Shown here in pieces: positions 1 to 64,000 of a stretch of 64,000 bases of DNA. The notes under the pieces are model-generated. The model was not told the DNA's origin and did not search any database. It saw nothing but the letters and a program-made list of their open reading frames with translations. Every line of letters begins with the position of its first letter. Position 1 is the first letter of the stretch. Made by a program: the position numbers and the translations under genes. Source of the DNA: Mytilus galloprovincialis (lineage: Eukaryota; Mollusca; Bivalvia; Mytilida; Mytilidae); the NCBI RefSeq assembly GCF_965363235.1, contig NC_134844.1, forward strand, positions 19,016,646-19,080,645. Reading direction: 5' to 3'.

Positions 1-350
1 ATTGAAATTCATCTACTTTTAAACCAATTTTCTAATTGCTAATATTGGATCAGAATTATGTCAATCCAATGCAAGTATGTTTTATTCTGAACATAATACA
101 CAACTAGAGCCTTCTTAGCCGGTCTAAAGTTGTAATAATTTAAGGTTTGTTTTTCTTGAGGGCTTAGGTCTATGGGAAAAAAAACTCTCACAAGTTGAAA
201 CTTCTACTTATAGTTACAATATATTTTTTTTCAAACTTCAAATATACTGATGTGCATGAGAATAAAAATACTAAAACTGCTCCTGGCTCATAATCTTAAA
301 GTGTTTGAAAACAAAAATATTTATTGAAAACTTCTACACAACCATATACA

Positions 351-494
351 GAGGCAGATTTTAGGGGAGCCAGGCCACTCCCTCATGGAGCAACATTCAT
401 TGGTTTAAGCATAGATTTTTTACATGTCCAAAGGTTGCTTGTTTTTTAGCCTGCCCCTCTCCCTACTTTTCTTTATTCCTGAATCCACATCTGA
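351..494. repeat. Degenerate dispersed repeat with 'gaggcagatt' head
   Basis: It opens with gaggcagattttagggg and closes with gaatccacatctga. The two ends are imperfect inverted copies of each other (a cagat/atctg-type end). It resembles a decayed member of the 'ggcggatt ... ggatccgccactga' family that is better preserved at 12.02 kb. Confidence 0.4.
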
Positions 495-910
495 TATATG
501 TAGCTCTACAAGTGGGTTGGGCAGGGCCAACGGTCCCCTTAAGCTGACTGTTACTCTAACCTAAAACGTTTCTGAGACTCTTAAAAAGGTTGATAAGTAC
601 AGCATTATGATTTCCATTGAACATGTGCATTAATTAAAAACAGACTTTGCATTTGAGAGAAGCACTTTGCTAAAACTTAATAAAACTATGTTCTTCAAAA
701 GATCTATTGGACTACTTAAAATCCACTTACATGTACATGTACCATAGCCATAACCAAAGTTCAACAGATTTCTTTGCAGCCCGATAATTAAACCTCAATA
801 TTAAAAGAGGAAAAATGATGATCCTTATACATGAAAAAACAGCTTCATGTTAAACTATGGATTCATTTATTTAAGTAGGTATAAATTTTTGTTGTATATT
901 ATGAAATAGA

Positions 911-1110
911 AGGTGATGTGGTATAATTGCAATTGAGATGACAATTCAAATGACCAGGATATAAACAACTGAAGGTCACCATGAGTAAAACCCTCAAAAT
1001 TAAACAAAAAACACTTAAAAATTTGAAACCATTTCAAAGAAAAAATTGATGGCCTGATTTACACTGCCCTTTAATGTTAACATAATTAATAAACGAAAAA
1101 CAAATATTGA
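911..1110 (-). repeat. Diverged copy of the 'gatgtggta ... gacaactc' mussel repeat (family M)
   Basis: The order of blocks (gatgtggtataattgc, caaatgaccagga, tgaaggtcacc, then aaacgaaaaacaaatattga) matches the better copy at 7.03 kb, with many substitutions. Assignment rests on block order only. Confidence 0.55.
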
Positions 1111-1724
1111 AAATATTAATTCATGATTTTTGTTAATATTTTTCATTTCCAGAAAGCTTACATGTACATTTTACTTCAGAATTTAGAAAAACTACATGTA
1201 TGTTAGTATAAAATGAAACTGATAACAAAACTTTTACCTGCTTTCAGCCTAATATCTCCAACAGTGAAAATTTTCCCAGGACAATTTAAATGACACAAGG
1301 AGACCTTATGTCACCCATTATCATGTATCATTACCTGGATTCAATAAAAACTCATCATAGTAACTGTTTACCTCTGTTTGAAGTATATCATTGTTCAAAG
1401 CAGTATTACATAATATAACCTGGAATAAACTTCACCAATGATCAATAAAGATCTTAAAACCAAAAATATACTAGTGAGCAATAAAGACCTGATAAGAACA
1501 TAAGAGTAAATTGATAACAGACTATACATGTATCATTTAGAATGTCAACAAAGGAAAGCTCAACAAGAGCTCATTAAAAGCAAGTGTGGATATAGTATTA
1601 TGCTCAACACTTATTATAACAGGATTTCACTGATCAATTTTATATTAAGCACCTATTACCAGTATGTTTGATTTCAGTCCATTGATCTGAAATAACTTGC
1701 TAAAATGTTGGAAACTATCAGTGT

Positions 1725-1823
1725 TGGATCCAGGGGGTTCCGGGGTTGGGGACATGTAGTTGGACCACCCCCTTTGTCCTGGGCAAGGAACCCCCCTTTT
1801 AAAATGGCTGGATCTGCCCCTGA
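1725..1823. repeat. Short dispersed repeat with ggatcc / ggatctgcccctga ends
   Basis: It starts ggatccaggggg and ends tggctggatctgcccctga. The interior carries 'ggggacatgtagttgg' and 'ccccctttgtcctggg'. A second copy with the same interior order lies at 38.39 kb. Open frames crossing it on both strands are repeat shadows. Confidence 0.6.
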
Positions 1824-1980
1824 TTGTAATCTGTTGCCATATAGCTCTCATCAAGAGAAACACAGGGAAATATCCTTTGAAGACGGCAGTAAAACTTTAA
1901 GAATATTACATAAAACTTACAGTATGATTTTCAGTCATCTTGTGTATTATAATATTCCAGACATTAAATAAGTGCACAAA

Positions 1981-2066
1981 AACCTTTGGTGTATAAGTGC
2001 ATGCTTATGATGTTTGAAAAACTTTAGACTCAAAACCCTTTGGTGTATAAGTGCATGCTCATATTA
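1981..2066 (+). repeat. Two-copy direct repeat, ~55-bp spacing
   Basis: The block cctttggtgtataagtgcat occurs at about 1984 and again at about 2039, each followed by gct(t/c)at...atgtttgaa. This is a simple local tandem duplication with no coding content. Confidence 0.6.
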
Positions 2067-2454
2067 ATGTTTGAATTAACCTTTGACACAGAGATACATG
2101 TACATGTATGGCTCGTCTGTATAATGTAATTTTGTTACTATAGTAATATCAAATGTTGAAATTAAATGGCATTACTTGATCATGTAAACTATATATGTAA
2201 AACATTCTTTATCAATCAGCAATAATTAAAGGTCACTTAGGTGAAGAGCCAAATAACATCCACCAAGATCATAAAAGCCAAAGCTAAAGTGAATAATATA
2301 TATATAAAAAAATTCTGTCTATCAATCTGTCCATTATAATTTTAAAGGAAATTAAATCAAAGTCCTAGAGAGCACTGACGGGTAAAGTGCAGACATTTAT
2401 CAGAAGAAATTTAAAATTCAAACATTGCATTGTACAGGTTAGGCATTGGAAGGC

Positions 2455-2555
2455 AATATTTTGAATTGGAGATATCTTCCTTAGTCCATAATTGTAGTTG
2501 TTCAACTAAACTACAATTATGAACAAAGGTAAATAACTCCAATTTCAAATATTAT
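2455..2555. repeat. Fold-back element or small MITE (~100 bp hairpin)
   Basis: The two halves are inverted copies. The inner arms are cataattgtagtt and aactacaattatg around a short loop. Pairing continues outward through an imperfect stretch to 'gaattggag' on the left and 'ctccaattt' on the right. Almost the whole element could fold into one hairpin. A half-related end (caattggagttatctttcttt) is seen at 58.84 kb. Confidence 0.65.
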
Positions 2556-3080
2556 TTAAAACTTGCAGTGACATCATTGATATTTTTTTAGAACAGATAT
2601 ATTCCTTACATATGAACACATCATTTTGAATCGATTAGTAAGAGGTCTCAAATAATTACTGTAACAGTTATAAAAAATACTAGAACACACCCGCGAAATC
2701 GCAGGCATAAACAGCTTGTGAACTATTGTAGGATGATTTTTTGTAAAATATATTATGTCTATGTATTATGTCCGATAATTGTTTCCTTTCTGTTAAATTC
2801 AATTATTTTTGTGTTTCTGGCCTCGGACCACAATTATTCTTCTCCTTTGCTAAAATGCATCTTTTGGTAAAAGTCAGATTAAATTAAAAATTTGCACCGC
2901 TTCAAACATGAAATAAATGTAACTGCTTATATATAGACCATTATTAGTCTAATGAAATATTCTTCAATGACAATCCATCAGTGCTTTTTCTTTTGAGAGC
3001 CTTAACATGCCAATGGTAGGATATGAATCTTGCATAAATGACTAAGTCCGACTAAGGCTAATTTGAGGGGTGGTCGGAGG

Positions 3081-3250
3081 GGTCCTGATCCCGAAATCCC
3101 GGGCTTAAAAACATGAAATCCCGAGATGCAGAATTTAAAGAAATTCATATCCCGAAATCCCGAAATCGAAAAATCCTGTAAGGATCAATCCCCAAATCCG
3201 AGCTTAAAAACACCCGATCCTGACGTCCCGAAAAAGGTCCTGCCTCCCCC
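3081..3250. repeat. 'cccgaaatccc' dispersed repeat, copy 1
   Basis: Clustered short motifs (cccgaaatcccg, gcttaaaaacatgaaatccc, gacgtcccgaaaaaggtcc) form a recognisable unit. The same motif order is seen at 16.22-16.43 kb and, truncated, at 37.27-37.35 kb. It lies inside the hairpin-headed element. Confidence 0.6.
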
Positions 3251-3299
3251 TAATCTCTACCCTACTTTCATTTTTGCCAAATCACTACTTTCACAACAA

Positions 3300-3480
3300 T
3301 GAATCATTTATGAGCATTATGTTTTCTAGTCTGTGTATCCATGCTTTCGTTCGTTCGTTTGTCCGTCCGTACCGCTTCAGGTTAAATTTTTGGTCGAGGT
3401 ACTTTTTGATTAAGTTGAAGTCCAATCAACTCGAAACTTAGTAAATATAGTGCTGATGTACCATGAAAACATCCTTGTTT
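3300..3480 (+). repeat. Microsatellite-headed 'ggtcaaggtag ... caatcaactt' repeat fragment
   Basis: It starts with cgttcgttcgtttgtccgtccgt and continues with ttggtcgaggtac...gttgaagtccaatcaactcgaaactt. Related segments occur at 14.3, 45.6 and 49.0 kb. It is one member of the microsatellite-plus-core families discussed in the findings. Confidence 0.65.
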
Positions 3481-3993
3481 CCACATGTTTTACTTATTTT
3501 GATATATATGCAACTGGTATGACCCTTAAATAGTAAACATTTCAAAGAAAACTGTAGACAGAATACAGAGTCTCTTTATATTAAAGTAGTATAATCGTAG
3601 TTTGCATGTAAATAAACACGAAAAATAACTGTCCTCTCTAAGGAGGTATAATAGTTGTGGTACTTGCGATCTAAACACCATGATATAGAGAACGCTCTGG
3701 TTGGCTTATTTATTTTTCATTTTTGTTATCTATCATACGATTGGTTGTACTTGTGCATGTGTCAAACCGGAAGTCTTATCTATGACTAAAAGTCGGTCTG
3801 ATGACGGAATCAATATACGGACACCTTTTTTGTCGTTTTTCTCCAAAAATAACTCAATCTGAATAATCATAGAATGGATGACAAAGGCGACTATGCATGT
3901 TACCTATAGAACACAGAGGCATGATGATTAATTTATTTCGGAAGGAAGAGAAGCGACACACAAAATGAGGTCTTCTCGTTTAATAGTATAGAT

Positions 3994-6900
3994 AACATAA
4001 TTCGTCAAAATCAGCCGATATTTTTACCAGAAAGTGTACATTTTATCTCATGCACCAAAATTTACCGTTAACATCAGTCAGCAAGAATTTTTTACCATTA
4101 TTCGTCATGAAGGTACCTGCATAATGACTCTCTTCCTATAGTTTAAGAAACAATGCATGGGAAAAAATACCAACAATTAAAGATACAAATCAACATTTTT
4201 AGTGATTAAGGGTCAATAATTTCTAATTGTTCAAATTTTTTCATATTTTTTATGGTAGATAGAACTACTATGCTGACTTTTTTCAGTTTTTGTCTATATA
4301 ATTGGTGTAGTTTTAAAGATGTAAATAAATTACTATAAAGTAAATATTTAAAAACATCTGTGTCCTCGTTATCTGCTCTTTTCTGTTCACTTTGAGAAGA
4401 GAAGAGAGGGGTTTGGTTGTTGTATCTGTGTTTCTTGGTGCCTTCTCATGCAGAGGAGCGGAGAAGGGTACAGCAGATCTTGTCATTCATTTGACTTGTT
4501 CTCAGGTGTTCCACATGTCATGCACGTGGTTAAAAAGCACGTGTATTTGGTTTACGAAGCGCAAATATTCATCACTACACAAAAACGTTTATAAATATTG
4601 AACTTGCAATTTCAATCCCACTTTGGTTATGCCAGTATCTCTAATTTTTCAGTTAAAATTTCATTATTTACCTGTGTCACCAATTCACCTGACTTAACCC
4701 TTCACCTTAAGGAGATGAATAAAGGAAAGATGTTTAAACCTTGAAGAAGTGAAACAAGAAAATATGTTTCTCTGAAATTCAGAAGTTCTATAAGGATTCT
4801 GTACTTTGAGAACAACTATATATTCAGAAAAAAAAATGAATAAACAAACAAACAAAAACATGTATCATGCATTTCATGGCCGAACTTGCATGGTTTTGGG
4901 TCACTGGGTTTATTTGAGAATAAGTCAAATCGACACCTGGTCAATTCGGCACTTTTGGAAAAAAATCAAATCAATACATATTTATTATATTATTACCCTT
5001 TTCTATCCTTTTTATTTGGGGCATATGGAGAATTATGATTTTTTGTTCAAGTTTTATGTTTTTTTTAGAGGGGGTTTATTTTTTTTTACAAGACTTACAA
5101 TTTCAGAGTTTTTAAAAATAACTAATGTATTATATCGGTCTCTCTAGCTGATATCACTCACCTTTACAAAATGATTACGTCAAGCAGTAAGAATTCAAAA
5201 TGAAAAATATTCTCATTTAGCTATTAGCTGTATGGAACTTCTCTCAGTATTCTCTTAATAATGTTTTGCGGTTGGTTCTCAATTCACAAATAATGAACTT
5301 ATATATATTGAATATAAACATGACTCGATAACCTGAAAAATCGTGTAGTTTTTGCTGTTTTATAATTTTAAAAACTCAACTTAAACAAAGAAAAAGTAAA
5401 ATAACAAAACTGAATACCAAACTCTGAGGAAAATTCTAAACGAAATTTCCTAGCAAAATCAAAAACTCAAACGAAAGGATAACAAGTCAACTGTCATATT
5501 CCTGACATATATACACTCTGGTCCAGGCATTTTCTTACGTAGAAAATGGTGGATTAAACCTGGTTTTAGAAGCCATTTTTGTAAATTCACAAATGAGGAA
5601 ACAAACAAATTTAATTATGGTCATTGAAATTGTTTTTTTTTTCTGCATCATTTTCTTTTAGGTTTACTAGCAAATCGTACAGTTGTCACGAAATATAAGT
5701 TTCTGTATAGGCGGAATAGATATTATGGCATTGGCAAGATTATAACATAGATTCATTTGTTGTAAGCGTGATATTAATGTATTCATGAAAACAAACCCTT
5801 AATATTTTGGGATAGACACTACCTGACTTAATTGTGCTTGTTGCTGTTACTTCGAAACCTATAAATTTCATGTATATAGGGACTAGTGTTGTGCTACACT
5901 TTTCTATCATTATAAAAAGCAGAGGACGTTGACATGTAGCAATACCGTATGACTGCAAATTAGAAAACTACCCACAAGACACCAATGACGAGGATGTGAA
6001 ACACAAAATCAAAGAGCACTGTAGAGCTTCAACAAGAAGCAAAACCAATTGGACAGAAACGAATAGAATAGAACATTTTTATTTAACAAATTACAGGGCT
6101 CATCATCATGGAACGGTACGTAGTCAGATTATATGAAATTCTTCTTGACTTGTGATCAGTACAGGCTAAACAGAGTATCCACACTCATATTTCAGAGTTA
6201 AATTGAAATAAGTTATTGCAGATGTCATTTTCCTTAAATTCTTTGTCTCTTATATATTAATAGAATGCAAATAGTATATTGGGATCATCTTTATTCATTA
6301 TCCAAGTAATTTGTTATTGGTATGTATACTAAATGAAAGTTCTGACATGATTTAAATACACTGTGCCAGTCCGGCATGTCAAGAAATTGCCTCCGTTGAA
6401 ATTCTGCAAACACCCCATAGAGCAAATTACATGGATGATTAATATTGACCATTTGGTATATGGCCGTGTTCTAAGCGACACGTACATGAAGGTCATAAAT
6501 TAATTTCTTGAATGAAATCAAATCTTTAGCTACTACTGACTGCCGTAGGGCCGGGTCGACCGGAATTTTTAAGGATTACTTGGCATGGTCTGTAATAGTA
6601 CTGGTCAGTACTCAATGTATCATTTATGTCTTAAAAACATATATTTTTTTTAATATTTTATCGTTGCACTGACTATTTGATATAAGATTTATGCGACAGC
6701 GAACCAATCTATTTGTCAGTAGGACTAGGCAACTGCGTAAGGAGGGTAGTGTACCTTGCCTAATAATGACTTCAGGATTCAGCTAGCAAGCAAGCTAACC
6801 AAAGTTATTAAATTTGCCTATACACACTCAATACAATCGGCTGTAATAGTTTATATACTATTATACATAATAGGTTTTCTCATTGTTGAAGGCGTTACAA

Positions 6901-7030
6901 GATATCAAAGGCAAATTTCTGCCTTTATCCTTCCTCTTGATGAGCATGCCTTTTTCTAATAAAAGCTACCTAGAAAAACAGAGGAATAAATCTAAAATAA
7001 AAGATTTTAAAGCATAGATATAAAAAAAAA
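3994..7030. other. Non-coding stretch with two minor repeats
   Basis: No convincing gene. Open frames up to 113 codons (for example 4806-5147) have no recognisable domain and AT-rich, low-complexity composition. About 5.40-5.59 kb ('ctgaataccaaactctgagg ... ctgtcatattcctgaca ... tagaaaatggtgga') and 5.94-6.11 kb ('gaaaactacccacaagacac ... ttttatttaacaaattacagg') resemble mussel dispersed repeats. Confidence 0.5.
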
Positions 7031-7370
7031 GGAGATGTGGTAGGATTGCCAATGAGACAACTCTCCACAAGAGACCAAATGACACAGACATTAAAAAAAA
7101 CTGTAGGTTTTTGTACGGCCTTCAATAATGTGCAAAGCCCATATCGCATAGTCAGCTATAAAAGACCCCGAAATGACAAATGTAAAACATTTCAAACGAG
7201 AAATCTAAAGGCCTAATTTATGTACAAAAAAATGAACGAAAAAACAAATATGAAATACATTAACAAACGACAACCAATGAATTACAGGCTCATGACTTGG
7301 TTCAGGCACATACATATAGAATGTGGCGGGGATAAACATGTTAGCGGGATCCCAATCCTTCCTCTAAAGA
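7031..7370 (-). repeat. Good copy of mussel repeat family M
   Basis: It reads gagatgtggtaggattgcc, aatgagacaactctccac, gaccaaatgacacagac, ggccttcaataatg, then ctataaaagaccccgaaatg and caaacgacaaccaatgaatt. The reverse complement of this order appears at 9.01, 46.2 and 55.2 kb. Diverged copies are at 0.91, 28.7, 31.6, 34.4 and 43.1 kb. No coding capacity. Confidence 0.75.
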
Positions 7371-7671
7371 ATTGAAATAATTAGCAGTACCGTGACATGA
7401 TGAGACCATGTTTTTGATATATTTGATAAGGTCATGCTCATGCGTATGACGTTCATACCGATTTAGTATAGTCTGGGTATTGGCCTCGGTTCTATAGATA
7501 GGCTGTGAAGTAATAAACTTTTGAGGAAATGCTTTTCATGGTTTTTTTTTTTTGATTTTTTCTTACTAGCTTTGAATCAAGATTAATGGAAAGAAAACGT
7601 AACAAGAACCCTAATGGGACAATGGTGTATGGACAACAAACCGATAAGGAAACCCGGGAATTTGAATACAC

Positions 7672-7700
7672 GGGTGCATTTATTGCTAGCAAACTGGTTT
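7672..7700 (+). repeat. Left terminal inverted repeat of the Harbinger element
   Basis: gggtgcatttattgc matches the right end exactly for 15 bases. After a small mismatched gap, both ends carry aactggttt. Several more aaccagttt/aactggttt motifs follow over the next ~180 bp and may be subterminal protein-binding repeats (inference). Confidence 0.85.
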
Positions 7701-7789
7701 AAGTTTTGCAACAGTTTTCAAAACTTTTCATTTGTTTTGACAAACCAGTTTAGAACCTGGTTTAAAACTGAAACTGGTTTGATTGTTTA

Positions 7790-8422
7790 TTGAGACAAAA
7801 GGAAAACCAGTTTCGGAAACTTATCAAACCGCTCTCGGGGCGGTTTAGTAGTTTGGTTTCGAAAAAGAATATGGCTGAAGAAGTGCAGACGAACATGACG
7901 AAGCAGCTCAGTACATTTACTTTCCAGCAATGTGAACAAAAGTGGAAAAACTTAACAAAAATATTTCGTGACACTGTTGATCACAACCAAAAAAGTGGGA
8001 ATGATGTAAAATAGAGCCCCTATTTTTGTGAAATGGAGGAAGCTTATGGGTACAACATGTACAAGGCAAATGTCAAACCTATCTTCACAATGAGCTAATC
8101 AATGCCATCAGCAGAATCTGTGACATGTGAGGATAGTGATGTAGAGTCTTTAAATGAAAGTAGTTTGACAGAAGAGGGTAAAAGAAAGAAGAAGGCAAGT
8201 GATTCAGATCAAACAAATAACCAGGGAAAGAAAGTAAAAAAAAGTAATGAAGTTTTGATGTTTTTGGAAACCATGAACGAGGAGTTTAAAGAAGAACAGA
8301 GAGGGTTGCTATCTGAAATAAAGAAACAGCATAAGGCAAAAATGGACTAAGATGACCAAAAAATTCAGCTTATGTCACAGATTATTGAACATATATATGA
8401 ACAAATAGACATACTACAATAA
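7790..8422 (+). pseudogene. Myb/SANT-like DNA-binding protein of the Harbinger element, broken
   Basis: One continuous reading frame carries a Myb/SANT-like signature (FTFQQCEQKWKNLTKIFRDT, then DHNQKSGNDVK), an acidic and serine-rich linker, a lysine-rich stretch (GKRKKKASDSD, GKKVKKSNE) and a C-terminal helix rich in Gln, Glu and Ile. In-frame stops interrupt it at 8012-8014, 8096-8098 and 8348-8350, and it ends at 8420-8422. The recognisable N-terminal start of the Myb domain is missing or too diverged to see. In Harbinger elements this protein helps bring the transposase to the termini; here it cannot be made whole. It faces the transposase gene, as usual for the superfamily. Confidence 0.82.
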
Positions 8423-8754
8423 TTGGATAGATTTAAGTTTTTTTTCTTTTTAACTTTATTATGTTTTTCTGAGTTGCAGCATTGTCAGAGTGACATATTA
8501 GTATTGCATTTCACTTTATTCTATTGTTAAAAATACAAATTTCATTATATGAAACTGTTTCATTGTTGAACACATATTGAAAAAAATATCAACTTTGTAT
8601 ATAATTTTTTTATATCCAAGGAACAAAAAAAAAAAGCAGGGGCCTAGAACATGTGGAACTCCATGATCCCTAAAATTTGGCCTGAAAATAATCATCGAGT
8701 TTATATTACTGCACAGTGTATAGCTAGTCCTGCTAGTAGCACTGATATAAAATT

Positions 8755-9003
8755 GAGAATGGAAATGGGGAATGTGTCAAAGAGACAACAAACCGACCAT
8801 AGAACAGACAACAGCAGAAGGTCGCCAATAGGTCTTCAATGCAGTGAGAAACTCCCGGACCCGGAGGCGTCCTTCAGCTGGCCCCTAAACAAATATACAT
8901 ACTAGTTCAGTGGTAATGGACGTCATACTAAACTCCAAATTATATACAAGAAACTAAAATTAAAAATCATACTAGACTAACAAAGGCCAGAGGCTCCTGG
9001 TCC
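8755..9003 (-). repeat. Dispersed mussel repeat nested in the Harbinger element
   Basis: Blocks such as atggggaatgtgtcaaagag, gaccatagaacagacaacag, actcccggacccggaggcgt, ggacgtcatactaaactcc and aggccagaggctcctg are in the same order as the more diverged copy at 17.88-18.34 kb. It lies between the two transposon genes, so it inserted after the Harbinger element or was carried by it. Confidence 0.7.
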
Positions 9004-9009
9004 ATTCTT

Positions 9010-9290
9010 TATGTGCCTGTCCCAAGTCAGAAGCCTGTAGTTCAGTGGTTGTTGTTTGTTCATGTCGATCATTTCTTTTTAGTATTTTGCTTTGTTAAGC
9101 TGTTAGTTTTCTCAATTGAATTTTTTCATATTTTTCATGTCTGGGCCTTTTATAGCCCAGTAAATGGTATGTGTTTATCTCTTGTTCAAGGCCGAACGGT
9201 TGCCTTAAATTACTTACATTCACTTTATTTGAACTCGGTGGATAGTTGTTTCATTGACAATCATACCACATCTTCTTATTTTTATAAAGT
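9010..9290 (+). repeat. Family M copy nested in the Harbinger element
   Basis: Reverse orientation relative to the 7.03-kb copy: gtgcctgtcccaagtcagaa, agttcagtggttgttgtttg, gggccttttatagccc, then tcggtggatagttgtttcat and accacatcttct. It abuts the preceding nested repeat. The 96-codon frame across it is a shadow. Confidence 0.75.
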
Positions 9291-9554
9291 ATTGCCTTTC
9301 TAACTCAGCATATAAACAGGGCAACAGTCAAATAACAGTACCTATATAACATTGATAATACACAGTGACATGTTATGGACCAAAACATGAAAATGAACAC
9401 AGAGTCATTCATGTGTGAAAAGCAGGCGATACAAAATAAAACAATACACTAATTAAGAATTGGAAATCTAAATTTGGCTAAGTTTACAGTTAAAAAACAG
9501 ATTACACATTTTCTGTTAACATGGTTAATGGAGATAAATATGAGCAATATCTTT

Positions 9555-10636
9555 TTATCCCAGCATATCAACAATCGACTGACGTTTATTTTGTGCGGAA
9601 GGTCTTCTCCTTAAAAAATCTTGGAAATCATTGATCTCTTCATTGGCATTTAGTCCTTCTTCAATGTATGCATCAAAATTGGCTAAACAAACTTCATGTA
9701 ATGTGCAACAGCTGAGCACAAATTTTAACACTTAAGGCATATCTTCCATGTCAATGTATCTTAAACGCCTGAATCGACCTTTCAATGCACCAATGGCTCT
9801 TTCGATACACATATCCGACTCGAACTATGGATGTAGTTATAACGTTTTTGTTCAGCCGAAAGGATGCCAAAGTCTTTGAAAGGCGTCATTACCCACTGAC
9901 TCAAAGCATATGCAGCATCTCCAATTAGATGGGTATTACCTGGGAACATTCTCTCTTTGTTATCAGATGCACTTGTAAACAGACGCGAGTTTTTAAGAAC
10001 TCGCGTGTCATGCACAGAACCTGGCCACCCACAATATAAATCTAGAAAATGTAAGTTTTTGTCACATACTGCTTGAAGTATTATAGAAGGAAACTTTTTT
10101 CTGTTGTAATATTGTTCACCATCCACTTGAGGAGTTTTGATGGGGATATGTGATCCATCAATCGCGCCTAAAACACCATGGAAACCTTTATGTTGAAAAA
10201 ACATGTCAACTGTTTCTTGCACTTTCATTCCAGAAGGCCATTTAACTAATGCAGGAAGCAAATCTGAACAAATAATTGAAGATGTTCGATGTATAATAGT
10301 ATGAACTGTTGCTTCACATACACCAAAGCTGTCAGTTAATTCAGTCAAAATCTGTTGACATGATGCATATCTTATGAAAATCAGTAGCTGCTTTTCAATA
10401 GAAACTTTCATGATGCCACCCTTAAGACCCACCGCTAACTGAGGAGATAAGATTAGAACTAGTGCATCAAATGTTGATCTGCTCATTCTAAAACGATTCT
10501 TATAGTCATCAGGTGTGTATTGGGGGATAACATTTTCAACACAATTTTTCACCCTGGCGATGTGTCTACGTTTAGCAGCCAAGCATGATACAACTGAGAA
10601 AACTAGCTTTCTTTTTGAGAGCCTCTTGTGAATCAT
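9555..10636 (-). pseudogene. HARBI1-like (DDE_Tnp_4) transposase, broken near the C-terminus
   Basis: A 284-codon frame (10636 to 9782) starts MIHKRLSKRK and holds the first two catalytic aspartates: D160 in GAIDGSHIPIK and D210 in GWPGSVHDTRVL. A further conserved GDAAY is at about 239-243. HARBI1-like proteins run to about 350 residues. The missing end is present in the next frame after an apparent small insertion near 9.80 kb. It includes the IERAIGALKGRFRRL block with the catalytic glutamate, then one in-frame stop at 9732-9734 and a final stop at 9555-9557. The catalytic Glu is thus cut off from the main frame and the gene is almost certainly inactive. Identification of the family is firm. 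Confidence 0.92.
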
Positions 10637-10841
10637 ATAAAGCCTATCAATGCTGTTCTGTTTGTGTTATCAAGTCCTGTAGTAAAAGATATACTTCAGC
10701 CATTTTTGTTATGGTTTCAACATTGTTCAAGGAAACCACCCATTTGTTTAAATGTGCCTGAACTGGGTTTATTTTTCAAACTAGTTCGATAAAACCTAAA
10801 CTAGTTTTGGAAACCAGTTCAAAACCTTAAACTAAAACCAA

Positions 10842-10870
10842 AACCAGTTTTATTTGCAATAAATGCACCC
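10842..10870 (-). repeat. Right terminal inverted repeat of the Harbinger element
   Basis: The complement of the left end: aaccagttttatttgcaata then aatgcaccc. It is preceded by several aaccagtt/aactagtt motifs over ~100 bp, mirroring the left subterminal region. Confidence 0.85.
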
Positions 10871-12020
10871 TTTATTTTTATATAAAAATTGACAAAATCA
10901 CTCACTATACAAGGACTTTCTTACCCGATACAATACTGAAGTACTCTGTTTGGTATTAAGATACTAACACAATACGGAATGGAATATCTCCCATTTTTTA
11001 ATAATTTAGCATACTGGTACTTTCAATCGGGTTACAACGGAATATGAAAGAAAAAATAGTGGGTCATCATTTTTTTGTAATTCTGAGATAAGAAAACGTC
11101 AACTTTGTCGACAAATTCACTTAGATAAATACAATGAATAGGGAAAATGTTTTTTTTTTTTAATTAAGATTTTTTTAATGGATGGCTATGTTCTTATACA
11201 CGGAAAAAGACTAGAATAAAAACTTTAATTCTTTATTTTTATGTTAAAGTTGGCAAAATCACTTACTCATAATACAAAACCAATCTCACCCGATTATTAT
11301 ACTGAAGTACACTGTTTGGTATTATTAGAAGCCTATATGGATATACGATTTGCACAGTGCCTTAACCAAGTAAGTCGTAGTCATCATGTCCTAGTGAAGG
11401 GTTTTCAAAATGAATTTGTCCACACTGCTTTAAATCATCATGCCGCTTGCCTTAAGTCTTCTATGAAAATTCAATCATTCTCAAGTTTTCGCTCTTAATG
11501 ATTTTACCAATCCTTGGTGTTTTGGCCAATTATCTTGAAAACTCTAAGCGATAGCTAGAAACCTTTTAAAACATAAATAATCAGCAAGACAAGATCTACA
11601 AACGAGTCAAATTTCGGTAAAAATAAGCAGTCTTTTTAAAGTAAAGATTACCCTTAAAGGACGACTTTTTTTATCCTCTCTTGTGTTTAGGGTTTTCATC
11701 AACTATTCAAAGTCTTTAATGTTGGAGAGTTCCCATTGTTTAAGATGCACATAGACCTAGATTAGTGGCACGTGCTTCTATAGCCTCTTGTATTTTTTAG
11801 CTGCTATTTATTTAAAAAAACTGTTTACTATTTTCTTTGATATCTAGCTACTATCCTATTGTCAACATAATTGTTGTGTCGTTTCATTATTTCAGTCGTT
11901 ATTGATTTTCGTAGTTCTTTCCCCCCTTAAATTCCGTCCATATAAATATTTCTTTCCGTTTCCGTTTCCGTTCCGTTTTCCGTTTCTGCCGTTTAGCAAC
12001 ACCCACTTCATATGTATTCC
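10871..12020. other. No recognisable gene
   Basis: AT-rich DNA. A short frame at 11241-11498 (85 codons) has no recognisable features. Two near-repeated 'ctttatttttat...aaattg(a/g)caaaatcactcac/ttac' blocks (about 10.87 and 11.23 kb) show a local ~360-bp direct duplication. Confidence 0.45.
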
Positions 12021-12022
12021 CA

Positions 12023-12183
12023 GAGGCGGATTTAGGGGGGGGGGCAGGGGGCTCGGGGCCCCCCCTTTTTGGGAAAAAATTTGGTTGCTTATATAGGGAA
12101 TCACTGAAGCGTGACTGGAGCGGGCCCCCTCTTAGGTCAGTCAGTGGGCCCCCACTTATGAAAATTTCTGGATCCGCCACTGA
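12023..12183 (+). repeat. 'gaggcggattt ... ggatccgccactga' dispersed repeat
   Basis: It has a poly-G tract, ggggcccccc, atatagggaatcactgaagc, gactggagcgggccccctc and a closing tctggatccgccactga. The two ends are imperfect inverted repeats. Other copies: 21.12 kb, and diverged ones at 33.34 and 36.66 kb. Overlapping glycine- and proline-rich open frames are shadows. Confidence 0.75.
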
Positions 12184-12264
12184 TTCCAACTTTTAAGAGA
12201 CAAAAAGATAAACGAGCGAGCACAACTTCCACCTCTAATTAAAGCAAATGAAATTGTTATCAAT

Positions 12265-12530
12265 GATTTCAATAAGTCTTGAATTCTTGGGGTTCTTTAA
12301 AATGCTGAATCTAACTGTGCATTTTTTTGGGGTCTCATTTTTAAATCGGCCCACATTTGTGTCTAATAGGTCCAAAATTAAAATTTGTTTGATTTTAGCC
12401 AAATTGAATTATTGATGTTCTTTAATAAGCTTAATTTAACTGTATTTAGTTTTTTTGATTTTGGAACATATTTTTAAATTGGTCCACATTAAGGTCCAAA
12501 AGGTCCAAAGTTAAGTTTTGTTCATACTGC
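12265..12530 (+). repeat. 'ggtccaaaattaaa' dispersed repeat (family A), copy 1
   Basis: Two rough tandem units each contain 'ttcttg(g)ggttcttta ... atgctgaatc', 'tttttaaat(c/t)gg(c/t)ccacatt' and 'ggtccaaaattaaa(a)tttgttt'. The same order occurs at 51.7-52.05 and 58.2-58.5 kb. Confidence 0.7.
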
Positions 12531-12539
12531 ATATATATT

Positions 12540-13590
12540 TTATTTTTTAACTAAGTTACCCCTAGTATCATTGGTTATGCATGTACTCATTAAATGCTTT
12601 AGACAATATCATGCAAAAGTTTACAAAATTTATGCAGGTTCTTGGAGCCTCATGTTTTTAGATTTTACTCTTTAATAAATTAAGACTTTTCCTCTTAGGG
12701 GAATTCTTTATTATCTGAACCAAATTATGTTACATATTTTGTGAAATAGGTTACATTTATTATATTTTTCTACCCAGTCAGTTACTCAAGTGTGAAGTGA
12801 GTAGATTTCAAGTAAAAAGTTTTTTACCTGTACATATGATCATGTGATTTACAGGTGAAAATTTGAATTTTGGTTTCAAATTAGTTTGATCTTTACATGG
12901 ACAAACACTTGCATTTTTTCCTGAAATTGTTTTGAAGACATGAAAAATTTTAAAGTTTCATGAGGAGTTTAAGGTAAGGAATCAGTAAAAATTACATCAA
13001 TGTTATCTATTTTGGATTTCAAACTTTATTTAAGTTCCAGAAAATTACTTTTAAAGAATTAAAGATTTCACAAATTTTTCATACATAATAAGGATGGATG
13101 TGAAACACAATGATAACTCTTAACCATTTCTTCATGCTAATTTATTTATTTGAGATGTATAACATTTTTTCATTGACTTGTTTTAATGTTAAATGTTTCT
13201 TTTCAGTTCTTGGCTTCTAGGAAATTATACAGTTATAGTCATCTAAATTGGTATAATTTAGGAAAACCAGACACTAAACGCTATTATATAGATTTTAAAC
13301 AATGAAAGACGCAGAGCATATAGGTATGATAGTCAATAGTAAATTAAAAACAAAAATGATACAAACCCTGTTATATTACCTTTCAGAGACCTAAATGAAT
13401 AACTGAATAATATCTGCCTGTTTCTCTACTATGATTTTGAGTTACAAATATTTGCTATGTATTATAGTTTGTATGTCTATCCAAATGATATTGCAGGGAT
13501 GGACCTAAGCCAGAGAAGCATCAACAAAAAAAGCATGAAGTTTAAAAAATGTTAATATAAACGAAATTGTACTTTCTGTAGCTATTTAAA
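12540..13590. other. No recognisable gene
   Basis: AT-rich, intron-like DNA. I see no repeat family or coding block I can support. Confidence 0.5.
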
Positions 13591-13593
13591 ATT

Positions 13594-13687
13594 CCACAAA
13601 AGTCAGTAAAAGACATTAAGTTAAACAAGGAGGTTATATGCCACAAAAGTCAGTAAAAGACATTAAGTTAAACAAGGAGGTTATATG
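13594..13687 (+). repeat. Perfect 47-bp tandem duplication
   Basis: The 47-base unit beginning ccacaaaagtcagtaaaaga and ending aaggaggttatatg occurs twice without a mismatch (13594-13640 and 13641-13687). Exact identity in a region of otherwise diverged repeats points to a recent slippage event or an assembly artefact. Confidence 0.95.
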
Positions 13688-13749
13688 CATCATCTGCTTC
13701 AATTTACTAATAAATTTGGACCATGTATTTATTTTGAAAGCTTATTATT

Positions 13750-14490
13750 CCCAAACTACGATAGTAGAGGGCCATAATTATGTTTCCTGTTCTGTGTGTC
13801 TGTTTGTTCGTCTGTCTGTTCATTCTTCCATTCATTCTTCCGTACTTTCGTTTGTCCGTCCGTTCGTTCATCCATCAGTCTGTCATAGTCCTAGCTCCCT
13901 TTCAATTTTTATAAATTTTAAATTTTACGTTTCCGTGTTATAAAAAGGGAGGATTTTCCAGTTTTCGGACAATAAGTCACAAGTGCTTTGAGCAGATTTC
14001 ATGAAAATTTGTAGAATTGTTTATTTTTATTGACTTAAGCTCCCCTTCGATTTTTATAAATTTTTGATTTTAAGTTTCCAAGTTTATGAGATTTTATTCA
14101 TAAAAAAGGTGGGATTTTCCAGTTTTCGGACAATAACTCAAAAGTGCTTTGAACAGATTTCATGAAACTTTGGTGACTAGTTTATATCTATAAAAATAAC
14201 CTCCCTTTAGTTTTTTTTATAAATTTCTGATATAACATTGAGGAGTAATCAAACTTTATTCGTTGAAAAAGCGACGGGCGTATCATGCGCCCATGGCACA
14301 GCTCTTAATTGATGAAGTTGAAATCCAATCAACTTGAAACTTTGTACAGATGTTCCCTATGATATTGTCTTTCCAACTGTAAAGCCAATTTGAGTTTTGA
14401 ACCCAATTTCACAGTCCACTGAACATAGAAAATGATGGTGCAAGAGGGGCATCAGTGTACTATGGACACATTCTTATTATATGTACCTTT
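13750..14490 (+). repeat. Microsatellite-headed element with two 161-bp units
   Basis: Head: a TCTG/TTCG/TCCG-type microsatellite at about 13797-13885. Then two units spaced exactly 161 bp, judged from ggattttccagttttcggac at 13951 and 14112. Each contains agatttcatgaaa(a/c)ttt. The tail holds gaagttgaaatccaatcaac, a 'cccaatttcacagtccactg' block and 'gtgtactatggacacattct'. The 101-codon frame over the head is a simple-repeat shadow. Confidence 0.75.
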
Positions 14491-14676
14491 GGTTTTAGTT
14501 TCATCATAATCATATTGCAAACTTGGCTGTGTTTACACAACAAATGTAATTTTCCTTAATTTTCAAAATCCAAGGACTACGGGTAATCTCATTGGTTGTA
14601 CACCACAATAAAAATAAAGTTACATCATTGGTTAATTTCCATTTTTAAGATTTTTTTAAACCAATCATAATGTTTT

Positions 14677-14874
14677 GTGTATGCTTTTGAAAAATATCAC
14701 AGCATATTGATAACAAAAAAAACAGTGCAGCTGAAAAAGGCATATATAGATATGGAAAAGTACATTGAATTTTGTATTTCAGAGAATTTACAAGACTATC
14801 CACAACATTCTCATTTTGATGAATTGTTAAACCACAGAAACTTAAAAAAGACCTACAGAAAACCTAGGCTGTAG
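14677..14874 (+). CDS. Unidentified short frame, possibly exonic
   Basis: A 65-codon frame with mixed, charged composition (KKAYIDMEKYIEFC, ending TYRKPRL) is less repetitive than other short frames here. An aaaaaaacag acceptor-like site precedes most of it, and a consensus-like donor (ataag|gtatgtatt) follows about 55 bases after the stop. It could be part of a spliced transcript. I do not recognise a family, and chance is a real alternative. Confidence 0.2.
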   Translation: MYAFEKYHSILITKKTVQLKKAYIDMEKYIEFCISENLQDYPQHSHFDELLNHRNLKKTYRKPRL

Positions 14875-15021
14875 AGTATATACACCAGTATAAAAGAATT
14901 GGCTAGTCGCGTTCATCTATAAGGTATGTATTGGTTGAATATTACATTTCCCCTCATTATTTTTGTTGTTGATGGAGTCAAAAAGCGAGACATAGGTATG
15001 CTGTTGACGGCGACGTCAACA

Positions 15022-15545
15022 ATGTATTAGTTTGTGATTATGTAAGTTGATGGTGAACTGATCAGTCAAAGATATTTAGTACACAGCTGTATTAGCACTA
15101 GCACATTTCATTACCATGGAGATTATTTGGCCCTGCCCCCTCAGTTGTGGTTTTATATTGACTTTTAAACTTTTGCTTAGTTTTCATGTATTAGCTTGTG
15201 ACTATGTAAGTTTATGGGGAACCACTAGTGGTAGGTTAACGATGATTGGTATGTAGTTTTATAAGCATTAGCACCTCTTATTACCATGGGGATTATTTGG
15301 CCCCGCCCCTTCAGTTATGGTTTATTGACTTTTAAATTTTTGCTTAGTTATGTATTAGTTTGATTAGGTCAGTTTATGGGAAACCATTAGTGGTTGGTTA
15401 ATGATAATAGGTCTGCAGTTGTATAAGTATCAGCATATATCATTTCCATGGAGATTATTTGGACCTGCCCCCTCAGTCATAGTCTATTGACTTTTAAACT
15501 TTTGCTTAGTTTGCATGTATTAGTTTGTGATACGGTTGGTTTATA
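15022..15545 (+). repeat. Tandem array, 164-bp unit, just over three copies
   Basis: The unit start atgtattag recurs at 15022, 15186, 15350 and 15515, so the periods are 164, 164 and 165. Each unit includes agcac/atca..., 'ttaccatggagattatttgg', 'cctgccccctcag' and 'attgacttttaaacttttgc'. A small perfect hairpin, gttgacg-gcga-cgtcaac, lies directly before the first unit (15003-15020). Confidence 0.9.
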
Positions 15546-15764
15546 GCAATGATTAAAGATGCATCAAAGAAAACATATGACAATGATGACTCTCTTAGAT
15601 CAACAAAAAAAACCCAACATTTTATAAAAAAACAAAAATAATATAAATTATAAACTTTCCAACCGGTGACCAGGCCAACCAACCAAGATTTATAAAGAAT
15701 GATAAATAATATAGATTTTTAAGTTCCATTCTTTCATATTTATTAAAAAGAAATGATGTTTTAG

Positions 15765-15815
15765 AGGAGCCAACAGCTGAGCAGAGAGCAGAAGAGAGAT
15801 TGATGACCTTGAAGA
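15765..15815 (+). CDS. Candidate coding exon of an unidentified host gene
   Basis: A polypyrimidine-ttttag acceptor is followed by 51 bases and a good donor (gaaga|gtaagc). The only open frame reads EPTAEQRAEERLMTLK, with two bases before and one after the whole codons. This phase fits the start of the exon candidate at 18806, which also needs one base from upstream. Glu-, Arg- and Lys-rich helical composition. I do not recognise the protein. Splicing is inferred from sequence only. Confidence 0.35.
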
Positions 15816-16214
15816 GTAAGCAATGAGAACAGTAAGACAGCTGTTAAGTATATCTGGGGTTACCAAATATTATGGTAAGAACCTCATCTTTAATCAAACT
15901 TGGTGAGTATTCTTTTTGTTGGTTAGATATTATGCATCATTATGAAAAAAGGGGGATGTAGGGTATAAATCAACAAGGCAGCTACCCAATGAAAATAAAT
16001 AACCAAAGACAGGTCTTCAACTATATAACAAACAACAAACTATTTGGAAATCTTGACTCCCCCGCAAGAGAAAAATGTCACTCTTATTATTGAGGAAAAT
16101 GGCCACTACCTCAATGGTCTTTAAAATTAATTCAGTTGCTCTGGTCATTTTTCAAAATTTAACAAGTGAATGGAGTTGTTTTGATGAAGCTTACCTTTAA
16201 TCAATGGGAGATTG

Positions 16215-16430
16215 ATGCGACCACATGGGTCATAATTCTGAAAACTTATCCTGAAATCCTGGGCTTAAAAACTTGAAATCCTGAAGTCCCGAATTTAAAT
16301 AAATTTAAATCCGGACATCCCGAAATTCAAAAAATTAATTCCCGGATCTTAAAAGGGTCAGTCCCGAAATCTCGAGCTTAAAAACACCCAATCCTGGAGT
16401 CCCGATAAAGGTCCTATCTACCCTCATATC
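16215..16430. repeat. 'cccgaaatccc' dispersed repeat, copy 2
   Basis: Blocks 'cctgaaatcctgggcttaaa', 'gaagtcccgaatttaaat', 'cccgaaatctcgagcttaaa' and 'ggagtcccgataaaggtcc' follow the same order as at 3.08 kb. Confidence 0.65.
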
Positions 16431-17420
16431 TATAATTGATAACTAAGATAAAAGAAATACAGAAATTGTTTACATTAAATTGCCTTTTGCCATGCTTTCA
16501 TCAACAAAAGATTTTTTTTTTCATTTTCCAAAATAAATTCCAAGGCTAAGATGTAGGATGCCATTTTTCTAACAAAATACCACAGCATGGAGACCCAAAT
16601 CAGCACACTAAAATGTCCAATGTGTGTCCTACATCTTGAAAAAAATATCATTTTATAAATGTTCAAATATCTTCAAAAACATTTTTTTTTTTTACTCATT
16701 TCTACTCTGTTGAGGCTATTTCACTAGCACTGCACTTTGACTTTGACAATGACTATTAAAGACAAACAAAATGTTTATTGAAGTTGAATTGCCTTAGTGA
16801 TAACTTGGTTGAGGACATGGAAAGCATTTTGTCATTGTTGGTTGTTTTATGGGCTTTGACCTCTTGAGTCATAAAGACCTTATGTATGTTAGTTCCATTG
16901 AAATGTTCAATGCATTGTCAATGCTAAACATTTGATTGACTTTGACTGATTTTTTTTAAGTTTCTGAAGAGTATAAATGAGTTTGAACAAAATGCAGCAT
17001 AACTTTTTCTCCATGATAAGAAGATTTGATTTTAATATTTTCACCAAATTTACTGTTGATAGCATGGCTTATGGTTTGTGCAATACTAGAATATGCTTTT
17101 TTTCACAAGGAGCTTGTCACTTTCTGAGTTTCACTCAAAAACATTAAAGAATCCATCAAATTTGTAAAGCTAAGCTTAAGGTTTGATATGTTACACACAT
17201 AGTAGCTTGAAATTGTTAAAAAAAAATTACTGAATTATCTTGTGTATTTTAGTCAGCTTCCATTCACTTTTTAAAAGTTTGAAAAAATACATTAAGATAA
17301 TTTATTACTTAAAGAGGCATTTGCTATGAAAAAAAAATACAATAACAGCACTTCATTTTTGATAAACATAAATTAAAGCGGAATAATGAAGTAACGACCT
17401 GCAATTAGCAAGTAGATATA

Positions 17421-17606
17421 GGAAGATGTGGTGTGTCGAGTGCCATTGAGACAACTCTCCATCCAAATATCAATTTATGAAAGTAAACCGTTATAGGTCA
17501 ATGAACATCCTTCAACACGGAGCCTTGGCTCACACCGAACAACAAGCTATAAAGGGCCCCAAAATTACTAGTGTAAAACCATTCAAACGGGAAAACCAAC
17601 GGGTAG
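17421..17606 (-). repeat. Relative of family M ('gatgtggtgtg ... cacaccgaacaac')
   Basis: gaagatgtggtgtgtcgagt, ccattgagacaactctccat, aacacggagccttggctcac, accgaacaacaagctataaa and attactagtgtaaaaccatt mark a well-preserved fragment of a mussel repeat that shares its opening block with family M but differs further in. Confidence 0.7.
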
Positions 17607-17874
17607 CAGTCTGTTTAGTTAAATTTTGTAAAAATGAGCTAAAAACTTTGCATATTTATTATTTTTTTCCAAGACTATAATTTAACCTCATTTTGGTCTG
17701 GATGCATGCAACATTTAATAGGAACCATTGTAGTAGAAGGTTGCTCAGCTTGGTCAGATAATAAAAAGAACAGAATGTCAAAATAAAAAAATGAAACAGG
17801 GGAGCCACCGCACACAACAGGTTTGGTGACTGGTTTTTCCAACAAAAAATATGAATCTTACACAAAATTGAAAA

Positions 17875-18335
17875 TAATGTCAGAGAAAACAACCCAACCA
17901 AAGAGCAGAAAACAGCCAAAGGCCACTTATGGCTCTTCAATTCAACCAGAAAATTCAGCATCAGGAGGCAGGCTTCAGCAGGCCCTACACAAAAATGTGT
18001 ACTAGTTCGGTAAAAGTGGATGTCATACTAAACTCAAAAACATAAATGAACTAAAATTAAAAAACATACAAGACTAATACAAAGGCCAGAGGCTTCTAAC
18101 TAGAGACAGGTGCATAAATACAGTGAGTTAAACAGGTTTGAGATCTCAACCCACACCTATACTGCTAGGAGCCAATGTAGAAAAAACAAACACACAGCAA
18201 TTCACACAGTAAAACTCATTTAAAAAGAAGTCTATGTCCCATGTCAGAAAAGGTAACATAATAAACAGACTAACTAAGCCAAATGGCAATAGTTTTGGTA
18301 TTTTTACAGCAGTTACAATGCTAAATTTCATGGAA
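17875..18335 (-). repeat. Diverged copy of the repeat nested in the Harbinger element
   Basis: It shares block order with 8.76-9.00 kb: acaacccaaccaaagagcag, aaacagccaaaggccactta, gtgtactagttcggtaaaag, tggatgtcatactaaactc, aaggccagaggcttctaac. It extends further, to 'gaagtctatgtcccatgtca'. Open frames on either strand are shadows. Confidence 0.65.
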
Positions 18336-19255
18336 AAATAAAGTAAAAAACGTTGATTAAAAAAAAAAAATTAAATTTTGATTTTACTTTAAAGAAAACG
18401 AAATAAAGTTTAATTGATTTTATTCTTATATGTCCGTATGTAATTTTGTATATTTATTTATGTTTCATTTCAGAGTTCACCAACAGATGTTTAATTCTAA
18501 AATTTTGATTTTTGCAGATTGCAGCAGGGAGATGTTACAGTCATAGACCTTGAATAGACTCCGTTGTACTAGACCAGGGAGGGTAGCGCATAGTTTCCGC
18601 AGCACTATACAATAGTAACAAGATCACTCTACCATGAGCTTGTTAAAGGGCCCGTTTGATGAAAGTGACACCAACATTCTCCACAACACTACAGATTTGT
18701 TTTTGCAGATGCAACCGAGGGGATGTTTCAGTCATGGATCCATTTGATGGAAGTGACACCAACGTTCTCCAACACTAATAATTTACAAATTTGTTTTTGT
18801 TTTAGATGCAACCTCAGTCATAGACCCAGAGTATGGCTATGTTGTAACAGATGAAGAAAAGTGGCATATAGATTTCTGTATGTCCATTTCTTTGTATAAA
18901 AGTGACAAATTACTAATCTTTCTTATTTATATCCATTTCAGAGTTCTTACAAAGATGCAGTATAGGTATACAATATTTATTATTTTTGTCTTTTTGTGTG
19001 TTTTTGTCAATGAGAGAAAACATACAGAACAAATCTATCAGAAGTATTAACTGGTGTAATTTGAGACAGAACACCCTGGAACACAAAAAATATCCTACCT
19101 CACAAAATTTAACACGACATCTTATGTTCACCTTTTTCCATTGAAGCAGCACACACAGTGTAATCAAGAATGTATGCATGTCCTTGAACATCTAGAAATA
19201 GAATATCTCTAATAGTAAACAGTCCAGTATAATGATCAACTAGAGCTACACTAAA
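18336..19255 (+). repeat. 920-bp tandem duplication, copy 1
   Basis: Anchors recur 920 bp apart; for example cagagttcaccaacagatgt is at 18471 and 19391. The copies are highly similar, with scattered indels. The unit contains several blocks preceded by pyrimidine-(c/t)ag: 'ttttttgcag|attgcagcaggg', 'tttttgcag|atgcaaccgag' and 'tttgttttag|atgcaacctcag'. Part of the unit is therefore itself a series of related exon-like modules. Confidence 0.85.
18806..18877 (+). CDS. Candidate coding exon in duplication copy 1
   Basis: A tttgttttag acceptor, 72 bases and a donor (atttct|gtatgt). The open frame reads ATSVIDPEYG then YVVTDEEKWHIDF, with two bases before and one after whole codons, matching the phase of the candidate exon at 15765. 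The equivalent block in copy 2 (19725-19797) is 73 bases, with one extra base after 'agaccc', so that copy is out of frame. I do not recognise the protein. Confidence 0.4.
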
Positions 19256-20205
19256 AATAAAGTAAAAAAAGTTAATTTGAAAAAAATATATATTTAATTT
19301 TTGAAATTTACCTCAAAGAAAAGAAAATAAAGTTTAATTGATTTTATTCTTATGTATGTGTAATGATGTATATGTATTTATATTTCATTTCAGAGTTCAC
19401 CAACAGATGTTTAATTCTAAAATTTTGATTTTGCAGATTGCAGCAGGGGGATGTTACAGTCATAGACCTTGAATAGACTCCGTTGTACTAGACCAGGGAG
19501 GGTAGCCTATAGTTTCCGCAGCACTATACAATAGTAACAAGATCACTCTACCATGAGCTTGTTAAAGGGCCCATTTGATGAAAGTGACACCAACGTTCTC
19601 CAACACACTACAGATTTTTTTTTTACAGATGCAGCTGAGAGGATGTTTCAGTCATGGACCCATTTGATGGAAGTGACACCAACGTTCTCCAACACTAATA
19701 ATTTACAATTTTTTTTTGTTGTAGATGCAACCTCAGTCATAGACCCTAGAGTATGGCTATGTTGTAACAGATGAAGAAAAGTGGCATATAGATTTCTGTA
19801 TGTTCATTTCTTTGATGGAAGTGATAAATTACTAATTATTAATTAATTAATTACTTAATTATCCATTTCAGAGTTCTTACAAAGATGTATAGGTATACAG
19901 TATTTATTATTTCTGTCTTTTTGTGTATTTTTGTCAATGAGATAAAACACACAGAAAAGATCAATCAGAAGTATTAACTGGTGTACAAATTTGAGAAAGA
20001 ACACAAGAAATATCCTACCTCACAAAATTTAACACACCAGACTTCTTAATTTTCACCTTTTTTCAATGAAGCAGCACACACAGTGTAATCAAGAAGTTAT
20101 CCATATCCTTGAACATCTTCGAATAGGATATCTCTAATGGTATTTCCATAATATAATCCTCAAAATTCAAACAGTGAGGTATAATGATTAACAAGATCAT
20201 ACTTA
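19256..20205 (+). repeat. 920-bp tandem duplication, copy 2
   Basis: Second copy of the preceding unit. It carries all the exon-like blocks, but its best coding block has a one-base insertion and is frameshifted. Its end has an extra ~40 bp ('tttccataatataatcct') not present in copy 1. The 73-codon frame at 19553 reads across an intron-like poly-T stretch and is not a gene. Confidence 0.85.
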
Positions 20206-20299
20206 AAAAAAGGAGGATACCAAAGGGCCAATCTAAAACCATGTGGTGAAAAAAGACATAACATAAACAAAAGAAGTGACGGAAAATTGTCTACACTGA

Positions 20300-20645
20300 T
20301 AACAAAATATTGTATAGCAACAACCCAACCAAAGACCTGAGAGGTTCTCAGACATCAAGCACCAATCCAACCAAATACCAGGGATGATCTCCAGCACCGA
20401 GCACCAACCAAAACAAAGAACAGGCATGAACTAGGGCAAATAGCACCAACCCAACCAAAGACCTAACAGGTTTTCAGGCACCATGCACCAACCAAACTAA
20501 AGAGCAGGGATGATCTCAGGCACCAAGCACCAACCTTTACAAAGAACAGGGATGATTTCAGGCATAACACACCAACCTTACCAAAGACCAGGAATAATCT
20601 CAGTCACCAAGCACCAACAAAAAAAGGGTGATCCCAGGCACGACA
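20300..20645 (+). repeat. Degenerate tandem repeat, 'caccaacccaaccaaagacc' motif
   Basis: About seven irregular units of roughly 40-60 bp contain accaac(c)aaccaaa, 'agcaggga/tgatctcaggc' and 'accaagcaccaac'. The array is diverged and irregular. The minus-strand frame across it is a shadow. Confidence 0.65.
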
Positions 20646-21119
20646 GAATGGTAGCAAGTATTTGATATGTTAACTTATATACTTATTGTTTAAGTTAAAT
20701 GTTTTTTTTTTTCATTCTTTGCTCTATTTTTTCTATGAAAAATTGTCAAAATCATACATGAATTTTTTATGTGTTTTTTCATCTCTCTCTTCAAAATATT
20801 TTACTTAATATAATAGGTAAATAATTTCTTGAATAGAAAAAAATTGGAAATGTTAATTTTCTTTAATCAATGAATGAAAAAAGAAATGTTCAAACCTTTT
20901 TCATGCATAACCAAATTATTAAATGTGTTAAATAAAAGATTATAAATAACAAATTTCTATATTTTTTGGAGTAAATTAAGATATGCTTCTAAGAATTTTT
21001 ACAATTGAAATGTTCCAAAATTTAATAATGTATCTTTTTTTACAGAAAATATAAGGTAAAATAACAAATAATGACTCGGGTTTACATGAAAACACTGATA
21101 TCTTGAATGACAGTAGCAT

Positions 21120-21236
21120 AGGTGGATCCAGGGAGCCTTGCCCCCCCCTTTTTTATGGGAAGATTATATAAGGAATCACTGTAGCATGGCTGGAGCGGGC
21201 CCCCTCATGAAAAGATATGGATTCGCCACTGAGTAG
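21120..21236 (+). repeat. 'ggatcc ... ggattcgccactga' dispersed repeat, copy 2
   Basis: tggatccagggagccttgcc, a C-tract, 'tatataaggaatcactgtag', 'tggctggagcgggccccctc' and 'ggattcgccactga'. It matches the 12.02-kb copy, with a similar interior but a shorter head. Confidence 0.75.
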
Positions 21237-23925
21237 TGAAATAAAAATTCACTAAATTAGAAGGGGAGGTAACTCGTATTAAATGAGGGTTTCGATACAA
21301 TATCGTAATTCAACTAATAGATGCAATTTTGCTCTAAATTTGTGAACTAAAATTCAGGTACACTATGCCAAGATCAAAATTCATGTATATTTTACTCTTG
21401 AGAAAGTTGAGGGGGTACATTATTAAACCTAGGGTATTTTATTATTAATGTATACAATATACTGCTTAAATGTGATGCTATCTGAATTGAAATCAGTTTG
21501 CCCAGGTGAAAAAGCCTCCTCCACTATTTTATGGTAGAAGCATTTAGTAATTGGGAAAATGTGATTGAATTTGATTCTGATTTTCTGAAATTAGTTAATA
21601 TTTATATATAAAACAAAATCATTTATGATTTTCACAAATATTCACCATCAAAATTTTTAACAATGTTTCTGGATTATGATGAGCCATTTTTAATTATAAA
21701 AGTTTTCCTCATCTTATTTATTACAGAAGCAATTAGAACATATTCAGTTTGAATACATAAATGACAGTATTTTTAGTAAGCATTTCATGAGAACAACGTA
21801 GTTAGAATTTTGACCGTAAAAATGAATAAAAAAAATTCAGGCATTCAATAGTGATGTATAGATACAATTTAGAAAGTACTATAAAAATGGAAATCAAATA
21901 AAAAACTCAGAAAGAAGATAGATTTGATTTGATTACAACATACACAAAAAGCGTCCCCTATTATTAAACCATTGAACAAAATTTTCTTCCGGAATGCAGT
22001 AAAATGATTTGCCCATCAATTTCAGTAGTTCAATTTGGCATACTTTAATATGCAACAACAGTCGAAGCTAAAAAAAGAGGTTGGAGATTAACCCAGAGTG
22101 GAAAGCCCGCTTATTTGATTTGTTTATAATATTTTGTCAAATTGATTAATGTAGAAATGGTGATAGTTGAAATAACTTTAGATGAGGTTTATTAAGTTGT
22201 AAAACATTTTAGGTCGTTGGGTCCAATGATCAACTGATATTAATAAAACATTTTTAAACATTGTCTTGTTTGCATTGCCAGTACTTTTGGGTGGTTGAAA
22301 TTGGGTTTGCATAGCAATTCATGCAATTTTTGCTGGTACACCAGTTTAAAAGGATAAAAACTGAAATTTCAGATTTGTAATTAAACAATTTCCCCAATTT
22401 TTTTACTGTTTTCAATACATCTTGATTGTCAAATTGGAGAATAACATAGTACATTTGTACTTGAAACTAAATTTAGGTCATAGTCATCTGCATTTAAAGT
22501 TTCATAGCTGAACATTATTGTTCATCTTGAAAGTTGTTTTTGAAGATCAAACAAATATCAAATTATCATTTCAGAAATACATTGAGCTTTGAGCGCTGCA
22601 TCTCTTACTAACATATAACATAGTTTCTTTTTGGTGTAGCTTTCAGTAGTTAGGGTCTGGTTATTTCTTCTGTTTTTTCATTTGTTCTTTGGATGGTGTT
22701 ATGGTTTTCAAGTGTTCTGCTTTCAAAGGAATCTTCATATGTAATTCTGAAATGAAAGTATTTGATATTTGTAAGGTCATTTAAATCTATCAAAAAAAAA
22801 CAATTTGGAGCTTAAAGCTACTTTGAACTTTTTATAATTTTTGAAACAATGTCAAAAGCAAATGTCTTAAATAAAATTCTATATTGTATTTGACATATTA
22901 TGATGTTTTGGAAACCAAAAAATTAAATGTATATTTGTATCTTAGATTGAATTCAAATACAGTATTGTGAAAAATGTCCTAAAATGTTATTTACTTGAAC
23001 GTCAACAAAATTATTTCAGGGTATCTGTTTCTTTAACGCACTTATTGCGAACAAGGCAAAGGTGAAGTAAAAGTAACATTTCAAAATTATAAACTAATTG
23101 GATGTATCTCTTATCTATAAAAATCACTTAAATCTTTAACCGAATTGGAAAGCAATTAATTAAATCATTTCACAACCCCCTAAAAAAAAAATTCATTCTG
23201 AGTTATCTAAAACTATCATCATTTCCCAGAGAAATTTAAATAATCATCCCTCGCATTAAATGGTAGTAAAATCTATTTTACTTCAGATATCTCATTCTTG
23301 GGTTAACTTTTCAACTCTAATCCCCAATAATATGCTTTCATTCAGACATATTACAAATTCTCCATACAAATCCCAAAAAAATAATCTTGTGAAAAACTAA
23401 AATTTGTGGTTCTCATGAAAAATAATAAAAAAAAACTGTCAATAATAATGAATCCACAGTATTCACTTTTTGCTTGTAATCAAGTTTTATCATTAATCCT
23501 CAAATGTTGTATATAAGCAACATTTCTTGTTTGTTTCTTTGTCTTTACACAATTTAAATCCATTACTTTTAAGCAAGGGAGATAACTTGTTTCAAATTTT
23601 AATTTTATGATGAAAATTCTAAAAATAATTTCTGGGAACAGGCTATTTGTTTATGTCTTCTTTGTCCATTCAACATCATATTTTTCTAAAATCAGTGTAA
23701 TTTGTATTCGATTTAAAAATATTTAGTAACTATTTGGTTTATAATTATCAGTACATAATTGACAACTATTTTTAATTTAAACCTTTTCATCACATTTAAC
23801 AATGGCTCATCATGATTTGTAGATAAGATTTTGACATTTCTTTTTGAAATTCCCCATAAATTTCTTTCAAAAATTGCACACAATCAGTTATATTAACCAA
23901 GCAGGTTCCAATTGGATCATGTACC
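21237..23925. other. Long AT-rich stretch without recognisable features
   Basis: No open frame above about 66 codons and no repeat I can name. Composition fits a long intron or intergenic DNA. Confidence 0.55.
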
Positions 23926-23929
23926 ATAC

Positions 23930-24480
23930 TTTGAGGACAGTGGCAGATTCATAGGGTGGGAGTTTTGGTGTTGGATCCCCCTTTTTGTCGAGCCTTTGAC
24001 TTTAGTTGAAAAAGTGAGACATAGCAGTCCTACATTCCGTCATTGGCGTCATCCTTGGCAGCATCATGAAATATTCACTCTTTGCTTAAAGTTTGAAATT
24101 TTAATAACTTTCTTAAAAACTCTCCTTGATTTGTACCAAGTTTGGACAAAAGCTTTCTCCTGGGAAACATTACATTCACTCTGTGGTTAAAGTTTTAAAA
24201 TTTATAATAACTTTCTTAAATTCTCCTGGATTTGTACCAAGTTTGGACAAAAGCTTGTTTATGATCATAAGATAGTATCCAGAAGTAAAAATAAAATTCC
24301 ATTTTTTCTGTTTTTCACTTATATATGGACTTAGTTTTTCTTCAAGTTAACATTACATACAGTCTGCTGTTTTTTAAACATTTATTAGATTCATAAACTA
24401 TTCTGGATTTTTACCAAACATGAACAGATGCTTCTTTCAATCAAAAGATAAAAAAATACTAGGCATTGCTACAGTGAATC
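23930..24480 (+). repeat. Element with tandem 'attcactctgtggttaaag' units, copy 1
   Basis: Head: 'gtcgagcctttgactttagt', 'gaaaaagtgagacatagcag', then units with attcactct(t/g)tg(c/g)ttaaag, taataactttctta, 'ttgtaccaagtttggacaaa' and 'gcttgtttatgatcataaga'. Units are irregular through internal deletion. A second copy is at 25.34 kb. Confidence 0.75.
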
Positions 24481-24764
24481 AATAAGATAGACATATTTTG
24501 GTTCCTATGGGTCCTTCAACAGGATTGAAACTAAAGGAGAGTACAGAATTCTGTAATGATAATTTGCATTTCACATAGACACCATCAGGATAAATTAGAA
24601 ATATGGAGTGAACGTAGATGTGAACTTTAACTGGATCAAGAATGTTGAATAAAATATGTTTTTGTAAATTTGGACGACATTTGACTTGCAATTATGTACC
24701 ATTTACGATGCTGGATGTAGTACAGACTTGCTTACCATACTATTTCAACACTGGAAGAAGTATG

Positions 24765-24975
24765 TTTGTCTGAGCGAAGCCAATTGGAAGCACGTACCTC
24801 TTAGTGAAGCTAATTGGGAGCCATACCCTCTGTCTTGTTGCGAAGCTGATTGGAAGCAGTACATATATACCACTGTCTGCTAAAGCTAATTAGAAGCAGT
24901 ACCCCCGGCAGAGTGGTCCCAATTAGAGGCAGTAACTCTGAGCGAAGCCAACTGGAAGCATGTACCTCTCCAAAA
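24765..24975 (+). repeat. Degenerate tandem repeat, 'gaagc(c/t)aattggaagca' motif
   Basis: About five units of roughly 30-60 bp vary around cgaagccaattggaagcagtacc. The 65-codon frame starting at 24686 reads through it and shows the same periodic protein motif, so it is a repeat shadow. Confidence 0.7.
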
Positions 24976-25339
24976 TTTGATTAAACACTATTCAACAAAT
25001 TTTATTTAACATTCTTTTTAAACTTTTCTCCCATTATTACCTTCTTTTATTTTTTATTTATTATTTTTCTTCCTGTTGACATAATGAAGTACAAATTATC
25101 ACTTAACCATTTTGTACTCTTTAGTTTTTATTCTGATGAAGGTGCCATAGAAATTAAAACATGCCAATATATAGTTTTATTACTCCAACAATCCCTGAAG
25201 TATTGTTCAAAGAATTATCATAAGTGAATCTTTTATAGACAATTCAAATAAAAAAAAATACTATGCATTTTGCTGATTATATATTTTTCTGGGAATTTCA
25301 CTTAATGTAACTGTAAATGTAAAATACCATTAATACTTT

Positions 25340-25905
25340 TTGTCCAGCCTTCAACTTTAGTTGAAAAAAATGAGACCTAGCCATCCTACATTCTGTCAGC
25401 AGCGTCGTCGGTGGCGATCACAAATATTCACTCTTTGCTTAAAGTTTTTGAAATTTTAATAACTTTCTGGATTTCTACCAAACTTTGACAGAAGCTTGTT
25501 TATGATCATAAGATAGTATCCAGAAGTAAATTTTGTAAATAAAACCAATCAATTTTTCCATATTTTACTTATAAATGCCAGGATACAATACATTCACTCT
25601 GTGGTTAAAGTTTTTAAAATTTTAATAACTTCTTAAAATATTCTGGATTTGTAACAAACTTCGACAGAAGCTTGTTTACGATCAAAATCTAGTATCTAGA
25701 AGGAAAAATATTTAAAACTTTGTTCCTGTTTTTCCGTATTTTACTTATAAATGGACTTAGTTAACCTAAAATTCAATCTGAAGTTAAAGTTTTTAAAACA
25801 TTTATTAGATTCATAAACATATCCTGGATTTTTACCAAACTTGGACAGAAGCTTCTTACAATCAAAAGATAATATCTAGAGGAATATTTTTATTGATTTT
25901 TATCC
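25340..25905 (+). repeat. Element with tandem 'attcactctgtggttaaag' units, copy 2
   Basis: Head: 'ttgtccagccttcaacttta', 'gagacctagccatcctacat' and 'gtcagcagcgtcgtcggtgg'. Units start at about 25425, 25592 and 25771 (spacings 167 and 179). Each has taataactttct, 'accaaactttgacagaagct' and 'tgtttatgatcataa'. Confidence 0.75.
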
Positions 25906-27480
25906 CCTCATTTTTGTTGAGCCTGGGATTAACAGCAAAAGTCATTGAGACACTAGGTTCTGGGGAACCCTTAAAATTTTTTTTGATGATCAATGGAATA
26001 GAATCAGAACATAAACTAGTTTGAACCCTGCCTTTTATCTTGGATGGGAGTCCCCTCTCTTTAGAGATGGCTTAAACCACCCCTTGGGGTTTAAATAATT
26101 GCTTTTTTATCATTTGAAGATGGAAAAATAACTATTCACATTATTACATGGGATTTGTTTCCTCTACAAATGACCAAAAAGAGCTGTTCCCTGCCTGTGT
26201 ATTGACTGGAGCTAGTTCTGACTGTTATCCTCCATTTAAGGAACCAGTCATTCCAAGAGTTACCTTGTACTAGTCCATCTCTATTAATGTCAAGATTTCA
26301 GTGATTTCTTTTCTTTTCAAACAGGTTTTTGGAAGCAGTCTTATGAAAAACAAAATTTTGACATCACCAATTAATATGATACATGTATCAAACTTGATTT
26401 GGGAACAAAAATGTTTCTTTTGAATTGTAAATTTTGGAACTTTTTTCTTCAGTTATTAAAGTTTAAAATTTAATGATTTTTATCACATGCAATTTGAATT
26501 TGGACAATTGTTTTTTTATTCTAAAGAATCAGCATTTTTTTACCATTTCTTTAGTTCATAAAAAGATTTTCTACTTCATACCACTGTTTTGCATTTTATA
26601 AATTTGTATTTTATATTTTCAGTGTTTCTTGTACAATCAAAACTTCAATGAAAGATTGCACTCATGTTGAAGTTGTGTAACTCCTAGTATGAAATTGTTT
26701 GAGGAATTTTCCCCACTTTTATTAAAATTTACAGACGGTACCAGTTTTGTGTAATTATAACTACTACAGTTTGAAATGTTTATAATTTTTCTATTTTTTC
26801 TTGAATTGGGAGCTTTTTATCCAAAATCTTTTAAAGAAGGTAACAATTTTTGTTTCAAACTCACATCTTTAGAACTCTCATAATGAGCATGCAAATTGAT
26901 TAAGATTAATTGTCATCACCAATTTTTGACCTTTTAAAATTCCATATACTGTATTTAAATTTCAGTATTTAAAAGACCATTCTCCATTGTTAAAGCAAAA
27001 ATATGAATTTGCACAACTGAGCTACTTCAGGCTATGGTCAATTTTTGGAGTATAATTTTCATGCTTATGATGTGCATGATGATAAACTTAAAAGAAGAGA
27101 TATTTTATTAAACTATGCTTCAAAATATTAGAAAATGTTTGTGATTTACAGGTGTTAGCCAATTACTATTCTGTTCTTTTTTTATAACTCCTTATTTTAG
27201 GTCTTTACATATTAGATGTCTTTAAACTAATATAAGAGCTATTATTTAGAGCTCTCTAAATAAAAGAAAATACAGGTTACCAATTTAAAAGCACATCTGG
27301 TATTTTTACTGTATTTTATGTATGAATTAAAAATATTATTTGTATATTACATTGAGAATTACTTCAACTGGAATGAATGGAAAAAGAAAATATTGTGAGA
27401 TGCTTTGGAACATTCTTGGGACAATTGTACACTTGATAAAATACAATGGAAAGGACATTTTGTTAAGTGCATAAATTAGA
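25906..27480. other. AT-rich stretch without recognisable features
   Basis: No gene or repeat I can support. Intron-like composition. Confidence 0.5.
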
Positions 27481-27484
27481 TTCA

Positions 27485-29690
27485 GTGAACTGACCAGCAC
27501 AAAGAATTATGTTGAAAAGCATGAAAAAGTAACCATGGTAGCAGCTCCAAGGAAGATGGTTAAATAAATCTTCAACCAAGTCTGAGGCTTTACAAAGAAA
27601 ATAAGAAGGCAAGTTTAATTAAGTCAAACAAGTTCTATACATTTTATACATTATTTGATAAAAAGTATATATTTAGAGCTTACAATGCAGTTACAGTGCA
27701 GAAAGTGATGTTGCGAACGTAAAATGTTATTTTTTGCCTTTCAATGGGAGATAACTCATTGTAAAATGTGCAGATGATTTACCTTTATGAACAATAAAAT
27801 ATGTTTAAACCATTATTTTTGAGGAGTTGAAACTCAATAAGTAAATTTATAAGACTTTTTTTTTTATTTTTCATCTTTTACATTGATTTTACAGTTATTG
27901 ATGTTATACTGTTGTGTACAGAAATCTGAACCATATTGGTGAATGTAGAGGAAATGGAAATATAAAGTATATAAATTATCAATTTTTATATTTTAGGTTC
28001 TTTCTGTAAGATTTTTTCATGGTGTGGGAATAAGACTTGGAGGTCTAATACAGCTTAATATATAGGTAGGTACCAGTATACAGTTTCGAAAAGCAGAAAG
28101 AAAAAAAAGATAAATGTATAAAAATAATTAGATCCATTTTTTTCTTTCCTTGCCTTGAAATAATCAAACACTAAATTTCTGTTATTTATTTCTACCCCCT
28201 CTTTTGATATCAGTACAAATACAATGTATAGTGTAAATTGAAGGATCTTACATGATTATTTGGTTTGTTATGTTGTTGGATTGCTGTCTAGTCAATATGT
28301 TCTCAACATCTAGTACATGAATATAACCCATTTCTTTTTAATTTTAATACAGTAACAAGTGATCCTTTTAAACCATTTTATTAATAATATGACAACATTT
28401 TATATTTCAGATTAGCTTCACAGCTTGTCTGTAAGGATTGAAGTTGGGAATGGGCATTGGAGCTGGCTTTTATGGTAAGAATCAGTACTTAAATTAATGA
28501 ATTATTCAGCAAAGAGCATGTACAAACCTAGTTCTTCATTATGCTAAGAAGTATTATACTTTAACTATGCAGAGAAGTAGTATACTTTAATTTTTCTTAA
28601 AACTATAATCGTATATATAATCTGGAAGGAGGACATTAGGAGGTATGAAGATAAATAAAGAAATATTATATATTATTATAATTATACTGTTACTTAGAAA
28701 ATCTGTTTTCTAAAATTGTCCCCATATAAAAAGTAAAGAAGATCATTGTCAATGAAATTACTCTCCCAGAGACTAAATGACATGGATGTAAGCAACTAAT
28801 GGTTACTGTATGGCCTACAACAATGAGCAAAACATATACTTTACAATTAACTATGAAACAGAAAGTAGGCCACCTGAAAAAATGTGAAACAATTCAAACA
28901 AGAAAATCAACAGCTAGATTTATGATAAAACAATGAAATGATAACAAATATGTTGGACAACAACCAACTACTTGTCATCCCTTGTTTGCTAAAGAAGACT
29001 GGTTGTTTGTAAATTCATGTCGACACATCACTTTAAAACAAAGTAAATCAATTTTCTATGCATCATCAGTGCAATAACCAGTTACTGATTCCTTTGCATT
29101 TAATATTGTTCTGACAGATATTAGAATGCATATTTCTTTTTCAGGTGACTTCAACTGTGGCTGCAGGAAATTATTGTGCAATACGACTGAAACAAAAAAG
29201 AATGTAATTCAGACTATTTTTGTGTAATGTTGTTTGAAAAAATGTTGATAATTTTTATTACAGATAAAAAACAAAAATAGTATGTAAAGATTCTTTATTT
29301 TCAGCAAGACTGGAAGTTGTATGCTAAATTGATACTTCAGAATTTTACAATATTACTTGTAGACCTACTTGAGACTATCTTAATAATGGTACATGTGTAT
29401 TCAAAACATTTCCAGTAGGTTAAGAATGGAGAATCTAAAAAAAAAAAAAAAAGAAATGTATTTTTTTATTTTTCTTATTTGTATGATATAAATATTTTTC
29501 CAATGTTTTGTTATTTTTAGCATTGTTTTTAGCTCAAACAAATTATTTCAAAATAATAGTAAAGAAACATCCTGGTGAAAAAAGATTGATTGATTGGAAA
29601 TGTTAACCACCACTTTCAGCAATATTGATTATATCTTGGTGACCATTTTTTTCATGGTTGAGAAAGTCAGAGTAATGGGAGAGAACCACC
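27485..29690 (+). repeat. ~2.8-kb diverged tandem duplication, copy 1
   Basis: Conserved islands in order: 'ccaaggaagatggttaaata ... cttcaaccaagtctgaggct' (27.55 kb); 'ttttag|gttctttctg ... gtgtgggaataagacttgg' to 'tatatag|gtaggtacc' (28.0 kb); 'atttcag|attagcttcacagc ... gcttttatg|gtaag' (28.41 kb); 'ttttcag|gtgacttcaac' (29.15 kb); and 'aagaatggagaatctaaaaa' (29.42 kb). Sequence between islands is much less similar to copy 2. The islands have splice-like borders, but no frame stays open through all of them. Confidence 0.75.
28735..28995 (-). repeat. Diverged family M repeat inside duplication copy 1
   Basis: 'gtcaatgaaattactctccc', 'gactaaatgacatgga', 'ggcctacaacaatgagcaaa' and 'gtgaaacaattcaaacaaga' follow family M order. 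The matching repeat sits at the same relative place in copy 2 (31.56-31.98 kb), so it was present before the duplication. Confidence 0.6.
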
Positions 29691-30889
29691 AAGGTGCTAA
29701 ATATTTTTTGTAAATGTTTGAATATTTTATATCAATTATTTATTTTTAATTATAGCTCTACCATTTTGTAATTTTTGTTAGTTATAGCAATGATGTGGAG
29801 TCCCAACAGGTGAAATTTTTTGGCAATGGGAGGTAATAAATCATTCCCTTGTTTAACTCCTCATTCTTGAAATTTCCTCATGGTGGGAATATATAACTAT
29901 TTACTTGATTTTCACATTTGTTTTTGCTTTGATATCAGATGCATACTAGCTAATACAAAAACATGTATTGACTGTTATTCAGAGTTCTGTAAATAAAAAA
30001 ATGTAAACAGAGGTCTAAATAATAGTTTTGAGGGTGGGAGAAATCATGGGTCATTACGGGTAGAATTGATTTCATGAAATTTTCAAGATATGTGATTAAT
30101 TGAGAGTGCATCTGACATTTTTTATTTATTTCTATAAATAATGGACCAGAAACTGAAAGATTGCAATTAAGATAATGATGACAGCCATCCTGGCAGCCAG
30201 GACAGCAGCTCAAAGGAAGATGGTCAATAAAATCTTCAACCAAGTCTGAGGCTTAACCATGAAATTGAGAAGGCAAGTTTTTTGAAGTCAAACAATTTCT
30301 ATACATTTCCTAGAAATACATGTGTATAATTGTAAAAAAGTACATATTCATCTTTCTTTCAGAAAATCATCTTTGAAGAATTTATTTACAAGTTTAATAT
30401 TTTGAGATAGCAGGTACATTAACAAGAATTTCTATAACAATTAAGAGACTGAATCCTGAGATAGGAATCCACTTTCAAGGGGAGACTAGTTTAATTAACA
30501 GCAAGATTTGTTTATTCAATGGGAGACAACTCACTTTCATTATTCAAAGTAGTTGAGTGCAGAATTCAAATCATAAACCTTTGACTATTTTTGTTTGTTT
30601 TTCAATCTTTTATATAAATATTACAAAATATGTGAATGTTAAACATAATTAGTACATGAAGTAAGAAATCAGAACAATTTGTAAAGTAATCTTTAGGTTG
30701 ACATATAAATTAGTTTGTAAAATTAATAAATGTATTAATTTCTTTTTAGATACTTTCTGTGGCATGTTTTCATGGTGTGGGAATAAGACTTGGTGGTCTA
30801 ATACAGCTAATATGTAGGTAGGTACCAGTAATATTAATCCTGTTTAAAAGAAAATAATTCTATAAATAATATTATTTGGAAATAATTTA

Positions 30890-31230
30890 ATTTTGGATGT
30901 AACGCGTCTTCTGATTGGCTGATGTTATTTTGTTATCAGCCCATAGACATAATTTAGTCATGTGACCATGACATCAGCAACGTTTTTCATGATTTTATAT
31001 TGGGAGATATCATCAAAATGCGATGATTTTATGGATTTTCTGACCTAAAAGCTTTAAGAATACCTTTGGTCCAAAATGTTTAATAAACTAAAGGTGCTAA
31101 GGGTAATATTTAAATTACAAGACATAAACTATTTCTTGATCAGGGAAAGTGAATTATGCTAAAAAAAGTTCTGAATTGTGAAAAATTAGGCCTTCATTGG
31201 GGCTTTTGCGAGAATTGCATACTCAACAGG
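30890..31230. repeat. 'aacgcgtcttctgattggctgat' repeat, present only in copy 2
   Basis: A GC-richer block with 'gcccatagacataatttagt' and 'tgtgaccatgacatcagc' has no counterpart in the same interval of copy 1. It was therefore gained after the duplication or lost from copy 1. Confidence 0.5.
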
Positions 31231-31561
31231 TCATAACTAAGTAGTTTATATTGTGTGGTGCCAAACAGATGATGTGGTTATTTTGTATCAATAATGATAC
31301 CAAGTGATCCTTTAAAACAATTTTGATTGACTAAGCATTTTATATTTCAGGTTAGCACCACAGCTTGTCTGTAAGGATTGAAGCTGGGAAAGGGCCATTG
31401 GAGCTGAATTTTATGGTAAGAACTAAAAACAGATTGAACTATTCATCCAAGAATATGTAAATGCACCATGGATTTTATTATGTACACATGAAGATCTAAC
31501 ATTTTTAAAATGTTTTCCAAATTAAAAGTTTTAATTATACCGGTAATCGTAAGGGTATATA

Positions 31562-31985
31562 AGAATAAAGAGAGGTTATAGGATTGCCAACTACACAACT
31601 ATCAATAAGAGAATCAACTTACAGTCACCATAAGACATTCAGCAATGAGCAAAATCATTATGAATTTTAATAATACAACAGGTTGAATATCACAATAGGT
31701 ACTCATATTCATCACTCTAATCCCTGATGCATAACTTTGAAGGTAGATTTTTCTGAAATTGGGATCATTAATCTTGCATATTTATCCATTTATTAAAAAA
31801 TCAAGAATAGATGCATGCAATAATTTCTGATTTTACAGTATCAGTTTTAAAGTAAACATTAAGAGGCCCTGAATATGACAAAATGTGAAACAATTTCAAA
31901 CAAGAAAACCAACACAATGATTCATAAAAAAGAATAAACGAAAATTAAGACTCACATTGATTACTTTTTCATCCTTATTTGCTAA
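31562..31985 (-). repeat. Diverged family M repeat inside duplication copy 2, split by insertion
   Basis: 'gttataggattgccaac', 'gacattcagcaatgagcaaa', then after about 180 bp of other sequence 'aagaggccctgaatatgaca' and 'caatttcaaacaagaaaacc'. It is orthologous in position to 28.74-29.00 kb. The intervening sequence includes a half MITE end at 31811-31847. Confidence 0.55.
31811..31847 (+). repeat. Isolated end of the TA-flanked MITE
   Basis: 'gcatgcaataatttctgatt' followed by ttacagta matches the right terminus of the complete MITE at 37951-38160. No left terminus is found nearby. Confidence 0.6.
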
Positions 31986-32604
31986 TAATTGTATCAGATG
32001 ATGTTTAAATTTTTATATAGGTTTGATCATTTGTTTAAGAATGTTTATTTCTTTTACAGGAAACTGGCTGCCGCATACATTGATTATGTGATAGTGAAGA
32101 ATGTTATTCAGAAATTTTTTGTATATGTTTCAAAAAATGTAATTTTTTACACAAAAAAAAAATGTGTAAAGATTCTCCATTTTCAACTAGATTGGAGGCT
32201 TGTATTTAAAATTTCAAAATTACTCTTACTTTTCTTATCGTGCTTATGGAGACTATTTCATAATTTAGATCTTATTTGTTATTCCCCACCCCCTGAAACT
32301 GTATTTCATTTTTACTTTGAAAATGAAATGAAATGAAACAGACCAATTTTACTTGTAAACTTAATAATGGTCTGTTCAGTCCAAAGGCTTCCAGTAAGTT
32401 CAGAATGGAGAATCTAAAAACAAAAAAAGAAAGAAAAACAAAATGTATTGTGTTTTTGGAGTTTCCTGAATTGTTAGATATTTTTACAACTTTTTGTTAT
32501 TTTTTTGCAGTGCTTTTAGCTAAACAAATTAAAATTATTTCACAATAAGCAGAGTAAAGGAACATATTGGTGAAAAAAGATTGATTGATTGAATTTTGGT
32601 GTAT

Positions 32605-33340
32605 AATGCCACTTTCAGCCCAATTTGTAATATCTTGATGGCCATTTTTTATGGGTTGAAAAAGTAACAGTAAAATCTTGTTATACCAAGCCTTACTTTG
32701 ATTGGGTTTGTTCAGAACTAAAAAAAAATACTTTCACATGCAGATATTTATTTTCATAATGAGATCTGACATTTTTATGCTTTTAACTCTGTTAAATTCA
32801 TAAACATTCTATTTCACCCTTCAACTATTGATGCAGTCCTTGGAAGATTGATCAAATTGTTAGATTTGTGGATGCAAGTTGAGAATCTGCTCTAACTAAA
32901 TTTATGTTGATATCAGCTGAAATAACCTATCCTTCAATATGAGTAATAAGATATAAAAAAAGGAAAAATCCATTCTTTGATTAGAGAACCTTTAGAAGTT
33001 ATAAAAAATAGTACAAAATGTCAGCAGAGACTGAAGATTATTTGGAAGTATAGGGAAAGTCCCATTTAATCTTGATAATTGTGGGTTAAAGTTGTAGATG
33101 GATGAGCAAACATATCATACACTGAATTACTATACCACATTCCGGCCTAAGGCATAAATCAGGCTATAAAATATTAACTGACCACTAGACTTATCTCCCT
33201 TCCTGGGTTCCATAAATAAATATCAAAATATACTACTTAATTTTAAAAACAAATAGCTTAGAAATTTGGAAGGAGTAAAGAAACTATATAGTTTAAAATA
33301 GCTTGAGGTTAAAAATGTGAATGAATGAAATGTAATTGCT
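32605..33340. other. No recognisable gene
   Basis: AT-rich DNA without supported features. Confidence 0.45.
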
Positions 33341-33458
33341 TCACTGGAGGATCCAGAAATTTTCATAAAGGAAAAAAAGGGGGTGCTCACCGATTGTTAG
33401 TGGGGCCTCCTCCAGTGGTACTTCAGTGATTTCCTAAATAATCAACCAAATTTTTCCC
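33341..33458 (+). repeat. Diverged 'ggatcc' repeat, copy 3
   Basis: 'ggaggatccagaaattttca', an A/G-rich tract ending gggggtgctc, 'ggggcctcctccagtggtac' and 'cagtgatttcctaaataatc' parallel the reverse complement of the 12.02-kb copy. Confidence 0.6.
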
Positions 33459-34410
33459 ACCTCTGCTATTTTATTGGTAATTAATCATTTTTGCACCGAT
33501 CAAGATATTTTTAGTTTGTTTTAATTACCCAGTAAATAAGTTGAGTAATTCTCAAAAAATAATTTGTACATGCATGTTTTGATATTTTTATATTATAGCT
33601 TTTACCACAGTTTTACTTTTTATAAGAATTGTATTGTTTTTGGATGTCATTTTAAAAGTTGAGACAAACTGAGGATTCTTATTTTATATGGAATTCTATT
33701 ATTTATTTATAAGTTAAGTAAGGACTAGATTGCTTTTAGTTTATATATTAAACAAAGAATAGTCACTAAATGATTACAAAATTTATTACATGTATCAAAA
33801 AATTTACATGATTTTATTTTAATTCATAAACTTTTATACGTAATAATATAGACAAAGAAATTACATTAGGATTATTTCCCCTATAATAAAAACAACTAGG
33901 AAAATAGATAGTATCCTCAGTACTGTCATTTATTTTGCATTATTGTAATATTTTTCTCCTGATACCAAACCCATGATGCAGATCCTTTTCCTCCTTTTTA
34001 TTTAAAGATAATTTACAACCTTGATCAAAAGCATATCACAAGTAACTGTTTGTTTATTTACTCACATCTTAAAAGAAGCAGATTGTGTTTGGTTTCATTT
34101 GGTTATTTTGTGTCATGTAGGATCATAATAATTGGTAATTAAAATTTATTTGGAAAATCATCTTATCTTATATTGTATCTGGATGACAAGTAAAGGGGGA
34201 AGAGGTTTCTGTGATCGAGGGGATGACACATTGACATCCATCATCAGCATTGGCTTGGCAGTGTATCATTAGCAGAACTTAGGGATACTTAACCGGGTTG
34301 TCTTTTTTAAAACTTTATTTTCCAAACTTTAAAGGTGCTTGATAGCTCCATATTTGTATGAAGATATGGACAACTATATTTGGTACAAATGTATATGGAT
34401 TCATTGCTAG
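33459..34410. other. No recognisable gene
   Basis: AT-rich intron-like DNA. I see nothing supported in it. Confidence 0.45.
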
Positions 34411-34414
34411 GTAT

Positions 34415-34672
34415 ACATATAAAAAAAAAAGTGGTGCGATTCCTAATGAGACAACTCTTCACAAGAGACCAAATGACACAACTAAGGAGTCTTTTATACA
34501 ATAACATCAGTGTGTTCGCCTCAAGTTGGAACTCTTGCATGTTAAAACCTAAAGACTCAAAAATTGGTATTTGCTGCTGCTCTTCTTGTGGATTGCACAA
34601 AGCAGGGTTAATATTCATGTACCTATCCTGAATATGCATTTAATTGCCACAGGACTTTTAACAGCTGTCCAT
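34415..34672 (+). repeat. Composite mussel repeat (family M head plus 'gcagggttaatattcatg' tail)
   Basis: Family M-type blocks ('gtggtgcgattcctaatgag', 'acaactcttcacaagagacc') run into 'tgttcgcctcaagttggaac', 'aaaattggtatttgctgctg', 'caaagcagggttaatattca' and 'cctgaatatgcatttaattg'. A copy of the tail is at 52.23 kb. Opposed open frames here are shadows. Confidence 0.65.
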
Positions 34673-34686
34673 CATTACCATCCAGT

Positions 34687-35110
34687 GGGAAAGCCAGTGA
34701 CATTGAAGAGCTACTTCCGGTAGTCCCGCGGGAAAGGGGACATAATCTAAAAATTTTGAGGTGGCGCTGTAACCAGCGTGTAAACAAAAACGTAGCCTGT
34801 GCTTCAGACAATAAATCTATTAAAACAACTTATCATCCATCAGTATTTGAGTTTAATTTTTCATTAGAATAGATTTTGTCACACGACTGCCAAATTCGGT
34901 ATTCAAATAAGTGCTCCGTTATTGAAATATGATAATCCAAAAGACTACCTCCGTTGATTTCCAAAAAACCGCGGGTAATCCCCACGACTACAAACAACTG
35001 ACACAAATGCATCCTAAAGCTTTTCATTGGTCGAGATATAAATAAATGTGACCTAGAAACATATGGGCACATGACTATGTACAGGATTCCCCGTCACTCT
35101 GAGTCTTGTT
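34687..35110 (+). repeat. GC-richer segment, left arm of a diverged inverted pair
   Basis: It starts gtgggaaagccagtgac and includes 'ttccggtagtcccgcgggaa', 'gaggtggcgctgtaaccagc', 'aactgacacaaatgcatcct', 'tataaataaatgtgacc' and 'ccgtcactctgag'. The reverse-complement counterpart is 38.94-39.42 kb. It is either an old repeat family or duplicated regulatory DNA; no coding evidence. Confidence 0.45.
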
Positions 35111-36660
35111 TACATAATAAATACTTCAACCGGAGGTCAAAATTCAACATTTTTCAGACGTTTTGGGAGTTATTTCGGTGCAAAATCAAGCAAATTATGT
35201 CATATTTTACAGATTTTAAGCACAAAATTGATTGAGACAACGAAGGGTGATGATGTTTTCAGGATTTTAAATATATTTTTCTTAAAACGTTGAGTGGTTG
35301 AAGGCTTTACAACGTCATTTGTTGATGTTTACAATATTTGCTCAAACTCCTCGTATCACATTTTCTGTAGTTATTTAATTATGCTGGTGACATATAACAG
35401 ATTTATGGGCGAGATTTATGTATAACATTGAAACTGATTTAATCTATGAACGAATTTGTCCATTTAAATAACTTCCATTGTCTGGAAGTAGACCTACCCC
35501 CCTTTTTTCAACAAAAAAAATTTCAGTTAGTCAAAAGTTGTTGTCTGAATAAGCATGCAAAAGTGCAAAGTGTAAGCACTCAGCTAGTCTTTGTTTTAAG
35601 CCAATTTTTAGGGTAATGGTTACAGTCATTCTTTGCAATTTGATTCTGTAAATTATTATAAATCTGAAATGTTTCAACTTGTCAATTTTAAAAAGTACAT
35701 GTACCAATCAACAAGAATTGCCTGCCTAAACACTCACACATGTTTATAAATGTCTGTCCTTATTATGCGTATCAAGCAACCTGATGTACACTGTGACTAA
35801 CTATTCATGTTTGAGTGTTTCTGGGCCCTGGGGCATATTTAACTCTTGAGAACTTGAGATTAACATTCAATAGGAATGCCCAATGCCTAGTACATCAAAT
35901 TCTTAATACATGTTAGAGCTACATGTATATGAATATTTAAAGCATTAACAAAATGCTATATTCCAAGGTCTGGTATATGAATGTCTCACTCTGATTTTGG
36001 TGATCCTGTTTTGTTGCATTGATATAACTGCTTGACCCATATTTTTATTTTACACCAGTTTACAAGAAAACAAATCTTGGACACAGGATCTATTCTTTAT
36101 TAAGAATCATACCATTCCTATATCTGTGTGCTGATTTTTCTGCAATAGAATACCTTTTCACACATTTTACTCCATTCTAAAAGCACACAATTGCAATAAT
36201 TTGCAAAATCATGTGTTTACATATCTAGGAAAAGGGTACATAGACATCTCATTCATAGTACTACACAAGGAGCAGGATCTGCTTATTCTTCCAGAGCACA
36301 TGAGATCAATTATATGTTGTGGGTTCAAGTTGATCAGTTTTCTTTTTTCTAATTTGTATATTAGTTTAATCTTTTCATCAAAAAGTCTGAAAAAAGAGAT
36401 ATGTATCTACTGAAAATGATTTATTTAGGTGCAGGGGTTGCCACACTTTGAAATCTACATGGAAGCAAAACAGTGAAAGGTCATGTTCATGATAGGCTAC
36501 TTGAGAGACCTCACTATGTCTAGGAGAAGTGAACAATTCTAGAAACTTTCCATTTAAGTCATTCAAACCTTATAAAGAATAAAAGACCATCATTTTGACT
36601 TTTTATATCTTTTTTTTTCTTATGTCTCAAATACTACAGTACATACATGTATATTTCTGA
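35111..36660. other. No recognisable gene
   Basis: AT-rich DNA. Short opposed frames at 36201-36413 and 36378-36566 have no recognisable content. Confidence 0.45.
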
Positions 36661-36661
36661 T

Positions 36662-36778
36662 ACCAGTGACCGATCCAGAACTTTTTCTATTTTTTTGGGG
36701 GGGGGGGGGGTAAGGGGTTGCTGCTGCTGACTAACTTAGGAGGGACCCGCTCCAGTGATTCCCTATTTAATCAAAGTA
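36662..36778 (-). repeat. Diverged 'ggatcc' repeat with poly-G, copy 4
   Basis: 'accagtgaccgatccagaac', a run of 13 G, 'aggagggacccgctccagtg' and 'attccctatttaatcaa' follow the same order as the other copies. Confidence 0.6.
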
Positions 36779-37264
36779 AGTAATATTGCATTGCAACAGT
36801 ATAGTGTCTCATGTACATTTACCCCACGTTATCAATATAAAATGGTGGAGTGTTTCACATTGTATGTGTATTTGAAAATATAAAAATGTTTAGAAATAAA
36901 AGTTTATTAAATGATGAATAAATACAAAGTCATAAAAATAATGTTAAAATGAAAAATATGTAAAAAGTATTTTAAACATTTAAGGAGAACTATTCGTCTA
37001 TTGTTAAAATTAAAAAGTTTTTTTAAAGTAAAATCAAGTCAAATAGTCCTCTGTCCCATACATGTAAATCCTCAATATAGAAATCCTGCTCTTCTTATTC
37101 CTATTGTTATCTGAAAATATATAATTTATGCAGATGATATTATCAAATGAATATAATTGCAAACTTCTCTAGATTTTCTATATGATCGGTAAATTATAAT
37201 ATATTTCAATTGTCTACTGACAGAAACATGATCTTCTGAGGTCCCAATTAAAAAAAAAAATGTT

Positions 37265-37355
37265 GAAAGGAAATACTGGAATCCGAAGGATCAATCTCGA
37301 AATCCTGAGCTATAAAATTACCAAATCCAGACGTCCCGAAAAAGGTTCTCTAGAA
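37265..37355. repeat. 'cccgaaatccc' dispersed repeat, truncated copy 3
   Basis: 'ggatcaatctcgaaatcctg', 'agctataaaattaccaaatc' and 'cagacgtcccgaaaaaggtt' match the right part of the 3.08-kb copy. Confidence 0.6.
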
Positions 37356-37950
37356 AAGGTAATACTTATACACACCAACAGATGTTTGGAAAAAATTTCT
37401 ACTTATAAATTCATTTACTTAGTATTTAAAATTCATCACCATAATAACATATCAACCTTTTTAAAAGATATAAATAATGTTTTAATAAAGTATAACGTAA
37501 TATGCAACATTAAATTATCTTACAGGTATCTGTTATTTAAAAGATAACTTTTCATTCAATCATTCATATCTTTAATTCTTCATACCAGTAATTGATAATA
37601 AATGTATCCAACGCCAATAAAACCTGGCCACAACACCAAGCCAATACTGAAGGTGGCAATAAAATTCAACAATAAATCACATAATTTTTTTTTAGCATGG
37701 AAGGAGGGACAGAATTTATACTTTCCTACTGGTGAATATTTCATATACCTGAAACCTTTTAAAAGATATTTTACATGCCCATATGCACTATTCAGCAAAA
37801 ATAATAGAACTGTTGTTCACATAGACAAGGGTCTGGATGGGGTGTTCTGCATTTCTTTATCATTTAATCTTTTAGGTCACTGGTCTCTATTTTTTTTTAT
37901 ACTTTTTGTCCATAATTTCTCTTTCCTCAATATATAAATTAGCACATCAA

Positions 37951-38160
37951 TACTGTAAATTCAGAAATTATTGCGAGGTTTTTATTATTGCGAAAAATGC
38001 GACAGAGTTGTAAACGCAATAATTAAAACTTGCATTTTGTAATATTTTAACTGAATTAAGCATGACTTTTCTCAAAATCGTAAAAATTAAAATTGCATTC
38101 AAGTTTAAAATGACAAAATCGCAATAATAAGTGCACGCAATAATTTCTGAATTTACAGTA
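37951..38160. mobile_element. MITE with 25-bp terminal inverted repeats and TA target site
   Basis: The left end tactgtaaattcagaaatta then ttgcg is matched exactly by the inverted right end (cgcaataatttctgaatt then tacagta). Inner arms (ttattattgcg and cgcaataataa) pair as well. Reading the terminal TA as target duplication gives a 206-bp element, which fits a Tc1/mariner-type MITE. There is no coding capacity. The pairing is nearly perfect, so the copy is relatively young. Confidence 0.9.
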
Positions 38161-38392
38161 GTTCAAAATGATTATGACCAGACCTAAGGCTTGCTGCTAA
38201 GAATATTAAGATTTTTTTCTGGGATGCATAGGAAGTCGTCCCAGAAAAAAAGTAGTCTTGTCAGACTTCATAATAATTTGGACTAGCATGTCATTTGCTC
38301 TATTTTTTACTTATTTTATGGTAAATTTTCTCTATTCTTGTTCCTATAGTAATAATTCTCTAATTCTTTATACGTTTTAATAATCATAGTTC

Positions 38393-38505
38393 CCAGTAAC
38401 AGATCCAGGGATAGGGTTCCAGGGATTGGAATCTCCCTTTTTGGGGATGATCAATGCATTTGAATGGGGACATATAGTTGGAACCCCCCTTTGTCCTGGG
38501 GTAGT
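38393..38505 (+). repeat. 'ggatcc' / 'ggggacatatagttgg' repeat, second copy
   Basis: 'aacagatccagggatagggt', 'ggggatgatcaatgc', 'ggggacatatagttggaacc' and 'ccccctttgtcctggg' match the interior of the 1.73-kb copy. The two overlapping forward frames here are shadows. Confidence 0.65.
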
Positions 38506-38939
38506 TATTTTTTTCATATATTTTTATTTTGTTTGTGTTTTGTGTTTTTTGTCACACTTTTTGGGTTCAAAAATAAAAATATTCACCTTTTTACTATTCG
38601 AGACAACCAAACAAATCAGCACATTACATTACACAACTGCAAAACTTTAATTAAAATTTAAATGCTAACATTGACCTGCCAAAATTGAAGTTTTATTCAA
38701 ATTGAAGTCTCACGCTGGAAAAGGGGCGTTTATTTACATGTGGTCTACGGAAATTTACTGGATTTAAGAATCGAAAAGAGGCAAACATGTAGCCATAACC
38801 CGATCAGATCAATAAATTATGTTATGGATAGTATTAATATCTTTCTACTAACCATTAAAAGTAATAATACTAGGATTTCGTGAGCTCAGAAACCTTAATC
38901 TGTTGAAAAATGGCGTCGATTTGTGTGCTTCCTTTTCGC

Positions 38940-39420
38940 AGCCTCAGTTACAATTTGACACGGAGTGATGGGTATTTATGCAAATATTTAGGGACTCCTA
39001 TCATCATAGATGCTATTTTTGGTCATTTTATATTTAAATAGCCAATAGGATGCAAATGTGTCAGTTATTTTCAGAAGGGGAAAACACCCGCCATATTTTT
39101 ATCTCCCAAATTAACAACGTCACTTGCCACTTTCAGAAGTTCGTTTCTTGTAAAATAAAATCTTCTAAGAAGAAAAAATAGCATGGTCACCTGTAAAACT
39201 TACCTATATAACTTATTGATGATGAAATGACACAAGTTTAATTGTCTTTAATGATAAATTTCTCGAAAAATCACACGTACACGATGTAAACAAATTGCCG
39301 CGATGGCGCGATACTGTCGCCCTCTATGAAAAATCGCAATTGTCGCCCTTGATTTTCTGGCCTTTACGTCATATGGAAGGAGGCGCAGAATCGATCCGTG
39401 GCTTTCCCACTGATCATGAG
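38940..39420 (-). repeat. GC-richer segment, right arm of a diverged inverted pair
   Basis: On the minus strand it starts gtgggaaagccacggatcg and carries 'gggcgacagtatcgcgccat', 'aactgacacatttgcatcct', 'ttaaatataaaatgacc' and 'cccatcactccgtg', in the order seen on the plus strand at 34.69-35.11 kb. The two arms are about 3.8 kb apart. Confidence 0.45.
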
Positions 39421-39439
39421 AGATCGCCTAGCCTTACAG

Positions 39440-40165
39440 TCATGGTTCAGTGATTAATACTTTTGCAAAAAATGTGTCACAAGATATAAATATTGACATT
39501 AAACTTATTGAGGAAACTAAAACTTTAAAACAGACTAAAATGTTAAAACCCCAATTAAAAAAAAGTTATATCAACTATTATCAAACTATTATTGATGATA
39601 AAATAAATAACTTAAATGAAAATAATAAAATATATCTATATAAATTTCTTAAATCTAATATAAATAACCAAATGCAATACTACCTATCACACCCAAGTAA
39701 AGAGACAAGAAAAATGTTAACCAAATTTAGAATAAGCGATCATTGTCTCTTCATAGAAACTGGACGATATACCAAAATACCACGAAATGAAAGAAAATGT
39801 AAAATATGTAATATCTTAGACGATGAATTTCATTTTTTCTTCAACTGTAAAATAAATAAAAATATAAGAGAAATCTTTCTAAAATATTATATACAAAAAT
39901 ATGTAAATTTTAATACACTTAATTTTACTGATAAACTCGTGATAATACTTAATCCATCAACACCATATGATGTAAAAGCAGTTGTTTCTTTTATTAAAGA
40001 GTCATTAGAACTGAGGAAAGGAGAACAGTAACTGTTTTTATCATATTTCTTATAATATTGTCGAGTTTTCATCATGTTTCATTATGTTTGTTTGTCAATG
40101 TATTTGCCACAACCAAAATTGGTTTTTGTATGTTTTGCAAATAAAGATAGAAATTAATGTTCAGT
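39440..40165 (+). mobile_element. 3' end of a LINE (non-LTR retrotransposon), 5'-truncated
   Basis: A 193-codon frame (39450-40031) has the zinc-binding tail typical of LINE reverse-transcriptase proteins: LTKFRISDHCLFIETGRYTK, IPRNERKCKICN, then DDEFHFFFNC, giving Cys-x2-Cys ... His ... Cys. The reverse transcriptase core is missing, so this is the C-terminal remnant left by 5' truncation. About 130 bp of 3' tail follows, ending near 'gcaaataaagatagaaatta'. Coding is very AT-rich. The remaining frame is uninterrupted, so the insertion is not very old. The clade (CR1/L2-like or other) cannot be fixed from this piece. Confidence 0.75.
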
Positions 40166-41280
40166 TTTAGGTATTTGTTTCTCTGAAACTAAGTAATTCA
40201 TTATGTTTATTCAATGAATAGAATAATTGTAAGGTTTACACATCTATCTAACAAGGTTCATCTGACCTTGACCTTATTTTCATGGATATTTTAGTCCATA
40301 GTTTTTGGAAAGTTTGCTATAGCTTGCTATTGCTGCTACTTTCCTTAGGCGTCGGCCTCAAACTTCCGGTTGACAGATTATCGCAATATATTCTGCTCCG
40401 AGATAATGTAGTACTAGTGTTTGAGTTCTGATTCTTGGAAGATTCTTTTAAAATTTTGAGTAACTACTGTTTTGACTGAAAATATTACAGCTTGAATAAA
40501 AAGAAATGAATATTCACCGACGATTCAGATGAATTTAACTTCATTTTAAAAATGAGTATTACAAACACTACTTCGCGGATCTGCCATGCGCTGTAGAGAA
40601 AATCACAAGAAATCTACGCGAGATTGCGTTTTCATTCATTCATGAATATTTCATGAATGAACATTTCCCCGCTCTACTTTTACCTGTTTACTATATGTAC
40701 GTACGTAAACGTGGTAAAATCCCGAGTGTATCGAAAGAATAGGGAATGACTGATTAAAATGCGAGAACAAGTTGACATTTTGACCAAGCCGTCGGATAAT
40801 TGAAAAGTGATAATGGTTTGTTTAAACAAAACACAGGTGAAAGAATATAAAATACTCGATAATTATTTTATATGTCTAACGTCTCACGCCAAGGACGAGT
40901 AAAGGTAAAAATGACCGGCTTTAATAACAAAAACTGTGAATTTTTAAAAATGCATTGTTTTTGTCTAAACATCGATCGGAAGATTTTGATGCCAAAAATC
41001 ATTTGAAAACTTAATTCCGTTATTTAAATACTAATTGTTTCACATTCCAATGTGGATATTAGGAACTTTACTCGTTCAGCATGCTCAAGTGGATCAAACT
41101 GACAGCAGAAAAACATTGACCCAACGTCAGTTCTTCTTCAGTCTTCTTCCAATAATTTACATCATACCACTTCTGGTGTGTTATTGTAAATTCGTATCAT
41201 ATAGCATCCGTATTAAAAAGCAACCGAGTCAGCATCCACTTCTTCAAAATTTTGACGGGACGTATTATGGTATACAAATG
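40166..41280. other. Non-coding stretch
   Basis: About 40.25-40.32 kb is a fragment of the 'ccttgacctcattttcatgg' family of 43.7 kb. The perfect palindrome at 40635-40661 is listed separately. The frame at 41035-41361 has no recognisable domain and runs into a microsatellite. Confidence 0.45.
40635..40661. repeat. Perfect 12-bp inverted repeat with 3-bp loop
   Basis: TTCATTCATGAA-TAT-TTCATGAATGAA. The arms also contain the shorter palindrome TTCATGAA. Function unknown. Confidence 0.85.
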
Positions 41281-41283
41281 TCC

Positions 41284-41306
41284 GGTGTCCGTCCGTCTGT
41301 CTGTCT

Positions 41307-41337
<31 letters not shown>

Positions 41338-41340
41338 CGG
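41284..41340 (+). repeat. TCTG/TCCG tetranucleotide microsatellite
   Basis: A run of about 12 ctgt/ccgt units lies directly before the 162-bp array starting at 41346. It produces overlapping RTDGRTDRQTD-type and VRLSVCLSV-type shadow frames. Confidence 0.95.
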
Positions 41341-41345
41341 CGTAA

Positions 41346-42070
41346 ACATGTCGCACCGTAACTTGAGAACGACTTATCCAAATTTCATGAAACTTAACAT
41401 AGTTGTTTCTTATGATGGTCAAATGATCTGTATACTTTTTGGTGAAAATAAGATTAAACCCTTTTGAGTAACGGCACTTTGTAACTAAAACAAGGGTGTG
41501 TTTTTTTACACATGTCGCACCGTATCTCAAAAACGATTCTTGATTATGGCTTAAAACTTTAAACACTTCTTAGTTATATTAATCTTAATATCTGTATACT
41601 TTTTGGTGATGATTCAAAATTTTATTTTTGAGTTATTGAGTATTTTGTAAAAAAGGGGGAGTTTTTTTTTACATGTCACACCATATCTCAAAAACGATTT
41701 ATGATTATTACTTAAAACTTTACACATGTCTTTGTTATATTAATCTAAAGATCTGTATACTTTTTGGAGATGATTCAAAATTTCATTTTTGAGTTATTGA
41801 GTATTTTGTAAAAAAGGGGGAGGGTTTTTTTTACATGTTGTGCCGTATCTCAAAAACAATTTATGATTATTGCTTAAAACATTACACACTTTTTTGTTAT
41901 ATTAATCTAAAGATCTGTATACTTTTTGGTTTTGATTCAAAATTTAATTGTAGTGATATTTAGTTTTAAAAAAAAAACAGGGTTGGGGTTTTCACATGTC
42001 TCGCCGTGTCTCAAAAACAATATATGGTTATTGCTTAAAACTTTCTCAGAAACTATTTATGATTATTGCA
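41346..42070 (+). repeat. Tandem array, ~162-bp unit, about 4.5 copies
   Basis: The unit start acatgt(c)(g/a)c recurs at 41346, 41510, 41671, 41833 and 41994 (spacings 164, 161, 162, 161). The first unit reads cgtaacttgagaacgac then ccaaatttcatgaaacttaa. Later units read 'cgtatctcaaaaacgatt ... gattattgcttaaaacttt ... atctgtatactttttggtg'. Confidence 0.9.
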
Positions 42071-42234
42071 TAAAACTTCCACACAAGACGTCGGGCGTAT
42101 CATGCGCTGTTTATTATTCCTGTGGTCATACTGCTGTTGTTATGCTCCCACCGTATTGAGTTTTATCCTTGTTCTGCTGTAAGTATGTATGTTCTTCCCT
42201 TACTTGTACGTACATGTACCTCCGTACATCCCAA

Positions 42235-43060
42235 AATTCGTTTCTGTTCTCTTACTTTAGTTTGCCTGAACCAAATTGTATGAAACTTATACGCAATGCT
42301 TATAACCACAATTCACAAGTCAAGTGAATTTTAGTTGCGTCACTTTTACCATTCTAGCATTTTATGCTACTTTACAAAAAGCAAAGTTGCTTGAAATTTT
42401 AGTTTCTGTTCTCTAACTTTAGTTTGTCTTAACCAAATGCTATGAATCGTATACACAATGCTCATTACCACAAACACTGATCAAGTTTGAATTTTGGTGG
42501 CGATAGTTATACCATTTTAGAGTTATGCCCCTTTACATATGTAAAAAATTGCTTACTATTTTCGTTTCAGTTATCTAACTTCAGTTCGCTCAACCAAATG
42601 TTATGAAATTTATACAGTGTTAATACTTTTAACAATAAAACAAAGATCAGTCTTGAATTTTGGTGGAGTAATTTTTACTGCTCTAGGGTTGTGCCTCGTT
42701 ACAAATGGAACCAGATGCTCCGCTGGGCACATCTTTATACGACCACAGAGGTCGAAACCCTGAACAGTTGGCGCAAGTATGGACACAACATTCAAGCTTG
42801 ATATAGCTCTGAATTTGGATTGCGATCAAATTTTTGACATAAAATTAATATATAGGTTTCTGACACAAAACAAATGTCAAGATCTAACAAATCTATTGCG
42901 CAATACTACATGTAATTAGAATGTATACACAATGCTTATTACCCCATAACTCAGATCAAGTACACATTTTGGTAGCGTCATGCACATTTACAGTTCTTGA
43001 GTTGTGACCCTTTATAACATTAATGCTAGCGGGGGGCATCATTTGTGTCCCATGGACACG
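42235..43060 (+). repeat. Tandem array, 162-bp unit, about four copies plus tail
   Basis: The anchor actttagtttgcc recurs at 42254, 42416 and 42578 (exactly 162 and 162), followed in the first unit by ccaaattgtatgaaacttat. Later parts are interrupted by a tail with 'gggcacatctttatacgacc', 'acagttggcgcaagtatgga' and 'tgcgatcaaatttttgac'. A final partial unit lies at about 42.92-43.02 kb. An inverted copy of the tail is at 59.2 kb. Confidence 0.88.
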
Positions 43061-43139
43061 TTCCCTATTTTAGATAAAAGCCTTTAATATAAATTCACTT
43101 TCATTACATTTGTATTGATTTAAGTTACTGTAACTGTCT

Positions 43140-43465
43140 TATTTATAAAAAAGGATGTGGTATTTTTTGCAAAGAACCAATGCTATCCAAAAGAGTTCAA
43201 AGGAGGAAAATGTATTAATAACTATAGGCCACCATATGGTCGTCAATAATGAGAAATATCTGTACCATATACATACAGAAAGCTATAAAAGGCCCCGATA
43301 GGAAACATGTGGAGCAATTCAAACAAAAAAACTTACGTGTTAATTTTCTAAAAACAAATATGAAGGATCTAAACCAATAGAAAAATACTAATTCACAGGC
43401 CCTTGATGTTGACATGGCATGGGTACTTAAAAAGAAATTATCAGAGATATCTGTGTATTTCAATA
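43140..43465 (-). repeat. Diverged family M repeat
   Basis: 'aaaggatgtggtat', 'taactataggccaccatatg', 'gtcgtcaataatgagaaata', 'gctataaaaggccccgatag' and 'gagcaattcaaacaaaaaaa' are in family M order. The 82-codon minus frame is a shadow. Confidence 0.6.
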
Positions 43466-43689
43466 TTTTAGATCTACAGTTTTAGGTTGCAATAGAAAAT
43501 ATCAAAACTTTTTATGACAAACATGAAAAAAGTGATTTTTGATAATTACTGACAAGACAATGGTTTAGTTTAAAACATCCAAGCTGTGATGAAATACATT
43601 TTTGAAATAATATACGTCTATAACCTTTTGGAATAATACACAGCTACAGTTGCAAACTTTCCAGAGGTGCTATCCAGCACTTTGATTTT

Positions 43690-44720
43690 TTTTGATGAGC
43701 CTGCGACTTTTGTCACAAAAAGCTCGACATAGAGATAGTGATCTGGTGGCGGCAGCGGTGTTAGCTAACTTCTTAAAAGCTTTATATTTTAGAAGGTTGA
43801 AGACCTGGATGCTTCATACTTTGTATATAGATGCCTCATGTTACGAAGTTTCCGTCAGTCACATGTCCAATGTCCTTGACCTCATTTTCATGGTTCAGTG
43901 ACTACTTGAAAAAAAAGTTAAGATATTTTGTAATGTTAAATTCTCTCTTATTATTAGTAATAGGATAACGATATTTTGTATGTGCGTACCTTGCAAGGTC
44001 CTCATGCCCGTCGACAGTTTTCACTTGACCTCGACCTCATTTCATGGATCACTGAACAAGGTTAAGGATTGGTGGTCAAGTCCATATCTTAGATATTATA
44101 AGCAATAGGTCTTGTATATTCGATATATGGAAGGACTATAAGGTGTACATGTCCAACTGGCAGTGTCATCTGACCTTGACCTCATTTTCATGGTTCAGTG
44201 GTTATAGTTAAGTTTTTGTATTTTGGTCTGTTTTACTTATATTGTATGCAATAGGTCTACTATATTTGTTGTATGGAATAATTGTAAGGTGTACATGTCT
44301 AGCGTGCAGGTGTCATCTGACCTTGACCTCAGTTTCATGGTTCAGTGGTAAAAGTTAAGTTTTTGTGTTTTGGTCTTTTTTTCTAACACTATATGCAATA
44401 GGTCAACTATATTTGGTCAGTCACATAGGTTTTATTTGACCTTGACCTAATTTTCACGGTTCATTGCTCAGTGTTTAGTGTTTTTGTGTTTTGGTGTGTT
44501 TTTCTTAAACTATAAGCAATAGGTCAACTATATTTGTTGTATGGAAGAATTGTTAGCTGTACATGTCTGCCTGGCATGGTTCATTAGTCAATGTTTAATT
44601 TTCTTGGTTAATGTTAAGTTTATATGACAGTTGTAACAAAGCTTTATATTTAGGACTATCAACATAATATTAATGATTGGTAAAGAAGGCGAGACATTTC
44701 AGCGTGTGCACTCTCTTAGA
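43690..44720 (+). repeat. ~1-kb element with ~147-bp internal tandem units
   Basis: Head 'gatgagcctgcgacttttgt' and 'agctcgacatagagatagtg', then units around 'ccttgacctcattttcatgg', 'ttcagtggtt', 'tttttgtgttttggtct', 'ctata(t/a)gcaataggtc' and 'gtaaggtgtacatgtc'. The unit start is at 44171 and 44318 (147 bp), then 44437 (119 bp, a deleted unit). Tail 'gtaaagaaggcgagacattt' and 'cagcgtgtgcactct'. It looks nearly full length. The 69-codon frame in the head is a shadow. Confidence 0.8.
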
Positions 44721-44739
44721 AGTAAAAAAAAGTTATAAA

Positions 44740-45600
44740 AGATATTCAAAAATAGGTTAACTGTATTTGGTATACAGAATGATTGAAGTTAACGTGTTTG
44801 TCTGATGAGGTACATCTGACCTTGACCTTATTTTCATGTTTTTTGGTCTGCATTGACTTTTCATGACACGGTTCCAATTAACTAATGTGAGTATCAGATT
44901 ATTGTAAGGTGGTTTATCTAAAATTTCTGTTATTTTCATAGGTCATTGCAATTGATAATGTTGCCTGTTTTAAACCTTATTTCTTTTTAAAGACTTTCAA
45001 CTATTAGACAGATGCCAAGTGACCAAGAAGAGCTCGCTTGGCCCTTATGGCCTTGTGAGATAAACAGTACAGATCAGAGAGTACTCACAGTTTAAGTGAC
45101 AAAACAATTAATAAAAAAAATATGTATCTAAGACTAAAATATCAATCGGTACACATTCAACATCCAAAGAATTAAATATAAAGACACCATTACCAGTCAT
45201 AGAAAAATATGACCTTGTTACACAGCCAAATTATAGGTATCTACAGATTGTAGTACCCTGAAAGAACATATGTGTTATATTTTATATGGTTTTAATTTAC
45301 TAATAAAAAAATCAATACTTATACCAACAAAATCATTATCCAAAGATTAAACTACTGTGTTGAATAGGTAAACCTTTTAGATTTTTTTATTCAAATTGTA
45401 TTTAAATTTCCAGGCTTGATTAACAACATTAATGTAAAATTTAGGATGTTCCATTTTATTTGAAATAAGTTTTCTACAGGACCAGTAAAACTTGCACACC
45501 AAATATTTGTATTTATGAGTTAACTGCAATTTCAGTCATGTTGACATATTTGTAGATCTTATTCTGATCGTTTTCCTTTTTAGAAGAATTTTCTTCAGAA
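44740..45600. other. Non-coding stretch with one repeat fragment
   Basis: A further fragment of the 'ctgaccttgaccttattttc' family lies at 44.75-44.92 kb. The rest holds nothing I recognise. Confidence 0.45.
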
Positions 45601-45611
45601 ATAGCTTTTTT

Positions 45612-45760
45612 TATGATTTCCGGACTGTGCGTCCATTAGTTCGCTCATCTGCCAGTCTGTCCCACTTTAGGTTTAAGTTTTTGGTCAAGGTAGTGTTTGA
45701 TGAAGTTGAAGTCCAATCAACTTAAAACTTATTACCACGACAGTGCAAGTGGTGCATCCC
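45612..45760 (+). repeat. 'ggtcaaggtag ... caatcaactt' repeat fragment
   Basis: 'gtgcgtccattagttcgctc', 'tttttggtcaaggtagtg', 'gatgaagttgaagtccaatc' and 'cagtgcaagtggtgcatcc' match the families at 3.30, 14.3 and 49.0 kb. Confidence 0.7.
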
Positions 45761-46209
45761 TTTTGCTATTCCTTTGGTTTTTGTTCACTTATAATTTTGA
45801 TATTGATGGCAAAGAATAAACAAGTAAAACTATGAGCTACTGCTCACTCAGTCTGATGATACCCCTACTGTGACTGCATTATATCAATAGTATAAAAAGA
45901 TGTAACTGTTTGGTAAACAGGAAGTTGTTGATTGATGAATCTGAAAACGAATCACAGGGTATAGCTGACTCATAAAACCTTGAACCCAAATTTCAGAAAT
46001 CATTGTAATTTAGTTCCTGAGAAAGATGGGACAAAAAATATCCATGGAACCAAGGGTGGACAGATGGACCCGACCTTTTTAAAATACTTACTATGGTTCA
46101 TTTATAGCTTGTTAAGTCTTTGGAGTGATTTAGAGATGAATACTATTTTCCATTTTAGACTACATGTTGACCTCTACATTTTTTCATTTTAAACTTTTAT
46201 TTGCTGCCT

Positions 46210-46548
46210 CATTCATGTCCAACCTTTTGCCTTACTCATACTTTCTGATTAATTTTTAACCCTGCCACATTCTGTATGTGCCTGTCCGAAGTCAAGAGTG
46301 TAATTCAGTGGTTGTTGTATGTTGTTGTGTAGTATATTTGTTTTTCATTCATTATTGTGTACATATTAAGATTAGGCGGCACGTTTTCTCGTTTAAATCA
46401 GTTTTACATTTGTCATTTCTGGGCTGACTTTGGGGTATGGGATTTGCTCATTGTTAAAGACCATTCAGTGAACTATAGTTGTTAATTTGTGTCCTTTAGT
46501 GACTCTGGTGGAGAGTTGTCTCATTGAAAATCGTACCACATCTTCTTA
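46210..46548 (+). repeat. Family M repeat, reverse orientation
   Basis: 'gtgcctgtccgaagtcaaga', 'taattcagtggttgttg', 'tcagttttacatttgtcatt', 'gtatgggatttgctcattgt', 'tggtggagagttgtctcatt' and 'accacatcttctt'. It ends about 110 bp from the poly(A) signal of the thrombospondin-repeat gene. Confidence 0.75.
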
Positions 46549-46675
46549 ATGTTATATGTCAGATTTCCATAATTTGTTGCAGCTAGAAGTTGTAGCTATG
46601 TCACTGGAAATGCTAAATCATTTTTACATTTTCTTAAAAAATTAGAACTGACACAAGGTTGATATTGAAAGTTTT

Positions 46676-46681
46676 TTTATT
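46676..46681 (-). terminator. Polyadenylation signal AATAAA
   Basis: The minus strand reads gaatgAATAAAaaaac about 78 bases after the TGA stop of the thrombospondin-repeat exon. Position and sequence fit the 3' end of that gene. Confidence 0.65.
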
Positions 46682-46758
46682 CATTCAACTTTTAAAATCA
46701 ATGTCATTAAACTAAATGCTAAAAAGGATTATAATAGTCCTTGGTCATTTTTTGCTGG

Positions 46759-47811
46759 TCAGGTGCAATTGTTGCAAGCTTCTTGATCCTCTACTGAACC
46801 AGTGCAGTGTATTCCCCCATGTTGAGGAGCTGGAGTATTGCATGACCTTTTCCTTTCTCTGTAACCTTGACAACCAGAATTGACGATACATGATGACCAT
46901 TGTCCCCAATCACTAAATTTTCCATTGACAGCTGTCAAGAAAAAAGCAATTATTTATTTGTGTTGTATGTAAACAAATATAATCCACAATATGGTTCCTG
47001 TATCTTTTGCTCATGGTTTATTTAAACATTATTTTTAAATGTCTGGCAACATTTTCAATTTCTTTCAAGTGATAAAAAAAACCCTCTTTAAACAAGAAGT
47101 CTAACATGTCTAAAAGAACAAAACTTTTATTTCCATCTATGAACATATTTTCTTAAGTGGTATGGCACATTTTTATATTTCAATATACTTACGACAAGGA
47201 TGCTCATTACAACTGACAGAATTCACACCATCTCAAACACAGTCGGTGCCGCCATTTGCAGTGGCAGGATTATTACAACTTCTGTACTGAGATTGCTTTC
47301 CACCTGTAACATTGAATAAATATAAAGTAGACAAGTATGAATTTAGAGTAGACAATGAAGCCAGCCTTGGGTTGCAGGATGTTTTTTAGCTGTGGTGACC
47401 TTGGGCCGTTTTCTGCAGTGCAAAAATCATTATGGTAAATATGTTCAGTCAAGTAACTAACAAAACTGATTTATCTTACTCTGGTTTGTTCATAGATCAT
47501 ATATATATCATGGTAAAGTTGTTATGCAAATTTGGTTTACCATGTATAAATGTACAATATTTGACACCTTGCTTTACAAGAACAAAGTGATTAGAATTAT
47601 GATGAAAAATTAATTATTCTATTAATACTTTCTTTTCAACTTCAACAAGCTATGTTCAATATGATTTTCTGATCTCAAATAATTTCTATCATAAGAAGCT
47701 ATCAATACCTCCACATGTGACGGAACATTCCTTAAATGCTGACCAGCTTGACCAACCACCATTTACAGGTATTCTGGATGTGAATGGAAGCTGAGATCCT
47801 GCACCCCAACC
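46759..47811 (-). CDS. Thrombospondin type-1 repeat protein, 3' end (three exons)
   Basis: Three minus-strand exons join in frame. Exon A 47811-47709 follows tttgtttacag and ends gtggag|gtattg. Exon B 47303-47193 lies between a gttacag acceptor and a c|gtaagt donor. Exon C 46931-46759 follows ttcttgacag and ends in TGA. The introns are 405 and 261 bp. The product has two TSP1 domains with all six cysteines each. Domain 1 starts NGGWSSWSAF and includes CSVTCGG (split across A and B), YRSC, DC, SC and HPC. Domain 2 starts NGKFSDWGQWSSC and includes YRERKRSC, HC, EAC and NNCT. Such domains mediate extracellular binding in secreted or membrane proteins. Upstream exons must lie above 47.8 kb. Exon A opens with GWGAGSQLPFTSR, which is not TSP1. 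Oddity: exon B has an in-frame TGA (47235-47233), where a glycine codon is expected, so this allele may be a pseudogene or contain a base error. Confidence 0.8.
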
Positions 47812-48175
47812 CTGTAAACAAATACAAATGTATAAATAATTAGGTAATGTGTCTTCTTTAGCCTTCTGTGTAGCGGTTTGTTGAATGTTGTGTGTCTTTT
47901 AAAGATATTATTAAACCATCAGAATTTGTTAAAAATTGTCTTTTCAGGACATTAATTCATCATTTTGCTGTGCATAGTTTTACTTCTATCTATAAGAATT
48001 TTATTTGAATATCTAAAAAAAAATTGCTAATTTTGGTCAAATCTGAATTTAGGGCAACAACCTCTAACAAGTTGTAGTCTTTTTTGATATTTTTGATTTG
48101 CTGATCATTTTGTTGCATATAGTTTATAGCTATCTATCACAGTTTTTCAAATGACTCTGCAAAATCCTAAAAGAT
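47812..48175. other. Probable intron of the thrombospondin-repeat gene
   Basis: AT-rich, no repeat recognised. It lies directly upstream (minus strand) of exon A, whose acceptor implies an intron here. I did not find the next exon in the window. Confidence 0.4.
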
Positions 48176-48179
48176 GGTC

Positions 48180-48240
48180 ACGGGCGGCCGGGCGGTCGGG
48201 CAGTCGGGCGGTCGGGCAGTCGGGCGACCTGGCGGGCGGC
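48180..48240 (+). repeat. GC-rich minisatellite, 'gggcggtcgggcagtc' units
   Basis: About six units of cgggcggtcgggcagtcggg-type sequence, a sharp GC island in AT-rich DNA. It lies directly before the 161-bp array. Confidence 0.9.
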
Positions 48241-48245
48241 AATCA

Positions 48246-48890
48246 AATGTTGTCCGTGCATTAACTCATGAACCGTTCAACCAAAGCTTTTAAAATTTTA
48301 ATATGTTGTTACTGACAACTAAATGAAGGTCAAGTTCAATAATGGCGATTTTGACTTTTACCGTTCAGGAGTTATGGTTCTTGAAAGATTCAAAAATGGA
48401 GTTTCCAGTCGTGTTCGTGCATTTACGCATGAACTGTTCTACCAAAGCTTCCCAAATTTTAATATGTTGTTACTGATGACAAAATGGAGGTCAAGTTCAA
48501 TAATGACGATTTTGACTTTTACCGTTCAGGAGTTATGGTTCTTGAAAGATTGAAAAATGGAGTTTCCAGTTGTGTCCGTGCATTTACGCATGAACTGTTC
48601 TACCAAAGCTTCCCAAATTTTAATATGTTGTTACTGATGACAAAATAGAGGTCAAGTTAAATAATGACGATTTTGACTTTTACCGTTCAGGAGTTATGGT
48701 TCTTGTAAGATTGAAAAATGGTGTTTCCAGTCGTGTCCGTGCATTTTCTCATGAACCATTCAACCAAAGCTTTTGAAATTTTTATATGTTGTTACTGATG
48801 ACAAAATAGAGGTCAAGTTCAATAATGACGATTTTGACTTTCACCATTCATCAGTAATAGTTCTTGTGATATTGCCAGGACACAAATAAA
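48246..48890 (+). repeat. Tandem array, 161-bp unit, four copies
   Basis: gtttccag recurs at 48401, 48562 and 48723 (exactly 161 each), and 'gt(c/t)cgtgcatt' shows the same spacing from 48248. Units contain 'cgtgcatttacgcatgaac', 'accaaagctt', 'atatgttgttactga' and 'aggagttatggttcttg'. Copies are close to each other. The 76-codon frame here is a repeat shadow. Confidence 0.92.
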
Positions 48891-48984
48891 TATTAATAAA
48901 TCCGGTTTGCTGTCGTTGTGACAGCCTCTTGTTGCACATCTTATACTGATAATTATTTTGCAGTTTAAAGTATAATTTATAACT

Positions 48985-49215
48985 TTTTATGCCCCACCTA
49001 CGATAGTAGAGGGTCATTATGTTTTCTGGTCTGTGCCTCCGTTCGTCTGTGTTTCCGTTCGTCCGTCCGTCTGTGCGTCCGTTCGTCCGTCTGTGCGTCC
49101 ATTCGTTCGTCTGTGCGTCCGTTCGCTTCAGGTTAAAGTTTTGGTCAAGGTAGTTTTTGAAGAAGTTGAAGTCTAATCAACTTGAAACTTAGTATTTTTG
49201 TTAACTGTGGTGATC
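48985..49215 (+). repeat. Microsatellite-headed 'ggtcaaggtag' repeat
   Basis: 'cccacctacgatagtagagg', 'cgttcgtccgtccgtctgtg' units, 'aggttaaagttttggtcaag', 'gaagttgaagtctaatcaac' and 'cttgaaacttagta'. Single core unit. Same family as 3.30, 14.3 and 45.6 kb. Confidence 0.75.
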
Positions 49216-49584
49216 TAAACTAAATATACCTAAATTTTTGTTTCATAATTGTTTGAGACCGAAAGCTTCTGGATTAGTTTTTTGATGATGAATTTCTCCA
49301 AAAATTCTTTTTGATAAACTTTTCTCATATTTGACTACTATTATGATTTGGACATTAACGTATACAGTGGTATTCATCTTTGATAGACCTAGTGCTACAA
49401 TTTAATAGGTAAACAAAGAATATGAACACAGGAATATCCATCCAGAACACAAAATCAGTACATAGACAGCATAAATAAACGAACAAAAGAAAGGAACAGT
49501 GCTTTTATTGCTGTTCTTCATCTTATACATAATCAATTTGCACAAAATTTATCATTTTCACTCAAAAGTTTGAATAAGTTTTAA

Positions 49585-50900
49585 AAAATTAAATGTATGA
49601 AAATATTGATGTGTCAGTTGACCTGGCCAATCAACCAAGATGGCCGCCATGGCTAAAAATAGAACATAGGGGTAAAATGTAGATTTTGGCTTTATAACTC
49701 TGAAACCGAAGCATTTAGAGCAAATCTGACAAGGAGTTAATTTGTTTATCAAGTTAAGATCTATCTGCCCTGAAATTTTCAGACGAATTGGACACCGGAT
49801 TGTTGGGTTGCTTCCCCTAAATTGGCATTTTAAGGAAATTTTGCCGTTTTTGGTTATTATCTTGAATATTATTATAGATAGAGATAAACTGTACACAGCA
49901 ATAATGTTTCGCAAAGTAAGATCTACAAATAAGTCAGCATGACCAAAAGGGTCAGTTGACCCCTTAAGGAGTTATTGCTCTTTATAGTCATTTTTTACCA
50001 ATTTTTCGTAAATTTTTGTAACTTTTACAAAAATTTTCTCCTCTGAAACTACTGGGCCAAATTTAACCATACTTGTCCACAATTATCATTGAGGTATTTA
50101 GTTTAAAAAATATGGGCGGTGACCCGGCCAACCAACCAAGATGGCCGCCATGGCTAAAAATAGAACATAGGGGTAAAATGAAGATTTTGGCTTAAAACTT
50201 TGAAACCAAAGCATTTAGAGCAACTTGGACAAATGGGTTAATTTGTTTATCAAGTCAAGAATTAGTTGCCCTGAAATTTTCAGATAAATCGGAAAACTGT
50301 TTGTTGCCATTTTTGGTAAAAATTACCAATTCAGGGGCAGCAACCCGCCGTGGCTAAAAATAGAACATAGGGGTAAAATGTAGATTTTGGCTTATAACTC
50401 TGAAACCAAATTAGCATTTAGAGCAAATTGGACAAATGGGTTAATTTGTTTATCAAGTCAAGATCTAGTTGCCCTGAAATTTTCAGTTAAATCGGAAAAC
50501 TGTTTGTCGCTAAAAATTGGTAAAAGGGTTGCTGCCCCTGAATTGGTAATTTTTAAGAAAATTTTGCTGTTTTTTGGTTGTTATCTTGAATATTATTATA
50601 GAGATAAACAGCAATAATGTTCAGCAAAATAAGATCTACAAATAAGTCAACATGAGAAAAATGGTCAGTTGACCCCTTAAGGAGTTATTGCCCTTTACAG
50701 TAAATTTTTGAAAATTTTAACAAAATATTTTCCTCTGTAACTAATGGGCCAAGTTCATTATAGATAGAGATAATTGTAAGTAGCAAGAATGTTCAGTAAA
50801 GTAAGATCTAAAAACACATCACCATCACCGAAACACAATTTTGTCATTAATCCATCTGTGTCTTTTGTTTAATATGCACATAGATTATTATATAAAATGT
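49585..50900 (+). repeat. 'tggccgccatggctaaaaatag' element, three internal units
   Basis: 'aaccaagatggccgccatgg ... aatagaacataggggtaaaa' starts units at about 49.63, 50.14 and 50.34 kb (the last partial). Each continues with 'taatttgtttatcaagt', 'gccctgaaattttcag', and the longer ones with 'gtcagttgaccccttaagga'. Tail 'acaaaacacatcaccatc...ttttgtcattaatccatctg'. Open frames on both strands are shadows. Confidence 0.75.
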
Positions 50901-51229
50901 AGAGCTCGTCGAGAGGAACATTTTATACGCTATATAGTTAAGGTTTTTTGTACATTTTGATTTATTTTATCAGATGATTTTTTTGTATGTTGTAAGGACA
51001 ATTTTCTAATGGTTCTTGTCTGTGATCTATTTATCACATTGCATGGATCTAAATAAGAAAAATTTATATGAAAAGTTTGCTAATTTGAGTTTCCAGCACC
51101 ATTTGATCAACATTTATTTTTCATGATTTGTTCTGTTCTCTGTCTGTTTATCAGATTCTTTAGGCCAACAATGTCAACAATGTATGGTGTACTCTGAGAT
51201 GGTGTACAGAATGATTGTAATGTGAATAT

Positions 51230-52190
51230 GATTTCCTAATGAGTAACCCCTGACCTTGGCCTTATTTTGATGTGTTGTCAACATTTACTTTTTATATGAC
51301 TGCAAAACTTTTACGGTCTTATAATTATATAGCTATGTCCTCATTGTGGTCTGTAGACATATGTTTTCCAGACAATAACTTGAGTATAAGTTTATATATC
51401 TGAATGAAATAGAACCACAAGTTTCCATACCCAATAAAATGGTATGGATTGATTTTAGGGTTATTGTCCTAACAGTTTAGCAATAAAAGGCAAAACAAAA
51501 AAGGATTTTCCTGTTTCCAGACCATAACTTTAGAATAATTTATTATACTCATGGACTTTTATCAAATTGTCATACAAGATTTCAAACCAAAAAAGCAATG
51601 TTGGAATTGATTTTGGTGGTTATTGCCCAAACCATTTAGGAATTAAGAACCAAACATGCACCAATACTTTGTATAAATTACTTACCTCTTGACCATTTTA
51701 AACTTTAATGAGAATAGTCTTGTATTCTTTGGGTTTTTTAATATGCTGAATCTGTGACCATGTTTTGTGTATTTAGATTTTAGATTTTGGGCCTTGTTTT
51801 AGAAATGGTCCACAATCGGGTCCAAAATTAATCTTAGTTTGATTTTTTTTTTGTTAAAATTTTGGATTTTGGAATTCTGACCCTGTTATTAAACTGGTTC
51901 ACATTGAGGTCCAAAGGGTAAAAAATAAAGTTTGTTTCAAACCAAAAATTGAATTCTTGTGGTTCTTTGATATGCTGAATCTTTTGGATATAGGATCCTG
52001 TTATCAAACAGGTCCACATTGAGGTCCAAAGGGTCCAAAATAAAACTTCAAAATTTAAATTAATTTGGTTTAAAGTTGCAACAGACAGGGTTTATCTGAA
52101 ATTGACCTTATATTTTCATGGGTCATTGATATCGTAAATGTTCTGTTATACCTATATTAAAACCTGCATTATTGGTCTTAGACTTTCAAC
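51230..52190 (+). repeat. Composite repeats: 'ccttggccttatttt' fragment and family A copy 2
   Basis: 51.23-51.30 kb is a fragment of the 43.7-kb family. 51.46-52.06 kb follows family A: 'ccagaccataactttagaat', 'gattttggtggttattgccc', 'tttaggaattaagaacc', then units with 'aggtccaaagggtccaaaat' and 'tttgatatgctgaatc'. Confidence 0.65.
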
Positions 52191-52234
52191 ATAGAATTTA
52201 ATTTTCATCAGTTTTCAACATATTTGTCTAGTAC

Positions 52235-52620
52235 AAAGCAGGGTTAATAGTCATGTTATCATCCTTAAATATGCATATTTATTTACAGCTGAATTTTAAG
52301 CAGCCAATACCCATCCATCATCAGTGAGGGGGGCAAGGGGTTTAACTGTTATGCTGTTATGAGGCAATTTAATTCTTTGTTATCTGTTATTCTGAAAATA
52401 TATTTACTGTTAGCTGTTATTGTCTTACTCTTTGTTAGCTGTTATAGGACTATTATTTATTTTGTTATCTGTTATTGTAAGAATGTATTTGCTGTTAACT
52501 GTTATTGAAATTGGAATTTTAGCATTTTGAGAGCCAATCATCAGTAGAAATTGAAGATAATTGAACATTGTGGAGAGTTGTCTCATTGGCACGCATACCA
52601 CATCTTCTTACAATGTATAT
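52235..52620 (+). repeat. Composite repeat with 'tgttatctgttatt' units
   Basis: 'aaagcagggttaatagtca' and 'aaatatgcatatttatttac' (the 34.57-kb tail) are followed by 'gggtttaactgttatgctg', several ctgttatctgttatt-type units (52.35-52.52 kb) and a family M end ('gtggagagttgtctcattgg ... accacatcttctta'). Confidence 0.65.
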
Positions 52621-54798
52621 CTGTTTGGGGTCTTTCTACTAGTAATATGGTGGTCCTGTATTTGCAGAAGGATTTCAATAATATGTCACATAAACATATT
52701 TTAAACATCAGTTGGACCTAGGACAATTCCAGTATAAATTATAATTATTATCCTTTGTAATAAATTCCATTGTCTGTGAACATGTATCATTTTCTACAAA
52801 GGAGTAGGTTCAGTAAGACCCCTTTTTGGCCCCAAAATACAGCAGTTTTACAAAATTGTTAAAATGTAAACTTTTAGCTATTCATTTGAAAGTAGAATGC
52901 TTCTGCCACATAAATATGGGCTGTTTTTTGACAATACAATGTACATATATCGGGTACAAGTCATGCTAAATTACTGAAATCGTCATAAATTTAGCATTTC
53001 AGTTAAATTTTAGACGGTTTCCATCTTTTAAACGAAAGTGGCCGCATGCGTGTTCATTCATAATATTGAAATGTAAGTTGTATTTGATGATAATACATAA
53101 CCACTGTGTATCATCGCCACCGGAAATTGGGTACTACATTGTACATCCTAACGAAGCGGAGAGAAATAGAAAACAAGTTGCTTTCTTTAAAAAAAAAGAA
53201 AAGCAATACATGAACCTATGACTGCTGACTGCCGGGTCACCAAAATATTGTTGCTGAATTTGTGTTTATTTTATTTATTACTTTGGAATGTACATAATTT
53301 TTCAGATTATAACCCTTTGGCAAATCCTGATTTCTACTAACCGGATGACTTATGCAAATTGCACAATTTAACTATCGCAATTTAAATTTATGCAGTTTTG
53401 CTTTATAATCTGAAATTCTGGATGCATTTATTTTAACTATCATATCTTTATATTTTGTTTCCTACATGAATGCCTATATGTTCTCAACTCGTATTTGAAG
53501 CTGTCTTTACTCATGGTAGATGTTGTATGCGGTGAGACCTGTGACATGCAATTGATTTAGAACTCTTATGAAGAGACTTATTTTGGTCTCATAAAACATC
53601 TTGAATTTTAAGGATTTCCTGATTTTACAGGGAAACTTAGTTTTGCTGAAGAATTTATTAATTCAGATGTTTATGAATACCTGTACACACTTTTAAAATA
53701 ACCAATTTATATAAAAAGGTATGTAGATATAAAAAGATACCAGAATTAAAACGATGTACGCCAGACACGAGTTAAAGTCTACAAAAAAAGCATCAGTGAT
53801 GCTTGAATGAAAAAAGTTGAAAGGCGGCTAAATACATTAAAAAGTTAAGGAATCTATTCCTTGGATAGACAATCCTTTGCTTTTCGAAAAGGTCAAAGTT
53901 TATTATAGAACAGTGACTCAAAAAAGAAACAAAAGAGAAACAACTCGAGGTTAGAATACCGTTAGTAATGATGACCGTGCTTGAAAGTCACATGTGAAGC
54001 TCTTTCTACCGTGTCCTGGATTTATGGATAACAAAAACGAAAAATGTGATCTATAATGTGAATGAATCAAGACGTGAAGGATAGTTGGTCAACACAGTGA
54101 ATACAATTTTCAAAACAGTACCATAGTACAAATATGAAGATGCTATAAGGTTAAACTATTAAAACAAACAAACAAAAATTGAATTAAAATTTTATAATAA
54201 ACTAACGTTCCTGTTAGTATTTTTTTTTTTCAAATTCTTTTGAATATATATAATATCAATAAACAAGAACGTCAAGTATTTACGGATGGACATTTTATTT
54301 ATCGAATGAATCTATTTTTAAATTCTAACATTCCACTTAGTGCATGAATATATTACTACACAAACTATAAGCAAAGACTTCTAAATCCATACTAAAACAG
54401 TATAAAATAATCAACATTAATATAATTGTAATTAAATTTTGTTGTGATTATTTTAAATCATTTTACGGTTGCTGTGAGCTGCAAGGATTTAAAATCATGC
54501 TTTATGATTAGAAAACACACAAGTATTTTTATTCACGACCGTTTAAAATTTAAATATTGAATAAATTTACCTTACTTTCCGTTTTATGGATATATTACAA
54601 TACAAAAAAAATAATAATTACTCATAAAAGTTAAATACTAAAATGGTATGAAATCATTAACGTAGAAATATAATAATTATTTTTTATAAACATTTTTTTT
54701 TGTAGGATGCAAGAATTTATTTTAGATTTAATTTTTATGTTTCCTTTACAAATGAATATTTAAATATACCAAAGCAGAGTATATTGTCATATACAATA
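52621..54798. other. Mostly featureless DNA
   Basis: 52.80-53.17 kb ('ggttcagtaagacccctttt', 'gacggtttccatcttttaaa', 'gtggccgcatgcgtgttc') resembles a mussel dispersed repeat. The rest is AT-rich DNA with nothing I can support. Confidence 0.45.
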
Positions 54799-55904
54799 CT
54801 TACTAGAACACACCCGCGAAATCGCGGGCATTCAGAGCGTAGTTTAAAGTATGTAAAGTGTTGTTGGAATAATTTTGTAAAATACTGAATGACTGGAGAA
54901 TTTCAGCAAAAGTATCATAAGTCATAGGTTATTGGGGACAGGAAAATGTGTTTATTTTTGGTTTTCTATCAATTTCAATATGAACATACATTTAGTATGT
55001 TATGAACTAAAGTGTTGTTGGAAGAATTTTGTAAAATACTGAATGACTGGAGAATTTCAGCAAAAGTATCATAAGTCATAGGTTATTGGGGACAGGAAAA
55101 TGTGTTTTTTTTTTATCCCTCCACCTTATTTCCAAAGTTTCTAATTTTTGTTTTTCTATCAATTTCAATATGAACATACATTTAGTATGTTATGAACATT
55201 CAAGTAAGGAGCCTGTAATTCAGTGGTTGTCGTTTCTTTATGTGTTACATATTTATTTTTTTGTACATAAATAAGGCCGCTACGATGACCTATAGTTGTT
55301 AATTTCTGTGTCATTTTGGTCTCTTGTGGAGAATTGTCTCAACATGGCAATCATACCACATCTTCTTTGTTTTTGTAATCAATGAATTTTGTAAAAGATG
55401 GAATTTCAGAAAAGGTATCAAAAGTTCACATGAATAATTTTAGCGCTTATCTGTATATTATGAACATTCATTACTATATAAATAAAGTGTATTTACTTTC
55501 AATTCTAAGTTTACTAATCGATCTATGGTGGTGATTGATATAGTATACAGACCCTCTCTGTTTAATAAACTCTGTGACCACCGTGGATAGTTAACTTGAA
55601 AATGATAGCAGATAAAATTCTGAAAATACACTTTATTCGTAGTATATGTATGTTCAAAGTATAAAGAAAAACGCAAACCGGAAGTCTAATCTGACTTAAA
55701 ATTTCGTCCAATGACGGGACAATATCCGGATGCCTTTTTTTCTCGTTTTTCTCCCAAAATAACTCAATCTGAATAATCATATGAATGGATGACAAATGCG
55801 ACTATGCACTGTACCTATAGGACACAGAGGCGTGTTAATTAATTTATTGTGGAAAGAAGAGAAGCGACACCCAAAATGAGGTCTTCTCGTTTAATAGTAT
55901 AGAT
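54799..55904 (+). mobile_element. Interspersed element with CCCGCGA hairpin head, copy 2
   Basis: It starts cttactagaacacacccgcg; the perfect hairpin CCCGCGA-AA-TCGCGGG is at 54813-54828. It ends ggtcttctcgtttaatagta then tagat, as copy 1 does at 3.99 kb. A ~150-bp block ('gtgttgttggaataattttg ... gacaggaaaatgtgttt') is duplicated inside it, and a family M fragment is nested. No real gene. Confidence 0.65.
55195..55370 (+). repeat. Family M fragment nested in hairpin element copy 2
   Basis: 'aaggagcctgtaattcagtg', 'gttgtcgtttctttatgtgt', 'tacatttttgtacataaataaggccg'-like blocks, 'gacctatagttgttaatttc', 'cttgtggagaattgtctcaa' and 'accacatcttctt'. It is internally deleted compared with other copies. 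Confidence 0.75.
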
Positions 55905-55984
55905 TTCTTAATTGTAACTCTGAAATATTCTGATTTCAATCATTGTAAGTTTCTTCAGAAACATAAATACTGTACATATTTCGT

Positions 55985-56220
55985 ATATATGAGGGCCCTC
56001 ATGGGGTTTTTGATTATGTGATTACTTGGCCGTTTTTTTAATGATTATTTGATTATTAAGCCAAATATTTCATGATTATTTGATTACCTAGGACTGTATT
56101 TTTAGTTTATGATTATTTGATTACTAAAGATAAGCAAATATTTAATGATTATGTGATTATATTGGCAAAAAAATGGTGATTATGTGATTACTAGGACCCC
56201 CCCATGAGGGGCCTCATATA
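55985..56220. mobile_element. MITE with 'tatgagg(g)cccctcatgggg' inverted ends
   Basis: The left end tatatgagggccctcatggg pairs with the inverted right end (cccatgaggggcctcatata). The interior is made of gattat(g/t)tgattac repeats in one orientation. The terminal TATA could contain a TA target duplication. No coding capacity. Confidence 0.8.
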
Positions 56221-56484
56221 TTTCTTTGATTCCAATTGAATTAAATACTTTTGATAAGAATATTACCTGTTTTCCGATCTAATATTAATATTTTAACCAG
56301 AATGTTCTCTCCCGCTATAAGTCTATGATGAAATACACAGTATCCCGTGGTTAAATCTTCAAACATAATTAGTTTACATGTTATCGAGTCAACAGACAAT
56401 ACCACGTTATAATTGACCCAGATAGTATCATACACACAGCGTACAGTATGGAACGCCATCACTGCCTTATAAGACGAAACTACT

Positions 56485-57005
56485 TTGACATGATGCAAAT
56501 GTTGCTTACATGATGTGAATTCTTCATTACATGATGTGAATTCTTCTTTACATGATGTGAACTCTTCTTTACATGATGTGAACTCTTCATTACATGATGT
56601 GGTTTCCTCTTTACATGATGTGAATTCTTCATTACATGATGTTAATTCTTCTTTACATGATGTGAACTCTTCATTACATGATGTGAATTCTTCATTACAT
56701 GATGTGATGTGAACTCTTCATTACATGATGTGAAAACTTCATTACATTACACGATGTGAAAACTTCATTACATTATGTGAAAACTTCATTACATGATGTG
56801 AAAACATCATTACATAATGTGAAAAGTTCATTACATGATGTGAAAACGTCTTTATGTGATGTGGTTGTTTCATTACATGATGCGAAACTTTCTTTGTGTG
56901 CCGTTAAAATAAAAACCCTTGTACATGATGCGAATACTTTAGTGTATGATGTGAATGTTGCAGTACGTGATGCTAGAACTGCATTACCTGATGTGAACGT
57001 CACCT
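56485..57005 (+). repeat. 21-bp minisatellite array (tacatgatgtgaa...), left arm
   Basis: More than 20 units of about 21 bp (ttcattacatgatgtgaaaac / ttctt). They are most uniform at 56.51-56.71 kb and increasingly diverged towards 57.0 kb. Because 21 is a multiple of three, the array is open in several frames (repeating SLHDVNS or SLHDVKT). I treat these frames as passive. The same array appears inverted at 63.75-64.0 kb. Confidence 0.93.
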
Positions 57006-57029
57006 TATAATTATACGTTATGTAAATTG

Positions 57030-57260
57030 TTTAATGAGACCATTTAAGGGTTCAAAACTTGATAGAAGCGTGCTTTGTGTTTTTTTATTATTAGGTTCGG
57101 CCGTTTTCGGTATTCTGGTGCTCCATAACTCCTTAACCGAAATCTGTGCCCTATATTCACTATAAACGTTTTGTTGCACAGTCCATAGGCTTGTTAAGGA
57201 TATATAGGATTTAATTATAATTAGGCCATTCAAGGGTTCAAAACTTTATAGAAACGTTCT
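57030..57260 (+). repeat. Two-copy ~186-bp direct repeat
   Basis: 'ccatttaagggttcaaaact' at 57041 and 'ccattcaagggttcaaaact' at 57227, each continuing tgatagaa(g)cg / ttatagaaacg. Other similarity between the units is weak. Confidence 0.55.
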
Positions 57261-57381
57261 TGGTGGTATATTTTTATGGTAATGCTATTGTAACAGAGGG
57301 GGTCGGTGACGACACCTCCCGGGACGTGTAGTTGCCAGTATTGCGTCCCTATTTGACCATCGGGACACCTGATGTCAGATT

Positions 57382-57456
57382 ATGGCTGAACAACAGACAA
57401 TTCATCCACAAATGTGCAATAATTGCGGACAAACGAGAGTCAAAAAACTTTCTTAA
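57382..57456 (+). CDS. Very short frame with Cys-x2-Cys, doubtful
   Basis: A 24-codon frame, MAEQQTIHPQMCNNCGQTRV and four more codons, follows a GC-richer stretch ('cacctcccgggacgtgtagt'). It could be a first exon or chance. No family recognised. Confidence 0.12.
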   Translation: MAEQQTIHPQMCNNCGQTRVKKLS

Positions 57457-57639
57457 ATGAAGTTCAAAAATAGAGTTTTCAAATGTAAAATGAAAAATAA
57501 AATGTTCCCAGAGTTAGTCTTTAGTAAAGTAAATTGGCTTCGCGTTGTGTTTTCAGTAGTAAAATTGCACCAAGAAGAGGTGACTAACTCAGCGAACTGC
57601 ACCGAGGTGACTAACTCTAAACTCAAGTGGACTGATACA

Positions 57640-57905
57640 GTCCGGCGAGTATTTGAAGCCTATACAAAGCCGACTCCGACTGAAAAACAATTAAAATCCT
57701 TATATTTTTTTGCAGAGTTATGGCCCTTGGACTTTGAAATTCACTCAGATAATTGGTTTCCACACTTTGTTTTTTTTTTAAAGATATTGACTTAAAATTT
57801 GGCATATAGTAAAACCATGACAAGTTACAGATCAAGTGCGAATTGTGTTCCGGTCTGTTGATTTTTTACAAAGTTATGGTCCTCGAATTGAAAATTTGTT
57901 GGTCG
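57640..57905 (+). repeat. 'gagttatggcccttggactt' repeat fragment
   Basis: 'tgcagagttatggcccttgg', 'ataattggtttccacacttt', 'accatgacaagttacagatc' and 'aaagttatggtcctcgaatt' form two rough units. It runs directly into the family A copy. Confidence 0.6.
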
Positions 57906-58865
57906 TATATTGGTATCACGTTGGTGTCAGCGTCGTCGTCGTCGTCGTCGTCCGAATACTTTTGGTTTTCGCACTATAACTTTAGTGTAAGTGCATAGAA
58001 ATCTATGAAATTTTGACATAAGGTTTATGACCACAAAAGAAAGGTTGGGATTGATTTTGGGAGTTTTGGTTCCAACTGTTTAGGAATTAGGGACCAAAAA
58101 AGGGCCCAAATAAGCATTATTCTTGGTTTTCGCACAATAACTTTAGTATAAGTAAATATAAATCAATGAAATTTAAATACAAGGTTTATGAACACAAAAG
58201 GAAGGTTGGGATTGAGTTTTGGTCCCAACAGTCTAGGAATAAGGGGCCCAAAGTGTCCAAAATTTAACTTTGTTTGATTTCATCAAAAATTGAATAATTG
58301 GCGTTCTTTGATATGCCGAATCTAACTGTGTATGTAGATTCTTAACTTTTCGTCTTGTTTTCAAATTGGTCTACATTAAAGTCCAAAGGGTCCAAAATTA
58401 AACTAAGTTTGATTTTAACAAAATTTAAATTCTTGGGTTCTTTGATATGCTGAATCTAAACATGTACTTAGATTTTTGATTATGGGCCCAGTTTTCAAGT
58501 TGGTCCGGATCCAAAATTATTATATTAAGTATTGTGCAATAGCAAGGAATTTTCAATTGCACAGTATTCAGCAATAGCAAGAAATCTTCAATTGCACAGT
58601 ATTGTGCAATAGCAAGAAATTTTCAATTGCATAGTATTGCGCAATAGCAAGAAATCTTCAATTGCACAGTATTGTGTAATAGCAAGTATTTTCAATTGCA
58701 CAGTATTGTGCAATAGCAAAAAATCTTCAATTGCACAGTATTGTGCAATAGCTAGTATTTTCAATTGCACAGTATTGTGCAATAGCAAGAAATATCTAAT
58801 TGCACAATATTGCGCAATAACAAGAAATTTTCAATTGGAGTTATCTTTCTTTGTCCTGAATAGTA
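57905..58865 (+). repeat. Family A element, copy 3, with (CGT)n head and palindromic tail
   Basis: Order: a CGT trinucleotide run (57931-57952); two units 161 bp apart (ttggttttcgcac at 57962 and 58123); two 'gtccaaagggtccaaaat'-type units (58.24-58.50 kb); a 35-bp palindromic array (58.54-58.83 kb); and an end block 'caattggagttatctttctt'. It is the most complete of the three family A copies here. Confidence 0.8.
58540..58830. repeat. 34-36-bp tandem array with a 20-bp near-palindrome per unit
   Basis: About eight units, each carrying attgcacagtattgtgcaat (a near-perfect inverted repeat) and then agcaagaaat(c/t)ttca. Unit starts lie at 58590, 58626, 58660, 58695 and 58729. Both strands give periodic shadow frames of 66-77 codons. 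Confidence 0.92.
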
Positions 58866-59214
58866 GTTGAATCAACTTAAATCATTGTTTTATACAATAT
58901 AAAATGTATATTCACTTTTACTACCAACTGATAAATTAAAACTATCTTTACCATTCAGTGATAACAAGCACTTTTTTTACATTTTAATATTTTATGATGT
59001 ATTTAAATGAGTAGTTATTGTTGCAAACTCCATTAGAAATTTGAATTGAGATAAGTTTTGGAATAAGGGAAAGGGGGTGTGAAAAAAAATTTGGGGGGTT
59101 ATTTTTCTCATTTCAGATTTCATAAATAAAAAGAAAATTTCTTCAAACTTTTTTTTAGAGGATTAATATTCAACAGCATAGTGAATTGCTCAAAGGCAAA
59201 CAACAAATTTAAAT

Positions 59215-59385
59215 TTATTAGACCACATTCATTCTGTGTCAGAAACCTATGCTATGTCAACTGTTTAATCACAATCCAAATTTAGAGCTGAATACAGCTT
59301 GAATGTTGTGTCCATACTTGCCCCAACCGTTCAGGGTTCAACCTCTGCGGTCGTATAAAGCTGCGCCCTGCACCTGGTTACGTTT
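59215..59385 (-). repeat. Inverted copy of the 42.7-kb element tail
   Basis: 'tgtgtcagaaacctatgcta', 'gaatgttgtgtccatacttg', 'ccgttcagggttcaacctct' and 'gcggtcgtataaagctgcgc' are the reverse complement of blocks at 42.70-42.88 kb. Confidence 0.75.
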
Positions 59386-60129
59386 GTGTATCACTTCTTA
59401 GCCATTGTTTATGGATTAATTTTTTTAAGTTCAGATAAATTAATAGATTAATTAATTTGAAAGTGAGATATGTAACAAAGTAACGTGAGACAATTGTACA
59501 TGTACCGTATAGCTTCTGGATATACATGATATAGGAGAAGTATTTTCGAATATTTTTTGGAAGGGGTTTGCCAACATTGCCTCTAAAAAGTACTATTTTC
59601 ATATAAAATTCATGTGAATTAGGTTCCTAAATTTATATAAATATATTTATGGTCCGCTAAAGTCAAAATAACAACTAACACATATTATGATGATGCAGGC
59701 CACAGATGTACAGTTTATGTTTCAAAATCAATCATATCAAAAGATACATGTATAAAATTTGCATACACTACAATTATAAGTACCAATTATGAATTTAAAT
59801 ATACAATACTATCATTAGACATTACAGTCTGAACCAATGAGCATATTATGTAATAAATGAAAAGACAAATGTCATCAATTATTGAAATTGAATTTTTTGA
59901 ATAGTCAATCAATTTAGAGTTATCTCCCCTTGACTATAAATTTGTTAATAATAGTGTAACATTTCAACTTTGGGAGCAGATACTGCCATGACGTATGAAG
60001 CTCTTATGGAGCTGAAAACGCTGCCCCAAAGTAAACCTGCATCATCTTTCATCCCACTTATGCAAGTGATAAAACTTATGATTCTATATACAGACATTGA
60101 GTCCCTCGAATGTCATTCTCCTAAAAATC
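59386..60129. other. AT-rich stretch, one weak frame
   Basis: A 61-codon frame at 59970-60155 (GADTAMTYEALMELKTLPQ then SKPASSF) has more protein-like composition than its surroundings, but it has no recognisable domain and runs into the minisatellite. I do not call it a gene. Confidence 0.35.
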
Positions 60130-61350
60130 TTCTGGATACAAATCAAAAATACTAAAAAGGAACAATTTACAGACATTGTGTCCTATCGATGTATCTACTT
60201 GATACCAATCAAAATATACTAAAAAGACACAATTTACAGACACTGTGTCCTATCAACATATCGACTTGATACAAACTAAATTATCCTAAAAAGACACATT
60301 TTACAGACACTGTGTCCTATCAATGTATCTACTGATACAAATCAAAATATACTAAAAAGACACAATTTACGGACACTGTCCTATCAATGTATACTAAAAA
60401 GACACAATTTACAGACACTGTGTCCTATCAATTTATCTACTTGATACGACTAAATATACTAAAAAGACACAATTTACAGACACTGTGTCCTATCAACGTA
60501 TACTAAAAAGACACAATTTACAGACACTGTGTCCTATCAACATATCTACTTGATACAAACTGAATCATCCTAAAAAGACACAATTTACAGACACTGTCCT
60601 ATCAACGTATACTAAAAAGACACAATTTACAGACACTGTGTCCTATCAACATATCTACTTGATACAAACTGAATTATCCTAAAAAGACACAATTTACAGA
60701 CACTGCGTCCTATCAATGTATCTACTTGATACAAACTAAATTATCCTAAAAAGACACAATTTACAGACATTGTGTCCTAACAACGTATCTACTCGATACA
60801 AAACAAATATACTAAAAAGACACAATTTACAGACACTGTGTCCTATCAACGTGTACTAAAAAGACACAATTTACAGACATTGTGTCCTATCAACTTGTAC
60901 TATAAAGACACAATTTACAGACACTGTGTCCTATCAATGTATACTAAAAAGACACAATTTACAGACACTGTGTCCTATCAACGTATACTAAAAAGACACA
61001 ATTTACAGACACTGTGTCCTATCAACATATCTACTTGATACAAACTAAATTATCCTAGAAAGACACAATTTACAAACACTGTGTCCTATCAATGTATCTA
61101 CTTGATACAAACTAAATTATCCTAAAAAGACACAATTTACAGACATTAAGTCCTATCAACGTATCTTCTCGATACAAAACAAAAATATACTAAAAATGCA
61201 CAATTAACAGACACTAAAAATACACAATTAACAGACACTAAAAATACACAATTAACACACACTGTGTCCTATCAATGCATCTCCTTGACACAAGTCAAAA
61301 AATAATAAAAAGACACAATTTACAGACAGTGTGTCCTAACAGCATGAAAA
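60130..61350 (+). repeat. Minisatellite with two unit lengths, ~67 and 44 bp
   Basis: Shared part: 'actaaaaagacacaatttac' then agacactgtgtcctatcaa. Long units carry about 23 extra bases (tctacttgatacaaactaaa type). Measured spacings are 67 bp (60631 to 60698) and 44 bp (60831 to 60875). There are about 20 units in all; the right edge decays (61.19-61.35 kb, with short tacacaattaacagacacta repeats). Confidence 0.92.
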
Positions 61351-62032
61351 GTGTATCTCCTTAATACAAACCAACATATGATAAAGAAAACAATTTACAG
61401 AAATTGTTTCACAAATAACTGTATTTCCTAATATATTCTTATAATTTTACTGTCTCATATAACTAAATGCAAATGGGAAATTTTAAGATAACAGTCCTGG
61501 CAAGCTAGCTTCTGTCAACTTCCTCTGAGTAATAATTGATCAACTCAATGGTAAACACATGATTTCCTGGTTTTAGGTTGTCCTTGTATCAGCTTAAATG
61601 AGCGTCATAATTCACCTTTCTCATTTGTCCACTGTTTCCATATAATACGAACTGTTAGTCTTTATGTGATATGTAATGTGACCCACAAGCTCTGTACAAA
61701 ATATATAATAATAAACGGCAGCAATTCATTCTCAAAATATGTCATAACATGATCAGTTGTGAGACAAATAAACATGACTGAAAGTTAGAAAATTGTAGTT
61801 TTTGTTGTTGACTGTCATCCCACCCATTCTTAAAAAAGCATGTTATTCTAGGGTGAACATTGCTTTGAATAGAAGTTGATCATTCCTATTAGATATTGTC
61901 TGTTTCAATGCATCTATTAATTGATTCAAAATCGTACTAGTGATTGGAAGTCTCGTATCTTGATTTCTTCCCTAGTGCACTGATTTCAGTACCTTGTTGA
62001 TAATGAATGAATCAGTTGGATCAGGCCAATTA
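61351..62032. other. No recognisable gene
   Basis: AT-rich DNA between the minisatellite and the retroelement fossil. Nothing supported. Confidence 0.4.
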
Positions 62033-62290
62033 TTAATTACTGTTTTGTGTAAACTTATAAGGGAGCTGAACGGGTTTTTTGCATGTTGAAAATGAGTGGT
62101 TGAAACCGCAGTTGAAACATCTGTGTTGAAACTTGCATTTATCACCAAACTTACATCCTAAACCCTTATGAAAAGAAAAACATACTCCACTTGGCCAGCG
62201 AGTATTTCCACTGTTGTTATTGTCATTCCCATTTATAACCTTCCTTGTAATTTTTCTCTTAAATATAGTTCTAGGTGTGTACTCCCCCAT
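62033..62290 (-). mobile_element. Retroelement-like fossil fragment with CCCH zinc finger
   Basis: An 85-codon piece holds a Cys-x8-Cys-x5-Cys-x3-His finger (CFSFHKGLGCKFGDKCKFQH), followed closely by a second Cys-rich knuckle (CFNCGFNHSFSTC). This pair is seen in proteins of mollusc and cnidarian mobile elements, possibly the tyrosine-recombinase (DIRS-type) retroelements. The family is uncertain. It is a broken remnant, isolated, and no terminal repeats were seen nearby. A host CCCH protein exon is the alternative. Confidence 0.5.
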
Positions 62291-63100
62291 TGCGCTTCTC
62301 CTCTTTCTATTAATTTCCTAAATTCAATATCATAAAATTGCCAGTTCCCCCCTTCTCGTGACATTTCCATGGAATTCCAAAGAGTTTCAGGTTAGATAAT
62401 AACATATGTACCATCCGTAACTTTTTCTACATATTTCTAAAATTTGCAAAACATGATGACACAAGACTGAATACGATTAAAATTTAGTCTTTCATTGTAC
62501 CATAAAGTCACCTATGCTGCACATAAGTGTATATAAAAAAAATGACTTATACTTAAAAAGAAAATTTTAAATATGACACGGCCATGCTTATGGTCCGAGA
62601 CCACAATTATTTCGTAGTGCATTTCTTTTAGAACATAAATGAAAATTAAAAAAATCCCACCTGCGCTGTCTCAATGAAATTTTTACAGTGTGTTGTACTA
62701 CTTTTGGGACAAATTATATCAAAATTATAGAAAACTTCATAGGCTCTAACTCAAAATATGGACAACTTTATGTTTAGGGCGTCTTGAAATCTTTTGACAG
62801 CTTCCGAAGTGCTAATTTTTAACCTTTTTCAGCTGGACCAAATCACTACTTTCCTTTAAAATTCTGGACCCAAATTTTTTAACAGTGTAATTTCACCCCC
62901 CCCCCCCTTATTTCAATTTTTGCATTAAATATGGAGAAATAAATTTGGAACGGGTATAAAAATAAATGGCATATAACCCACTGTCTACACCAGGGACTAT
63001 ATTCGGAACAACGAAAATCAAGGGACAACAATTGTGGCTCTAAATGTGTAGCATCACTCATAATTTACAGAAATTTTATATACAGCTCCCTTTAAATGCA
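62291..63100. other. No recognisable gene
   Basis: It includes a C-tract (about 62.90 kb) and a 'ggtccgagaccacaattatt' block (62.59 kb) that resembles one at 2.82 kb inside the hairpin-headed element. No coding evidence. Confidence 0.4.
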
Positions 63101-63454
63101 TTTAAGGATGTACTTAGTTGAAATTTAAAAAAATCCAGAAATTTAAATTGATACTATAAGTCGAAAGAGCATCAGCTAAGGAACAAAATAAGCTAAAAAA
63201 TATATTGATAGGTCATGGAGCTCCTTTTTGAGATATTTCAGTTTTAAAAAATGGCGGGAAAAGGCTGACTTGAACTGTTACCTCACATTTGCATCGGTAT
63301 TAATTTGATCTCAAAATTAGCTATTGAAGTTTTTTATGAAAATAAAAATCGGTGTTATGGGGCAAAATATTTTACCCTATAGCTTTGGAAAAAATCCAAG
63401 GAGTCTGAAAATCTGACACATATTTCCAAAACCTCACCTAAGTACTTCCTTAAA
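63101..63454. mobile_element. MITE flanked by TTAA, ~345 bp
   Basis: The left end TTAA-GGATGTACTTAGTTGA pairs with the inverted right end (tcacctaagtacttcc-TTAA). Taking TTAA as the target duplication gives an element from 63106 to 63449. TTAA sites suggest a piggyBac-type MITE, though its ends are not the canonical CCC type. The interior ('aaaaatggcgggaaaagg') has no coding capacity. Confidence 0.75.
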
Positions 63455-63744
63455 TACCACAATAAGCCATTAATATATGATTTCCAATAGCATATTTAAT
63501 AAAATATGTAGAACATACCATTACCCTAAATCAATATTCAGTTATCAAGCCACAATGAATTTTGATATAGAATTTCAAAAAAAAAAAGAAAGGTCATTTG
63601 ATTTCTATATAAAATCTAGCAATATTATGCCCTATATTTTTATCTCATCCCATTTATCGTATACTCATTTAAAGGAATTTAAGTTATAAACCCATTGCGT
63701 AATAACGTCCGAGAGGTCCCGTTTTCCTATAAAGATGTTTTGAC

Positions 63745-64000
63745 ATAATGAAGTGTTCACATAACGTCATATGTGTTTCTTACCTCGTAATACCCATTTG
63801 ACATTACGATGTATATATTTTGGCATAATGTAACAGAAATTTACGACATAAAGATTTTTTAACATTACGTAAAGACATTTTCGCATCATGTAATAAATCT
63901 TTCAGATTAGGTAATGAAACAACCACATCACGTAATGAATTTTTCTCATCATGTAAAGACTGGGAAACCACATCATGTAATGAAGTTTTCACATCATGTA
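63745..64000 (-). repeat. 21-bp minisatellite array, right arm (inverted), runs off the window
   Basis: Units of the same minisatellite as at 56.5 kb, in reverse orientation (gttttcacatcatgtaatga). They are most uniform at the window edge and progressively diverged towards 63.75 kb. The array continues beyond 64000. Confidence 0.88.

What the first reader, a model, noticed from the sequence alone, without database searches (positions are those of the whole stretch)
13797..58300. Several unrelated-looking repeat families share 161-164-bp units and one degenerate core
I measured unit spacings of 161 bp (13.95 kb), 164/161/162/161 (41.35 kb), 162/162 (42.25 kb), 161/161 (48.25 kb) and 161 (57.96 kb). 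Within each unit an 'a(a)cttt(a/g)ag-like' block is followed by a related core: ccaaatttcatgaaacttaa (41378), ccaaattgtatgaaacttat (42271), accaaagctttt (48280), atctatgaaatttt (58001), agatttcatgaaactttg (14155). About 15-20 bases later comes a tta(t)tga-type block. The flanks and families otherwise differ. This looks like one ancient nucleosome-length satellite that has repeatedly been captured by, or has founded, different mobile repeat families. A 160-bp satellite conserved across bivalves (BIV160) is known; whether these are its relatives is untested.
Basis: partly seen in the sequence, partly recalled or inferred. Interest (0 to 1): 0.72.

Follow-up and report, generated by a model that had tools for sequence, protein, structure and literature searches.

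The report
Helentron families sharing one repeat unit
Five different-looking repeat families in this stretch of an animal genome carry versions of the same ~160-base unit, and at least one version is a built-in part of a gene-carrying rolling-circle jumping element, so the repeat probably travels as part of the element instead of being picked up from elsewhere.

Summary
The 161-164-bp arrays at 13.9 (A), 41.3 (B), 42.2 (C), 48.2 (D) and 58.0 kb (E) are there. Their units are homologous over nearly the whole length, in one phase: a profile from four families finds the fifth at 25-44 bits, with 0 of 1000 shuffles reaching it (a B mid-unit gets only 4.3 bits, 1 of 1000). The unit contains a decayed 47-bp inverted repeat.

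The carriers look like HINEs (non-autonomous Helentrons), known from bivalves with ~160-bp central repeats. New here: of 22 gene-carrying Helentrons whose 3' flank I read, one ends like A/B and one like D. The D-type autonomous element has D-type units just upstream of its gene region and half a unit before its 3' end. The array-gene junction is present in 3 of 4 long copies, itself included. Six gene-less places keep autonomous DNA beside the array, as deletion derivatives would.

So for D the unit is a component inherited with the Helentron, not a captured satellite; for A, B, C and E this is inferred. BIV160 kinship is untested beyond two primers. No ~10-bp periodicity was found. Novelty: new variant of a known kind.

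The parts
13797..13885 (+). Family A: GTCC/GTCT-type microsatellite before the array
   Evidence: sequence
13893..14273 (+). Family A array: one partial unit (profile 75-159) and two units, 161-bp step
   Evidence: profile hits
14273..14306 (+). Family A 3' end: GACGGGCGTATC subTIR and hairpin, shared with B and with autonomous L088/L091
41246..41337 (+). Family B 5' end (first part lost in this copy) and GTCC/GTCT microsatellite
41351..42073 (+). Family B array, units of 161-164 bp, last ones degenerate
42087..42115 (+). Family B 3' end, hairpin partly deleted in this copy
42109..42245 (+). Family C 5' part; boundary about 42107-42109 by comparison with three other copies
   Evidence: L096-L098
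42246..42708 (+). Family C array, three units, 162-bp step
42709..42897 (-). Separate repeat lying inside family C; three copies elsewhere start at 42701-42715 and end at 42895-42897 of this sequence
   Evidence: strand inferred
42928..43017 (+). Family C terminal half unit (profile positions 50-135)
   Evidence: 12.0 bits, E 0.005
43025..43064 (+). Family C probable 3' end: GCGGGGGGCAT and hairpin GTGTCC-CAT-GGACAC
   Evidence: sequence by eye; similar end in L059
48181..48239 (+). Family D CGGG-type microsatellite; this copy lacks the 5' end box
48254..48857 (+). Family D array, 161-bp step
48890..48933 (+). Family D 3' end: AAATCCGGTT subTIR and hairpin; matches autonomous L084/L092
51371..51651 (+). 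Older E-like units (11.8 and 26.8 bits)
57931..57952 (+). Family E CGT microsatellite
57968..58248 (+). Family E array, 161-bp step
15084..15527 (+). 162-bp array with no detectable kinship to the shared unit (negative control, not a member)

Best explanation
The five families are HINEs or HINE-like remnants: non-autonomous Helentrons (rolling-circle elements) with, 5' to 3', a terminal box, a microsatellite, a tandem array of one homologous ~160-bp unit, often a partial unit, and a 3' subterminal inverted repeat plus hairpin. The unit is an old component of this Helentron lineage and is inherited with the element. In the D lineage the gene-carrying element itself has an array of units upstream of its gene region, and half a unit between the genes and its 3' end; non-autonomous copies arise by losing the genes, which leaves the array. 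They are then copied in trans by the autonomous Rep-helicase-endonuclease protein, which should recognise the shared 3' end. Arrays lengthen or shorten by replication slippage or unequal exchange, which homogenises units within a family while families diverge. Shown: unit homology and phase; the inverted repeat inside the unit; shared 3' ends with autonomous elements for A, B and D; for D, the array beside the gene region and the half unit at the 3' end. Inferred: that A, B, C and E arose the same way; that the protein acts on these ends; that the inverted-repeat halves are recognition sites.
For: Leave-one-family-out profiles 25-44 bits, 0/1000 shuffles. Alignments run round the whole unit in one phase, 61-70% identity over aligned bases among A-E; 41-59% between families in the multiple alignment. 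Genome-wide copies of A, B, C and D. HINE anatomy in the consensus of B and D; A shares B's 3' end. 28 of 30 D copies have TT right after the 3' end as I placed it. PF14214 Rep: 138 matches in the genome; one of those elements (L069) also has PIF1 helicase and an endonuclease domain, and L088 an endonuclease domain. Of 22 autonomous 3' regions read (L069-L090), L088 matches the A/B end (B 43 bp 95%, A 38 bp 95%) and L084 the D end (46 bp, 87%); the best of 92-132 other 45-mers of the same regions has 28-30 matches against 37-41 at the ends. Second copies L091 and L092 stay 98.2% identical up to that end and then diverge; a third candidate, L093, does not match. L084 605-762 matches D's last part-unit plus 3' end at 74-77% in D copies, and 155 bp at 90% in L054 (the half unit exceeds 500 of 500 shuffles). 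L099, contiguous with the D-type gene region, holds D-type units (80 and 32 bits); this junction is present in 3 of 4 long copies, itself included. Six places match L099 up to position 354 and show the half unit 97-104 bp further on.
Against: No unit is detectable in the last 355 bp before the 3' end box of the A/B-type autonomous element (full-region profile scan also empty before the end), and its 5' end was not read. 20 of 22 autonomous 3' regions match none of the A/B/D ends, though the 1.4-kb stretches may stop short of some ends. E has no defined ends here and C no identified 5' subTIR. The window copies of B and D lack part or all of the 5' box. The autonomous D element could secondarily have gained units from a HINE by recombination. 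The fourth long D-type autonomous copy (C7) matches L099 only at 522-938; a fifth, partial one (C5, 80%) is not in the scored list. The six gene-less places were not read, only located.
Confidence: 0.7

Rival explanations
1. One reading: an old free satellite (BIV160-like) was captured several times, independently, by different mobile families.
For: Units are homologous while ends differ between {A,B} and D. Independent incorporation is the published reading for some oyster Cg_HINEs with related ends but unrelated repeats (PMC7492417, results and first part of discussion read).
Against: A D-type autonomous Helentron already has units beside its genes and half a unit at its 3' end. In B, C, D and E the first unit scored in the window starts at profile position 1-4, as inherited structure would; the window copy of A starts inside a unit (position 75). 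No long free array was noticed, but only about 360 kb of this genome was looked at.
Confidence: 0.15
2. The unit spreads between Helentron lineages by recombination or template switching among HINEs, so units and ends have different histories; the autonomous D element received its units from a HINE.
For: No unit in the A/B-type autonomous 3' DNA tested; different arrays side by side at 57.6-58.5 kb.
Against: In the D lineage unit parts sit on both sides of the genes, and the HINE tail aligns in line with the autonomous 3' end.
Confidence: 0.2
3. Convergence: 160-bp length is favoured by nucleosomes and A+T-rich units look alike by chance.
For: Arrays without detectable kinship also have this length (15.08 kb, L040); oyster papers state that 160-180 bp predominates (PMC7492417 results; PMC8268682 passages).
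Against: 0/1000 dinucleotide shuffles in leave-one-out tests; same-length F15 does not match; periodicity not above shuffles.
Confidence: 0.03

Closest known systems
Cg_HINE elements of Crassostrea gigas (PMC7492417)
   Same: End boxes with subTIR, microsatellites (GTCY, GTCC, GTCK in several), short arrays of ~165-bp units, 3' subTIR and palindrome, TT target, no TSD found there.
   Different: That paper calls repeats of several groups unrelated and could not relate autonomous Helentrons to its HINEs. Here units of families with different ends are homologous, and autonomous relatives are located for A/B and D.
Pearl elements CvA/CvE/CvG, DTC84 and MgE of Mytilus galloprovincialis (seen only as cited in PMC7492417, PMC5139131, PMC11136912)
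   Same: Up to six ~160-bp core repeats in a modular element.
DINE-1 and HINE-Mo with their Helentrons (PMC4067079, passages)
   Same: Non-autonomous elements sharing end structures with Rep/helicase/endonuclease Helentrons; deletion derivatives.
   Different: Here parts of the tandem array itself are present in an autonomous element, on both sides of its genes; whether that is so there I did not check.
BIV160 / Cg170 satellites (PMC5139131, passages)
   Same: ~160-170-bp monomer with two conserved segments, related to repeats of CvA.
   Different: BIV160 primers find nothing in the window; the full monomer was not compared.

Membership tests
HINE (non-autonomous Helentron) | 5' and 3' subterminal inverted repeats | tested here: met
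   D consensus AACCGGATTT / AAATCCGGTT, perfect; B ATACGCCCGTC / GACGTCGGGCGTAT, a two-base insertion plus one base apart at most. A 5' box degenerate; C 5' and both E ends not found.
HINE (non-autonomous Helentron) | hairpin near the 3' end | tested here: met
   A, B, D consensus; C by eye; E not found
HINE (non-autonomous Helentron) | microsatellite followed by central tandem repeats | tested here: met
   A, B, D, E; no clear microsatellite in C
HINE (non-autonomous Helentron) | insertion at TT/T-rich site without duplication | tested here: inconclusive
   TT after the 3' end in 28 of 30 D copies; T runs belong to the consensus ends; duplication and empty sites not analysed
HINE (non-autonomous Helentron) | ends shared with an autonomous Rep/helicase/endonuclease element | tested here: met
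   3' ends only, A/B and D. Last 60 bp by global alignment: B 47, A 49, D 51 matches in 62-63 columns; A and B fall just under the 80% subfamily rule of PMC4067079, but the ends were cut 1-2 bp out of register. Helicase of L084/L088 not read. C, E not tested.
BIV160 satellite | monomer sequence similarity | tested here: inconclusive
   two primers, 46 of ~160 bases, no match at up to 3 mismatches in the window
Pearl / MgE element | sequence of the published element | not testable with these tools
   sequence not held
Nucleosome-phased satellite | ~10-bp AA/TT periodicity or phased chromatin | tested here: inconclusive
   periodicity not above shuffles (72/300); chromatin data not available
Self-cleaving ribozyme repeats (retrozymes) | hammerhead ribozyme | tested here: not met
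   no Rfam family reaches its gathering score in the window; other loci not scanned

The most novel reading that the evidence does not exclude
The two inverted halves of the unit are a second, internal pair of subterminal inverted repeats of these Helentrons: the left half belongs to the 5' side and the right half to the 3' side of the genes. Loss of the genes brings them together as one ~160-bp dyad unit, which can go tandem because extra copies of a Rep-recognition (iteron-like) site favour copying. This would explain why differently ended HINEs carry the same unit, in the same phase, with a length set by two half-sites and not by nucleosomes.
Probability: 0.3. Interest if true: 0.75.

Novelty: new variant of a known kind. 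Interest (0 to 1): 0.58.

Why it matters
Short ~160-bp arrays scattered through bivalve genomes are often discussed as satellites picked up by mobile elements, and the oyster HINE paper read here could not link an autonomous partner. Here autonomous relatives are named by coordinate, the repeat is shown to be part of one of them, and differently looking repeats turn out to be homologous. That makes capture versus inheritance directly testable by tree comparison, and suggests a concrete role (protein recognition sites) for a repeat whose length is usually explained by nucleosomes.

Tried and rejected
Rejected or unsupported: chance similarity (shuffles); nucleosome-type periodicity; known RNA families in the window. 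Compensatory change between the two inverted boxes was looked for and is weak: mean 10.6 of 16 complementary within families, 9.1 across families, with one across-family pair reaching 16; single units are mostly not above shuffles. Only the joint 47-bp test over families is clear (6.58 against a largest null of 4.14 in 600 permutations); its nulls permute alignment columns and do not model relatedness.

Against a simple picture: 34 of 190 pairs exceed z 2.3 forward but also 11 in reverse (one is L003-L036, the same family in opposite orientation; A-E reverse is 5.6), perhaps because the unit is itself a decayed inverted repeat and T/A-rich; the pairs include two consensus variants each of A, B and E.

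L081's profile hit is an E-like fragment in an apparent intron, not a 3' end, and was not counted. L091's minus-strand hit (18.5 bits, 1079-1036) starts at and runs beyond the element end and was not used. L059 carries a half unit and a C-like 3' end; the 40 scored relatives (of 1227 candidates) lie at least 16 kb from every Rep match by my comparison of coordinates, so it is not shown to be autonomous. The 15.08-kb array, L040, L045, G147, W582, W501 and L002 do not match the profile; L066a and L003/L036 are not significant; L066b is borderline (1/300); L008 (168 bp) matches (7.4 bits, 0/300).

Not done: family E was not searched in the genome (one search did not complete and I did not repeat it); 5' ends of the autonomous elements were not reached; empty sites were not analysed. 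In one search the consensus used 14 of 30 A, 14 of 30 D and 8 of 8 B loci; one search aligned all 68 but in mixed orientation and was discarded. Unit spacing used only plus-strand hits above 25 bits and steps under 260 bases.
Full report
WHAT WAS CHECKED. Tandem Repeats Finder lists arrays at 41.5, 42.2 and 48.3 kb with periods 161-162, but not those at 13.9 and 58.0 kb; a profile finds all five with steps of 161-164 in 10 of 10 cases.

ARE THE UNITS RELATED? I took consensus units of A, B, C, D and E (two variants each for A, B and E) and 12 other consensus units picked from the arrays (11 families, since L003 and L036 are one). In pairwise circular alignment 9 of the 10 pairs among A-E exceed dinucleotide shuffles (z 2.9 to 12.8, best variant); A-E does not, and has a reverse match of z 5.6. 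The alignments run round the entire unit and agree in phase. Leaving out one family at a time, the profile of the others scores A 39.1 and 27.1 (middle and first unit), B 43.6 (first unit) and 4.3 (middle unit), C 35.5, D 25.8, E 25.5 bits; no shuffle of 1000 reaches these except one for the B middle unit. Because units were rotated to a common start before profiling, phase agreement is partly built in; full-length collinearity is not. Of the other families only L008 (168 bp) clearly matches, so the profile is selective; an array of 162 bp at 15.08 kb does not match. The six-family profile gives 20 hits in the window (filters off) and 331 in 68 loci (default filters) at E<0.1, and none in shuffled copies of the same DNA (default filters).

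INNER SYMMETRY. Across the seven aligned units, positions 6-52 resemble the reverse complement of 78-124 (50% against 28% expected; 0 of 300 permutations in each of two controls). The unit thus has a left and a right half around a centre, plus a linker. In single units this is mostly not significant.

WHAT CARRIES THEM. Copies found genome-wide (candidates of the first look: B 2757, D 1634, A 2128, C 4632; only 40 of each scored) show, in the consensus of B and D, the anatomy of HINEs. D: AACCGGATTT near the 5' end, CGGG-type microsatellite, array, AAATCCGGTT, hairpin. B: ATACGCCCGTC with its inverted copy, GTCC-type microsatellite, array, GACGTCGGGCGTATC, hairpin; A shares B's 3' end. The 39 best D copies are 95-99% identical to the window copy, so recently multiplied; the 39 best A copies are 77-91%.

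AUTONOMOUS RELATIVES. A Rep domain (PF14214) search gave 138 matches, with open frames up to 3163 codons. I read DNA beyond the Rep domain in 22 elements (L069-L090). Two match: L088 (C10) ends with the A/B 3' end and L084 (C14) with the D 3' end. Second copies agree up to that point and then diverge: L088/L091 98.2% over 1040 bp, L084/L092 98.2% over 763 bp; a third candidate, L093, does not match. This makes it unlikely that a HINE merely landed there. Pfam finds PIF1 helicase and an endonuclease in L069, one of the 138 Rep elements, and an endonuclease in L088; the 99-residue piece of L084 gave no Pfam match.

THE UNIT INSIDE THE AUTONOMOUS ELEMENT. L084 605-762 aligns with D's last part-unit plus 3' end; the half unit (profile 49-135) scores 23.1 bits and exceeds 500 of 500 shuffles. 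The left half is not detectable there (113 of 500 shuffles at or above). Upstream of the gene region, L099 contains one full unit (80 bits), part of another (32 bits) and a start of a third (8 bits), in the same orientation, followed by element DNA. The search with L099 finds the junction in C14 itself and in two C11 copies (94-95%); a fourth long copy (C7) matches only beyond it, and a fifth, partial copy (C5) is not in the scored list; the C14 array continues upstream to 65811388 with a 151-bp step. Most other scored places match only the array part. Six of them match up to L099 position 354 and show the half unit 97-104 bp further on, too close to hold the genes (distances computed from its coordinates; the DNA was not read). 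These look like internal-deletion derivatives. The array's last piece in L099 has the left half followed by linker-like sequence and then unique DNA, so the gene region does not interrupt a unit at one clean point.

READING. The most economical account is a Helentron lineage that has long carried this unit, diversified its ends and units together, and shed gene-less copies that keep the array. It is shown for D only. A and B share the autonomous 3' end, but no unit was found in that element's 3' DNA and its 5' end is unread. C and E rest on unit homology and partial anatomy. The recognition-site role of the halves is a proposal.

LITERATURE. From PMC7492417 I read the results and the first part of the discussion; from PMC5139131, PMC4067079, PMC8268682, PMC11136912 and PMC12818792 passages only. 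PMC7492417 states that repeats of some Cg_HINE groups are unrelated and that none of 10 autonomous elements found in Repbase could be related to Cg_HINEs. Listings in which I saw no title on mussel HINE-autonomous pairs: 20 of 114; 12 of 174; the pearl, MgE and BIV160 originals were not among them, so this does not show that it is unpublished.

After holding the report against the calls, confidence in the best explanation went from 0.72 to 0.70, because the window copy of A does not start in the common phase and the 1.4-kb stretches may miss some autonomous ends.

Noticed in passing
L071, L072, L075, L076, L083, L086: Six of the 22 autonomous Helentron 3' regions read have their own tandem arrays after the open frame (periods about 34-185 bp; short 30-bp arrays elsewhere not counted); the six-family profile does not hit them.
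   Followed up: no
window 57690-58505: Different arrays follow each other (an L066a-like ~160-bp unit by eye, E units, a 134-bp unit), like the double-array oyster HINEs.
   Followed up: partly
window 43871-44536; L041, L020: A 147-bp dispersed array family with a TGACCTTGACCTCA motif; no match to the profile.
   Followed up: partly
window 14330-14480; L003, L036: A family with 169-184-bp units in the loci and its own GGGGCATC..GTGTACTATGGACAC-type 3' end by eye, perhaps another HINE lineage, adjacent to family A.
   Followed up: no
A loci L039-L068: Some A arrays have steps of 85 (7 of 61) or 149 bp (6 of 61); the first is near half a unit.
   Followed up: no
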